Assembly (NCBI GenBank): GCA_034401795.1
Contig: CM067371.1
Coordinates: 83,827,306 to 83,891,305, forward strand
Source of the DNA: Chaetoderma sp. LZ-2023a
Taxonomy: Eukaryota > Mollusca > Caudofoveata > Chaetodermatida > Chaetodermatidae
Direction of reading: 5' to 3'
Length of the DNA: 64,000 nucleotides
In this document: positions 1-64,000 of the stretch, piece by piece
Layout of the letters: every line of letters begins with the position of its first letter
How positions within the stretch are numbered: the first letter of the stretch is position 1
Translations under genes and position numbers: made by a program
The notes under the pieces: generated by a model
Told to the model about the DNA's origin: nothing
Seen by the model: only the letters and a program-made list of their open reading frames with translations
Databases searched by the model: none

Positions 1-594
1 TTATTTGGACAGCCTGAAAAAAGATTTCACTTCACAAATCACACAAAAACCAATAAAATTATGAAAAAACAAAAATTATATTCATTATGGAACAGCTTGA
101 TGTAATGATGCTAAACCCTTAAGGTCATATTCGATTATCAAAAAAAGGAAACTGAAATTGGCTTCGGGGAAATTGCGAAACCATCTCCGAGGCAGGTTTA
201 ACAGCTTCGGTTTCGTCAGTTTCACAAAGCTATCCATTCGATAATCATCATATGGCAAAGAAACAACAATGACAAAATAACTTTTTATAGTGATTATGAT
301 AAACAATATAGGATATTTTATTGAGATTATGCAATTTAATTAGTATTAGGAACTTAGGTTGTAACACCCGTTCTCACTACAAGTGGTGGATATATACCAC
401 TAAAAGTGAGCAAAAGCGTGCGCAATGAATCCATTCAATTTTGCAACTGCAGGGGTGTTCCGACAGGCGGATAAAGGCAAGGGCCGATGGGGGAAAATAA
501 GAGGCCTCAAAATTAAAAACAATTATCACATTTTACCCATTTGTAACCCTTTTACCCATCATCTCAATTCTACAGTCATGATATACGTAAGATG
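1..594. other. no gene seen
   Basis: AT-rich sequence with only short chance reading frames. I see no coding signature, RNA gene or clear repeat. Confidence 0.5.
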
Positions 595-682
595 TTGAGT
601 ATTTTGAAACCAATATGACTGGAAGCTGTTGCTGCCTTAGGAAGCACCAGCTTCCATTCAAATTAGTTTCAGAATACTCAAC
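595..682 (+). repeat. hairpin core of the CRE-MITE family (solo)
   Basis: An 88-bp imperfect palindrome. The left arm begins TTGAGTATTTTGAAACCAAT and the right arm ends TAGTTTCAGAATACTCAAC. The middle holds the GCTGTTGCTGCC block typical of the family seen complete near 22.5, 35.6 and 44.6 kb. The outer parts (CRE sites and terminal repeats) are not recognisable here, so this is a truncated or old copy. Confidence 0.7.
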
Positions 683-701
683 ATAATTTTTAGACGTCGT
701 C

Positions 702-795
<94 letters not shown>
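702..795. repeat. (GTA)n microsatellite
   Basis: About 31 almost pure GTA/TAG triplets in direct succession. They are open in several frames as homopolymeric Ser, Tyr, Thr or Leu runs, which are artefacts and not genes. Confidence 0.95.
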
Positions 796-2200
796 GAATG
801 TATTTTGGCCCGGTGGGGATCTGGTTTGGGGATGGGGGCTGCAGCAGCCCGTCCACCCACCACTGTTCCTATGGGTATGAACAATTTCTGTGAAACTATA
901 CATACTATTATTAAGGGTGAGGCGGTGGCTACCAGAGTGTGCAAACAAGGAGACATAATTTTGACAGTGTGGGTCATGGATATAGATAGTGTGATGACGT
1001 CCCTTCAACGCTTGCGAGCGCACATTGTATTTCGTGTAAGCATTGTGGTAAATGTTGTCACTTATAATAACAATCTTCAAGACCTCTAAGGCTAAGTCCT
1101 GTTTATCCTTGGCGCATGACGTTGCCAATTTTTGTTATAGCATATATGTTTTCAATAGTTTTGTAGGTCATCCTAACTTTCGTAGACCGTAGTCCCTAGG
1201 CACTAGGCCTGGTATGCCTAATGGATAATCAGAACCCTGATTATTAGCTGTTTACCTGAATAACTGTGCAAAAAGCATTCTGCATGCTGTCCCATATATC
1301 CTTTCAGGATATGTCAAGCCTGGTGTTTCATAACTCAGTTCCTTCAGCGATGCATATGTTCAATTACTCCCAAATCTACAATGTGTGATAATAAAACAGA
1401 TACATTATTCATCTCTGATATTAAATAACATATTACCAAAATGTGTGGCTTTAGCTTTTGAAACTAATCATAACATAATAGTATGATATTGATGGAGCTC
1501 AGTTATTACGATTTTAGCGAGACCACAAATTTTTCAAACTCCTATGCGCAATAAAACAATATGAATTGCGAGTGAAAAGCACAGGGTTGCCCATTTCCAA
1601 GTGTCCGTGTTAGTCACAGTTATTGCAGAGGCGAATCCAAGGGAGCAGATGGTGCAATTGCAGGCACATCACGACACCTTGAGCGAGCGTCTGCTCGGCG
1701 CAGAGGTCCACAATGGCCCGCCGCCAGGCGCCGTCCTCTGCTGCCGACAACAACAATCAGCCAGTACAGTCTTCATCGCGTGCGTGCGCTACGATATTAA
1801 GACTAATACGATATTTGGTGTTAACACCATGAACATGTAATACATAAAAATGTAATAGTAATTTATAACACTTACTTGATTTTGCAAAGACATAGTTATT
1901 CAGACATCGTATTCCTACAGCATGGCGGACTTGTCGGCTTGCCAAATATGCCAAAGGTTTCACACAGTCTTCCGGTATCAGATGAGGGACCGAGCGGAGA
2001 CCTCGCCAAAATCAGAACGTAGCATTTCAGAAATTAAATTAGACTGTAATTATTCCACCTATTAGATACATACTGCAGGTGCTACATAACACATAGATAA
2101 AGTTGGATGATAACGATTACTTAAATATGTGCATCATTAATTAATTTCTGACACAACCTGTTTTCCGTTCCCGCAATTCATTTCGTGCTGTGCAAAAATA
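796..2200. other. no gene seen
   Basis: Mixed-composition sequence with short frames only. None shows family motifs, splice-bounded exons or repeat structure that I can name. Confidence 0.4.
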
Positions 2201-2204
2201 CAGG

Positions 2205-2520
2205 TACATGAAAAATGGCTGCGCAAAAACACATGAAAGATGACATTTGTCAACTGTGAGTGAAGAAAGTTCATGAACGGTCTTTCCTAAAGCAAGAAAG
2301 ACAATAATTTAACAATTCTTAGTGATGAAAACTGATATTTCTGCCCTGAAACATGATTTGCTACCACTTCTGAACACTGAAGGATGATATGCCAATCCTG
2401 ATCATTGAAAAATGGCAATTCAAAAATTTCATACCATGAGAGATGACCATTTACCAAACCTAACCCATGAAAGATGAACTTTACCAATTGTGAGAGAGGA
2501 AAGTTGATGTTCGCTATGGA
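2205..2520. repeat. degenerate short repeats around CATGAAAGATGA
   Basis: CATGAAAGATGA-like words followed by (T)TTACCAA and GTGAGTGA-like words recur near 2233, 2440 and 2469 at irregular spacing. This looks like an eroded minisatellite. Confidence 0.4.
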
Positions 2521-3640
2521 ACTCAATACAATTTTAAGACGTCATTATGGAAGTTTCCCATGTTGGTCTCGTTGTCTGCAGTTGACTGCACAGTATGTTG
2601 GCCGCATCAATGGTGGTGTTGTCCGCCTGTGTCTGCGGCTGTCCAGTTGGAATGTGCGGAAATTATATAGGCATTGTTTACCCAAATTATTGTGAAAAAA
2701 ATATTATTCATAGAGTTTTATGGAATGTGTGGCATTTCAACCATATTACGTCAGTTGGTTTCATTGGAATGGATCCAATGAGATTCACGTTCCCACAAGT
2801 GGCCGATATGCTGGCAATGTCGCGGAATCGTGTGGATGCACTATCCTAGTGCCCAGTAGGCATTATACATGCTCACTGGTAACAACCATCTGCATCATTG
2901 CATGTTGCAATATAACCATTTGATAATGTTGGTTAGAAAAATTAAGTCATGATAAAGTAAATGGGTATTACCTTGTTGCGTACATTTATTAGCTCTTGGC
3001 TTCTGCATAGATATTTCTCAAGAGGACTACGAGCATGAAGGAGACCTTCTTCTACACTATCCAGTCCTGTGCTACGGTCATTGTACTGGTCCAGGCTGAA
3101 AATTTAAATATTTGACACTACATCACTGAATGCAAAATATATATTTTGTGGCATGGCCTATTAATTAATCGACTTCGCCTTAGAGAATGTTTAATTGATG
3201 TACATTCATTCATGGCATTTCCTGATCAACGTGTCTAGCCTAACTACTTCAAATGTCCTGTCTATCAGGAAATATTGTGAATGTACATTTTAATAAATCA
3301 GTCCTTAAGTTCAGAGATAGAGAAATACAAATAGATCAACACGATTAGGTAGGAGATGAAAGTAGCATAGAAAAATTGGCTAGACTAGCAATGTACTGAC
3401 TTTGAAGATTGCATGGATAAGAATAACAGCAAGAGAGCATTTCATCTTACCAGAGACCTTGCAATGCAGAAACAAAGTAAGGTTAACACAATTAAGATAA
3501 AAGAAGACAACACGCGCACAATCATCAGACCAGTTGGGACCAAGCAGTTCTCACTTTCCCAGATTCATTAAACGAGGATGACTCTTCAAGTTTCTTTCGA
3601 GCTGCCTTTGGAGCTGCCCAGCTGTTACCGTCATACAGCA
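2521..3640. other. no gene seen
   Basis: Several frames of 65-85 residues occur on the + strand but overlap each other and share no recognisable motif. No repeat is obvious. Confidence 0.4.
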
Positions 3641-3654
3641 TCACAGATATGCAG

Positions 3655-3912
3655 GTAAGCAGAACGTTGAGCGGGAAATGCAAAAATATTGGTTTCCTTA
3701 ACAATATTCACCAATGGGAAAAGTACCATTGGCCAATGATGCAGCCATCTGTGAAACTATTGACCAATGGTCCAAATCTATCAACACTGATATTTTCCAA
3801 ATGGGCAATGGTAAGAGTCAACACTTTGGATGAAGAAATGCAAGAATATTGGGATCCATGACATTACTGACCAGTGGGAAAGGTACCAGTGATCAATTGG
3901 GCAGCCATCCTT
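3655..3912. repeat. partial tandem duplication, period about 162 bp
   Basis: The block from about 3678 (GCAAAAATATTGG ... GCAGCCATC) reappears from about 3840 (GCAAGAATATTGG ... GCAGCCATC) with roughly 20-25% differences by eye. Both contain CCAATGG/CCAGTGG words. Confidence 0.65.
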
Positions 3913-4090
3913 GAGTTGGGCTAACACAGATAATTAAACAGCAAGTCAACTAAATCCATAAAAATCTACTGATATTTTTGTCTGGTTTAGCTTAGAAATT
4001 TTCAAAATGTGCTTTCCCACCACTAGCCTTAAAATGACTTGATAGAGTGACACCAAATTAATAATCACACTGACGTTGCCATTGTAACAT

Positions 4091-4180
4091 TGGCCCAACA
4101 TAGGCTGATGAGCAAAATGCTCTGAGCCAACGTTGGTCCAATGTAGATGCAAACATAGGACCAATGTTGGCACAACATTT
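4091..4180. repeat. short palindrome-rich block (CCAACRTTGG words)
   Basis: ATTGGCCCAACAT, CCAACGTTGGTCCAATG and GGACCAATGTTGG follow one another, so the block can fold on itself. It resembles the 100-bp palindromes at 33385 and 56257 in style but not in sequence. A weaker similar stretch lies near 60500. Confidence 0.45.
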
Positions 4181-4258
4181 ACATGCTATCATGCATGTCA
4201 GGTTATAATAGCAAATTTATTAAAAATTATGCACAAGCTTAGCTATAAAATATTTTAC

Positions 4259-5372
4259 TCAATTCATTATCTCTACTTCCCTACTCCGCCTTTTGTTATA
4301 TGTCATCAGCCGTGCCTGAACGAGTTTTGCCATATTTCTGAACGTCTGGAAGTCATTAACAAGCATGATGTTCTTCAGTTTATCCGAAAGGTACTCTGAC
4401 AAAATTCTCAAATCATTTGGCGATGTCAGCAGTTTTTTCTTTTGATTCTGCAATACGGAAATCCTCGCAAATTTGGTGGCTTTCAATGCCCATTTTAGCT
4501 TCATTAACTGTAGGAAATCGACAGCGTCTGTTCTAATCTCTGGTTTTCCTTTTTCAATTCCAAGACACAGTTTACTAGATGCTACTCTGGCTAAATCAAA
4601 ACCAAGTTTGATTATCGTACTTGGATGCTGTAGACGATCATGATCTATACACCCCTCCTCATCTCCACAAGCAGACATCAGAGCTGATTCCACCATTAAA
4701 TCAAAATTCCTGGGGTAGATAAATGTGAATAATGACCCATTTTCCAATTCTGGTTTGCCATGTGAAACAGCCAATTTTCGCATGTTTAATAAATTTCGGG
4801 CCATTTGACGCAAATGGAATGATGCATATTGTCTTCTTCTCAATTTATTATCAAACGCTTTGGTGAGCCCCTCCTCCTCCTCAAGGGCGACTATTAGAAC
4901 ATCGTTCTGTGTGGTCGTTGTTATTTCATCTCTGCGCATGATAGAAAATACTTCTGTTTTCAGTCGTTTGCTTCCACCATGTGCGACTTTCCTACTAATT
5001 ACTCCTGAATTGAATATGAGGGAGTCCTTCACACTATTCAACGTCGGGTATACATTCCCTGCTACACACACCGATTGGTGCTTGATCATGCATTTGCTAA
5101 TCATAAGCCATATGAGGCAGCCTGGGCATGGGCCATAATCACTACAATTAAACATCTCTTTTCCTCGCCTTGCTAAGAGGAGTTCTCCTTCTTTGACGTT
5201 CATAACCAGCATATTGTGTAAGTGATCGCCTTCGTAACGTAGCATGCCTTGAAGGTTTTTGTATGTAATTTTCATTTGACTAGATTTTTCTTTGTCTTCC
5301 TCCTTTGCAATTGTATTCTTTAATTCTGTTAATTCTCCAATTTTCTTCTGACCTGGACGCTTTTTTCTCTAA
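4259..5372 (-). CDS. conserved C-terminal domain of a multicopy metazoan protein of unknown function
   Basis: From an ATG at 5275 this frame gives 338 residues, and it is open further upstream to about 5370. I recognise the order of conserved motifs from a family that is multicopy in fish and marine invertebrates: a GDHLHNM / NVKEGEL stretch (residues about 16-31), SDYGPCPGC (about 45-53), then MRRDEITTTTQND (about 113-125), a helical QYASFHLRQMARNLLNMRK block, a PRNFD motif and STIIKLGFDLARV. No catalytic motif is visible and I cannot name a biochemical role. Family members often follow a single C2H2-like finger, and such a finger lies just upstream here in another frame (5372-6066). The ATG at 5275 is probably not the true start. 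The sequence reads like one gene damaged once, or an assembly error. A mobile-element origin is possible but not shown. Confidence 0.6.
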
Positions 5373-6066
5373 ATGAACCTGTATATTGGTCATCATGTGT
5401 CCACAATATATACATGCATGTACTGTGTCATACGGTCCGTTGGTACGTTTCATATGTCCACTTTTGGTGCTCTCCGATTTCACGTATACCGTAACATATA
5501 TTTTGGTGTGGTTTCTGTCTCGAGTAATTTCGTCTTCATGAAGCTCTCTTTGACACAGTGGTGGGGTGTCCTCTTTGCTGCTTTCTGACACGGTGTCAAC
5601 TATATCTTGCCTGCTTTCCCTAGTTTGGGGCAATGGCACAGCTCTGTGATGACTTACTACATGTACGTCTAATCCATTAGAAAGCATTGTATCAGCCTCC
5701 AAGCATTGCACAGTAGATGGATTAGGGGCCTTAGTGGATGATTCCTCCTCTGAATCGTAATCGCGCCCTGGGTTATAGCCAGAGTCAATTTCAGTATTAT
5801 CCTCACATGATGATTCGCTCTCCTGTGTTATGTCACGCAAGTTTGCTGTTATTCTCAGGACATCCTTCAAATTTGGGTTAGCTAAGGTATGTAAATTTTC
5901 TGTTTCATCTCCATCAAAAAAGACATCATTGCTTAATAGGGATAACATATCTTCATTGATACCTACTTGCAGAATCTCCTCTGCAATGAAAGGTTCACTA
6001 AACAATTCATTAATGTTATCAGATTTGCTAGTGGATGCTACTTCTAATAATGTAATCTTTATCAAT
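5276..6066 (-). CDS. N-terminal acidic region and C2H2-like finger of the same gene
   Basis: The frame ending at 5280 encodes an acidic Ser/Glu-rich region (SCEDNTEIDSGYNPGRDYDS) followed by VHACIYCGHMMTNIQVHLEKK. The latter has the CxxC and first His of a single C2H2-type finger, preceded by PYDTVH as in related proteins. The second His of a canonical finger is not visible. Just past HLEKK, at an A6 run (T6 on the + strand, 5361-5366), this frame leaves the family sequence while the frame of the downstream domain picks it up. Upstream the frame merges into the 48-bp minisatellite, so the real N-terminus is unclear. An intron boundary near 6060 cannot be excluded. A role in DNA binding is inferred from the finger only. 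Confidence 0.55.
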
Positions 6067-9000
6067 GTGGCTACTGTAAGCAGGTTCCGTGGGTGGCTCA
6101 GTACTAGTATCTGTGTGGCTACAGTTAGCAAGTTCCGTAAGTGACTCTTCAATAGTATCCATGTGGCTACTGGTAGCTGGTTCCGTGAGTGACTCCAGTA
6201 CAGTATCGGTGTGGCTACTGGTAGCAGATTCCATGAGTGGCTCCGTAATAGTATCTGTGTGGCTACAGTTAGCAAGTTCCGTGAGTGACTCCGTAATTGT
6301 ATCCATGTGGATACTGGTAGCAGGTTCCGTAAGTGACTCCGTAATATTATCTGTGTGGGTACTGATAGCAGGTTCCGTGAGTGGCTTCATATAGTATCCA
6401 TCTGGCTACTGGTAGCAGGTTCCGTAAGTGGCTCCATAATAGTATCTGTGAGGCTACTGGTAGCAGGTTCCGTGAGTGGCTCCGTAATAGTATTTTTGTG
6501 GCTATTGGTAGCAGGTCCCGTGAGTGACTCAATAATAGTATCCATGTGGCTACTGGTAGCAGGTTCCGTGTGTGAATCTGTAATCGTATCCATGTGGCTA
6601 CTTGTAGCAGGTTCAGTTAGTGACTCCGTAATAGTATTTCTGTGGCTACTGACACCAGGTTATCTGAGTGACTCCATAATCGTATCAATGTGGCTACTGG
6701 TAGCAGGTTCTGTGAGTGACTCCGTAATTGTATCCATGTGGCTACTGGTAGCAGGTTCAGTAAGTGGCTCCGTAATAGTACCTGTGTGGGTACCTGTAGC
6801 AGGTTCCGAGAGAGACTCCGTAATAGTATCTGTGTAACTAGTTATCAAGTTCTGTGAGTAACTCTGTAATCGTATCCATGTGGCTACTGGTAGCAGGTTC
6901 CGTGAGTGGCTCCGTATAGTATCCATGTGGCTACTTGTAGCAGGGTCTGTAAGTGGCTCCGTAATAGTATCTATGTGGCTACTGGTAGCAGGTTCCGTGA
7001 GTGGCTCCGTAATAGTATTTTTGTGGCTATTGGTAGCAGGTTCTGTGAGTGACTCCATAATAGTATCCATGTGCCTACTGGTAACAGGTTCAGTTAGTGA
7101 CTCCGTAATAGTATCCATGTGGCTATTGGTAGCAGGTTCCGTGAGTGATTCCATACTAGTATCCATGTGGCTACTAGTAGCAGGTTCTGTGTGTGAATCT
7201 GTAATCATATCCATGTAGCTACTGTTAGCAGGTTCAGTTAGTGACTCTGTAATAGTATCTGTGTGGCTACTGGTAGCAGGTTCCATGTGTGGCTCTGTAA
7301 CAGTATATGTGTGACTCCTGGTAGCAGGTTCCGTGAGTGGCTCCCTAATAGTGTCTGTGTGGCTATTCGTATCAGGCTCCGGGAGTAACTTCATAATAGT
7401 TTCCATGTGTCTACCGGTAGCTGGTTCTGTTAGTGACTCCGTAATAGTGCCCATGTGGCTACGGGTAGCAGGTTCCCTGAGTGACTCTGTAATAGTATCC
7501 TTGTGGCTACTGATAGCAGGTTCTGTTAGTGACACCGTAATAGTGTCCATGTGGCTACTGGTAGCAGGTTCGCTGAGTGACTGTAATAGTATCTGTGAGG
7601 CTACTGGTATCAGGTTCCCTGTGTGACTCCGCAATATTATCCAAGTGGCTACTGGTAGCAGGTTCCGTTAGTGGCTCTGTAATAGTATTTGTGTGGCTAC
7701 TGGTAGCAGGTTTCACCAGTGGCTCAGTACTAGTATCTGTGTGGCTACTGGTATCAGGTTCCGTGAGTGGCTCCCTAATAGTATCCATGTGGCTACTGGT
7801 AGCAGGTTCCATAAGTGGCTCCGTAATTGTATCTGTGTGGCTACTAGTAGCAGGTTCCGTAAGTGGCTCCGTAATAGTATCTGTGTGGCTATTGGTAGCA
7901 GGTTCCGCGAGTGACTCTGTAATAGTATCCATGTGGCTACTGGTAGCAGGTTCCCTGAGTGACCCTGTACTAGTATCTGTGTGGCTACTGGTATCAGGTT
8001 CCGTGTCTGACTCCACAATATTATCCAAGTGGCTACTGGTAGCATGTTCCGCTAGTGGCTCCGTAATAGTACCTGTGTTGGTACCTGTAGCCGGTTCCGA
8101 GAGTGACTCCGTAATAGTATCTGTGTAACTAGTTAGCAAGTTCTGTGAGTAACTCTGTAATCGTATCCATATGGCTACTGGTAGCAGGTTCCGTGAGTGG
8201 CTCCGTATAGTATCCTTGTGGCTACTGGTAGCATGGTCTGTAAGTGGCTCTGTAATAGTATCTGTGTGTCTACTGGTAGCAGGTTCCGTGAGTGGCTCCG
8301 TAATAGTATTTTTTTTGTGGTTATTGGTAGCAGGTTCCGTGAGTGACTCCATAATAGTATCCATGTGCCTACTAGTAACAGGTTCAGTTAGTGACTCCGT
8401 AATAGTATCCATGTGGCTATTGGTAGCAGGTTTAGTTAGTGACTCCGTAATAGTATCCATGTGACCACTGGTAGCAGGTTCCGTTAGTGAATCTGTAATA
8501 GTATCCATGTGGCCCCTGGTAGCAGTTTCCCTGAGTGACTATAATAGTATCTGTGTGGCTACTGGTAGCAGGTTCCATGAGTGGCTCTGTAACAGTATCT
8601 GTGTGGTTCCTGGTAGCAGGTTCCATGAGTGACTGTAAAAGTATCTGTGTGGCTACTGGTATCAGGTTCCCCGTGTGACTCCGCAATATTATCCAAGTGG
8701 CTACTGGTAGCAGGTTCAGTTAGTGGTTCTGTAATAGTATGTGTGTGGCTACTGGTAGCAGGTTTCACCAGTGGCTCAGTACTAGTATCTGTGTGGCTAC
8801 TGGTATCAGATTCCCTGTGTGACTCCGCAATATTATCCAAGTGGCTACTGGTAGCAGGTTCTGTTAGTGACACCGTAATAGTGTCCATGTGGATACGGGT
8901 AGCAGGTTCCCTGAGTGACTCTGTAATAGTATCCATGTGGCTACTGGTAGCAGGTTCCCTGAGTGACTGTAATAGTATATGTGTGGCTACTGGTATCAGG

Positions 9001-9155
9001 TTCCCTGTGTGACTCCGCAATATTATCCAAGTGGCTACCGGTAGCAGGTTCCGTTAGTGGCTCTGTAATAGTATTTGTGTGGCTACTGGTAGCAGGTTTC
9101 ACCAGTGGCTCAGTACTAGTATCTGTGTGGCTACTGTTATCAGGTTCCGTGAGTA
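6066..9155 (-). repeat. 3.1-kb minisatellite, 48-bp unit encoding 16-residue repeats
   Basis: About 64 units of 48 bp, with + strand consensus built from GGCTACTGGTAGCAGG, TTCCGTGAGTGGCTCC and GTAATAGTATCCATGT. Because 48 is a multiple of three, most frames stay open. On the minus strand one frame reads TEPATSSHMDTITESL repeats (Thr/Ser-rich, mucin- or linker-like) and another reads LLPVATWILLRSHSRN. The + strand reads WLLVAGSVSDSVIVSM. Single-base changes shift the frame between blocks, so long frames run 6028-6390, 6660-7634 and 7555-8508 on the minus strand. Blocks of several units are duplicated (for example about 6770-7200 against 8050-8470, and about 7573-7760 against 8628-8815 and 8968-9145). 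The array sits directly upstream of, and partly in frame with, the minus-strand finger gene at 4.26-6.07 kb. Translation in vivo is unproven. Confidence 0.9.
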
Positions 9156-9156
9156 A

Positions 9157-9312
9157 TCTCACCCAGACATAATCCCACTGGACATAGTCCCACCCAGACA
9201 AAATCCCACCAGACACAATCCCACCAGTCATAATCTCACTCGGACATAATCCCACAAGATATAATCCCAGCGAACATAATCCCACGTGGAGATAATCCCA
9301 CCCGGACATAAT
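9157..9312. repeat. minisatellite of 17-19-bp CATAATCCCAC units
   Basis: About eight degenerate copies of GGACATAATCCCACC. The same unit in opposite orientation lies beyond the microsatellite at 9553-9612, so the two arrays are inverted arms around it. Confidence 0.85.
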
Positions 9313-9378
9313 CCACACAAATAACTATTCCGTTTTCAAGAACAGTCGATATCGTTTGAATCGCTTCAAGAGCGATAG

Positions 9379-9379
9379 T

Positions 9380-9452
<73 letters not shown>

Positions 9453-9453
9453 A

Positions 9454-9549
<96 letters not shown>

Positions 9550-9550
9550 C
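9379..9550. repeat. compound (GCA)n-(GTA)n microsatellite
   Basis: About 21 GCA triplets pass into about 35 GTA triplets, with one interruption near 9450. The Ser and Leu homopolymer frames here are artefacts. Confidence 0.95.
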
Positions 9551-9552
9551 AG

Positions 9553-9612
9553 ATTATGTCTGGTGGGATTTTGTCTAGGTGGGATTATGTCCGGTGGGAT
9601 TTTGTCCGGGAT
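9553..9612. repeat. inverted arm of the 17-19-bp minisatellite
   Basis: GGTGGGATTATGTCCGG-type units (about three and a half copies) are the reverse complement of the array at 9157-9312. Confidence 0.85.
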
Positions 9613-9659
9613 TCGTAGTGATCGACTTTCTTCTTTTGGCAGCAGATTTTTCAAACATT

Positions 9660-10112
9660 TTCCAGAAGCGTTTAAATCGCTACTACTACTTAATCAATGG
9701 CTCAATTTCAACCAAACTTAAATGGAACGATCCTATAATGATAGGCTTCAAGAAATCAAATGAGGATTCTGTCATTTTGCAGTTTTTGAAATTATCCATC
9801 ATATCTATTCAAATGCAAATGGTCCGCATGCTAATTGTCCATGTGAGCGTCACATGCCCTTGGGTCTCTTGTATTTGGTAGGAAGCATCCTTAGGGGAAA
9901 TATGGACATGACAGTGGATCCACTGGATCTTAGAAAAAGGTTTTGATAACAAAACTAGGGTCCTTCCAATCAAACGAGGTTGAAATCTGCTTAGGGGGTT
10001 AATGAGGAGTAGCGTTTTAAAGCAAGAGTTTATGGACAGACGGGTGAGCGACGGTCTCCATGCATAAGCTCACTTGGCCATTCTGGCCATATGAGCTTAT
10101 AAGTGAAGGAGA
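9660..10112 (-). mobile_element. end of a dispersed element with AGCTCAC...GGCC inverted end
   Basis: The stretch contains GGTTGAAATCTGCTT, GGTTAATGAGGAGTAGCG and then GCATAAGCTCACTTGGCCATTCTGGCCATATGAGCTTA (a hairpin at about 10064-10100). The same order of words closes the array at 49765-51420 and, inverted, opens at 36337. It is a non-coding element of the type I associate with molluscs. Its left limit is unclear. Confidence 0.55.
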
Positions 10113-11440
10113 CATTTTAAATTTCTTGATGCTTTAGTATAGGAAGAAGATCCAAGGTGGCAGCCAATTCGTTTATCTGACAGTTTCGAAAGTGGCAAAG
10201 TTGAACCAGCATACCCCAAAAACATATATAAAACCAATTTCATCTTCAAAACCTGTAGTGGTAATATTGCTCATCATAAATTATGTCATTCTCCTGGCGA
10301 CAATGAATAAGACAGTAGTCTTCCATTCCACGTTCAACAGTGAAATAATCTTAAAATGCCACACTTTTCAGAGTTCTCTTCTGTTGGTGTAAAACTCCTT
10401 CTACTTCCACCTAGTTGTATGACATCTTCCCCTCCCATTGCACCCCTCTTAGCCATTTCCCGTGTCTCACTGTCAGCATTGCAGTACTTGAATACGTTGC
10501 ATGGCAGAATCCCATTATCCGATATTTCCTATTTATGATATCTCATTGTGTTGTTGATAATGATCATGATACTATGGCAAATAACTCCAAAATGATAGAA
10601 CACAGTAATATATAAACAATAAACAATAAGGAATGGACAGTAAGAACAGAATTAAATCAATCAAGAACAAAATCAACGGAAATATGTGTTTGTTTCATTC
10701 TCGTAAATCATGTGATGTATCATTTAGAATAATAATATACTTTGTCTTAGAACAACATCAAACACACATTTCATTAACCAATACCGATTCCTTGTTCCGC
10801 TCTGGTATTGATATTCACATTAGTAATTTCCTCGCATTGATCAGATGGATACAAGCACCTACATGAACATATACCAATCATAATATGATGGCCAATGCAA
10901 TTAAAGTTAAACAAGAATATAACCACCATTTCTACATACCACACACATTGCAAAAATGTTTGCAATTGATCTTGTCACGAAGAAAATCGGATGATTTGTC
11001 TAAATATTGACGAATTTAAACAATTTAAGTGGGTAGTCACATATATTTAGTCATGACCAATTGAATAAGCAAATTTCGTAATCTAAAATGCCTACCATAT
11101 GGCCCAAAATGCTGCCCTGACCCTTTTAAGGTGGTGATTGGTTCACAGGGGAAATCGGATGGTGTGGGGTGGGTGATGTAAGTGCAAAAGTCGAGAAACG
11201 AGATGAAAATCTGATTTAATTGCAGTTTCTTTTATTACAGTTCGCCCTGTAGCCCCCATCTTACCAACATACGCCCACTCACATCGCTTCGCTGTTCGAG
11301 ACTCGATACGAGAGCGTTAGTGGGAGGGCGAGGCCGTGCGATAGGACGATGTGTAGGCCCAGGCTTCGTTTTGCAGTTAAACAAATGGGTGTCCTTGTTG
11401 TGCAAATGCCGCCTGTCGTATGAGCACCGTGGCTGGTAAG
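10113..11440. other. no gene seen
   Basis: AT-rich. Frames up to 77 residues (10633-10866) lack any recognisable domain, and no repeat is evident. Confidence 0.4.
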
Positions 11441-11449
11441 TGACACGTG

Positions 11450-12170
11450 CATTTGTAATGTTATATTGTAAGCTATGAAAGTAAGCCCTCTAGTAATGGA
11501 CACATTTGAGATTTGCCAATAATGCATTTTGTTTTCCATGTGACAATCCCTTAGAAACAGACAAACATACCAAGAATGCAATGAGAAAAGCCCTCTAGTA
11601 ATGGACACATTTTACAGAATCTCAGAATGCATTGTGCGTACTAGATAATAAGCCCCGTAGTACAGTAAAGGACAGACCTACCCATAATGCATTTTGTATA
11701 CCATGTGACCATCCCCTTAGTAACACACAAAGTTACCCATAATGCAATGTGACAAGCCTTTAGTAATGGACACATTTCCCCCAAAATGCGTTGCGCACAC
11801 CAATGTGCTTTAGGAGCTATTTTATCTGTCCAGCCGTTATTTAGGGGCTTAGTTCGACTTAGGGGCTTAAGCCCATAAGTCTAAGTAATTTTAAACGTTG
11901 GTCCAAATGGTTTTTGAGGGCGATTTCTATCATTCTAACCTGTTTTCCAAAAATAGCCCCTAAGGTATAGACACAGCCTTTGTCTATTTGTCTGTAAAGA
12001 CCATAGATTTGCTTGTTTTTAAGTCCTTTACTAAGGGGCTAATTATGTGGTTTGCATTGCATTCTGGGAAATTGTGTCTATTACTTAGGGGCTTATATGC
12101 ATTAAGTAATGCATTCTGGGAAGTGCTGATCACATGGTATGCAAAGTGCATTATCGGTATATGTGTCTAT
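11450..12170. repeat. diverged duplicated and inverted short repeats
   Basis: CTCTAGTAATGGACACATT occurs near 11489 and 11593 and a variant near 11758. ATAATGCATTTTGT with CCATGTGAC follows near 11520 and 11682. From 12050 to 12160 the words return inverted (GCATTCTGGGAA twice, CACATGGTATGCA). The block therefore has internal direct and inverted repeats and probably represents an old MITE or a rearranged duplication. Confidence 0.5.
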
Positions 12171-12202
12171 ACTATTATAACGAGCTTGTCAAATAGTACG
12201 CA

Positions 12203-12226
12203 CAGACAGACAGACAGACAGACATA
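12203..12226. repeat. (CAGA)n microsatellite
   Basis: Five to six CAGA units in succession. Confidence 0.85.
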
Positions 12227-12559
12227 CATTGATGGCACGTGGAATGCAGTCAACCAGTCAAATTTCACTTGGTTAGTGTGTTTGTCTGCCTGTGGGTGTA
12301 CATCGGAAAAACGTAAAACGATCTTATTTTAAACAAACTGATTTTAAACAAACTGATTTTTGGAATTGAGCTAGAGATGGTCGGGGTATAGCTAAAACTG
12401 GATTCTCCCATTCTGCTTCCATGTATATGTATTCCGTCAAACCACCCTGTCTTGTCATGGCACTGTTCCGTCAACAGAGTTGAAGAACTGACAGAAGTTA
12501 TCATGTATGACGAAGGTTTCTCGACCAGCGCAATTTCCTCCAATGTGTCTTAATTGATA

Positions 12560-12895
12560 CATGTAAAGCCACATCTCATTATACATTGGTTACAGGAGTA
12601 AGTTGTGCAAAAGGCAAGCTGTCATCACCACGACATCAACTTTGTCAGCAGCAGATTAATCTTCCTAGATATTCTCCATCTTGTGGAAAGTATCCCAAAA
12701 GCCTTATTCAACAGCCGTCCTTGCCCTGGAATGTCAAAAATCCTATGTGCCTCTTCCCAAAGGCTTATTTCGTCCCTGGTATGGATGGATTAAATAGCAT
12801 TTAAGCGGGAATGCTGCATCTCCAACTGTGACAAAGGGAATTCTGCCTGACTGTCCTGAACTGGGCAAGAGAAGCAAGGCAATAACATTCATCTC
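12560..12895 (-). pseudogene. PIF/Harbinger transposase C-terminal remnant
   Basis: The minus strand encodes VTVGDAAFPLKCYLIHPYQG (about 12836-12777) in one frame. This matches the transposase signature GD-x-x-FPL followed by a PY motif. Further on, in shifted frames, come LLNKAFGILSTRWRI and VDVVVMTACLLHN, which match the family's ENAFGIL-x-x-RWRI block and closing CLLHN. The three pieces are in the right order and spacing for the last third of a DDE transposase of the Harbinger superfamily but lie in different frames with stops between them. The element is therefore dead. I could not find its first two thirds or terminal repeats. Confidence 0.7.
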
Positions 12896-13040
12896 GTCCG
12901 ATAAGGTGTGTTCTGCCAAATCAAATATGCTTATTCATTTATGAACTCTTTCGCCTATTAAAATAAATTTAAAAATAGTCAACATTTGATCTTAATAACT
13001 GCTTTGTGCCTTTTATAAGCTGATTGGCTGGGCGTCCTGC
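12896..13040. other. no gene seen
   Basis: Short AT-rich spacer between the Harbinger remnant and the repeat island that starts near 13.04 kb. Confidence 0.4.
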
Positions 13041-13043
13041 CTC

Positions 13044-13068
13044 TGACGTCACGAGTAGTATTAAAGGA
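13044..13068 (+). promoter_or_regulatory. CRE plus TATA-like promoter motif
   Basis: TGACGTCA at 13044-13051 is followed 10 bp on by TATTAAAGG. The same pairing occurs at 15146-15168. Promoter activity is an inference from motif spacing. Confidence 0.35.
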
Positions 13069-13257
13069 GCGAAAAATCAAGAATCGAGACCACACTTCGG
13101 CGAGAGACAGCAAGTGGTAGGTTGTTGGACCAGTGCAGTGCTGGACGTGGGCAACTGCTTACTGACTGTGGCTCCCTATTAGCCGCAGCAGTGCCTTTCG
13201 GAATTCAGTTCTCCTGCGCTGGTCAGCAATCAACATTCGCAATCACTTAGTTTTTGT

Positions 13258-14640
13258 AAGCCCTCGGACGGCCACCTGGGGGCAACCAAATAAATAGAAG
13301 AGACTACTTCACTACCAACACTTCAAGAGGAGCCTTCCTGCGGATGGGCCTCGCGGCCCAGATGTAATCTCTACGGCCTGTAGAACAAGTGGTGATTCTT
13401 GGTGGATAACTCGTCAGATAATCAGACCACGCGGAAATGTGGTATTCAAAATTCTGCGCAGCATGTCGTGTGATTAATTAACTTTTAGGCCATAGTCTGG
13501 TGGGACTCTTCCTGGTACACCGCAAGAGCTATGCGATGTATCATGTCCGTGTACCCAGTTATGTACATTCAATGTTTAATTACACCTGTAGCCCTCTCTG
13601 TTACGGGCAACTTTCAAACTACCGTCACCGGACGGACACTTTCTAACTTCCTGTTTAGATTAATATGTTAGTTATTATGACTATCTAATGGACATCCAGC
13701 TACAGCTGTTCTTCTTCGCCGTCATCAACAGTTCACCCGCAGACATTTCCCGGCAACTTCAGGATCATGCCAGCTCACGTTACTCATCTGTAACGCATTC
13801 TCTACAGTGATTTATATGGACTCTCCGTACCGTTGACCAATAGGTACTCAGGTAGCTATACTATTGTACTAATATGGATATTCATTCATTCCGTGACAAG
13901 GTACTGATGACTAATAGGTACCTACCCGGTCGTCTGAGACCACATTTTATAATTTCTATCTTTTTTACTGTATATATTATCCTTATTTTATTTGTGCTTA
14001 CAACTAACGAGCGCCGCAAGGTCCTATGACCTGAACTATTGTTGGCCCTGTGATAGTTAGTTACGTGTATGGCCAGCAGCCATCCTAGTTATTTTGTTTT
14101 GTTTATATAAAAACTCTAGGACGCAATAGGCTATGCTATACTATACAGAAACATTATATCCGCATCACTTTTCCCCCCAGTATCAATTTTACACTGAGGT
14201 CACTGTTCATGCTCACATTGCTCGAGCCTGACATGTGATCAACTAATATATAACACCGCACACCAGCCAGATTGTGTAAAATTGGCCAAAAACCTTAGGG
14301 CCTCTTATCATATTGAGTGATTGTCTCTATCTACGCTCCTCCAACCGCAAGACTTAATAATTGTCTGGACATCCCATCAACACGTTGGCATGATCCGGCT
14401 CTGGGAATCTATTGGGGTGAAGACCAAAGTGTCGATTTCGCATACATCGCCCTCTGTATCTTCGGATACCAGTTAGCTTAGATAACCCCGCCAAAGTAGG
14501 AAGCACTGCAAAAAGGTATATGTTATGTAGAACCGGCCTGCAGTGAATCTCTGGGCATTCTGAAACTTAAACCTAACAACAGGCAAACGTTAGTTCCTCG
14601 ACACACAGGTGACGGATAGGACGCAGATCTCCATCTAACT
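13258..14640 (+). repeat. unclassified large repeat, copy B (5' half only)
   Basis: About 1.38 kb matches 24230-25490 (copy A) along its whole length in the same orientation. Landmarks shared by both are GGACGGCC near the start, a pair of AATAGGTAC words near 13842 and 13915, TTACACTGAGGTC near 14190, CCGCCAAAGTAGGAAGCACTG near 14490 and CGGATCTCCATC-like words at the end. Divergence is roughly 25% by eye. No coding capacity is seen. The second half of the unit is absent here. The sequence switches instead to a Gypsy integrase fragment at about 14640. Confidence 0.8.
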
Positions 14641-14800
14641 CTGTATTTGTTCTGCGGCTTCGGTATGCCCTATGAATTGCACTCCGACCAAGGAAGTTAT
14701 TTTGAGAGCCGGCTGATCTCCGAGCTCTGCAAATTGTTTCATATAGTCAAAACTCGGACAACGCCCTATCATCTGGAAGAGGCGAGAGGTGGAGAGTCGG
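14641..14800 (+). pseudogene. Ty3/Gypsy LTR-retrotransposon integrase fossil (fragment)
   Basis: FGMPYELHSDQGSYFES followed by LCKLFHIVKTRTTPYH is the part of the integrase catalytic core around the second acidic residue, as in Ty3/Gypsy elements. Only this short fragment remains. Gag, protease, reverse transcriptase and flanking LTRs are not recognisable nearby, so the copy is a broken relic. It abuts the end of repeat copy B. Confidence 0.8.
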
Positions 14801-15145
14801 GTCCACGGCCGCTGACGTCATCACGCTCTCCCACATCCCAGCAGGCGTTCCAGCCTGAAATTTGAACAGGCGAGTTTATAAGCATCCAACTTGAAAAGCT
14901 GCATCACACTAATTAAAAGGTGAGCGTCCACAGGAATAAATAGTTCCAGATTTTAACATTGATCAGAGACCCGATATTCCGCCGAGTGGAGATGAAAGCG
15001 GCTGTACTACCTTCCTATATTTATATTTACCTTCTTACGATGGGAATATATAATCAGACTCCAGGAGGATGCAAGTTAAATAGTTCCAAATATACCGGGA
15101 CCGGCTCACTCTGAAAACTTTCGGGCATGGTCATCCGCCTTCCTG
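14801..15145. other. no gene seen; one isolated CRE
   Basis: TGACGTCA lies at 14813-14820. The rest shows no gene or clear repeat. Confidence 0.35.
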
Positions 15146-15168
15146 TGACGTCACCAAAAATTATAAAG
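15146..15168 (+). promoter_or_regulatory. CRE plus TATA box upstream of the zinc-finger ORF
   Basis: TGACGTCA at 15146-15153 is followed by TTATAAAGG at 15161-15169. A start site near 15190-15200 would leave a leader of about 190 bases before the ATG at 15387. Placement and motif quality are good, but transcription is not shown. Confidence 0.5.
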
Positions 15169-15386
15169 GGAGGAAAGCGCACACTGAAATTTCATCTTCC
15201 CTCCAAACTCGACACTAGGGAAAATCGGGCATTAGGCCACTTATGTGTCGCAAACCAAATTCTGCTGTTTTCTTCTTATTATGTTATGTTATAACTGGCC
15301 AGGAAAGTATTATGAAGAGTTAGGAAAGTTGCAAAAGTTTAGCTATGTACGTTCAGTTCCGCAAATAACCATCATGCGGGAATAGT

Positions 15387-16385
15387 ATGTCACTTGTGGA
15401 AAACCTTGCCTTGTCCGACAGCTCGGAAGAATCAGCACCTGCGAACATCGGCAAGAAATATCTGTGTACTTCCTTATCATACAATGGACAACCGTGCAAG
15501 CGTGCATTTTCCAGAAACTCGGACTTGAAACTTCACGTCAATCACGACCATTTACTTCAGAGAGTATTCTCTGCAGACTGCAAGTACCTATATTCTGCCA
15601 TGCGGTACGGTATAACGCATGCGTTAGCATTTAAGCATCGTGTGTTGGTTGTGGCATTAAAGCCCAGTGAGCAGAATGAGGACATAGATATCCTCGCACC
15701 ATACTTTGAAAATAGACTTCCAATTGTAGTAATTCCAACCGGAAAAATGGCCAAAACTACACGACAAAGACGACAACCTGACTTTCCGCAGGTAGCTTCA
15801 GCATCCGCATCTGCAACACACCCAGCCAGCTCCAGCACTCCAGCAGCTATCACCACAGCACCGGCAGCACCCACAAGAACAGCAGCGGTGGCACCTGCAG
15901 CATCAGTATTGACACCAACTGCAACATCCGCACCAGCAGCAGTCGCAGTGACAACACCGGCAACATCCAGCTTTACAACACCATCCGCATCCATGATAGG
16001 GCAGCCAATTTCGGTAGTGATAACAACTTCTGTGAAAATCCATGATCCAGTTTTACAGGACATTTCAGACAGTTCAATATCTCTGCTCAGTTTAGTTATC
16101 GACGAGGAGTTAAGTGTCACGGAAGCCGCCATCACCATTACAGCATCGCATACCAGCACGCTGACATCCACGCGCTGCACCATCATTCCAATAGATCCTG
16201 TCATCAGAAAATCTACCACACCAGACAGACCATACTCAGAGAAACGACGCATAACTCACCAACCCGAGATTCGAGCGATACCCAGAACATCCACGAGTAG
16301 ACTTATTCAGGTTGTAAAAAGTAGGAAAATATCCGCAACCACTGGAGCGACACCACCATGCAACATCTCCGCATCATTCAGCTGA
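15387..16385 (+). CDS. single C2H2 zinc finger protein with Ala/Thr/Ser/Pro-rich tail, unknown family
   Basis: A 332-residue frame from the ATG at 15387. Residues about 25-55 hold YLCTSLSYNGQPCKRAF followed by LKLHVNHDH, a C2H2 finger with a long spacer between its two cysteines. Residues about 60-115 form a compact domain with no motif I know (YSAMRYGITHALAFKHRVLV). Then comes a low-complexity Ala/Thr/Ser/Pro-rich stretch (about 130-200), a Thr/Ile/Ser-rich segment and a basic end (RLIQVVKSRKIS). A CRE+TATA pair lies about 220 bp upstream. The gene sits between a Gypsy integrase fossil and repeat copy C, so it may belong to a mobile element instead of the host. A nuclear DNA-binding role is inferred from the finger alone. 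Confidence 0.5.
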   Translation: MSLVENLALSDSSEESAPANIGKKYLCTSLSYNGQPCKRAFSRNSDLKLHVNHDHLLQRVFSADCKYLYSAMRYGITHALAFKHRVLVVALKPSEQNEDIDILAPYFENRLPIVVIPTGKMAKTTRQRRQPDFPQVASASASATHPASSSTPAAITTAPAAPTRTAAVAPAASVLTPTATSAPAAVAVTTPATSSFTTPSASMIGQPISVVITTSVKIHDPVLQDISDSSISLLSLVIDEELSVTEAAITITASHTSTLTSTRCTIIPIDPVIRKSTTPDRPYSEKRRITHQPEIRAIPRTSTSRLIQVVKSRKISATTGATPPCNISASFS

Positions 16386-16424
16386 CCTCAAGCAAGGACC
16401 ACTATCAGCACCGCCACCACCACA

Positions 16425-16691
16425 GTGACGTCAGCAGCTTCGGAACCAGCAACCATCAGGACTTCACCAATCATCGTCACCACAACCACGAGTACATCCA
16501 CTAACTTATCTGCAGCTTCATCGAACTTGAGCGCTGCAAACATTATTAACATAGATAACGTAATATCAGCATCAGAAGACCACCCACCACAGCCGTCAAG
16601 AATGAGTCGTGGGACCCAAACTCATTGGGGTAATTTTTCGACAGATGTTTGTGGACGTCATTGTCGTGGATGCAGCAAAATGTGTGGATAG
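16425..16691 (+). other. Thr/Ser-rich coding-like segment with Cys/His-rich end
   Basis: An 88-residue open segment with the same Thr/Ser/Ala bias as the ORF just before it. It ends in RGTQTHWGNF and a cluster of four cysteines and one histidine (DVCGRHCRGCSKMCG) that could bind metal. It may be related to the upstream ORF. I cannot assign a family. Confidence 0.35.
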
Positions 16692-16968
16692 GTGTGCGGA
16701 AGATAGAAGTATTATTATTTTATTTTTGAAATACTTTTCTTATTATTATATATGTTTATAAATTTGAAACCCCATCCCTTGGCTGACTACTGTCATCTAA
16801 CACAGCTACGCAAATTATTGCATAGCTGTGTCTCACCAAAATAATCACTGCGGATTCCTGTGTTGTAAACACATCGTGTGCGATGTAGGTACACACCACA
16901 CCACAGCGAATATGGCTTTATTCCCATCGTGCCGTCCCAGCTATTGCTGGGCCTGCCTGATGAACCAG

Positions 16969-16969
<1 letters not shown>
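16692..16969. other. spacer with a short inverted repeat
   Basis: ACAGCTACGCAAATTATTGCATAGCTGTG near 16802-16832 folds into a short hairpin. No gene is seen. Confidence 0.4.
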
Positions 16970-17019
<50 letters not shown>

Positions 17020-17028
17020 ATTATTATA
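16970..17028. repeat. (TTA)n microsatellite
   Basis: About 19 TTA/ATT triplets with one slip near the end. Confidence 0.9.
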
Positions 17029-17353
17029 TGCTAATTTTCTCATTATTTTTCTTCTCGTGTTAGAATGACGAGACAGATTTGGGATAACGAGAGCTATCCG
17101 TGCGGATCCGCCAAAATGGGCTGCACTGTATGCATGCCTTTATATACACGGTATGCATACGTAATTACTGTTACAATCACTGCGGTATCACTACTGTATA
17201 ATTTAGATATATATGTTTTCTTATATATTATATTTTTTATAACTTAATTCAGGTACGTTGGTGCTTGGGCGTTCTCGGTTGAAATTTAATTATCCGTCAC
17301 CAAGAGAACGACAATGCGAGTTATTGTTTTAGCTGTAATCATGGTATTAACTC

Positions 17354-17420
17354 AATAAAAGAGCACGCACCACAATATTAAACAAAAAAACAAAAGGCCT
17401 GGAAAAATAAATACCAGGCC
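17354..17420 (+). promoter_or_regulatory. polyadenylation signal and small hairpin
   Basis: AATAAA at 17354-17359 is followed by the inverted repeat AGGCCTGG ... CCAGGCC (about 17394-17420). It could serve the + strand transcript starting near 15.2 kb. This is motif evidence only. Confidence 0.3.
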
Positions 17421-17929
17421 AAAAATCATAATTAAAAGTATGCCTCCCTCCCAAACTCTTTCGCACCTCTATGTGCTCTTCTCTGATTAATCTACGCATC
17501 TCTCGCGTCACTACTCTTCTCAGCTACGTGCCTACTCGAGAAGTCTATAATTCTCACCTAGCGTGCTCCTGTGCTTTCGATCCGCGATGCGTTATCGTTT
17601 GTCGCGGGTGTGAAACTAGGAGGGGTGGTGTAGTGAGGATCGGTCGAACAGGTACGCGCCATCCCACCTCGGCTGGGTATGGAGCGACCGCTCCGGGTAC
17701 ATTCCAAGCACACACCCCTGGGTAGGATAGTATGCGTGTATAAAGCCATATGAGAGAGGTTTTCTATGAAACGGCTAAGTCCGTGAGATCACGTAGCACA
17801 CATGCCCGCACATCAGAGCTTCCCTGACAACACGTGTCAGCGTTGGGAGAGAATGCGTACTTAAAGTGTACCGAGTTGGTGCACGTGATTTCTTTAAATC
17901 ACTCGCTTCTCGTCGTTCTTGGTACTGAT
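17421..17929. other. no gene seen
   Basis: GC-richer than its surroundings, with short overlapping frames on both strands. It may be an extension of repeat copy C, but I found no second copy of it. Confidence 0.35.
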
Positions 17930-20650
17930 CAGGACCAGAATGAGACGAGGATTCCAAAACTGTTTGCCTTCGCGGGGTAGTGTCGGGCCGTTCCGGTGTA
18001 TCATGTCAACTCGCTGCGCCGCAAGTGCACAACGAAGGTTGACACTGGTTAGCATCCGGTCTCGGGGTGATGGACCTTGTAGGAGACTGCCCTGTGGGTA
18101 ACAAAAATCGGCTCCTAAGGCCGGTGGAACTCAATCATTCCGGTGGGGCCGTGCGACCATCGTCGCGAACATCAAATACAACAGTCTCATCCCAAGAATT
18201 TGTGTCACCAGTATGCCTGTCCATAGCAATTTCGTGATCTATGAACTTACAAGATTTGATTTTGGTGACCTAAAAATATAAGTCTATACAATGATTTTAC
18301 CTAAACAATTATAAATATGCTAGATAAAACTAAAATAAGAGCATACGAAAATACGAGACATAGAGACAGGTAGATGAACTTTAAAACATGGGGCTCCCGG
18401 AGGTACCACACAGACTCGTAGGTCCACAGAGGTATCCCCGCAAGGGATGCTCCCATACACGAGACTTAACTAATTAACTTATTATAAGTTATTATACCTC
18501 TAAGCTGAAAGGAAGACGATTATCTCTGATGAAAAGTTATGTGCCTCATGCAGGCACTACTCCTAGTGCTAGTTTGGGTGAGGAGTATTATCCTCGCGTG
18601 GACCATCGTCACTGAATCCTTGCGAGAGGCAAGTGCCTCGCGCGGGCCTCTGTCTCATGACGGTGTCGCCACTGCTTAAAGCGGTAGAAGAGTAGTAGGC
18701 AAAAATGGGCCCACTCTAATATTTCAACCAAAAATGCTTGAGAAAGAAAAGACCATACCTAGTGAGATTATGACTATAGGGTTGCGTGCTGTTTTACGTG
18801 AAGACGGGACGAGCGATTCCCGATGGATTCCCTCGTCATTGTCTTATGTGATTCTTAGTATGCTGAATTAGTAGTTGCCACTTTATTTATGTGGACCTTC
18901 TGCTTGGCTTAATTAGCTTTTAGTTGTTTTTAAAACAAGAACTATTTTTGGCCGCACATGGCTGGTATCCACCTAGCTATTAGACATTGCTGTTTTTGAG
19001 AACAGATGCCATAAGACATGAATACTGAAGACAGCGCTCATACATGTTACTTAGTAAGATCTCCGAACTGGACAAGAATCTGGACATCCCGCTCCGTAAC
19101 CACATAAAACATTACAAGACATAGGTTACTTTTCACGAAAGCATTATTAGACAATTCTCCTATCGTTATGGTGGGGGTGAGAGAGACGAATACTCACTGT
19201 AAATATCTTTCCCGTGAGGGCGTGGCAGATCTAAACATCATGCCCAGACATTCTTATGGAATTCGGTGGGGATACGCATCTCGCCCGTCACCAGGTTCTA
19301 TGGAACTAACCGGTTTACCTCTCGTTAGGTTTATATACAAGTTGCCCAGTTTTGCACTGCGGTGCGGGAGGATGGTTCAGTAAATAAAATAATAATTAAG
19401 ATATGGTTTCGCAGTGCTTTCCTACATTGGCTAAAGTGCTAACTACTAAGTATCCAAAGATATGGAGGGGAATGTATGTGATACCACACCCTGGCCATCA
19501 CCGCTCAGAAACCCCAACAGTTTCCCAGGGTCGGATCAGCCCATGGTGCAGATAGGGACATCCAAACAATTAAGAAGCCACAAGGCTGAGTGGAGCATGA
19601 AGAGAAACGAAATCTTGGAGTTATGAGTCTTACCGGAGTGCGGGGCTAGATTATCGCACTGCCGGAAGAGAAGAGTATATTACAGAGTATGTAATGAAGA
19701 AAGTGTCTCTAATCATTTTGAACCTATCATATTGAGCTGAATAGAAAAGGTTTAGTCGGTAGCATGCCGGGCTAAACAGAGTTATAGCACGGACAGCGAC
19801 CTCAGTGAAAAATTGTTGGTGCCGGGAGAAGGTGCTGCATATATAAGTGTTGCTGTATAGTGTTTCTTACGTGCACTGCAGTCCTATATTTTCTATAAAT
19901 AAACAAAACATATGAACTGATGGCCACTGGCCCTATATATATATATAATCTAACCAGAACAATCGGTATCAAATGATCAGAATTATATATCTTAGTACAT
20001 GTTAACGAACCTACTACGGTGCGGTTAGTAAAACACCTTACAGAAAATTAGAATAACTATAAACAAATACAGAAATTATAACTAGCGGTCCTAAGACCGT
20101 TACGGTACCTTTTAGTCATCGGGACCGTTCTTACGGATACAATATAATTAGAGAAGCACATAGAGCGAAATAATTAAAATGTGAAGTATAGTTACTTGAA
20201 TACTTGGTAGTCATTCTTAAGTTAGGCTACCATGTTACTGAAATTGATACGTCATTCCGTAGTTGGCGTGCGTTGATGCATTCCCAGGAAGCTGGAAAGT
20301 TCCCGCAGGTTGGTTCCCGCAAGCTGTTGTCCGCAAACAAGATTCCCGCAAGAACACTCATGGCGGGAGTACATTGCTCAGCACTGTAAGCCTAATAGGA
20401 TGTCTAACGAGCAGTCAGCAAAAGATACGATAGTACTACTGTTGTGAAGAAAGTTCCCATACACCGATGGTATGGATGGAATTTGTAAACAACCCGAACA
20501 CAAGCGGGGGTTGTCAGATGCGAATGAAGATACAAAACAAAGCTTAACGGTGCTGGGTACGTCAGCCAGCTCTGAAGATGCACCGGACAGAGTTTACTTG
20601 CTGCGGTCGAAAGTCAGAAGAACCTACACGATATTAGTGCGGTGACAGTA
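17930..20650 (-). repeat. unclassified large repeat, copy C (near full length, inverted)
   Basis: Read on the minus strand this matches copy A (24230-26660) from end to end. Landmarks are CAGGGTCGGATC near 19530, GTGAGGGCGTGG near 19214, GGCCGCACATGGC near 18951, GGGATACCTCTG-like words near 18435 and GTGGGGCCGTGCGACCAT near 18142. It is about 2.7 kb long. No coding frame longer than about 70 residues fits a family. Orientation is opposite to copies A, B and D. Confidence 0.8.
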
Positions 20651-20859
20651 GAAATACCACTTTTAGGCATGGTCGCCAGATCCGGCGAGTCATCCATCAA
20701 AGGACATCCTGCCTCTACATCTGTAAAATCACATATTCAGGCTGTAAAGGCCTTACCGCAAGTTTGTGTTCTGAAATAGATCTTGATACTCGTGAACGAT
20801 AATCAGAAAGTTCCAAATTGCTCCCGCAAGTAGGGAGTTACAAAATTGTTTTTAGTGCG

Positions 20860-21350
20860 GTGGGGTGGTTTATATTAAACTACATAAGTAGCCTCGTTAG
20901 TACGCTCCCTTGCAGGGATACTTCACCGATATATACGGAACGGTGAGGTACCTCTGACGAGCGCACGTAAACAAGACACCAACTTTGTTCTATGTACTGT
21001 ATATTTTCTCTCGTCTGCTTGCAAACGAGTACCGTGTTTGTATAGTATTTATATTTTGATTAATCGTCATGCCCAGACTCTCAAATTAAGTTCGGGACCG
21101 TCATACCGGTGATACCAATAGTTGGGATGAGACCGTGAGGTTCAATCTCGGCAGCATTGGTCGCACGGCCCCACTGAATCATTATTATTCCACTGTCTCT
21201 AGAAGCCGGTCTTTGTACTTTTCGGAGTCGCGATACGGTTAAATTAAGGTTTACGCTTAAGGTTTAAGGGATCCGTAACCCCGAGAACTGTGGATAATCA
21301 GCCCTCCCGCGCATCCTGCACATGCGGTGCAATGAAGTGGATCAACATAA
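20860..21350 (+). repeat. unclassified large repeat, copy D (3' end only)
   Basis: Matches the last 0.5 kb of copy A (26165-26660): TATATTAAACTA, TGCAGGGATAC, CAAACGAGT, AATAGTTGGGA, GGTTCAATCTCGGC and GGACCAGCG occur in the same order. With the inverted tail of copy C (17930-18500) it forms inverted ends around a 3.4-kb block. Confidence 0.8.
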
Positions 21351-22045
21351 CGGACCAGCGTGTACCCCCACGAGCTACAACAGTCAAATGATTGGCCATA
21401 TGCGATTTTCCATCGCGTAGGGCGTAAAAATTAGAATGATTTCTAATTTAGATCGACCCCGTCAGCAATTTATGCTTCCAGATTGTTGCGCACGCGTGCA
21501 GTTTGGCAATTATCATAGACTATAAAGGAAGCATAAAATAATTTCTTAATGCTTGACGCTCGCCCGCGTGACGCTCGCATCCGGTTTGAGGGAGGTGTAT
21601 GGCCGGCATCGCGCGTATGCATTAATTACAGGAATTTGAAGGTGACACGTTTCGATGCCACGTGCAAATTATTTTCACTGCATGTCTCTGTATTTCACTG
21701 TCAGCTCTGTAACTTTATACGAGGATTCATATTCTAATTCAGCGTTAATGCCATACCACAGCTTGTCGATGAGTCTCTTAAAATGGCCTAGATCGTAGCT
21801 GAGTTGTGCCGTGGTCGAATCTTAGCAAACAATTGCAATATGTAAGTCTTCTTGTAGGCTGTGTTCTAACTAGAGACTTAACCGGCGTAATGCAATACTG
21901 AGGTATGGCGTTATTCCCGATTAACTGTCCAATGAGAACATGAACTTAGACCATACTGTACGGTAGACATATTGGTTGATAATTTGGCATCATCTTTACA
22001 CGAACTCGAACATATATTGACCAATATCTTATTGACACGCCGTTA
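21351..22045. other. no gene seen
   Basis: Short frames only and no recognisable repeat. Confidence 0.4.
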
Positions 22046-22240
22046 ATCGTGCGATGGTCAAGTCCGACGCAGTCACGTTTTTCAGTGGTGTTGAGAAATG
22101 TCCATTTGAGACCAACAGAATACCAATTTTGAAAGTTTACCACTGGAATGTCTGGCTCGGTAAGCGAGCCAGGCATTTCAGTGGTAAATTAAAAAATGTT
22201 CTTGCCCTGCAAATGGGCACTCGCGAATTTCGTAAGTAGT
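22046..22240. mobile_element. piggyBac-type palindromic MITE, degraded copy
   Basis: The core GAAATGTCCATTTG ... TTTACCACTGGAATGTCTGG ... CCAGGCATTTCAGTGGTAAA is the family hairpin described at 49257-49495. The TTAA-CCCTTT ends are no longer readable. Confidence 0.7.
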
Positions 22241-22476
22241 TTGACATTGAAGAAAATCCAAGCTGACGCCGTGCTTCATGATCAAGACGTTGATAATCTT
22301 CTTAAGATGCCAGATTCATAGGTGTTGCTTCTTCGTTGAAGATTTTAGATTTACTAATAAACAACTTTGACTTCTCAGACTGATCAGTATAATTGTAATA
22401 AATATAACTGTACATTTTTAATAACGAGAATCCAGAATAATTTCTATGTAGCAACGACAGCATAGCCGATAACTGT
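22241..22476. other. no gene seen
   Basis: AT-rich spacer between two MITEs. Confidence 0.4.
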
Positions 22477-22888
22477 AATGTAATTTCCACTGTATCCATC
22501 CATCATATGACGTCATAATCAACTACGTGACGTATAGAATGGCATCGCAATCAATAACATCAGTATGACGTCATGAAAGACGTACATAAGTACGTCACGA
22601 ACGCGTAGTTGAAGACGGACTATGCGTTGTTGTACGAAGTGTATGTCTTTACTATTTAATAAATATCATGTTGAATATTTTGAAATTAATTTGACTGGGG
22701 CTGTTGCTGCCATTGGCAGCAACAGCACCCAGTCAAATTAGTTACAAAATATTCAACAGCTTAACTGTATAGCTTTCAGGAAATTGATAGTCAAAATATT
22801 CGGGGATCGATCTATCCCAACACGGCGAAGTGTTGGCGGAGCTTAGCTAGTGACGGGCGGGGCCTAGCTAAAACTAGAAAAGTCCATT
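22477..22888 (+). mobile_element. CRE-MITE, complete copy
   Basis: The order is: terminal block TAATTTCCACTG, two TGACGTCA sites (22508-22515 and 22566-22573) plus half sites, the word GTATGTCTTTACTATTTAAT, an 87-bp hairpin core (22671-22757, stem GAATATTTTGAAA/CTGTTGCTGCC), CGATCTATCCCAACAC, GGAGCTTAGCTAG, and the end block GCTAAAACTAGAAAAGTCCATT. The end is an imperfect inverted copy of the start. There is no coding capacity. Confidence 0.8.
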
Positions 22889-23472
22889 GTGTAATCAGAA
22901 ATAATTAATAGATAATAGATGGACTAGTTCCACGCTGATCATCCCAGTAAAACGTGTTCGGTTTGTAAAACTGGATTTGGTTTGTAAAACGGGATTCGGT
23001 GCATTGCAACAACTGTGATTAGGTAAGTAAAGTTAAATATTTTCCTTTATGTTGTTTGAAAACTTCAGCTTAGACTAAGCAAATATGGAACAGAATGCAC
23101 CTTTTCTATGATTTTTTAATGTTAGCTTCAAATGGGTTGTAGCCTAATAATGACGTGGTCATGATTTGATTTCGAAAGTAGTGAAGATTTCTCCCAACTT
23201 TTGACTTTCGCTTCAAATATCGTTCTACTAAAAGGTTGTTTTCAAGATATGTCATCAAGCACATATAGTTCGATCTATTCACTACACATATAACGTATAT
23301 ACCACACCTCTGGCTTCTCTATGAAATATCGAAAATCGCATATGAATGTGACAGCTATAGAGAAAATGAGTAAAACTGGATTAGGTTAATATTTGTAGAA
23401 AGTAAAACGGGATTCGGTAATGAGCAAAACGGGATCTGGTGTTTAGTAAAACGGGATTGTGTTTTTTAATTA

Positions 23473-23709
23473 ATGTTTTTCAAGGATGTGCTAGCTGTGC
23501 CTGTTAAATACCGTCGGTGGCATAAGTTTGCAGCAGGTGAGGTGAATCCATCATTAACAAAATATAATTCGAAACCGAAAGTAAATGCGGGAATACAAGT
23601 GCTGCCGCTGATATTAACACCACGTGACGCGCCGATGGATTTCCCACTTCCGTCTCCGTGTTTTCCGGAAGACGAACAAAATGGCCAAATCATTGATTCA
23701 CAACGCTGA
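23473..23709 (+). CDS. small hypothetical ORF beside the left inverted arm
   Basis: 78 residues starting MFFKDVLAVPVKYRRWHKF and ending EDEQNGQIIDSQR. No domain is recognised. Frames on the other strand are equally long, so coding status is uncertain. It lies within 15 bp of the iteron cluster that ends the left arm. Confidence 0.2.
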   Translation: MFFKDVLAVPVKYRRWHKFAAGEVNPSLTKYNSKPKVNAGIQVLPLILTPRDAPMDFPLPSPCFPEDEQNGQIIDSQR

Positions 23710-24229
23710 AATTCGGTGTTTGACGATCGCTGGGACGGTGATAGTATATCGGGTCATTGGTTGATAAACGCTCAGATGGTCTTGTATTTAGATAGTTAAA
23801 CGACGTAGGAGCCTATATATAACTTAGAGACCAATCTGAGATAGTGGAATTGCCCGACTATGCACCTTTAAATCGAAGAAGGATATATAATAGGGATGCG
23901 ATTTGGGGAAAACATTCACATGGTGATATTGATCTGTACACAATGTAAAGGCTTGTTCAACGAGCTTTCTAACTATATGTAGGGCCTATGAAAAGAGAAT
24001 CACTACAGGAACATTAAGTTCACACATGCGTGAAAGCATCACACTGAATGCCAAGTGACTGACTCGATGCAGATTGATAGCTGACAGCCTGTGTTCACTG
24101 CCAATAGCAATCATGACATCAGAATCACGTCTTAATATATGGATATGTATGAACCGTAATTCGATGCAGCTCAAATTGATACGGCCATATTAAAAAACCC
24201 ACCATTTTGATTGGACATCCGCGATACAA
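23710..24229. other. no gene seen
   Basis: Interior of the inverted-repeat structure. No match to other parts of the window was noticed. Confidence 0.35.
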
Positions 24230-26660
24230 CAATTTTGGACGGCCATCCGGGGGCAATAATTAAAATAATAGAATAACTCTCTTATGGAACTTTCCTAAAG
24301 ACGTTTTCCATGGAGGGGCCTGGCGGGCCCAAATGTGATCCTACGGAATGTAGAGCTGACGGTGTTTCTTGCTGGATGACGTATCCCGCACCGTGTGCCA
24401 GTTATTGTACATGCATAATTAATTATAACATTAGCCCACTGTTTTAATCTTGTATCAGTTGTATGACTATCTAATGGGCATCTCATGTTTCGTTCTGCTT
24501 CACTGTCCTGAGAGTGTGCTGCGTCGATGACCTGCCTGCGGAAACCTGTTTGCGGAAACCAGCTTGTGGAAACCTGCATGCGCAAATCTTCCCTGCATCA
24601 AAGATCGTGCCATCTCGTGCTATTTACATGTTAGCGCATCAATTTCAGTGACTCCCGAACCTTTACCGTACCCATGACCAATAGGTACTCAAGTAACTAT
24701 ACTATTGAACATTTAATTATTTCCGTACTTGGTACTGATGACAAATAGGTACCTCACCGGTCCTAGCACCGCATTATTATATTTTCTGTTTCTTACTGTA
24801 GATATTATCTTTATTTACTGTAGGCGCTTCAACTAACAGCACCATAAGGTCTAGTGATCTGTGATACACACTGTTCTCATCGTATTAGTTAGTTGTGTAT
24901 ATGGCAAGTGGGCAATCTAGTCAATATGTTTTGTTTATTTATCAAAACTCTAGAACGCAGTACGCTAGGTAATACTATAAAGCAACATTATATATCCGCA
25001 TCACTATTCCCCCAACACCAATTTTACACTGAGGTCGCTGTTCATGCTCTATTTGTTTGTGCCTGACACGTTACCGACTGAACCTGGCTATTCAGCTCGA
25101 TAGGATAGGTTTAAAGTGGTTAGGGACAATTTCTCCTCGAGAGACTCATAGTGTACGCCTCTTTTCCGGCTGTTGTGGTAACATATCCCCATTGTTTGGA
25201 TTCCCATCGACACATTAGCAAGATCCGACCCTGGGAAACTATCGGAGGTTTTTGAGCGGTGATAGTTAAAGTGCTGATTTACATACACGTCCCCCGTATC
25301 TTCGGATACTAGTAGGTTAGGATCCCCGCCAAAGTAGGAAGCACTGTGAAATACTATTATTTAAATATGTTGTGATACCGGCCTGCAGTGCATCTCTGGC
25401 CATTCTGGAAAATAACCCTAACGATAGGTTAAATGTTAACTCCGTAGTACGCGGTGACGGACGAGATGCGGATCTCCATCCAATTCGTTGTAGTGTCAGG
25501 GTGAGGTCTTAGAACCCACCACGCCCTCACGGGAAGGACGCTAGCGGTGGATATCCGTCTCTCCATCCCCCACCATAAATGACATGCCACTTTCCAAAAA
25601 TTGCTTATGTGAACTGTGAAACTTATCCTGGTGATGTTATATGTGGTTGCGGGACAGGGTAACCGGATCGTTATTTTATTCGGGAGCCTTGCTCTGTAAC
25701 ACGTATGCCCGCTATCCCTTGGAGGTAGATGCTATGCGGGGTAATCTACGGGAAGCTGAGTATCTTCGCCCAACGGATAACTGTATCAAAAGTTAGGTAG
25801 GAATCCCTGCCATGTGCGGCCAAAGCTTGTTTTCGTTACTAATAACTAATAGGTAGGTTAGAATGTAGCAGAAGGCCCGCATAAATAAAGCGGTAACCAC
25901 CAATGCAGTGACTTTGGAACTACATAAGACGGTGACCTGGGAATTCTTTGGAAATCGTTCGTCCCATCTTCACGTAAACCAGTGTGCATCACATTAATTA
26001 CGGCTCCACTAGGATTTTCAGCACTAAGCGTTGTCTGTTTGAACAAAAGAGTGGCCCTTTTTACCAAATCTTTTCCTCCGATTCCGCACTGAAGGCATTT
26101 GCCTGTGATATAGGCCCGCGCGAGGCACTTTCCTCTCGCAACAATATTTTCTTTGTATGTATGTTAGGGGTATACTAGTATATATTAAACTAACCAGTGC
26201 CCTCATAGCGATGCTCTCTTACAGGGATACCTCTGCGGATTTAAGGATATGTGGTGTTACCTCCAGCGAAGCCACGTAGAAAGAACACCGGATGGCTCTA
26301 TGTTGTGTATTATTGTGCTCATTACTGTCAAACGAGTGCAATTGTTTGTACAGTATATATTGAATTTGTGACTGTTTAATTATTAGCATCTTGTCCGTTA
26401 ATCTAAATTATTATGGACTGTCATACTGGTGAGACAAATAGTTGGGACGACACCGTGTGGTTCAATCTCGGCGGCAATGGTCGCATGGCCCCCACTGGAA
26501 CATCAGTGTTCCACCGGCTCTAGAGGCCACTCTTTGTACTTTTCTGAGGGACATGATACGGGATCCGCAACCCCGAGAACTGCAGCTAGCCAGTACTCCT
26601 GCACATCATGCACTTCCGGTGCAACGCAGTGGAGCGACTTAGCGGACCAGCGCACCCCCC
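24230..26660 (+). repeat. unclassified large repeat, copy A (near full length)
   Basis: The 5' half (to about 25490) matches copy B, the whole matches copy C in reverse, and the last 0.5 kb matches copy D. It contains internal TTTCCGCAAAC / CTTGTGGAAACC words near 24550 and ends in a pure C run (26647-26663). No protein family is recognised in any frame. A long non-coding terminal repeat of a large element would fit, but the class is not decided. Confidence 0.8.
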
Positions 26661-26663
26661 CCC
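26647..26663. repeat. poly-C run
   Basis: About 16 C in a row. A similar run lies at 27231-27245. Both are prone to length error in assembly. Confidence 0.8.
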
Positions 26664-26674
26664 CCCCCCGTGAA

Positions 26675-27115
26675 CTACATTATCATCCAGAAACCAATTT
26701 TCAAGATGGCTGGATCATCGTCGATTTCGATATGTCTTTTTCCAGACACCCGATGAAGTCTCAAAGTGATCAAATAAACGTTAAAGGAGCTATCATCTGG
26801 AAACCAATTGTCAAGATGACCGCCTGTGATTGTGGCCATCTTGGATATCAGATCATGGTCAATTTCGATAAGTTTCTTCCTCAGACCTACTCGCATCATC
26901 CTATGAACTTTAAAGCGGATCCGATAAATGGTAATGGTGTTATCGTCCAATAACCAATTAGAAATAAAACTTTCAAGATGGCCACCGATTATTGTCGATT
27001 TCGATAGATTTCTTCTCCAGACTTAGTCCAAGCACCATATGAAGTTTAAAAGCGATCTGATAACTCGTAACGGAATTATCATCTGGAACTCGATTTTCAG
27101 TCACTCCAGCGGAAA
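26675..27115. repeat. tandem array, about three units of 140-160 bp
   Basis: Units start with ATCATCYGGAAACCAATTTT and continue with CAAGATGGC, then GTCGATTTCGATA and GATGAAGTYT-like words (starts near 26680, 26791 and 26940, with a fourth start at 27078). The CAAGATGGC word also marks each unit of the array at 49.8-51.4 kb, so the two may be related. Confidence 0.6.
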
Positions 27116-27535
27116 TTTACTAAAATCGTCTTCTCTTTGCCTTTCAAATAGACATTCAAATAGCAAATATTTTAATCTTCTTGACCAAATGTAACCAGTA
27201 GTGTTTCCCTAGACAGTCACAATTTGCCTGACCCCCCCCCCCCCCATGGCCGACCCTGAGGTTTGTATCGCTATAATAAAGCAAACAGTTACACTAAATT
27301 TACCAACCACAACCCCTGCCATTTATGCTAAGTATGCAATTAAGTCACTAGATTCCATGATTCCTTTATTTACTAGGGTTTCCAAGATGCAAGCCAGAAC
27401 TTAATTGACAGAATTTGCACGTGACTAGTAGACGTGCAATGTAAGAATGTCGCTTCACATACATGTTACTAAAATGTTACTTATCAAAATAGATGAACAC
27501 AAGTATTTTTGCCTGAATTGTGTGTTAAGAAACTA
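27116..27535. other. no gene seen
   Basis: AT-rich, with a C run at 27231-27245. Confidence 0.4.
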
Positions 27536-27698
27536 CATCCCGGTTTACTCATCCACTCTCGTGAACTGAATGTAGTTTTACTCAAAACCAAAAACAGTTT
27601 TACGATGACCGAATCCCGTTTACTCATTTTCTCTATAGCTGTCACACTCATATGCGATTTTCGATATTTTATAGAGAAGCCAGAGGTGTGGTATGTAC

Positions 27699-27721
27699 CA
27701 TATATATATATATATATATAG
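27699..27721. repeat. (TA)n microsatellite
   Basis: About 11 TA units inside the right inverted arm. The left arm lacks the expansion. Confidence 0.9.
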
Positions 27722-28152
27722 ATCGAACTATACGTACTTGATGACATATTTTGAAAACAATCTTTTGATAGAAAGATCTTTGAGGAGAAAGCAAAAACCT
27801 GAGAGAAATCTGCACTACATTCGAAATCAAATCATGACCAAGTCATTATTACAACACCTTTGAAGCTAAAATTGAAACATCATGGAAAGGATGCATTCTG
27901 TTTCATATCTGTTTAGCCTAAGCTGAAGTTTTCAAACAGGCTAAAAGAAAATATTTTAACTTTATAATCACTGTTGTTGCAATGTACCGAATCCGGTTTT
28001 ACAAACCAAATCTCGTTTTACAAACCGAAAGCGGTTTACTGGGATGATCAGCGTGAGTTCTAGCACAGGCTAAATCAAAGTAGTCCTATGTCTAAGAGAA
28101 CAGGATGAATTGTTTAGTTTGCTCATTCATAACGAGTAGCAATCTCAATAGT

Positions 28153-28227
28153 AGGGGTGCCTTGGATGGGGGATGCGGGTGTGGGGGTGTGGGTGGGGTG
28201 GGGTGGGGGTGGGTGGGTGGGGGTGTC
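28153..28227 (+). repeat. G-rich tract, quadruplex-prone
   Basis: More than ten runs of three or more G in 75 bp, separated by single T or short spacers (GGGTGGGTGGGTGGGGG near the end). It lies directly against the end of the next CRE-MITE. Confidence 0.85.
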
Positions 28228-28615
28228 CATTTCGAGCTATGCTCCACCCATTTGTAGTTAAGCTCCGCCCACGTTTTGCGCGTGTTTGGATAGATTTACA
28301 TACTTTGAACCCTGAATGTGTTGTCAGAGATCCTATGGCGCCCAGATAAAATTAGTTTCGAAACATTCAATAGAATGTTTATTAAATAGGATTTACTATA
28401 TAGCCTAATAAACATTATGTTGGATATTTTGAAACTAATTTATCTGGTCGCTGTTGCTGATAGGATCTCTTTGTGTACATATTCAGGATTCAAAACATTG
28501 ATCTATATACTATGAATCAAAGTATATATAAATCTATCCAAACACGAATTATGTGTACACATGGCCCAACGTGTGACGTAATTGATTATGACATCATATG
28601 TTTGAGTGACAGATC
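28228..28615 (-). mobile_element. CRE-MITE, diverged copy
   Basis: In reverse orientation: GAGCTATGCTCCACCC, TTAAGCTCCGCCCACG, CGTGTTTGGATAGAT, two partial hairpin cores (TTAGTTTCGAAACATTCAA near 28350 and GGATATTTTGAAACTAATTT near 28422), then GTGACGTAATTGATTATGACATCAT. The core is duplicated or rearranged relative to other copies. Confidence 0.65.
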
Positions 28616-28659
28616 GGATCCATCCCTTGCCCTCAAAGTTTGATAAAGATACGACAGGA

Positions 28660-28746
28660 GTGAGTTCAGGAAGGAAAATGTTCGGCGAACGTTCACTTAT
28701 TTATGTTCGCTGTTCGTCGCGAACTATATTCGCCTTCCTGAACGAG
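28660..28746. repeat. imperfect palindrome
   Basis: GTTCAGGAAGGAAAATGTTCG faces CGAACTATATTCGCCTTCCTGAAC across a short loop. It may be a small MITE. Confidence 0.5.
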
Positions 28747-28917
28747 TTGTCATGCGTAACTTCGACGAGCATTCCTTTACGACGTCACATGATAGTTTTG
28801 AGGGTTAACTTTTTGTCAGATCCGAAGCATTATATGATGTCATATTTATTACGTCATAATGAATATCGGGGTCTCAGAAACAATCCACAAGCATACACAT
28901 ATTGTACATGTATATAT

Positions 28918-29157
28918 ATATTTTTTTTTTCTTTTTTTTTTTTAAAGTTTATTAACGCACTGGCAACGTGCGGCTTCAATTTCTATGTGTTAACTTAGCT
29001 GACAGTCATGCACCCATTTGTTTAATTTGTTGTTCATCATCTCCCAGTCGGGGGATCAAACCGCCATTCTGCAACTCCGCATAGCATCAGCAACCAGACG
29101 TCTTTCCACTGGACCACCGCGCCAAGACTGGTAGTCAAGGTTTGGCCAACCAGCTTT
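28918..29157 (-). mobile_element. tRNA-derived SINE
   Basis: On the minus strand an A box (TGGTCCAGTGG, 29116-29106) and a B box (GGTTTGATCCC, 29062-29052) lie about 43 bp apart, as in RNA polymerase III promoters of tRNA-derived SINEs. They are followed by a tRNA-unrelated body (GCATGACTGTCAGCTAAGTT) and an A-rich end, seen as the T run at 28918-28943 on the + strand. A second, truncated copy of the body lies at 29279-29404. Confidence 0.8.
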
Positions 29158-29278
29158 CACATGTCTGATATACTGACACACTGACGATTCATATGTGACT
29201 ATCTGTGGATGCACCTGCCACTATTCAATCCTAGGCTTTTACGCCTATTGTACTCTGACTCCAGCACGGCTCTGGCAG

Positions 29279-29404
29279 TATATGTATTTTTATTTTTTTA
29301 AATTTATTGATGCACTGGCAACGTGCGGATTCAATTTCTATGCGCTAACTTAGCCGACAGTCATGCACACATTAGTTTAATTTGTTGATCACCATCTCCC
29401 GGTC
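29279..29404 (-). mobile_element. SINE body fragment (tRNA head missing)
   Basis: Matches the body of the SINE at 28918-29157: TTTATTGATGCACTGGCAACG, CTAACTTAGCCGACAGTCATG, ACCATCTCCCGGTCGG. It stops where the B box would begin and runs into a TATG repeat. Confidence 0.8.
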
Positions 29405-29437
29405 GGTATGTATGTATGTATCTATGTATGTATTTCT
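29404..29437. repeat. (TATG)n microsatellite
   Basis: About eight TATG/TATC units at the broken end of the SINE fragment. Confidence 0.85.
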
Positions 29438-29546
29438 CGTGGGGTAGAAAGATTGAAGAAACACTAACTATTCTGAGAAAATGAGGCTACAGATATGTGC
29501 CTGGAATATTGAAGGCTTGGCCTCAAGAGATAAGGCTGATGACCCT

Positions 29547-30074
29547 GGTCAAGTTCGACTCGCAAACCATAATCATTTCATGGTTTACTGAACATGCGCA
29601 GTCACTATGCCAAGCCGACCGCTGAATATTTAACTATAGTTCATTGGTACCCGGTTCCACATTGAATTACTATTGCCGAAAATATGGAACCGGGTACCAG
29701 TCTCCACTAACCCTTTCTGTCGCCTGTTTTGATGACCTACGAAAATGGGTTATTTTTGTCCACTAAGACGTCAAAAAGCGTCCATATGCCATAAGATGGG
29801 AATGAATAGGGGCTTGGGAACATTGACATACAATGGAAAGGCATAATTCCATCAAACCTAAGTTTTTTAGTGAAATATTTACACTTTTATATGCATTTAT
29901 TCATGGCAAGCGATCGGTGTCCGCCATTTGGAAATTTACGCAAATATCACACCAACCATCTAAACCGAGCTCGGGTGCTCGGTTGACTATAGTTGACTAG
30001 CTAGTTAACTATTTCAAGTTCGACTGGTTTTCTAGTTAGCTATAGCTAACTATGGTTAGGAGTCGAACGTGACC
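29547..30074. mobile_element. MITE inserted in the LINE endonuclease
   Basis: Inverted ends GGTCAAGTTCGACTC-CAAACCATA and TATGGTTAGGAGTCGAACGTGACC delimit about 528 bp. The LINE reading resumes beyond it. An internal hairpin GGTACCCGGTTCCA ... TGGAACCGGGTACC lies near 29649-29699, and a TAGTTAACTA-rich palindromic stretch near 29985-30050. GACCCT occurs on both sides, but the exact target duplication cannot be fixed by eye. Confidence 0.65.
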
Positions 30075-30566
30075 CTAGTCTTCCTAGATAGCGTCTGTAA
30101 GTGTGACATCATTGGACTCTGTGAAACGTGAACAATTAAGATACCCTAAATACAAAGCTTTCTATCCCCGGCTAGGACTACCTCCATTTATATAGGCTAA
30201 AGCGTAAATCAAGAGGCCAAAACAGCGGAGGCATCATTATATATTTTAAAACATGTCTACAGGCAGCCATTGCCCAGCTCACAAGCCAAAGCACTGACTT
30301 ATCATGGGCTAAGCGGGATAAAGATTTCTTTAGTCTTGCAAAACAATATCCTGCTCTGTATGCGCTACGTAACACTTCAGAATTATAGCTGAAGAAACTG
30401 AGACAGGTCTTCAGCAGTGCCTGGACAATCTAAAGATATTCTGTGATAACACCCTCCTGACTGTAAACCTAGATAAAACGCAGACTCGTTTTTAATAAAA
30501 GTGGAAGAGTAGATAAAAAAACACCTCAAGTTTACTCTCGGGGAAAACCAGCTAAACGCAACTGAT

Positions 30567-32234
30567 ATATACACCTGTGCAAAAGTTAAGCACCACCCTA
30601 TTTTTACGCACATGCGAGGGTATATTCATGTGCTATGAAGAAAGCAATAGCATAAACATTTATGTACCCATCCATCTTAGTGCAAGAGGTAATAATGCAA
30701 CTAGAGGAATGCTGATTATGATGGTGGGGAAACACTGTATGTTTTTGTTTGAACTTGAAAACGAGGCCTGAATATGGTTACGTTGACACAACTGACAACT
30801 ATTGCCCTACAGTTGACACACGTGGCTAGATTGTCATTAATGGTGTCTGAAAACGAAGTTTAACATCTGTGCACGAGTTTGAGACTGTCATTATTAATAC
30901 CGGGTATATCCACCTTGTGCCTGGATGACGGCCTGGACACGACGTCTCATGCTGGTCACCAACCGACTGATACGCCATTGTGGTATTCGTTGCCATTCAA
31001 GATGGAGTGCGTCTGTTAATTCCTGTAGGTTCTGCACAGGAGGATCCCTCATTCTCACCATGTTTCCAAGAATGTCCCAGATATGCTCAATAGGGTTCAT
31101 GTCAGGGCTCCTTGCTGGCCATGGTAGGGTTTCGATGGCATTCTGGCGGAGGTATTCATGCACAGCTCTAGCACGATGTGGTCGGGCGTTGTCATCCATG
31201 AATATAGGGTGGGTTCCAGGTGCATGATTTACAAAATGAGGGACCACAACTCTATCCAGTATGGAATCTTGATATTTTTGTCCATTTAGTGTTCCAGGTA
31301 CAGTCAACAGATCCAGCTTACAATCAAATGAGATGCACCCCCATATCATAACGGAACCTCCACCAAATGGAACTTCTTCCATGATGTTACGTTGGTCGTA
31401 CGCCGTGCGTCTGGACCTCCATACACGAGTTCGACCATCTGTGGCATGAAGCAGGAACCGACTTTCATCGGACCAGTGTACCCGTCTCCAGGATCTCATG
31501 TTCCAGTGTCTTCTTTCGTTGCACCACCTCAGACGCTCCTCTTTGTGGTGTGCAGTGAGGAGAGGACGTCTGACAGGTCTCCTAGCTTTCATGCCAGCAG
31601 CATACAGTCTCCTTTTGACGGTAGACATTGACACTCTATTGCGCGTTTCCCATTGCTGGCTGAGCACTCTGCTGTTGGTGAATGGAGATCTAACAAGGCG
31701 TACTAGGGCTCGATCATCACGGGCAGTAGTCTTCTTCGGTCTTCCAGATCTAGGCCTGTCCTTCACCTCGTTAGTTTGCCCATGTTTTGCAATCAAACGA
31801 CTGATTACAGTATGGTTAATGTTCAGCTGTCTGCCAATCTCTCTGGATGACATACCAGTGGTATGCATGCCTATGATTTGCCATTTCACACGATCACTTA
31901 ACCTTCGTCTTGCCATAGCGGTTCACAATCAAGAGCTAATTCTCTCTGTACAAATAAACCACGGTCATGAACACAAAATTCCTAATCTTGTCGCCTAAAT
32001 CTGTATGTAATGTTCTACACCTCAAACTGGACTTTTACATAACTGAGCACGTGTGCTGTTTCCCGCCACGCACGGACATCAAGCGGCGTGAAGTCATGCA
32101 TGCATGTGCATTTCGTACTTGGAATTATGTCAGCTAACGCGGGGACAAAAAGTATGGCAGCCTAGTTGTACCATCATGTTTCTACGTTCTATTGTTTTTG
32201 CTGGTGCTTAACTTTTGCACAGGTGTATATATTG
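30567..32234 (-). mobile_element. complete Tc1-type DNA transposon
   Basis: About 1.67 kb with inverted repeats of about 30 bp that look identical (ACACCTGTGCAAAAGTTAAG at 30571; the complement ends at 32225), set in TA-rich ends as expected for TA target duplication. It carries one uninterrupted transposase gene and lies inside the LINE's reverse-transcriptase region. Identical ends and an intact gene point to a recent insertion. Confidence 0.92.
30894..31916 (-). CDS. Tc1-family transposase, intact
   Basis: 340 residues, the usual Tc1 length, from ATG at 31916 to the stop at 30894. Residues about 1-50 form the first helix-turn-helix (SREIGRQLNINHTVISRLI). Residues 54-62 hold an AT-hook-like RPRSGRPKK, and 70-115 the second helix-turn-helix. 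The catalytic triad is D150 (HWSDES), D242 (MDDNARPH) and E277 (NPIEHIWD), with 34 residues between the last two, so DD34E. GGSVMIWG (186-193) is the expected conserved box. The enzyme cuts and pastes the element at TA sites, acting in the nucleus on the terminal repeats. The coding strand is opposite to the host LINE. All expected residues are present, so activity is possible but unproven. Confidence 0.95.
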   Translation of the reverse strand: MARRRLSDRVKWQIIGMHTTGMSSREIGRQLNINHTVISRLIAKHGQTNEVKDRPRSGRPKKTTARDDRALVRLVRSPFTNSRVLSQQWETRNRVSMSTVKRRLYAAGMKARRPVRRPLLTAHHKEERLRWCNERRHWNMRSWRRVHWSDESRFLLHATDGRTRVWRSRRTAYDQRNIMEEVPFGGGSVMIWGCISFDCKLDLLTVPGTLNGQKYQDSILDRVVVPHFVNHAPGTHPIFMDDNARPHRARAVHEYLRQNAIETLPWPARSPDMNPIEHIWDILGNMVRMRDPPVQNLQELTDALHLEWQRIPQWRISRLVTSMRRRVQAVIQAQGGYTRY

Positions 32235-33239
32235 CTACCTCGGCACTACATTTCAGGCTTCAGGAACCTTCTCCATAAACAGAAAAAATTCAATATGGCA
32301 ACGCACTAAGAGCATTTTTCAAAATTAAATCCACCTAGATGCAGTTTGGTGGGATTCATCCTAATGCACAACTAAAGCTGTTTCACTCTTTAAGTCCAAC
32401 CAATCATACTTTATCATTGCGAAATCTGGGGGCCAAAAGCAGCCAAGTTGTTTGTCAATAAACAAGCCATAGGTGTGCATAAATATGCGTCCAACAGTGC
32501 TGCCAAAGGGGAACTGGGAAAGTACCCACTTACCTTGGACATCATTGTAGCACTCCTAAAACATTGGAAGTGGGTAATATCATTATCGGATGACAGAATT
32601 GTCAAACAAGCATATCTAAGTGATCTGGAAATACTTAGCAAGAACAAAACACAAGCTACCAATAGACATGCATGGCTAGATATACTAAAGGAACTACTAA
32701 CATCCAGTGGACTAAGTGATATTTGGGTTAACCATAACCCAAACAACCAAACCATTGATGCAGTCCGCACACACTTGAAAGAGCAATACAACAAGTTCTT
32801 CTTTAACAAAATTCAGACAACATCTAAACTCTCAACATATGCAAAGATAAAAAAACAGTTATACAATCGAACCATACCTAAGCCAAAACATCCCTTTCAA
32901 ATTCAGAGCAACAGTAGCAAAAACCAGAATCAGCGCGCACCAACTAGACATTGAAACAGGTAGACACCACCAAATTAGCAAAGATAAGAGACTCTGTAAA
33001 CTGTGTGCAAAAGATACCGGAGATGAAATCCACTTTTTCTTAAACTGTGAAAACTTACAAACACACCGTAACAAGGTATTCCCTCAACTTAGAACACCAA
33101 GTAACACTTAAGAACAAATTACAATGCTAACACAAATCCTAAACTTTGACAACCTAGATGTACCCACAACTTGTAAAGCAGTAACTAGCATGATGGACTG
33201 TAGAAAATGGCTGCTATTCAACCAACCACCTGCAACTTA

Positions 33240-33384
33240 ATTGACTACAATACTAACACATGGACGTAATGTAACGTTCATACAAGTGTGAGTACGGTTG
33301 CCCACCCGTACGGGTGCGTGTGTGCGTATACGGATCTAGAGGTTGGAAACATATACAAACTTATTATAATTAAGAGCCTTCTCA
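33240..33384. other. no gene seen
   Basis: Short spacer after the LINE. The LINE's 3' end is not marked by a clear tail. Confidence 0.4.
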
Positions 33385-33485
33385 GATAACGCAGCATACT
33401 GGGCTGATGCTGGGCCGATACCATGGCGATACTTTCAGCATCGGCCCCGTATCGGCCCAGCATCGGCCCAGTAAGCCGCGTTATC
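33385..33485. repeat. 100-bp near-perfect palindrome (GGGCCGAT words)
   Basis: Arms ACTGGGCTGATGCTGGGCCG (33398-) and CGGCCCAGCATCGGCCCAGT (-33472) are inverted, extended outward by GATAACGC ... GCGTTATC. The loop repeats CAGCATCGGCCCC. Its size and form match the palindrome at 56257-56356. Confidence 0.8.
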
Positions 33486-34419
33486 AGGGTTAATTGTAAT
33501 ATAGTGGGGTTTTTAAACATATTTTTATTGTTCAAGAGACAATACGGATTGAGTCACAAGTTGTCTCCAACTTAGTTACGACTCGCTCCGAATACTTTGC
33601 AATATATAATAATAATGACGCATATGTACAGTTTATAAGAACTTATACCATCATGAATATAAGATTTAAATGAAAATTAATATAAAATAATTCAGATAAG
33701 ATTTTGAATTGTGTTCATATATGTGTGTATACGCATGTACTTTTTAAAGCGTCTTTGTGTTTTTACCTGCTTTTAGTAGTTAAGTAGTCTGTAGCATTGT
33801 TGTGATCCGTGCGTGAATATGTATGTAGATGTGCACCTGTTTGCGTGTTTAAAACAATAAATTACTTGTGATATATCTACTAAGTATTCGCGTGTGTTAT
33901 GCATTTGTGCGTGCCTGCATTCGTGCGTGAGTGAGTATATTTACGCAATTTAAGCAATTTCATGTGTGCTTACCTGTTGATCTGTTCCAGTGTATGTGCG
34001 TGCGTGCGTGCGTGCGTGTTTGTCAACCTCCTCTTAAAGGTGCATATTCACATCAAAACTTTCAAAGACAAGACTGAAGGAATTTAGGGCTTATAGCGGC
34101 CTAGGTCGTGCGCCCAGGTGCAATGAAACGAAACAGATCCCAAATTATGACGCGTTCATAAAGCATAAGTCTATATAATCTAGTCCCCCACTTCAATTTC
34201 ACAACAAAAAAAACAAAACAAAAAACCCCACATTATTTCATTTGAAATGAAAGCATCAGATGCCAAGACCCATCCCACACAATCCATACCTCCAAAGGTT
34301 TACCACCCCAACAAGTCCATCTCCAAGAATCCTAGTGCGAACAACCGCCTCGAAGTTTTCCTAGCTTTGATCAAACCTTTTGGTACTGCGAATATATTCA
34401 TGGACATTCATATGAATAT
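33486..34419. other. no gene seen; (GTGC)n run
   Basis: AT-rich, with a short GTGC repeat at about 33995-34017 and an A-rich run near 34204. The 96-residue frame at 34247 overlaps the tail of the antisense LINE relic and is not convincing. Confidence 0.4.
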
Positions 34420-35330
34420 AAATATATTCTGGTTATTTTCGAGGTCAGCATCCCCGTTTAGCAGTAGATTCACTGACAGGTCATGTGGAGAAAGATGTCT
34501 TAGAGCGTTTAAGAGCTTGCGTCTTGGATTATTGTAATGATTACATATAAAGAGGTGTTGGTTGTTATCTTCTATATGGTTGCAGTGTGGACAGTTTTGG
34601 TTTGCTACTATGTTAAAGCGAAATAAGTGGGCATTTAATTGGCTGCATCTGTTTCTAAGTTTAGTGTGAATTACATTTAGACGTCGTTCTCCGTAAAAGT
34701 AGTATGCTGGAACTGGGGATCTGGGATTAAAGTTAATTTTTTATTTAAACAGTGATAGTGTTGATGAATTCTGCGTACTGGCATCCAATTGGTTTCATAA
34801 TTGATTCGTACGTGGGAAGAATGAACGTCTAAATACTTCTAGGTTTGCTTGTTCCTCCTGAAAATTGTTTCTATTACGTAAATTATGATTACTAACATCA
34901 CCAACATGGCGGGGTACTAATTCTTTAAGGTAGTTCGGGTTTTTGTTTTTCCGACGTGTTCTTAATTCCTTTAAGCCTGCCTCATCGTACAGTGCTGAAA
35001 GTGGGGTAAATCGAGGAAGTCCAGTTATAACACGGAATGCTTCCTTTAGAAAGTTCTCCAGCTGGTCAGAATCTCGTTCTGTACACCCGTCTCAGATCTA
35101 AGAGTGGACGTAGATAACACGTGTAAATATGTAAAAGCGTTTTGCGTGAACTTATATATTCATAGATCCTAGAATTTTGCCCTTGCATGTAGTTTGTCCA
35201 TTTAAGATTTTGGGAAAAAGTTATTCCTAAATATTTGTGTGTTTCGACAGAGGTAATCTGAGTGGTATTAATAGTTAGGTTAGCCGCATTTTGATTTAGT
35301 TGGTTTTGCGTATATAGTGTCTATGTATAT
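34420..35330 (-). pseudogene. LINE reverse-transcriptase C-terminal relic
   Basis: On the minus strand, from 35320 downward: SVETHKYLGITFSQNLKWTN, then a connection region (YLRPLLDL), and a Cys/His block NCPHCNHIEDNNQHLFIC at about 34600-34550. This is the end of a non-LTR retrotransposon polyprotein, with several frame changes. It is a different lineage from the + strand LINE at 29.5-33.2 kb. Confidence 0.7.
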
Positions 35331-35470
35331 AATATATAATATATATATATCTACTGTATGTATGTACCTAATGCCATGTAGTATATTGTAAGCTGTATGA
35401 TATATGTATGCTGATTAGCCACATTGGCACAAAAAGGAAATAAATCTTATCTATCTTATCTTATCTATTT
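35331..35470. repeat. short (TA)n and (CTTAT)n tracts
   Basis: TA-rich runs at 35325-35352 and a CTTAT/CTAT run at 35443-35470. No gene is seen. Confidence 0.7.
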
Positions 35471-35603
35471 GGGGAAGACTAACATAATGCTAAGACCGCT
35501 ATAAGAACGCATTGTCATGCATTATTTTTGGTTAAATTGACAATCAACGTGTCTCAATTGACGATGCTGTATATTTTGCCCGTGTAATATAGCCTGTGAT
35601 AGC

Positions 35604-35986
35604 TAATGGACATTTCCATTTTAACTATGCCCCACCTATCTCTAGCTAAGTTCCACCCTCACGTCGATCGTGTTTGGACCGATCGATCCCCGAATTCACT
35701 GACTATCACTTTCCAAGTAAGCTGTTTACTATTTTGAAACTAATTTGACTGGGTGCTGTTTCGGCCTATGGCAGCAAAGGCGGGACCGACCAGTCGAATT
35801 AGTTTTAAAACTATTCACCAGCATGTTCATTACATAGCAAAAACATCCAATTCGCACGTGTCAGACTATTAAGCGTTAAAGACGGGCTTAATCGAATTAT
35901 TCATGACGTCATGATTTTGACGTCAACCTACTACACGTCGGGTAGTTGATTATGACGTCCTATGACTAAGTGAGGAAATGGACTAA
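35604..35986 (-). mobile_element. CRE-MITE, complete copy
   Basis: 383 bp in reverse orientation: TAATGGACATTTCC start, CTATGCCCCACC, CGATCGATCCCCGAA, a hairpin core at about 35730-35817, then TGACGTCA at 35904-35911 and 35918-35925, a near match at 35953, and the end block GGAAATGGACTA, an imperfect inverted copy of the start. Confidence 0.85.
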
Positions 35987-36336
35987 TGAATTACTTATTG
36001 ACCATCTGTCAGAAACATTTTAATATTATAACAACAATTGAACTATTTATCAACGATGTCAAAGGTTTTATCCTGAAATTGATGTTTTGACTGCTTGGTG
36101 ACCATAGCATAGAACGACTTATAGTAGGAAATAATCAATATTAGTGGTTAGAGGGCCCAACATATATCAAGATATTACATACATAATATAATTGTTCATA
36201 TGAACCAGCATGGATTATATCCTTTGTCCAGATGTTGTCCAGAAAATGGCTCAGGTGAATATAGGTTGTGATAGGCAAGGTGATTTAGTAGTTCAAAACG
36301 CCTTTAAAAATGTCCTTTTCCGAATTAATTGTATCA
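35987..36336. other. no gene seen
   Basis: AT-rich sequence between two repeats. Confidence 0.4.
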
Positions 36337-36395
36337 GCTCACATGGCCAGAATGGCCAGGTGAGCTTATGCCATGGCGACCATCCGTCCATCATC

Positions 36396-36427
<32 letters not shown>

Positions 36428-36640
36428 CGTCCGTCCGTCCGTCCGTCCGTCCGTCCGTCTGTCTGTCTGTCTGTCTGTCTGTCTTTACATTGAAAAAAAC
36501 GCATTGGCACAGGAATTTAATTAAAAATTTCTTTGCCTAAATTTGTCCTATCGAGACCAAGTTTAGATTTACTTAGAGTGGTCCCCCCTTGAGATTAGTT
36601 GGGGTAAAGTGAATTAATCAGTAGGTCGCTTTAACAGGTA
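36337..36640 (+). mobile_element. start of an AGCTCAC...GGCC element with CTGT/CCGT repeat
   Basis: AGCTCACATGGCCAGAATGG pairs with GGCCAGGTGAGCT (36337-36367), followed by TTATGCCATGGCGACC and a 90-bp CTGT-CCGT-CTGT run (36397-36484). The inverted version of this hairpin closes the elements at 9660-10112 and 49765-51420. Confidence 0.65.
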
Positions 36641-37010
36641 AAGGCTGGGATTGATCCTACATTATTTAAGCTCCACCCACACTTTGCCCATGGTTGGAAC
36701 GATCGATCGCTGCACTCTCTGAATCTCAATTTCCAGAAAACTATGCAGGTAAGTTGTTGAATATTTTGAAACTAATTTGACCGGTTGCTGTTTCTTCCTA
36801 TGCCAGCAACGGCGCCCAGTCAAATTAGATTCAAAATATTGAACAATGTTTCTGAAATAGTAAGGACATGCAATTCGTACAACGTAATGGACTCTTTGGC
36901 GTTCGTGGAGGAATAAATCGCGTCATTCATGGCGTAATTGATTATGACGTCAGCCTACATATGACGTAGTTGATTATAACGCCATATGATAGACTGGGAA
37001 ACTGGATTCA
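36641..37010 (-). mobile_element. CRE-MITE copy
   Basis: Reverse orientation: AAGCTCCACCCACAC, CGATCGATCGCTG, hairpin core 36759-36845 (TTGAATATTTTGAAACTAAT / TTCAAAATATTGAACAA), CATGCAATTCGTACAACG, TGACGTCA at 36945-36952 and the half site ATGACGTAG. The outer ends are eroded. Confidence 0.8.
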
Positions 37011-37248
37011 ACAATTACTTAAATTATGAAACAGGCGTAACTATTAGCATAAGCTAATTAGCTACATCGTGATGATCATGCCATAAATGGTTGAATCTAA
37101 CAAAATGTCAGTCTGATGTTATTTAGTCCAAAATCGAGCAATTATGACCAAGAAAATACTTACAATATAGGTCCAATTTAACCAAGCAGTTAATGTTGTA
37201 GAAACACGATTCCAACGCGTATGCTTATCAGTAGACGACCAGTAACAG

Positions 37249-37384
37249 AAGCGTGGACAACCGCCAATAAGATCCAGCGTACCTCAAGCCAGGGCTACAT
37301 CATACGCCCGCCGGCTACAATATCTTATCGAAGTTATGGGTGAAGATATTACAAGCGATGCAACATATATGCGAAACTTACTTG
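37249..37384 (+). CDS. possible exon upstream of the channel exons (weak)
   Basis: A 136-bp open stretch sits between a CAG acceptor (weak pyrimidine tract) and a GTAAGG donor. It reads KRGQPPIRSSVPQ... and ends YMRNLL. It leaves one base over, exactly the phase the exon at 37491 needs. However, the channel family should show a Cys-x-Cys motif here and none is present, so this may be chance or another gene's exon. Confidence 0.2.
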
Positions 37385-37490
37385 GTAAGGTGTTGAAACC
37401 ACGAGTCTTAATTTGTATCGATCGAATCTGTTTCTAATACTATCAGTGCCATGATTTAGATTGTTACTTGTGTTTACATTTTACTTTCAG

Positions 37491-37550
37491 TGGTTCATCT
37501 TCCAGTGTGTAGCCCTCAAAACCTCTTGGAATGTTACCTTCCTAAATCTA
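37491..37550 (+). CDS. ASC/ASIC-like sodium channel, exon (wrist/thumb Cys region)
   Basis: 60 bp between a strong acceptor (TTTTACTTTCAG) and a GTAAGT donor, coding VHLPVCSPQNLLECYLPKS in phase. In acid-sensing channels the equivalent is MVHMPGDAPYCTPEQYKEC, with two conserved cysteines of the extracellular domain. It starts with two bases of a split codon and ends with one (A), which joins AA of the next exon to give Lys. The exon that should encode the preceding Cys-x-Cys motif was not found in the window. Assignment rests on the joined product of four exons more than on this one alone. Confidence 0.75.
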
Positions 37551-37725
37551 GTAAGTATATGCATCTGTCTGTCTGTCTGTCTATCTATCCGTCCGTCCGT
37601 CCGTCCGTTCGTTCGTTCGTTCGTTCGTTCGTTCGTTCGTTCGTCCGTCTATGCATCCGTCCGTTTGTCCATCCATCTGTCCATCGGTCCATCCGCCCAC
37701 TCGCCTGTCCCTTGTATGTCTGTCA

Positions 37726-37793
<68 letters not shown>

Positions 37794-37820
37794 CGCTCTC
37801 TCTCTCTCTCTCTCTCCCAC
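37551..37820. repeat. tetranucleotide and (TC)n repeats in the channel intron
   Basis: Directly after the splice donor come CTGT (37563-), CCGT and TCGT runs, mixed CCAT/CCGT units to about 37720, then a (TC)n tract at about 37729-37815 with two GC interruptions. The many Ser/Leu/Val-rich frames are artefacts of the repeats. Confidence 0.9.
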
Positions 37821-37994
37821 CCTCCCCCTTCCTCCCTTGCTCCTTACCTCCCCCCTTTCTCTCTCCCTCTCGCTATATGTATATATTAGGTACGTAACTA
37901 GTAGTATAACAAGGCCTCCTTTTATGACAACGTTTTGGTTCTATCCGAATCATACTGTCTGAAATCTACGATCATGGTATTTAGTTAAGACTGG

Positions 37995-38394
37995 TCAATT
38001 CACTTTTCCAGTTTTAGCAATGCCCCGCCCATTTTTAGTTAAGCTACACTCACGCCTCGCTCGTGTTGGGATCGCCTGATCTCTGAACTCCCTGACTATC
38101 AATTTCCAGAAAGCTATACAGGCAAGCTATTGTATATTTGGGAACTAATTTAACTGGGCGCTTATAGGCAGCAACACCCTCCAGTCAAACTAGTTCCAAA
38201 ATATTCAACAGTATGTTTATTAAATAGTAGAGACATACAATTCGTACAACGTGTCGGACTATTAAGAGTTAAAGACGGGTCAAATATAATCATTTATGAC
38301 GTAATGATTATGACATCATCCTACATACCGCTTAGCTGATTATGACGTCATATGACGTCAGATGATAGATGGATACGCTGAAAAGGTGAATGTT
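37995..38394 (-). mobile_element. CRE-MITE in the channel intron
   Basis: Ends TCAATTCACTTTTCCAGTTT and GCTGAAAAGGTGAATGTTGG are imperfect inverted repeats. Between them are AATGCCCCGCCC, CTCGTGTTGGGATCG, a shortened hairpin core (38133-38211), CATACAATTCGTACAACGTG and two TGACGTCA sites two bases apart (38343-38350, 38353-38360). It occupies much of the intron between the first two channel exons. Confidence 0.85.
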
Positions 38395-38495
38395 GGCCTA
38401 TAGTCCTGACATGCCATGATCCAACAGTATGTGATATCGCATGGTATGCGAACGTGAATCTATTGTAATACGATTTTACCACATTATTCTTCCAG

Positions 38496-38661
38496 AAGAA
38501 TTTCGAGAAAACAAAGCGCTGAGGAATTCGTGCGTATGTCCCATGGCATGTAAACTCCAAAGTTATGGCGTTAGTCTCTCCATGGCGTCATATCCGTCAC
38601 AGATCTTCCTGAAAAAGTATAACAGCATTCTACAGCCAAAGGATCGCTTAACAGAGAAATT
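38496..38661 (+). CDS. ASC/ASIC-like sodium channel, exon (CxCPxxC and YxxxLS region)
   Basis: 166 bp between TTCCAG and a GTTAGT donor, coding EFRENKALRNSCVCPMAC, then KLQSYGVSLSMASYPSQ and FLKKYNSILQ. This matches the ASIC order EYCVCEMPC / LTRYGKELSMVKIPS / YLAKKFNKS: Cys-x-Cys-x-x-x-Cys disulfide cluster, the Tyr-Gly...Leu-Ser-Met strand, then the thumb helix that follows. It begins with two bases completing a Lys codon and ends with TT, which with C of the next exon gives Phe. The protein would sit in the plasma membrane as a trimer, with this part outside the cell. Confidence 0.85.
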
Positions 38662-39300
38662 GTTAGTATGTACGCATGTTTGGGTATATGCTGCACACCC
38701 ACCAACAACAACGGTCATCTCACATATACATTATTCTAATTCTTTAAATACATAAATATGCAAATTAGTCTATTGCCAGTATCCACACAAGACTTTATTT
38801 ATGATCATGAAAGCATCTTTGCGGTAAAGAGCACGTGGAGAGGTCACAGACAACTGATTACTCGCGTGACGTGTGGCCCATTTGTGTGAGAATCCCCAGT
38901 CGGTAGAGACAATATACTCACTTAATATAATGTGATAGATCTTAAATGAATTTGGGATCTTAACATTGTATGCTGGGTAACTTGCACTAAAGTTAACTGG
39001 ATACCTGTCCAGTATTGCGTAATATAAAGGGTTAACCTAGGCTTAGATCTATTCCCGCTCGTGCACATATGATTGGTTCACTCTTGTTAGTGTCAAACTG
39101 TATGTATAGTTACATAGGCTATCTATTGCTAGTGACAAGGCGTGTAAATAAATTATTTTACATTGATGAAAATTGCCATGAGCTTATGGGCCCAAGTAGC
39201 CCTTGGTTACTAATTTTTAGGCTGGGATGCCAAACATTTCAACCTCATAAGCCCAGGTGGCGGCATAAAATTGTCCATCCATATTTTTAAATTGTGATCA
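38662..39300. other. channel intron, no other gene seen
   Basis: First part of a 6.7-kb intron. AT-rich and without recognisable repeats until 39.3 kb. Confidence 0.45.
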
Positions 39301-39319
39301 GAAAATCATTTTATATATC

Positions 39320-39700
39320 TGACGAGCCTATTAGTCGAGTCAATATATGAAATGACCCACCACAAATTGCAACAGAATTTATTTTATCACCATTCATCTC
39401 AGAAAAGCAAATAAAAGAAAATATTAAGTCTTTCAAAATTAAAGTAGTAGAATCGTGCCTAGTTTGCATAAATCTAATATGGCCGCCACAGTATTTGTGA
39501 TTACATAGTTTTGTCCGAATTTTCACTTCTAATCAAACTATTTTTAACGTTTAAAGATGTTAAAACATGCTCTTTAGTACAAATAAGGAATATATTTTAT
39601 ATAGCAGTTACTATTTTCATAAATCCAAGAGGGCGGCCTCAATGCCAGACTTGTAACCATTTATTGCCTTCCAACCAATCATTTTCCATGGTTTCAAGAT
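39320..39700 (+). repeat. dispersed repeat, copy 1 (CACCACAAATTGCAACAG family)
   Basis: Contains CCCACCACAAATTGCAACAG, TTTATTTTATCACCATTCATC, CATAAATCTAATATGGCCGCC and TTTTCACTTCTAATCAAACT. The same words recur at 42995-43240 in this orientation and at 43400-43660 inverted. Confidence 0.7.
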
Positions 39701-40600
39701 GCTAGTAGATGTAATATGAATCATTGATACATGTAATACAAAAGGACATTGCAGTAGAAATACGTGTATAATATTTGTAAAATTTCAAACGGGCTGCCAA
39801 TAAACCCCAATATTATCCTGATTTGAACGATTTTGCCGTAAACTTTCATGTTAACTTTGAATGTTTAACTCTAATTTCACGTTTAATCACTGTGACATTA
39901 TGGACAACATTGGCCATATAGTTTAATGCTAGATAAATAAAGAAGAGTGACTAACATTTGTGGAACACTGACTTCTACGCAGACTTGTCCTTAACAAACG
40001 ACACCCTTTGGAACCAAATGATGGCAGTTATTTAAAGTTGGTTGTCACAAGACCAGACATGTTAAGGAACTGCCAGTAATTGCCCGTAAATTAAGGTGTA
40101 TTAAAAGATAATCTGTGTTTAGTGACCACTTTATGATGGGACATACGGTGCTTGTTATAGACTGGTTTGACTATTCACTTTTTATATTGAACTTCGAACA
40201 ACACACCGCGTAGATTGCATAATATTCCAAATATATTTTTACAGTCTAATAAAGGTCATGATTTGTGTAAGTACATATAGCCACCACAATAATGATTATG
40301 CAATAATAAGCCAATCAAGATAGCAATCGAGTTGTCTTAAGTAACTACCTTTCTTTAGTGAACACTTAATTTGACGGTCTAAAGTGCACCAGTTATAGAT
40401 AGGGTTATTGCATTTCGTTGGTAGGTAACTCCTATCATGTTCATAGCATTCCCCTGTCCTCTGGCTTCATATGATCCCCATGTGTCATCCACTTGTAGGT
40501 AAATGCGCATACTGTAGAATTTGACAGCTGCGGAAGTTGGGGGTGGAGAAAATCTAGATGTCACCTGATTGACTAATGTACACTGAGACTATGGCATTCT
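39701..40600. other. no gene seen
   Basis: AT-rich intron sequence with no named repeat. Confidence 0.4.
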
Positions 40601-40614
40601 GCCCTGCTGCTATG

Positions 40615-42190
40615 TCATGATTTTATGCGGTTAGGATCTCTAAATATTTCATCCTGTTCCTGAAACACTTGCCTGGTGTGTATCAGCTTCAATGCTTCAA
40701 TCCATATATATGGGATGCCGGTGTCGCACGCAAGGATAACATGAACAAATAACACACTGTTACACACTTGTCGGCCAAGTATGCACCTCGGGAGAGCAAT
40801 ATTCCAGCATCTTGGTTCATTGTTCGTTCCATGACGGGGTTCAGGCCAAATGTATATATTAGGTGTGGTGCAATGTGAGTGGAAACAGAGTAATGCCAGA
40901 ATGTCTGTATCATCTGCAACGAAGAATGTTGGTTTAGTCATTCGCTCATCTACGGAAATTGCAGTCTGTATAATTAGTAGATCAGCATCTGTTGTAGCAT
41001 GTTCTGTGTGACATCTGTAACGGTCTAGGGTATCATTGAGCAGGGTTATGAATCTTTGTTTAGTCTCCTTGCTGGAAAGGATTCTTCCTTTCGTCCACTG
41101 AAAGTCATAGAACCTAATAATTGCACAGTTGCAGCAACACGCATCACTGTCCTTCACTGCTGTGGCATGCCGTTTCTACTTAACCCATACAAATGCCAAT
41201 CAAGAACTACAGCTGGCTGACCATAGTGTTGACCCACGATTCTATTAGATTCTGTGCATGAATGCTTCCCCATCTCAATGTATTGTACATCCCATGACTG
41301 CATAGGCAGCCGCATATCTAACTTCCAAAGGGCATCACCCTAGGATGGTTTATTTGCTAGACGAGCTGTACATCTATTCTCGACTAGTGCAGGGGTATAG
41401 GTGCACAGTTTATATTGAAATATGGCTGCTAGGTCCTCATTGGATATTCCAACAGTCACTAGCCTCTGAAAGAGATGCAGCAGATCCATGCCTCTCTCCT
41501 CACCTATAATTTTCACTGCACTGTTGTTACTTAGGTTATCCTCTTGATCTTTATTCTTGAAGGAATATTTGGCAATGTTTTTGCCAAGCATGTTTCAGAA
41601 TCTTGTCCCCGACCTCTATATCAGGCTTAACATTCACAATGGTATTAGCAATAACACCAGTTACCATACTGGGGAAATTCTCAAGAAAATTACTTCTGGA
41701 GGCAAGGAGCTACTGTGTATCTGCCATCTCCTTCTCCATCCTTGCCCCTGGTCCTTCACTGTGCCGTTTACTCGTCAGGTAACTTACTGATGCCAGCTCC
41801 TACATGGCCAAGTTCACATTTGAACAGGCCTTGGTAGACAGCAACCCTACGTCTCTGTGTTTCCGTCACCCCACATCCTCGTGTCAGCCCATCTGTACTA
41901 ATACTTTAATACTCCTTATCAACGCTTGCCCTGTAAGTACGTCCTGTGACAATCCTGACCAATATCTAGCAGATCTTCTACCAACAAGCATGCCATCTTG
42001 AAAGTACTGATACACCTCTGAGTGCTGTTCATGTAATCGCTCAATTTAATGCAAATACATGTGAACAGATTTGGTAGAATTGTCGTGGCCTGTACCTGCC
42101 AAATATGTCAACATGTCTTGCATCATCTTCAAATGCAGCTACCAGTTGCCATTCTGCTTTTATGAATGTTTGGAAAATAGTGTCTGATTG
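40615..42190 (-). pseudogene. multicopy PIN-like family protein, decayed, antisense inside the channel intron
   Basis: Read on the minus strand, fragments appear in family order. TIFQTFIKAEWQLVAAF lies at about 42180-42130, then HSEVYQYFQDGMLVGRRSA and RYWSGLSQDVLTGQALIRS at about 42030-41920. KHRDVGLLSTKACSNVNLAM follows to about 41805. An 83-residue frame (41591-41340) holds GMDLLHLFQRL and LCTYTPALVE. A 180-residue frame (41157-40615) holds SSKETKQRFITLLNDTL, TDADLLIIQTAI, VADDTDILALLCFH, VCNSVLFVHVILACDTG. I know this order from a protein family repeated in many invertebrate genomes. The spaced Asp pairs recall PIN/FEN1-like nucleases, which is my inference. The pieces lie in different frames with stops between, so the locus is probably dead. 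The usual GCDTTS is ACDTG here. Confidence 0.65.
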
Positions 42191-42319
42191 ATGTTCTGCA
42201 GGACCTCACAGTTCTGTAAGCTTTCTAATCTGATTGACCCATCCATTATGTCAGCATAGTGTTCCTGAAATAATAATGACTTCTGGCATTGGCGTGACAT
42301 TTGCCTTTTCGCCCCAAAA

Positions 42320-42983
42320 AACATCAATCAGAAAGTCAGTTAGAGCCTTCTCCCAAAGAACATCAATCAGAAAGTCAGTTAGAGTCTTCTCCCAAAGAAC
42401 ATCAATCAGAAAGTCAGCTAGAGCCTTCCCCCGAAGAACATCAATCAGAAAGTCAGTTAGAACCTTCCCCAAAAGAACATCAATCAGAAAGTCAGTTAGA
42501 ACCTTCCCCAAAAGAACATCGATCAGAAAGTCAGTTGGAGCCTTCTCCCAAAGAACATCAATCAGAAAGTCAGTTAGAGTCTTCTCCCAAAGACCATCAA
42601 TCAGAAAGTCAGTTAGAACCTTCCCCAAAAGAACATCAATCAGAAAGTCAGTTAGAGCCTTCCCCCACAGAACATCAATCAGAAAGTCAGTTAGAACCTT
42701 CCCCAAAAGAACATCAATCAGAAAGTCAGTTAGAGCCTTCGCCCAAAGAACATCAATCAGAATGTCAGTTAGAGCCTTCTCCCAAAGAACATCAATCAGA
42801 AAGTCAGTTAGAACCTTCCCCAAAAGAACATTAATCAGAAAGTAAGTTAGAGGCTTCTCCCAAAGAACATCAATAAGAAAGTCAGTTAGAACCTTCTCCC
42901 AAAGAATATCAATCAGAAAGTAAGCTAGAGCCATCCTCCAAAGACCATCAATCAGAATGTCAGTTAGAGCCTTCTCCAAAAGG
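42320..42983. repeat. minisatellite, 39-bp unit, about 17 copies
   Basis: Unit consensus ACATCAATCAGAAAGTCAGT plus TAGARCCTTCYCCCAAAGA. Since 39 is a multiple of three it is open in at least three frames: EHQSESQLEPSPK and ISIRKSVRAFSQRT-like repeats on the + strand, and LTDFLIDVLWEKA repeats on the minus strand (242-residue frame, 42979-42251). It lies just upstream of the decayed PIN-like gene on that gene's strand. No sign that any frame is used. Confidence 0.92.
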
Positions 42984-42994
42984 GGCTTGTCAAA

Positions 42995-43660
42995 TGTTAG
43001 AACAAGTATGACCCATAATGTCTGGCATGCGAACTACCATACAGCAGAAAGTACTTGCAGTATGGCAAGCTGAAACAGACATCCTTTTCACTATTCATCT
43101 CGGAAAACCAAATAACATGCGAAAGGTCATAACATTCAAATAGTATAACAGTGTCTAATTTATATAAATCCAAGATGGCTATCACAATATTTGGCATTAT
43201 ATAGGCCTAGTTTTAAAACATTTTAACTTCTAATCAGGCTATTTAAATGTTAAAAGATGGTAATTGTTTATCACATTTAAGCATTGAAAATAAGCTTGAC
43301 TAGAAGAGAAAATAAGTTCAAGAATGTAATGACAAATATTAAGGCAGTCATCTTTGATTCCTGGACATTATGCGCGTTCCACTACTTAGATTATGCAGGA
43401 AGTTTATGTTTTATTTATATGTACTTAACCGTGGTTTAACCCCTTTAAACATTATAAATAACTTGATTAGAAGTAAAAATGAAGTGAAAATGTGTAATGG
43501 TAAATATCGCGGTGTTCATCTAGGATTTATGCAAATTAAGCACTGTTCCACTAGTTCTATTTTGGAAGACTTGTAATATGTTCTTTTATTTGCTTTTCTG
43601 AGAAGAATAGTGATAAAATAAATTCTGTTGCAATTTGTGGTGGGTTGACATACTTTTCCT
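42995..43660. mobile_element. inverted-repeat element related to 39320-39700
   Basis: Left arm about 42995-43240 (CACTATTCATCTCGG, TATAAATCCAAGATGGC, TTTTAACTTCTAATCAGGCT) and right arm about 43400-43660 (TTGATTAGAAGTAAAAATGAAG, GGATTTATGCAAATTAAGC, GCAATTTGTGGTGGGTTG) are inverted copies around a 160-bp centre. The inner orientation fits a foldback or MITE-like element. Confidence 0.6.
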
Positions 43661-44059
43661 ATGATGACTGGGCTATATCAGGTCGAGCCAATATTATGTT
43701 TGAAAGCTATGTATTTAACACATTCTACATAAGTAAATCCTAAATTATTATATCCTGTAATTCTGAATATGGGCCCCTTTGCGCAGATGCGTCATAATAA
43801 TAAGATTAAGACCTTAGTTTTCTTATTATTGGACTATGTGGCCGCGGGATTAGAAACTATAGCGTTATCACGCTTTTAGCCTTTATTTAACTATGTGTAA
43901 AAAAAAAAGCGCTCAAAATACTATTTATTTCAAATAACCATTTAATTGCCAATACCTTTCAGGGAAATTTAGATTTTTGCAGCCAAAAAGAGTATTTTTG
44001 TAAATATATAACGAAAATTTACAACAAAAAAAGATTTTTGTTATTCCCTAAATGGACAT
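43661..44059. other. no gene seen
   Basis: AT-rich intron sequence. Confidence 0.4.
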
Positions 44060-44267
44060 TCATCAAAAGTGTAATGGTCAAGAAAAATCAAATTTCTGCT
44101 CAGCCAGTGTCTAATTGCAGACCAAGAAGAGAATATTTGAAGATTTACCACTGAAATGACTGGAATGACTGGCTCGGGAAGAATATTCTTCTCTTAGCCT
44201 ACAAATGGACATTTCTCAAGATCACTGCAGAGATCGTTTTTACCAACTTGACCATGAAAGGGTTCAG
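44060..44267. mobile_element. piggyBac-type palindromic MITE, degraded copy
   Basis: Shares TTTACCACTGAAATGACTGG, GACTGGCTCGG, CTACAAATGGACATTTCTCA, AGATCACTGCAGAG and the closing CATGAAAGGGTT with the complete copy at 49257. The second half of the hairpin is shortened. Confidence 0.7.
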
Positions 44268-44623
44268 TTGCCACAAGAAGGGTTAAATAATGGGTTTTTT
44301 GATGATGATCACCTTGTTTTATGTATCTATATATTAAAGATAGATCCGTTTAATTACGGAGGCCCTAGATATTTCTCTATGAGTATGCCACATATGGATC
44401 AAGTCATTCGTCTGGAGAGGCATACACCTGGACACTTGAACAATGCATCATTTGCCACCATGCTTTTGAATTGATACTCTTTATCTTTAGTTAGCTCGTG
44501 TAATTATTATGTAGGATGCTACAACTGTAAGACAAACATTAAATGTAACATTGATGGATTGGTAAAGGTAGATTATACGCGCGATGTGATTGTGATGATG
44601 AGTGCCATTGTTCTACAGCTGAA
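44268..44623. other. no gene seen
   Basis: The 89-residue frame at 44205-44474 overlaps the MITE and has no recognisable domain. Confidence 0.4.
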
Positions 44624-44994
44624 TAATGGACCTTTCCAATTTCGCCATCCATCATATGACGTCATAATTAACTACATGACGTGTAGGATGACGTCATAAC
44701 CATTACGTCATGACTGATTCGATTCTGTCCGTCTTGAACGACCAATTGTTCGACACGTTGCACGAATTGTATGTCTTTGCTATTTGATGAAGATTCTGTT
44801 GCATATTTTGTTGCATATTTTTAAACAGCACACAGTCAAATTAGTTTTAAAATATTCAACAGCTTCCTTGTATACTTTTCTGGACATTGATAGTTAGGGA
44901 GTTAAGAGTTCGATCGATCCCAACACAAGCGAGGCCTGGGTGGACCTTAACTAGTGATGGGCGGGGCATAGCTAAAACTGGAAAGGTGAATTTA
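44624..44994 (+). mobile_element. CRE-MITE with well-preserved ends
   Basis: Start TAATGGACCTTTCCAATTT and end AAACTGGAAAGGTGAATTT are inverted repeats. TGACGTCA occurs at 44657-44664 and 44689-44696, with half sites at 44677 and 44704. The hairpin core (about 44800-44865) has lost most of one arm. CGATCGATCCCAACAC and GGGCGGGGCATAGC follow as in other copies. Confidence 0.85.
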
Positions 44995-45342
44995 AAACAT
45001 CTTTCAGCTGCAATCAGTTATGCGTCAACCTTCTCTCCTGTGCCATGTTCACTGCGAGCTTCCTGGGCTCCTTTAGCTTATTTCTAGTCTTTAGTGGTCC
45101 TCGGTGCGTACTAGGCTTCTTTGAGGTCTGATCGCAAATCACTTAGAAAGTTGATGGCGGCACCTATACCACTGCAAATTACATTACTTTCTGAGCATGC
45201 GTATTTTGAGGCATTCGAAGAACATGTCCCATCGGACACGTTCTTCTCACTCATGGTCGAAAAAATATATAAATTCTAGAATTTCAGAAAAATATTACTT
45301 GAGTGACAGATTGAATTAATCAATTATTATTCTATTTCTCAG
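44995..45342. other. channel intron end, nothing else seen
   Basis: Ends in the acceptor TATTTCTCAG used by the next exon. Confidence 0.45.
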
Positions 45343-45440
45343 CTACAGAGCCAACTACGTGGAGCTCCACTTGTATTACGACAACGCACAGATGGTTAAC
45401 ATAGATCAGTTCCCTAAGTATACATTCGAGCGTATCATGA
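45343..45440 (+). CDS. ASC/ASIC-like sodium channel, exon (palm to pre-TM2)
   Basis: 98 bp, acceptor TTTCTCAG and donor GTAAGT. It codes YRANYVELHLYYDNAQMVN and IDQFPKYTFERIM, preceded by one base that completes Phe and followed by A that completes Ser. The ASIC counterpart is the strand with FF-x-x-LNYETI-x-Q, leading to the AYEIAGLLGDIGGQ segment. This is the last extracellular stretch before the pore helix. Splice phases agree on both sides, which makes chance unlikely. Confidence 0.9.
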
Positions 45441-45673
45441 GTAAGTTCTACCGACCTAGCTATCTACCTGTCTTCCTACCTGCCTGTGTACCTGCCCTAG
45501 CTACATACCTACTTACCTACACACCGACCGACCGAGCGAGCGACCTACCTGTCAACCAACATACCAATTATACAAGCAACATGTGTGTATGTCCGTCTGT
45601 ATGTCTCTCTGTCTGTGTGGTTAAGTAAAAAGAAATTTTGAATACCAAATAAATATTCTTTTTCCACCATTAG
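45441..45673. other. channel intron start
   Basis: CTAC/CTGT-like low-complexity sequence (45450-45625). The Pro/Thr-rich frame here is not a gene. Confidence 0.5.
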
Positions 45674-45862
45674 GATATGAAATAGCTTTGTCGCAACAGA
45701 AATTCAAACGTTTTAGTTTGGGAGACCCCGTGTATCCACTGAAGAATAAGATACTCATTCCAGGAGTCCTCCCCCGGGGAATCATCCTTAAGGAATTCAT
45801 GGATCCATGGAGTAGTTGCTTCACTGCAAGGTCTCGCACCATAATCCTCAACGCACTATGAA
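45674..45862 (+). other. orphan open stretch in the channel intron
   Basis: After TTTTCCACCATTAG the + frame reads YEIALSQQKFKRFSLGDPVY, then LIPGVLPRGIILKEFMDPW, and ends at TGA 45859-45861. The minus strand is also open (76 residues). The splice phase of the flanking channel exons is satisfied without it. It may be an unused exon or a fragment of an old element. No family is recognised. Confidence 0.25.
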
Positions 45863-45910
45863 AATGTAAATATTATGGAAAGCCATCATGGTCACAATTC
45901 GGTATTTAAT

Positions 45911-47690
45911 ATACATAATAATTCGATTTATTATGTGTAATAAGTCAACCAATCAGAACGCTAAAATCGTTCCTATTTATTATGTGTAATAATTAATCTG
46001 CGATCTATCGCAGATTGTTGTTTTTACCCAGTATCTTTCTTATTATTATTCTTCTTCCAAAGGTTTAGGAGCTATCTCCTCCTACAGTTTTCATCTGATC
46101 AACGCCAAACTTTGTCAACTTCAAGAGCCCATGCCCCAATCGATGGCTTTTACTTTTATTTTGGATACAACCAATTGTTTTTGAGCCACCCACCTTTGAG
46201 TGGGCAAAATGTCCCATAGGAAATGTATGGAAATTTTCAAAATTGATATTTGAAGTGCTGCTACAGCTAGAGTTTTCAACCGAATCACTACCATACGTGT
46301 TGAGGATGTTACCACTCGCCATTTGTTTTTGAAAAAATGTTGTTTTTCAAAATGGCCGCCATGCATTTGACCCCACAATGCATGGGGAAAACTTCCATAG
46401 GAAATGTATGGGGATTTCAAATGGATATTTGAGGTGCCACTACACCTAGAGCTTTGATCAGATCACTCCCATACTTGGGTGGGATGTTGCTATTGATGAT
46501 TATGTTTAAAAAAAAAAAAAATTTTAATAGGCGGCATGAAAAAATTTTGGCCCAAAATACCAATTTTCTTTTTTTTGCAGAAATGAACTCTTTGGGGGAA
46601 AATTTTGTTTGGGAAATTTTTTTATGAAAAATTACGACGACTAGGCGCACCTTTTGGGGGTAAAAATGACCACATTTTTGGGGGGACAGAAATGAACTTT
46701 TTTTCACAATTTTATTTTCAAAATGACTGCCAAAATGAGTTTTGCTCTGATCGACTTGAAATTTGGTGAACTTCTAGCTCATATTGACTTGATTAAGTAT
46801 CAAATTTAATGTTGATCTGACCAACAGTTTTCGGGAAAATTAGCTTTTGGGTGCCACATATCCCCATAGTAAACCGATGGGAGCAATATTGGAACTGTTA
46901 TCTCCTATAGTTTTCTTCCGATTCTCTTCAAACTGGGCCATATTCTAGAACATTGAAAGATCTAAAAAATTTCCAATGAAAATCTTAATATCTCCTTTGG
47001 GGTCGAGGTCATTCACTGGTAAAGCTTTCCAGTTTTCATGTTTGGCATAAGTTACATGCCCTTCATCATCTTCAACAGGTAAAGGGAGGTAATTCATGCC
47101 AAAAAAGATTTAGTGAGTAATTTGCATGAATCGCCTCCCTTTACCTTTAATTCATTAATCTCTCCTTTATTTCATATTTAATGGCCTTTTCCTTGATTTT
47201 GGTAAAAAATTTACTACAGCAAATCAGGACACATTATTTTATACTTTATGGTCAAGGCTATCGGTTTTCAAGAAATCAGCTTTTCCATACCCTGTGTAAA
47301 ACTATGGGAATTTCAACTATACCAGATCTTTGAACTGCGACAACACTTATACTTTTTATCAGATCAGCATCAGACATGTTCAATGATCATATGAGAAGAG
47401 GGCTTATAATACTCCTTAATACCCAGGCATCGCAGATATACAGTTACTTTAGTAAATGTGTTCTAGTTCGAATTATTATGCACTATTATATATAATAAAT
47501 CAGAGATTCTAGCCTTCTGATTGGTCGAATTATTACACATAATAATTCGAATTATTATGCATAATAAATAGGAATACTTCTAGCCTTCTGATTGGTCGAT
47601 GTATTACACACAATGAATCGAATGATGCATAATAAATAGGAATGGTTCTAGCCTTCTGATTGGTCGATTTATTACACATAATACTGTAAG
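45911..47690. mobile_element. 1.8-kb non-coding element with CCAAT-bearing inverted ends
   Basis: The left end has AATTCGATTTATTATGTGTA, ACCAATCAGAACG, CCTATTTATTATGTGTAATA and then the palindrome AATCTGCGAT-CT-ATCGCAGATT (45993-46017). The right end has three tandem copies, 67-70 bp apart (47508, 47578, 47645), of TTCTAGCCTTCTGATTGGTC with flanking ATTATGCATAATAAATAGGA, inverted to the left end. The middle has diverged repeats of an AGTTTTCATCTGATC-type block and CCATAGGAAATGTATGG. A truncated copy of the left end opens at 54241. Confidence 0.65.
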
Positions 47691-48404
47691 AACAGTATGG
47701 TCATTAACAATAAATAATAAAACATGATGTAAGAATACTAATAATGTCAGAACGCTATGAACAAGGTGAACAGGCGATGTGAAACCATAGAGGTAGTTAT
47801 ATTGACTCTATGTGTGAAACTGAAAATTGGCGTCATATAGTAATGCGTCATGTGTGACGTAATAATGTGTTACGGCGTGGTGGTTGAAGAGGCTAGTCTC
47901 TACTTTGAGACATGCGCACTCGTGACCGTGATCTCGCTTATACCTTGTATTTAAAAAAACATCTATCCAATTCATAGGAGAAAAGTTATGCCGGCGTGTG
48001 GAGATCAAAGATAACAGATAGCACTGGTCTGTATTTCGTCATATGCTATTAAATATCCAAAAATATTTAAGAAAGTTTCGCACTATATTCTGTTGGAGGC
48101 AAGAATACATGTATTACCTTTTCTGTGACTTTTCCGACATCTGACAATACCTACCAAACACTATTTCAATGTGGTGACTGGTGTGGACCACAGTGCATAT
48201 ATTGCGGACAGGCCTACATAGGCCTACATAGGCCTACATATACAATGTTCATTCTAGAAGGGGCTATGGGGGTGATAGTTTCCCATAATTTTGAAATGAC
48301 CAATATTGGTTGGCCAAGTAGGGGTTCTATGTCCCAATATTATTTTATGGTTAAACCTACTCAACTGCAAAGTAAGGTAACCCTTTCAAACATATTTTTG
48401 ACAT
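47691..48404. other. intron sequence; short (GGCCTACATA)x3
   Basis: Three perfect GGCCTACATA units at 48210-48239. No gene is seen. Confidence 0.45.
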
Positions 48405-48515
48405 TGTAAGAAATATTTTGTTGAATATTTTGAAAATAATTTGGCTGAAAGTGATTGACACGTTAGGCAACAACAGCTTAGATTCAAATTAATGTCAGCA
48501 AATTGAACATCTTGC
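48405..48515 (+). repeat. CRE-MITE hairpin core, partial
   Basis: TTGTTGAATATTTTGAAAATAATTTGGCTG at 48419 faces a decayed arm ending AACAGCTTAGATTCAAATTAA. CRE sites and ends are missing. Confidence 0.55.
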
Positions 48516-49256
48516 CAGTATGGATGAAATTGCCAGTATATTGCAGTTCATGGGAATTAAATGGTGAACATCATCTTACAAGCTGGGTCTAACGTGTAAC
48601 AAATAATTAATGTGGCTATGCATCTCCTAAGTAGGGGGTTTGTTTATAGCCACTGTGCCCCTAATGTTTTTGGTTAATGCCCTACATTGTGGGTGGTCAG
48701 GGTCCTTGGGCCCCCACTTTTCCAGATCCTAGAATGAACACTGCGTGTATTCATTTTCTCCCAGATAATAATAATGTCATGTAGGCCCTAGATTTTTTTT
48801 CACATGAAAATGGGCAAAACGAAAATGGGTAAAAACGAATACTTTCATAGCTAACTGAAGGACCATTTTAGCCACAGAAATGGAGAAAATGACTTCTGAG
48901 AGCATCCAGATGATGCATAGGTCACACTCCTCGGACGACGCTTTCAACAATTTCTGGATTCGGCAAAGATATTACTATACATTTTCAAAAGAAAAATAAG
49001 TTTTTTCACTCAGAATGCAAGAGAAGGCTTCTCAGAACACCTACTTTTCACAATATCACGGGGAGGACCCACGCGCCCCCGCCTTGTGAGACTAGACAAT
49101 CTCTCTCAGGCTCACATCAATTATGACCCCTAACCAAACAATGATCGCGGCGGTTCATATGCGTTACTTTTCAGTACTCTGATATGCCTAATTATTGTTG
49201 TTGTAGCATTCAACTTGATACATATGACTACATATTTTCTGTATCTTCCGATATTT
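48516..49256. other. no gene seen
   Basis: Intron sequence without recognisable features. Confidence 0.4.
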
Positions 49257-49495
49257 TTAACCCTTTAATGATTAAATTTGTTCAAAAAATTCATATATTT
49301 ACCTATTGAATGTCCATTTGCAGGCCAAGAGAATACTATTTTTGAAAATTTACCACTGGGATGACTGGCTCTGTTATCGAGCTAGTTATTACAGTGGTAA
49401 ATTTTCAAAAATAGTTCTCGCTTGGCATGCAAATGGTCATTTCTTAAGACCATTACAGAGGCCGGATTTGGCCGGCCTCGCCGTGAAAGGGTTAA
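49257..49495. mobile_element. piggyBac-type palindromic MITE, complete copy
   Basis: TTAA at both ends (49257-49260, 49492-49495), ends TTAACCCTTTAATGA and GTGAAAGGGTTAA. The interior is a long foldback: TGTCCATTTGCAGGCCAAGA, TTTTTGAAAATTTACCACTG, GGATGACTGGCTC, then the complementary arm. TTAA target duplication with CCCTTT ends is the piggyBac signature. The 239-bp copy has no coding capacity. Confidence 0.88.
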
Positions 49496-49764
49496 AGATC
49501 ATTGCCGACCGGTCCCAATTACAATACATTGTGAAAGCGACTAGCAATGTTAATTGACGTGATGTCGCCAGTTGATTTCAGTAAACCACTGTGAAGAATG
49601 ACCCGGTAGCCCGTTTTCCATTCGGCCTTGAGCGATCTCGCTAAGCGGCCATGACCACTGGCTTAGTTACGAATACGTCATATTGCAAACATAAAGTAAA
49701 CACCATTTCCCCCAGAGAGCGCAATTTTAAGACAGACTATTATCCACGTTCATGTTTTACAAAC
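49496..49764. other. no gene seen
   Basis: Short spacer. Confidence 0.4.
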
Positions 49765-51420
49765 AAAAGGCCCAAGGGCCTTAACATTCAACTGGACCAT
49801 TAGCATTTGGTCTAAAGCATTCAGACATAATACTTTAAATTCAGTAGTAACAAGACATAAAATCCAAAATTTAAATTTAGTAGAAATGACATTTAGTGGC
49901 AAATTAATTATGGACACTGACTACACAATCAGATTGAGCCTTTGATTTGTATTGGTCCATGACAACCATGTTTTATCACAGAACAAATTATCTTGAACAA
50001 ACCTTAATCACCCTTAGGTATCGATGAAATTAAATATAATGAGTTTCAGCCTGCTCCTTACAGCAATTCCTGAGATCTCAGTTTCGAGAACAAGACAGTC
50101 ACTGGAGCAGGCGATTTATGAGGAATAGCGCTGTAAATGATTTCCCGCCATTTTTCAGAAAATCCAAGATGGCTACCAAAAAAGTCAAAGCAATAAAATT
50201 TTGTATAGCAATTCTGAAGCGTACCACCCTAGGGACCTTCCAGCCGAGTTTGGTTTAAATTGGGCAGGCAGTTAATGCGGAGTAGTCTTTTAACTGATTT
50301 CCCGCAATTTAAAAAAAAATCCAAGATGGCCACCAGAAAAATTGACCATTCAAAATAATGTATACAAGTTCTGAAGCATACATGTATGCCTGTAGGGTCC
50401 TTCCAGCTGAGTTTGCTTGAAATCGGCCAAGCGGTTAATGAAAAGTAACCTTTTAACTGATTTCCCAAAAATCCAAGATGGTCGCCGGAAGAATTTCCTG
50501 AAACCTACCAGCCTAGTATCCTTCCAGCCAAGTCTAGTTGGACTTGCCAAAGCAGTTAATAAGGAGTAGCATTTTACATGATTTCTGAATTCTCTACAAT
50601 TTTTTTCGAAAATTCATGATGGCTGCCGAGAAAATAGACCAATCAAAATTCTGTATATATGTTCGAAGCATACCATTCTAGGGTCCATCCAGCTGAGTTT
50701 GCTTGAAATCGGCGAAGTGGTTAATGCGAAGTATGGTTTTAATTGATTTCCAGAAATCTTTGGATAATCCAAGATGAACACCAGAAAAATTGACCAATCA
50801 AAATTCTGTAAACACGTTCTGAAACCTACCAGCATAGTATCCTTCCAGCCTAGTTTGGTTAAAATAAAACGATAATGAGAAGTAGTGTATTAAACGATTT
50901 CACGCAATTTTTTGGAAAATTCAAAATGGTCGAAAAAATAGACAAATCAAAATTTTTTATATGATTTCTGAAGCATACCAAGCTAGGATCTTCCCAACCA
51001 AGTTTGCTTGAAATATCGTTAATGATATGTAGACTTTTAACGGATTTCCAGAAATCTTCAGAAAATCCAAGATGGCCGTCATAAATATGGACCAATCAAA
51101 ATTCTTGTTAGAAGAGTTGAAGCCTACGAGTATAGAATTAGTCCACCCAAATTTCGTCGAAGTCAAGCCATTTATCTAGGAGAAGTAGCATTTTAAATGA
51201 TTTCCGCAAATTTTTCTGAAAATCCAAGATGGCTGCCAGAAAGATTGACCAATCGAATTCTGAATACAGGTTCTGGAGCCTATCATCATAGGATCCTTCC
51301 AGCCAAATTTGGTTGAAATCAGTCAAAGCATAAATGAGGAGATGCGATTTGATGGACGGATGACGGCCAGACGGCCACCATTGCATAAGCTCACTTGGTC
51401 CTTCGGGCCAGGTGAGCTAA
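49765..51420. mobile_element. element with eight tandem 151-bp units and AGCTCAC...GGCC end
   Basis: It begins near the palindrome AAGGCCCAAGGGCCTT (49767-49782). From 50164 a unit repeats at 50164, 50321, 50473, 50614, 50769, 50921, 51067 and 51224 (spacing 141-157 bp). Each has CCAAGATGGC or a near match, TTGACCAATCAAAATTCTG, a CATACCA...TAGGGTCCTTCCAG stretch, AGTTTGGTTGAAATCGGC and GGTTAATGAGGAGTAGC. The element closes with CATTGCATAAGCTCACTTGG and TCCTTCGGGCCAGGTGAGCT (51384-51418). Non-coding; frames of 66-82 residues on the minus strand are chance. Confidence 0.8.
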
Positions 51421-51659
51421 AAATCGAATGTTTCTTTATGAAATGTGAAACACAATGTGTTCACCTGATTGTTCATTGACCGATATTGTATATCAATATG
51501 CTCTAAATTACGGTTAAACAGTTCTTTTTAAATAGAATTTCAAAGATCTATTTAATGTATTGCACCAGAATAACATTGAGAAGTGGGCTTACATTATATA
51601 ATGATAATAAATCGAATTATTATGCTCGAGTACCGGATTGTAACCTTGATGACCTTCCG

Positions 51660-51660
<1 letters not shown>
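51421..51660. other. no gene seen
   Basis: AT-rich intron sequence. Confidence 0.4.

Positions 51661-51742
<82 letters not shown>
51661..51742. repeat. (TA)n microsatellite
   Basis: About 41 TA units, ending about 70 bp before the terminal channel exon. Confidence 0.95.
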
Positions 51743-51747
<5 letters not shown>

Positions 51748-51811
51748 CGCTCCGATGAATGTTGAATTTATGTGATGAAAACAGGGTTTTCATGAATTTC
51801 GTGTCTTACAG

Positions 51812-51972
51812 GTTCCCTTGGTGGCCAGATGGGCATATTCCTCGGAGCGAGTTTGATCAGTCTTGTGGAGTTTGTCGACTTCATTGTGGGAGCCATTATG
51901 GCAAAGCTAAAGACGGCCAGAAACAAAGTGGGAAAACAAAAGACAGTTGATACAATTCCCACAAAAAACTAG
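51812..51972 (+). CDS. ASC/ASIC-like sodium channel, terminal exon (pore, TM2, C-tail)
   Basis: Acceptor GTGTCTTACAG, then coding SLGGQMGIFLGASLISLVEF and VDFIVGAIMAKLKTARNKV, with stop TAG at 51970-51972. GGQMG-x-F-x-GAS is the hallmark of the degenerin/ENaC/ASIC family: the GAS triplet is the selectivity filter inside the second membrane helix, which ends in an acidic residue (VEFVDF). The cytoplasmic tail is short and basic. The first codon is completed by A of the exon ending 45440, giving ERIMSSLGGQMG. The protein would be a trimeric, amiloride-sensitive-type Na+ channel in the plasma membrane. The ligand (protons, peptide or other) cannot be told from these exons. Upstream exons with TM1 are not found. 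Confidence 0.95.
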
Positions 51973-52429
51973 CAGCACTGCTATTTTATACATGGTTCTT
52001 AATATTATGACTACTTATATGTTTGCTTATGTTGTTTGTGACTGTATGTGTACACTTCTATGATCGGATTTTCATCGCCACAATACAATGCTCTGTCATG
52101 TTAATCATCTACTCACGTGCTTAAGCTTACGTCGGAGTCCAATATGTGTCAAGTCGAGGTTTGATGGAACAGACTGATAGTGCTACATGAATAGGCAGCT
52201 TGTTACCGACCTTTGCAACCCGAATAGGAAAGCAAGGCTTCCTCCGTTCAAACTTTGAGCTTGGTGAGAATATCTTCCTACAATTCCCCCCTTTGTGGGC
52301 TTGGTGGACAATATATTTTCTTCTTGTGAACCCGCTTCTTGTTTCTCGGTCATACAGATCACGTAAGGTCCGATAGACATCGATCATCGATGAGAGCTTA
52401 ACTGACTGCCTGCTGAATTTCTGGCGACT
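51973..52429. other. 3' region of the channel gene, nothing else seen
   Basis: No clear AATAAA close to the stop. The minus-strand frame of 127 residues (52510-52127) overlaps a MITE core and has no recognised domain. Confidence 0.4.
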
Positions 52430-52520
52430 ACATATTCTATGGGATTTAACTATGGACCTGCTGAATATTTTGAAAAATATTTGACTGAAGGTTGTTGATG
52501 GTAGGCCCATTCAAATTTTT
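52430..52520. repeat. CRE-MITE hairpin core, partial
   Basis: CCTGCTGAATATTTTGAAAA and TATTTGACTGAAGGTTGTTG, then GGCCCATTCAAATTTTTGCC. Much diverged. Confidence 0.5.
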
Positions 52521-52623
52521 GCCGGACAGTTACAATTCCTAACTGTCTAACACGTCTTTATAGCATTAATCTGAAGCGTGCGTGGTATCTGCTTAATAGA
52601 GCTTCTTTGGGCACCCTCAATAG

Positions 52624-52864
52624 ATGCATCTATTTTTAGCTATGCCACTCCCATTTCTAGTTAAGCCATGCCCATTTCTAGCTTAAGCTCGGCGCCACCG
52701 CCCACTTTGTATGCCTATGTAAATAGATTTTAACGCTTTCGAAAATAATGATTTCCCAGAATCCGACTTTCAGGGTAATTATAGGCCTACAGGTAAGCTG
52801 TTAATTATTTATATCAGAAAGAGCTCCCACTCAAGTTACTTTCACGATATTCAACAGAATGTTT
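52624..52864 (-). repeat. CRE-MITE, 5' half in reverse, decayed
   Basis: AGCTATGCCACTCCCATTTC, TTAAGCCATGCCC and CTTAAGCTCGGCGCC resemble the GGGCGGGGCATAGC end of the family, followed by a decayed core ending ATATTCAACAGAATGTTTATT. Confidence 0.5.
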
Positions 52865-52865
52865 A

Positions 52866-53095
52866 TTAACCCTTTAACATTCATATCATTCAAAAACTGC
52901 TTCTGCAGTGGTCTTGAGAAACATCCATTTGCAGACCAAGCGAAGACCATTTTTGAAAATTAGCACTAGAATGGGTGGCTCGATAACCGTGCCAGTCCTC
53001 CCAGTCGTACAGTTTCAAAAATATTCTTCACTTAGTCTGCAAATGGACTTTTTCAATGTGAAAATTGAATCTTTCAAAACAAATTCACGGGTTAA
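52866..53095. mobile_element. piggyBac-type palindromic MITE
   Basis: TTAA at both ends (52866-52869, 53092-53095) with CCCTTTAACA and CACGGG. Hairpin words CCATTTGCAGACCAAGCGAA and CTTAGTCTGCAAATGGA are present. The arms are less similar than at 49257. Confidence 0.8.
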
Positions 53096-53138
53096 AAGAT
53101 TAAAATGTGAATTCACAAAACCCATCTCCTAGAATACA

Positions 53139-53375
53139 TTTACCCCTTCAATGACCAACTTTGCCCACAAAAAAATCAAACTATTTGCTTAATGAATGTC
53201 CGTTTCTAGACCAAGAGAATGCTAATTTTTAAGTTTACCACTGGAATGACCGGATCAGTTAACGAGCCAGTCATTCCAGTGGTAAATTGTCAAAGATAGC
53301 ATTTTCTTGAACGGACATTTAACCAAGACCGTTGCAGAGGCAGGTTTGTGGCCTATTTCGCCATGAAAGTGTTAA
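53139..53375. mobile_element. piggyBac-type palindromic MITE
   Basis: Only 43 bp after the previous copy. The start TTACCCCTTCAATGACC is slightly eroded and the end is CCATGAAAGTGTTAA. The stem TTTACCACTGGAATGACCGG / GAGCCAGTCATTCCAGTGG is almost perfect. Confidence 0.85.
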
Positions 53376-53885
53376 ATGATTTCTTTGATTGACTGGGCAA
53401 TAAATGTGCAGCCAATCAGAGGTCAATGCGCTCAAACATCTATCCATGTATACGCATGCATAGTAATTAATCCATCTGTCTCTCCATCATCCATTTCGCG
53501 AATAAGGATCCAACATTATCCGTGACCGGTTCAAGTCTGTTGTGATGGGAATGGCCCTGGAATAGTGACCAACGCTCTTCCTCTGAATCACTATCTTTGC
53601 AATGTCGTCTTCTGCATATTATATCCGTAGTGAAGCATTCATTGCATACTCCTTCAAACAGCAGTCCTGGTATGAAATCTACAGTGTGAACGATTTTATC
53701 AAGATTATACCAAAATGGGTAAACTAAATGCATTTTCTCCACCTCTTTCTTTTCTTTCAATTTTCTTTTTCTTTCTTCCTTTCCTAGAACTTCCTTTCTC
53801 CTCCCTCACGGACTGTCATCCTTATCACGCTATTGTTATGGATTTTGTGGGTGGGGCATTGGAGGGGTCGAATAGGTAGTGTCTG
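53376..53885. other. no confident gene; 97-residue minus-strand frame
   Basis: The minus strand is open 53760-53467 with a CNECFTTDIICRRRHC stretch and an acidic SDSEEE run. This looks more protein-like than its neighbours, but no family is recognised and no splice sites were established. Confidence 0.25.
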
Positions 53886-54125
53886 CTAACACTTTAATGG
53901 CTAAATTCAGTCATGAAAATGAAATTATTTGCTTATTGAGTGTCCGTTTGCAGGCCCGAAGAAAACTATTATTAAGGGGTTGCCACTGTAATGACATGCT
54001 CTGTTACCAAGCTAGTCATTCCGGTGCTGAAATTTCCGGGGTAGGCTTCTCTTGGCCTGTAAATGGACATTCCTCAAGATCACTACAGAGGCCGGCGTTG
54101 GTCGTCTTCGGTACGAAAGGTTTAA
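53886..54125. mobile_element. piggyBac-type palindromic MITE, eroded
   Basis: GAGTGTCCGTTTGCAGGCCC, TTGCCACTGTAATGACATGC, GCTAGTCATTCCGGTG, CTGTAAATGGACATTCCTCA and ACGAAAGGTTTAA follow in family order. Confidence 0.75.
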
Positions 54126-54240
54126 GAGATCCATGTCCGCATCCTGTTTTGTTGCAGAAATAATGATAATGTAACAAAACAATAAAATCTGTCGTATAAA
54201 GGTAAATGTATAATGTTAAACAAATATTAATTTTAATTAT
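54126..54240. other. no gene seen
   Basis: AT-rich spacer. Confidence 0.4.
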
Positions 54241-54330
54241 ATAGTAATTAATCTGCGATGCAATCGCAGATTATTAGCATCACTCAGGATCCTTCTTCTT
54301 CTTCTTCTTCTTCTTCTTCTTCTTCTTTGG
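54241..54330 (+). repeat. truncated left end of the 45.9-kb element plus (CTT)n
   Basis: TAATTAATCTGCGAT followed by ATCGCAGATTATTAG matches 45989-46020, then a CTT run at 54292-54327 as that element has TTATTATTCTTCTTCC. The copy stops where the LINE begins. Confidence 0.65.
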
Positions 54331-54539
54331 GGAAGAGATGTCTAATTGTGCTCTGATATTGATCGAGAATTCGCGGGTTTATGGTTAACAGTTGTTTCCA
54401 ATTTTTGTACGGTGTTCATATTAACGTTATCGTGTTATGTTTTCGATAATAATTCTGTGTTATAGGTTTGGATTATTGAGTTATTCAGTAATTTAAGTGT
54501 TGGTACATAAACTATTTATATCAGTGATACGGATCTTTC

Positions 54540-55457
54540 TATAGCCGGCCCGTTGTCATCAAAAAGGGCATATTCGAAATTTCTGCCCTGTTAAAAGCGC
54601 TGCCGAGCTTATAGACAGACCTGAGGACAATGTGATCGTTAATGATTCCAGTACTAATGATGTGAACACCGCCCCCGAGGTCTGAATAAACGAAAATGAC
54701 TTTCCTAAACCGGATTGGCCTGCATTACCACAGGGAGGTAAAGCCAACGAAAAGCTGATTAAAAACGCCAAATACGAAACGGCAGAAAACCGAGCTAGGC
54801 AATCGCATAGAATTATTGAGTTCATTGGACAATGACAGTATTGATGAAGTCATTACCGAGCCAGAAACAAACAATAACATGTGCGTGTTTGAAAATGTAG
54901 ACTCCCGCCCTGATAATACTCATATAACCGAAACTGTTGTTAGTATTGATGTACACAATGATCCAATACAGTGAATCGTCCACCGGCGACACAGATGTGC
55001 TGACAGATACACCTATAACGACCACGCAGGAAATTATAGTGAGCTGGATAATAATATCGCTATACTAGGGAACAACAACGCTCCTAATATCTCACTGATT
55101 AAACCAGGTCACGACCCTTCTGTCCTTGACAATGACATTCTAGATGATGGGGATATACCACATGTGTCTCAATATATAACTTTATTTGATTCATGTGATG
55201 AAGATGGTACGGACACAGACAGTATGTCTGTTGTTTCAGAAATATCTGATATTGCAGATTTTTCTGATTCAAGGGAGGTAAGCCAATCCCTAGGTGATAT
55301 TAAATCATTCATTGAAAGCTTAAAGTACAGTAAGAAGGTCGTTGAGCGATGCAAAGAATACCAACCTAATTTAAAGCTTTTAATGCACCAGATGTTTCGT
55401 CCAAAGAAGCAGCCAGGTTTGGAGGCCTCTTTCAGATCTCGTGTAAGTAAAATTTGA
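54540..55457 (+). pseudogene. Tx1/L1-type LINE, ORF1-like region
   Basis: Open blocks in changing frames. The last (55164-55457) reads FDSCDEDGTDTDSMSVVSEI, then VSQSLGDIKSFIESLKYSKK, an acidic stretch followed by a helical one. Its position directly before an endonuclease ORF fits ORF1 of a Tx1/L1 element, but no RNA-binding motif is visible. Confidence 0.45.
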
Positions 55458-55581
55458 AAAAATTAATCAGTTGTAACCTGTCTATATTTTTATCAAAGAT
55501 TTGTTTATTGTCTATTATTATTGGAGAATTCATTATGGATAAGTTTCATATATTTTTGTATTTTTACAATTATGTTTGATC

Positions 55582-56250
55582 ATGGAATATATCTCATTTG
55601 TATCAATTAATACGAGAGGTTGTCGAGATGCTTTTAAACGCTTTCGCATTTTCAATGAACTATGTTCAGAGCTTCTTGTTGATATTGTATTTGTACAGGA
55701 CACGCATACTAATGTTATAGATGAATCATTGTAGAGATTAATATGGAGGGGCGAAGCGGTTTTCGCCCCATTTTAACAGTAATACTGCTGGTGTCGCCAT
55801 ACTGTTAAGTCCAAGCTTGATGTTCAAATTATTACAACTATTAACATTGTACCAAGCAGATTTTTACATAGCACAGTTAAGATTCGTGATGATTATTATT
55901 ATTTAATAAATGTTTACAATCCTACAGAATGCCATGAAAAGATAAAGTGCATAGAAGCGTTGAGAGGTCATATATCTTCATCGAGAGAGTCATATCCAAT
56001 AATTGTAGGGGGTGACTTTAATTGTACACTAGACCACGGGAAAGACAGGACGTTTGAGGTTGAACCTCATCCACCAGCTGCTAAAGCACTACAATCAACG
56101 ATTAATTGTCAAAAATTCACCGACGTGTATAGATAGTTATATCCTTTTTCAAAGATATTTACTTGGAGTAGATCTGATGGTACGTCTTCCAGATTAGATA
56201 GGTTTTATATTTCTAGTCATTATAAACAATTTGTCAAGTCATATATAACG
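55582..56250 (+). pseudogene. Tx1/L1-type LINE, APE endonuclease domain
   Basis: The ATG at 55582 opens MEYISFVSINTRGCRDAFKR, followed by LLVDIVFVQDTHT, YYLINVYNPTE, PIIVGGDFNCTLDHGKDR and SRLDRFYIS. These are the N, QE/D-T-H, YxP, GDFN and RLDR-like boxes of the endonuclease that nicks the target DNA. An in-frame stop follows DESL, and a frameshift lies around 55750-55800. GGDFNCTLD and SRLDR are intact. Confidence 0.8.
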
Positions 56251-56256
56251 GGCCCA

Positions 56257-56356
56257 GCAGGCACATGACGTTGTTTCAACGTTGAATCCACGTTGAAATC
56301 ACGTCATGCCGTGATTTCAACGTGGATTCAATGTGGAAACAACGTCATGTGCCTGC
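56257..56356. repeat. 100-bp palindrome (CAACGTTGAA words) inside the LINE
   Basis: GCAGGCACATGACGTTGTTT ... CACGTTGAAATCACG faces CGTGATTTCAACGTGG ... AACAACGTCATGTGCCTGC. The LINE frame reads SYITGP before it and VPCNDSDHCYVKF after it, so the palindrome is a later insertion. Confidence 0.85.
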
Positions 56357-56359
56357 AGG

Positions 56360-57848
56360 GGTGCCTTGTAATGACTCTGATCACTGCTATGTCAAGTTTA
56401 CATTTCAGCTCAAGTCCGCGAAACGGAAAAGTGCGGATTGGTATCTAAATGCTGAATTGTTAAAGGACAAACATTACTGCAATTTAATCACTGTCTTTTG
56501 GGGAGATGGGGGGGGGTGTGTGTGTCAAATTTTGATTGCTTACAGAATTGGTGGGATATGGGGTGGGGGGGGGGGGAAATCACATTTGTACCATATCATA
56601 GCGTTTTTCACGTGAGCGAGCCTGTACCTTAAGAGAGGAAAGAATGCATGTGCAATCTGACATCGATCAGTTATTAGCCCAAGTACTGAAAACAGATAAC
56701 TTATCTAATCAACTGAAACAAAAACAATCAATGTTATCATCTCTCTTAAAACGGCAGGCCAGGGGAGTGTGGGTGAGCTCTCGCTTTCAGCGCATCAATG
56801 AGTCAGAAAGCTCCACAAAATATTTTTTTGACCTTGAAAACAAACGTGGTGTAATAAGACAATTTCGCATTTAACACTACCAGATGGTGGTTCCATTGTT
56901 GACACAGACGCAGATGTATTGTCTTATGCTTCAGATTTCTACAGAGACCTCTATAGCAATACACCAATATGTAAGCAATCTGAGAATTTATTATTAGCCG
57001 ATCTTCCGCAAATGAGCGCGTTCTCTAAACGTGATTTAGAAAAAGCAATTAGTCTTTCCGAAGCCTTTTCGGCAGCTATGAAATTAAATAACAATAAATC
57101 GCCTGGCATTGATGGTTTGCCATCGGAGCTTTATAATACATTCTGGGAAACCATTGGCCAGGATTAGCTTGATGTTTTTAATCAATCTATTACAGATTTG
57201 CGATTACCCACCTCGTGTAAACGAGCGGTCATTACGCTATTGCCAAAGAAAGGTGACCTTAGGCCTTTAAAAAATTGGAGGCCCGTATCTCTTTTGTGCG
57301 TTGATTTAAAGCTATTTTCCAAAGTGCTCTACAATCGAATTTGTAAAGTTCTACCAGAAATAATACATGAGGACCAAAACTATTATATTCCAGGGTGGGA
57401 GATCGCTAATAATATCAGATTAATAACATATATTATAGATTATTCAAATTGTCTGTCATTACCACTTGGTGTTGTTTCACTCGACCAAGAAAAGGCCTTT
57501 GACCGCGTCAGCCATAATTACTTGTTGGATACAGCCATAACTACTTGTTGGATACTCTGAATGCATTTGGTTTTGGTCATTTTCTTCCAGATGCATCCAA
57601 ACTCTGTATCGTGATACTCAAAGTTTACTAAAAATTAATAATTCTTTATCAATCCTCTTTGCCTTCAAACTGGGTATCAGGCAAGGCTGTTCGTTATCTG
57701 GTGCCTTATATGGTTTATGCATCGAACCATTATTACATAAGTTACATTCTGAAAGAGGCTTAAAGGGGGTAGCCTTGCCTGATACTTCGGATGAAAACAT
57801 TATTTGCTCTGCTTATGCTGATGATGTCACTGTTTTTCACGCTTCTAT
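56360..57848 (+). pseudogene. Tx1/L1-type LINE, reverse transcriptase (first part)
   Basis: In order: VPCNDSDHCYVKFTFQLKSA, ESSTKYFFDLENKRG, NNNKSPGIDGLPSELY, LPKKGDLRPLKNWRPVSLL, VSLDQEKAFDRVSH, GIRQGCSLSGALYGLCIEPL and SAYADDVTVF. The catalytic YADD is at 57814-57825. G-rich runs at 56505-56518 and 56556-56577, a stop at 57166 and a 23-bp duplication near 57521-57566 disturb the frame. The RT copies the element's RNA at the nicked target. The frame breaks off after YADDVTVFH and resumes about 5.3 kb later at 63109. Confidence 0.85.
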
Positions 57849-57849
57849 T

Positions 57850-58199
57850 TATTGCTGTCTAGAATTTCCTATAGGTGCGGCCATTTCGCGCAGGGGGTTG
57901 TGGGGCTGTGTCTCGCGAGATCATCCGTCGATACGAGAGCTAGAGAATAATTCTCGGCGCGAAGACACGGCTCTATTTTTTGATTGCTGGATATGCCATA
58001 ATTATTATCTTCATGCGTGTGATTCATGGCGAGTTCTCTTATTTGTTCTGGTCCGACTGTAATAGAGTTTGCGCGGCGATGACCGCTTAATTATTTTAAT
58101 AAACAGCCAACGGAACTCCAAATAACTACTCTAAATAAGTACTCTTTTTTGCTGGAGGACGGTCTCTTATATGTCCACTTTAGCACTCTATCAAAATGA
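57850..58199. other. no gene seen
   Basis: Left end of the insertion. A 95-residue frame (57775-58062) is the LINE frame running on into foreign DNA. Confidence 0.4.
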
Positions 58200-58219
58200 C
58201 CACAAATGGCTTCTTGCGG

Positions 58220-58370
58220 TGATCGTTAGAAATGTCCAATTGCATTAGCTACTCACCGGAGAACTTGTTTTGAAAGTTTACCACTGGAATGACTGGTTGG
58301 ATAACCGATCCTATAATTCCAGTAGTAAATTGCAAAAGAAAAACCACAATGGTTTCTTGGACGGCAATTA
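58220..58370. mobile_element. piggyBac-type palindromic MITE, degraded
   Basis: GTTAGAAATGTCCAATTGCA, TTTACCACTGGAATGACTGG and ATAATTCCAGTAGTAAATTG remain. The ends are not readable. Confidence 0.65.
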
Positions 58371-58376
58371 GACATA

Positions 58377-58635
58377 GGACATTTTCTATGATAATGGATT
58401 TTTCTGATCTGTTTCCGCAGTATATGACGTCATAATTATTTGGGTCAGATGTAGCTGGACGTCACAATCAAAATGTGTAATGAATGACGTATCTAGCTCC
58501 ACCAGGAACATTGAATAGCCAGTCAAGTATGCGAATTGCACGTCTTTACTATTTAATCAACATGCTGTTGAATATTTTGAAACTAATTTGACTAGACGCT
58601 GCTCGAATAGTATGTCTTTGGTATTTATTCAACAG
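58377..58635 (+). mobile_element. CRE-MITE, 3'-truncated
   Basis: GGACATTTTCTATGATAATG start, TGACGTCA at 58425-58432, ATGACGTAT, GTCTTTACTATTTAATCAAC and the left arm of the hairpin core, then a jump to GTATTTATTCAACAG. It is followed at once by another copy. Confidence 0.75.
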
Positions 58636-59075
58636 TCATTTTCTATGATAATGGCTGGATTCAATCTGTAACTGAAGGATATGACGCCATAATCAATTAC
58701 GTCATATACAGGCTGGCGTCACAATCCAAAATGTATAAATGAATGGCGTATCAATCTCAGTCATGAACATTTAATAGTCCAGCAAGTGTACGAATTGTAT
58801 GTCTTTACTGCTTAATCAACATCGTGTTGAATATTTTGAAACTAATTTGGCCTGTCGGTGTTGCGGCCAGAGGCAGCAAACCTTTAAAAGCACCGAGTCA
58901 AATTAGTTTCAAAATAGTCATCAGCTTACCTGTATAGTTACCTTGAAACTGGAAGTCTCGGAATTCATTATTCAGCATATATATATATATATATATATAC
59001 ATCGATTCCAACACGCAAAAATGGGTGGAGCTTAGCTAGAAATAGGCGTGGCATACCTAGAAATGGATCTCTCTA
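58636..59075 (+). mobile_element. CRE-MITE, long copy with (TA)n
   Basis: TCATTTTCTATGATAATGGC start, CRE-like ATGACGCCATAATC and TTACGTCATATAC, hairpin core 58830-58925, then a (TA)n expansion at 58976-58999, CGATTCCAACACGC, GGAGCTTAGCTAG, GGCGTGGCAT and the end block CTAGAAATGGATCTCT. Confidence 0.8.
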
Positions 59076-59276
59076 TTGAAATTGTCATGAGCAAATTGAG
59101 CATTACATGGCTAATACCACTTGGTAATGCGTGGCCCACACAATATGGGCCACTTGTATTAAGAGACCACCCATATTTATAGGTCACATATTTTAACAAG
59201 GCCAATCACAGATTGTTGCCCTGAATACAATATACCCGTCCTCTGCCGGAGGGAGGATAATTAATCCCACTTGTTA
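59076..59276. other. no gene seen
   Basis: Spacer between two MITEs. Confidence 0.4.
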
Positions 59277-59608
59277 ATGGGCATTTTCATGTTGTCTATC
59301 CATCATATTACGTCATATGATGCCATAATCAACGACGTGACGTATAGGATGACGTCGTAATCATGACTGACTTGATTTAGTCCGTCTTAAATTCTTAATA
59401 GTCCGACACATTGTACGAATTGTGTGTCTTTGCTATTTACAAAACATGCTGATGAATATTTTGAAACTAATTTGACTGGGCGATGTTACTGCCACAAGCA
59501 GCATCAGCACCCAGTCAAATTGGTTTCAAAATAGTCAACACCTTACCTGTATAGTTTTCTGGAAATTGATAGTCAAGAAGCTCAGAGATCCATCGATACC
59601 AACACGAG
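59277..59608 (+). mobile_element. CRE-MITE, 3'-truncated
   Basis: ATGGGCATTTTCATG start, ATTACGTCATATGATGCC, GATGACGTCG, a nearly perfect hairpin core at 59452-59540, then GTATAGTTTTCTGGAAATTG and GATACCAACACGAGCGCGG, where it stops. Confidence 0.82.
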
Positions 59609-59928
59609 CGCGGTATTAATGTATTAATAAACCACCCATATTCAGTGACAGATTGAGTAACGTTAGGTCTATACCAGTCGTTTCACGCAACCGCCACCAA
59701 GATGTGACTTACTTGGGCACAATTGTGTGTTTTTCTAACAAAATCCTTTAGAATGTTTAACACCGAAATTTCAATATCTCAGATAAAGACAACCATACGA
59801 ATATCTTTTTACTACTTTGACTGATAGCCCACCCACCCTATCCACCTACTTGTTGCTATCATGGACCTGTATTAAGTATTGCAACAACGACTGCGCATGT
59901 AGGCCTATCATCTTCTCTTATATGTATT
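59609..59928. other. no gene seen
   Basis: No recognisable feature. Confidence 0.4.
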
Positions 59929-60166
59929 TTAACCCTTTCATGAGGAGGCCGCCAAAACCGGCCTCTACAGTGATCTTGAGGATGTTAATTTGCAGGTCAA
60001 GAGAAGATCGTTTTTGAAAATTCACCCCTGGAATGAATGGTTCGATAACTGAGCCAGTCATTCCAATGGTAAATCTTGAGAAACAGTCGTCTCTTGGCCT
60101 GCAAATAGGCATACAAGAAGCAAATATTTTCATATTCTTGACCCAATTTAGGTATTACAAGGTTAA
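59929..60166. mobile_element. piggyBac-type palindromic MITE
   Basis: TTAA at 59929-59932 and 60163-60166. It starts TTAACCCTTTCATGAGGAGG and contains GCCGCCAAAACCGGCCTC, AGGTCAAGAGAAGATCG and CGTCTCTTGGCCTGCAAATAG. The right end is eroded apart from TTAA. Confidence 0.8.
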
Positions 60167-60659
60167 TAAATTATAAGGACGATGATGACGAGTATACCAT
60201 GTACCATATCTATTTACCCGTTCCCGTATTGGATTAGAGTATCAGACACTGGGCTGAACATGCAGATTCACATTTGTTACATTCGAGATACGGCAAAAAT
60301 TACAGACGTAGCGTCTTATGGGGCGTCGACGCAAATTTGTTAACATGGTGGACGTCTACTACGCGTGGCATACTATGTGTATGGTAAATTTCAAAAGAAA
60401 AACATGTATAATATTATAGCGTGTGAAAAAGTAGACACAATTCACAAAAATAAAGGATGTGTGATTATCAATAGTATCCTCTTGCCTTTTTTGGTCCATT
60501 AGTGGGAACACATCCATGTTGGGCCAATGCAATTATGCAGCAGCATTGATAGACTACCAATGTTCCAAATTTCCAGTCAAAACGGCTGTCAATAATATTG
60601 TAGCAGATTGTTGGATACAGAAATCTACCGATAGTGTAGGTCTATGCTTGTGCTAAGTC
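60167..60659. other. no gene seen
   Basis: A CCATGTTGGGCCAATG word near 60514 resembles 4091-4180. Otherwise featureless. Confidence 0.4.
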
Positions 60660-62150
60660 AAGAAGGTATTCACTAAATTTGGCCACAGAATTTCAACCTT
60701 ATAGTTAGATAGGTATATGAATATGCTAGTGAAGTAACGGATTGAGGTAAACCATTTCTACCATGAAGTAATTTCGTAGTGCACAATTTTATACCGAAAG
60801 TTTGCTTAAATCTCAGGTGGTTCACAGTTTTCGGTGCCCTATTGTCTGTAGTATGTTCAGCCTCATAATTTACCCCACATAGACTTGAGCCTTAATATAC
60901 TAGGTATATTCCAAATCTAACAGATTCTAGATGAAGTAATTTAAATATGCAAAATTTAACTTAAATGATGGTGTATTCGTGGTTTTCGGTGCCCTACTTT
61001 CCGTAATATGGTCGGTTCCAGAACTCCGCTGACATAGACGTATAGGAGTTTGAATATGCTAGTTACATTGGGAATTTAAAAGAATTCGAACGTGAAGTAT
61101 TTTCGTAGTATGCGATTTCATCGCTTAAATTTGTTTCAATGTTGGCAGATCTGCGGTTTTCAATATCCTACCGTCTGCAATATGTGGGGCTACATAATTT
61201 CACCCATATGGTTAGATAGGGATATGAATACGCTAATGAATCTTGAGATTTCTACCACGTAATAATTTCGTAATATTCAATTTAGTAGCCACGGACAGTT
61301 GTCAAATGCCAACAATTTACTATATTCAGTATTAGAATCTCAGTTCTCGGTTTGTAATCATTTTTTCCCCACATAGCTGTATATAACTGAATATGTACTA
61401 CTGCTTTTGCACGATTCTACCATCAAGTAATTTGGTAATATGTAGTTACATATTCGCCATATGGCCCCATTGTAATATGGTTGGTTCACATTCACCACAT
61501 TCAGATAGGTGTCGATATGTCCTGACATATCGCTCATAATGGGTTCGGCCCAGAATATCACCCATATGTTTAGATAGGTATAGGCATAAGCTTACGACGT
61601 AGTGAGATTAAAAAATTCGTAAAGTAAATAAGCTCAAACTTAGGCTAATTCATGGTTTTCATTGCAATACGTTCACCCACAGAATTTCACCCACAAATAC
61701 CTATAGGAAATATGCTAGTTGTATTCCGAATTTAAAAGAATTCTACAGGAACGTAATTTCATAGTACACAATTCCATACCGAAAATTGGCACAAATTCTG
61801 TCAGATCAACGAATTTCTGTACCACACTGTTTGCAATAGGTTCGACCCCAGAAGTTCACCCATATGGTTAGATACGTATATGAATACGCTAATAAAGTAT
61901 CAAAGGTTTAAAAAATTGTTACTATACAGTAATTTCGTCATATGCAATTTAGTAGTAGCACACCAATGTCAAATTCCAATAATGTACTATATTCGGTACC
62001 AGGATATCTCTACATGCCTTGTAGCCAGTTTTCGGACATAAGGCCATGTAGAACTCACTATGTTCCCGTGCTGTGCGAAATATTGTAATAATTCTACCAC
62101 CAAATATTTATTATAGTAATGTGAAAATATTTCTATATATCCCATATTAT
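60660..62150. repeat. degenerate tandem array, units about 150-190 bp
   Basis: Blocks recur in order: ATATGAATATGCTAGTGAAG-like words (near 60716, 61050, 61223, 61708, 61876), TACCATGAAGTAATTTCGTA-like words, TATGCAATTTAGTA, a GGTTTTCGGTGCCCTAC block, GTAATATGGTCGGTTC and TTTCACCCATATGGTTAGATA. About eight units with heavy divergence. It looks like a short satellite inside the insertion that splits the LINE. Confidence 0.65.
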
Positions 62151-62229
62151 TAGCCGCATGTACTCGTAGAACCTGACTTATCAGGCTAATACCCTAACAT
62201 TTGTACATATGGTCAACAAGATCGTCATC
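62151..62229. other. no gene seen
   Basis: Short spacer. Confidence 0.4.
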
Positions 62230-62560
62230 ATTACAATGGTTGAGGTCGATTTTGGACTTTTTGTCGGGCAAAAATATTTGATTTAATAGTTTGTCACTGT
62301 TTCCAGTAAAGATATCGTTTAATAGGTGACATAGATACGATAGCTAAATGAAACAGATCACGATGTCGTGGCTGTTTCCCACTGGGTCTTCAGTCAGAAT
62401 GTTTTCTACTATATCATTTTCGTTGGAGAAAATTAGGTTCACGGTATTGGTTCTATCCTGGCCACTTAACTTTGTTGAAAAGGTTATCTGTCGGTACAGA
62501 CTGGGGTCCTGTATTGCATCAAAAATATACTTGCTTTGTGCATTTCATTAGCATTACAGT
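62230..62560 (-). pseudogene. LINE endonuclease relic (antisense)
   Basis: The minus strand reads YIFDAIQDPSLYRQITFSTK, then RTNTVNLIFSNENDIVEN and ILTEDPVGNSHDIVI (about 62530-62350). This matches the end of the APE endonuclease of CR1/Jockey-like LINEs, whose pattern is Q-x-P-T-R ... LDLIFTNE ... PLG-SDH. Here GNSHDIV has one residue order changed from the usual GxSDH. The frame stops soon after. No RT domain could be followed downstream. Confidence 0.7.
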
Positions 62561-63108
62561 GTATATTTCATCAATTTATTTCCGGGTAATAAGCTCATCA
62601 CGTCTGTTTAAGAAGGTATCAAGATATTTAGGTTTAAAATATTCTTTACAGTCTTGTTTAATATGTTTGAATGGGTGTCAGGGTCTGTACTGGGTTGCCA
62701 GTTCTGTTGATTTCTTTGTCTTTACAAGTTGTTGATACCTAATGACCCAAATTTGATCTGTTGCTCTCTGTTGATGCAGTAGTGCAATTTTCTCATCACT
62801 GGCTGCTCTTAATTTTGTCTGTTCCTCTTTCTGTTAAGGAGTTTGGCCTGAAGAAAATGGATGAAAAAATTGATGGACTGACCAAAAATATAAGCTGCTT
62901 TTCCTAGCCCATAGCTAATACTGCCCAAATCTTTTTGCAAGAAATATTCCTTCTTTTGTGGTATTGTCCGCCTATATTTTTGTCATGAGTGGCTTGTATG
63001 CCTTTATATAACTTAATTTTTTCATGAAACAGTTGAGTTTATTCTCATAATTATAATACCCTCCGGGCACGCTATTTACCATTGATGCCTTGCATCAATA
63101 TGTGTACT
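62561..63108. other. no confident gene
   Basis: Probably earlier endonuclease sequence of the antisense LINE relic in broken frames, but I cannot show motifs. GATGCCTTGCATCAA near 63086 is a small palindrome at the right border of the insertion. Confidence 0.3.
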
Positions 63109-64000
63109 TGTTCCTAACTTAGATGAAGATATGGATGCATTGCAGTATTGGTTAAAGATATATGAAGACTCATCCAATGCGAAAGTTAATCTGGGAAAAG
63201 CGGAAGGTCTCTGGGCTGGTGAATGGAAGGGTAGAATTGACCAACCATTGGGAATACAATGGAATAGTGAAGGATTAAAGGTTCTCGGGGTATATGTAGG
63301 GAATTCAGCTACGTATTCAGACACAAACTGGAAAGGCATGGAAATGGAAATGAACAATAAACTAGCTAACTGGCTCTTATTATCGAAAGCACTCTCATTA
63401 AGAGGCCGTATTGTGGTAACAAATCTTCTTGTTGCATCCAAGCTTTGGCATAGATTTTCCGTAGTAGACCCTCCTGTTGAGCTGATGAATTCTATTCAAA
63501 AACGTCTAGTTAATTTCGTTTGGCAGGGGAAATATTGGGTGACGAAGGAATTACTTTCCCTGCCCCTGGAGAATGGAGGGCAGGGTTTGGTGCATTTGGG
63601 GTCTAGAATAAAAGCCTTTCGTATGCAATATGTGCAATCGTTCCTCGCTTTAAATTCCCTTCATCCGTGTTTTAGATTCACTAGCTGGTTTCTGAGACAA
63701 GTTCAAATTTGAATTATGATCGCCAGTTATTTTTTATACATTTTGATATAAATACACTTTGTGACACACGTTCTAGCTTTTACAAATCCTTATTAAGCTC
63801 ATGGTTTTTCTTTAAAGTCACAAGAGTATCATAGCCTGTTTGTAGAGCAGATGTTTTAAATGAGCCACTCTTTTTTAATCCACTCATACGAAATACTATA
63901 ACTGAGCTCACGCTTTTCTATGAAGATTTTATTAAAGTAAGAGTTACAGTTATAGGTGATATTGTACATAATGATAAGAAAATTTCAATTGACATCTTGC
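63109..64000 (+). pseudogene. Tx1/L1-type LINE, RT C-terminal part, runs off the window
   Basis: The frame to 63712 reads DMDALQYWLKIYEDSSNAKV, NLGKAEGLWAGEWKGRI, LKVLGVYVGNSATYSDTNWK, LSLRGRIVVTNLLVASKLWH, FVWQGKYWVTKELLSLPLEN, GGQGLVHLGSRIKAFR. These are the post-YADD region (KxNxxKSE-type, LGV-x-x-G), the thumb and the FLWxGKxxRV-type block of Tx1-like elements. After one frame break the coding resemblance goes on to the window edge (SWFFFKVTRVS, FIKVRVTVIGDIVHNDKKIS). It belongs to the same copy as 54540-57848. Confidence 0.85.

Follow-up and report, generated by a model that had tools for sequence, protein, structure and literature searches.

Why should a single stretch of a molluscan genome hold so many perfect copies of one transcription-factor site, and are those copies kept for gene control or did they arrive with the DNA that carries them? 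The window analysed here, a 64,000-nucleotide stretch of Chaetoderma sp. on contig C13, contains 14 exact copies of the CREB/ATF-type site TGACGTCA (CRE), against 0.73 expected (100 dinucleotide shuffles, largest count 3). Ten of them lie within one repeat family of ~400 bp, while those at 13044, 14813, 15146 and 16426 fall outside it. An earlier sequence-only reading had attributed an excess over a low chance expectation to a MITE; that attribution holds, and the ten positions it gave for exact sites are all correct and all within this family.

A CRE-bearing repeat family in the window

A profile built from seven copies found 13 copies or parts of the family in the window (Table 1): seven near-full copies, one half copy, two degenerate copies, two hairpin-only pieces and one 3' end. 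Where at least nine had been reported before, the layout described then is confirmed, with short inverted termini, a CRE array on one side and then a hairpin. Exact sites had also been said to occur in most longer copies, and six of the eight copies in which half sites were counted (below) do carry one, c58b and c59 being those without. Copies c58a and c58b (58363-58860) share sequence ahead of the element as well, which suggests a tandem duplication of ~257 bp. We considered c37 and c44 as the two ends of one large element and rejected this, as the intervening stretches are alike over at most 11 bases. Similarly rejected as part of the CRE MITE were the long hairpins of a second repeat, which form a separate family. 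Pfam searches of 10 window frames found a Tc1-like transposase and a reverse transcriptase, and the other eight frames had no match.

Table 1. Features of the window, with positions counted from its first base
Feature	Position	Strand	Remarks
c22, near-full copy	22479..22892	+	exact CRE 22508, 22566
c35, near-full copy	35601..35992	-	exact CRE 35904, 35918
c36, near-full copy without last part of 3' end	36660..37016	-	exact CRE 36945
c37, near-full copy	37992..38391	-	exact CRE 38343 and 38353 (latter in short local duplication)
c44, near-full copy, left hairpin arm damaged	44625..44995	+	exact CRE 44657, 44689
c58a, half copy (5' half)	58394..58604	+	exact CRE 58425
c58b, near-full copy	58650..59079	+	three half sites, exact CRE 0
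c59, near-full copy without last part of 3' end	59276..59617	+	three half sites, exact CRE 0
c28, degenerate copy, matches in pieces	28224..28628	-	
c52, degenerate copy without CRE part	52617..52869	-	
Hairpin-only piece	581..692		
Hairpin-only piece, decayed	48404..48537	+	
3'-end-only piece	12361..12412	+	
Empty-site relative	43906..44046	-	unfilled AATT; counterpart of the locus of copy L002:400-817(-)
Second, separate family (~245 bp)	22097-22227, 49255-49500, 52859-53105, 53134-53376, 53887-54131, 58268-58337, 59928-60169		own long hairpin, no exact CRE
Exact TGACGTCA in other sequence	13044, 15146		7-8 bp upstream of TATA-like boxes; promoter-like
Presumed Ty3/gypsy integrase piece	about 14640-14760		
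Tc1-like transposase frame	30894-31922	-	unbroken, 342 aa (HTH_Tnp_Tc3_2, DDE_3)
Inverted arms	22931-28055		~5.1 kb between arms of ~440 bp, 85-92% complementary in pieces
Inverted arms	39355-43645		~4.3 kb between arms of ~155 bp (96% and 73%, two pieces); 39-bp tandem array inside
Long tandem array	about 6000-9000		48-bp repeats, several frames open
Repeat array	50115-51366		diverged ~150-bp repeats

Anatomy of the element and the proposed role of the array

The consensus of ~400 bp runs from inverted ends through the CRE array (model columns ~33-120) and a conserved stretch to a hairpin of ~90 nt (model columns 175-266) and a 3' part. No stop-to-stop frame of at least 120 aa overlaps the seven near-full window copies, and the family is short, non-coding and present in high copy number with inverted ends, as MITEs are. 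Across 8 copies 87.9% of 248 hairpin cells are paired, and c44, c48 (the piece at 48404), c52 and the half copy c58a have a hairpin that is either damaged or missing; 4 pairs have changed on both sides, where shuffles give 1.9 and match or exceed 4 in 35 of 500 cases, which is too weak a signal of hairpin upkeep.

The 5' parts of 8 copies together hold 36 half sites (TGACG/CGTCA), where mononucleotide shuffling gives a mean of 1.7 (1000 shuffles, largest 6), and their density there is 26.4 per kb compared to 1.4 per kb in the remaining window. Next to the 5' end, the array is made up of roughly three degenerate units in tandem, at spacings of 32 and 26 bp; the alignments of units 1 and 2 and of units 2 and 3 beat all 2000 shuffles, and that of units 1 and 3 was equalled or bettered by 57 of 2000. 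By their positions in the alignments, four of the ten exact sites are the first motif of unit 1, three the first and two the second motif of unit 2, and one belongs to the local duplication in c37.

We consider it probable that this is a high-copy, ISL2EU-type MITE with a subterminal array, whose CREs spread by hitchhiking and then decayed. An ISL2EU transposase, for which the genome holds a candidate, would have mobilised the MITE in trans by cut and paste. The array, with its roughly three degenerate units, would be a subterminal tandem repeat. While the element was active, the array would most likely have been retained either because transposition proteins bound to it or because it was a piece of the regulatory DNA of the parent element. 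Inserted copies would subsequently decay, the CREs fastest at CpG, and host use, if any, would be confined to single copies. An array kept for the element, in copies that decay once inserted, would thus have spread CREs by hitchhiking. One alternative, which we regard as unlikely and which overlaps this explanation except on the role of the array, holds that a palindromic tandem repeat without any protein partner resembles CREs only as a by-product. Units spaced 26-32 bp apart and decay after insertion are compatible with such a by-product, but the CRE block is present across the window subfamilies and in an ISL2EU-like element group, which argues against it.

Genome-wide abundance

The 2.44-Gb assembly (2753 contigs) contains at least 51 matches to c44 (best 40 of 8094 candidates scored). 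The anchored pattern CATA-N8-TAATCAACTACGT matched 16,716 places genome-wide and its reversed control none, and the exact 25-mer with an intact CRE occurs 6,821 times, bearing out the earlier suggestion that the element carries such sites and could spread them. If the window is typical, its density of 13 pieces per 64 kb would extrapolate to several hundred thousand genome-wide. Within 60 loci, themselves retrieved via the family, 116 of 130 exact TGACGTCA sites lie inside family matches. Two exact patterns sought in viral contigs had no match. One retrieved locus (L002, C13:83703154) is a 93% identical copy of window positions 44633-44992 that lies ~169 kb away and shares its flanks, and the two are probably a segmental duplication.

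Conservation and decay of the CRE sites

The sequence-only reading had proposed comparing CRE conservation with that of neighbouring bases; in aligned copies this check placed the CRE columns above some comparison sets and not above others. In the window alignment, whose 13 rows cover 12 of the pieces (all but the 3' end at 12361), the two CRE octamers have identities to the consensus of 0.903 and 0.891. These values exceed those of the remaining 5' part (columns 4-165; p=0.010) and of all other columns taken together (0.815; p=0.047), with no significant excess over the flanking eights (0.832; p=0.20). They rank 59 and 80 of 387 octamers and are equalled by 6.6% of octamer pairs. From loci L001-L060 we kept 163 family matches, of which 111 reach the array and 80 were used, leaving out the window's own copy (1) and pattern-selected copies (30). 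In these 80 copies elsewhere the CRE columns reach 0.916 and 0.896, compared to 0.842 for the flanks (p=0.047) and 0.859 for all other columns (p=0.16), with octamer ranks of 84 and 142 of 370; for 51 neighbour copies alone the corresponding values are p=0.077 and p=0.21, with ranks of 71 and 198 of 387. In the 80 copies 115 of 156 CRE CpGs survive, compared to 647 of 1011 other CpGs (p=0.019), and the CRE CpGs fall within the span of single-CpG retention, from 23/67 to 33/40. With p-values so mixed and the CRE CpGs inside that span, the excess is mild and inconsistent.

Retention was also counted genome-wide with one 25-mer frame, freed either over the CRE octamer or over the neighbouring TAATCAAC; freed over the latter it has 13,798 matches. 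An intact CRE octamer stands in 40.8% of places (6,821/16,716) and an intact neighbour octamer in 49.4% (6,821/13,798), a difference whose chi-square p of about 2e-51 is not to be taken literally because the copies have common ancestry. The octamer is therefore not intact more often than its neighbour, as a CREB/ATF function would call for, but less often, and the idea of genome-wide upkeep of the CRE sites finds no support in this count. Among the first 100 anchored places listed, 42 are exact, 24 read TGATGTCA or its complement TGACATCA, and 34 have TG or CA at the CRE centre; the six non-CpG bases of the CRE are kept in 91-97 of these places and the eight bases of the neighbour octamer in 84-96. 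Since the CpG changes while the other bases are kept as in the neighbour, CRE decay occurs mainly at CpG. The sites decay about like adjacent bases and faster at CpG, and so give little sign of upkeep for gene control.

These counts weigh on a further alternative, in which the array would serve the host or the element as a functional cAMP-responsive enhancer or promoter and the family would have wired genes to CREB/ATF. Exact canonical sites do lie in thousands of places, often two to a window copy, and this alternative can draw on the columns conserved above some comparison sets, on the higher CpG retention (p=0.019) and on the precedent of p53 sites in a 346-bp fish transposon, as given in the available text of PMC3485254. 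The same column excess (p=0.010 and 0.047 in the window, 0.047 elsewhere) and CpG retention speak against hitchhiking. We nonetheless judge a working enhancer or promoter quite unlikely, given the lower retention of the octamer than of its neighbour and the octamer ranks of 84 and 142 of 370 in the 80 copies; moreover, decay at CpG suggests methylation, which according to the available text of PMC1796609 inhibits CREB binding, with TGATGTCA bound less well. It is very doubtful, too, that the family forms a large reservoir of often paired CREs in which a minority of young or unmethylated copies respond to cAMP or soak up CREB/ATF, the element's own activity having once been tied to cAMP signalling.

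Insertion site and candidate partner element

The ends of the MITE are short inverted repeats, most often A-AT-GGACCTTTCCAG. Comparison of 65 joined flanks with the window and the retrieved loci gave one clear empty site, at which the flanks of copy L002:400-817(-) match window positions 44046-43906 at 88.7%; the empty site reads TTGGCAATTAAATGG and the filled one TTGGAAATTCG...TCCATTACATGG. In 61 full-ended copies (including three duplicated loci, whose removal leaves 58 independent copies), the 5' end carries AAT in 48 and the 3' end ATT in 51, with both present in 40. The inverted repeat starts with GG in 24 of the 61 at the 5' end and 33 at the 3' end, the commonest start at both, and with TC at the 5' end in 20; AA is preceded by C or T in 45 and by A in 11. 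No longer target duplication was found in the 58 independent copies over 729 length/offset combinations, the best match being ~0.33 against 0.26-0.27 expected (best z about 4). A stronger diagonal was rejected as a target duplication, as it lay away from the junction and in the set that still held duplicated loci.

In the available text of PMC4482050, ISL2EU elements (PHIS superfamily) have the target A|AT|T with AT duplicated and inverted repeats that begin with GG, and autonomous copies encode a DDE/HTH/THAP transposase and a YqaJ gene. The target A|AT|T is that of the MITE, where AT duplication and no duplication leave identical letters. Where the earlier reading knew of no described family with this layout, the MITE family can, by the sequence of its target site, be placed with the ISL2EU kind. 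Insertion between AA and TT with nothing duplicated, as in the Spy group, could read the empty site as AA^TT and would agree with the 58 independent copies that have no longer duplication, but we find it improbable, because the AAATTT preference reported for Spy in the same text is not that of the MITE (A precedes AA in only 11 of 61) and the ISL2EU target accounts for the identical letters.

YqaJ has at least 67 matches in the genome (best 150 of 158 candidates scored). Locus L079 encodes DDE_Tnp_4/HTH_Tnp_4 domains at 252-1061(-) and YqaJ at about 1501-1962(+), an ISL2EU-like pair on opposite strands. The 5' half of the MITE is present in seven related loci (L078, L079, L084-L088), four of which also have an exact CRE; there is shared sequence on both sides of this 5' half, and it is therefore an internal part or an old insertion. 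To judge from these alignments, the MITE-like 5' half in the L079 group may itself be the old insertion. This shared flanking sequence counts against the ISL2EU explanation, as do the 270-aa DDE_Tnp_4/HTH_Tnp_4 frame of L079, in which no THAP domain was found, the 5' end, at which GG is not dominant, and the recovery of a single clear empty site.

Implications and comparison with known systems

A single transposon family has thus supplied the genome with perfect transcription-factor sites by the thousand, and the count across the genome argues against their being maintained. A simple count test, setting the site octamer against an equally anchored neighbour octamer, helps to separate the spread of a site from its use, and the large natural set of CREs in graded decay is a resource for work on binding and methylation.

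Among known elements, the MITE resembles ISL2EU in its A|AT|T target, and the genome has YqaJ and DDE/HTH genes; GG is the commonest start of its inverted repeats but not a universal one. The MITE differs in being ~400 bp long without a long reading frame, and its autonomous partner is a candidate. With Spy it shares the AA/TT junction and the lack of a long target duplication, but not the insertion preference. MITEs that spread E2F sites in Brassica embody the same idea of site amplification, with a different factor and a different kind of host. No MITE with CRE sites appeared among the literature matches listed. In the available text of PMC3485254, the zebrafish element EnSpm-N6_DR is 346 bp long, has 210 copies and carries p53 sites, and 14 of 27 tested sequences were responsive in reporter assays. 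It is comparable to the MITE in being a short, non-autonomous DNA transposon, each copy of which carries two sites for a single transcription factor; its sites are for p53 and have a demonstrated reporter response, whereas the family described here carries CRE sites in far more copies. By this comparison, EnSpm-N6_DR is the nearest tested precedent.
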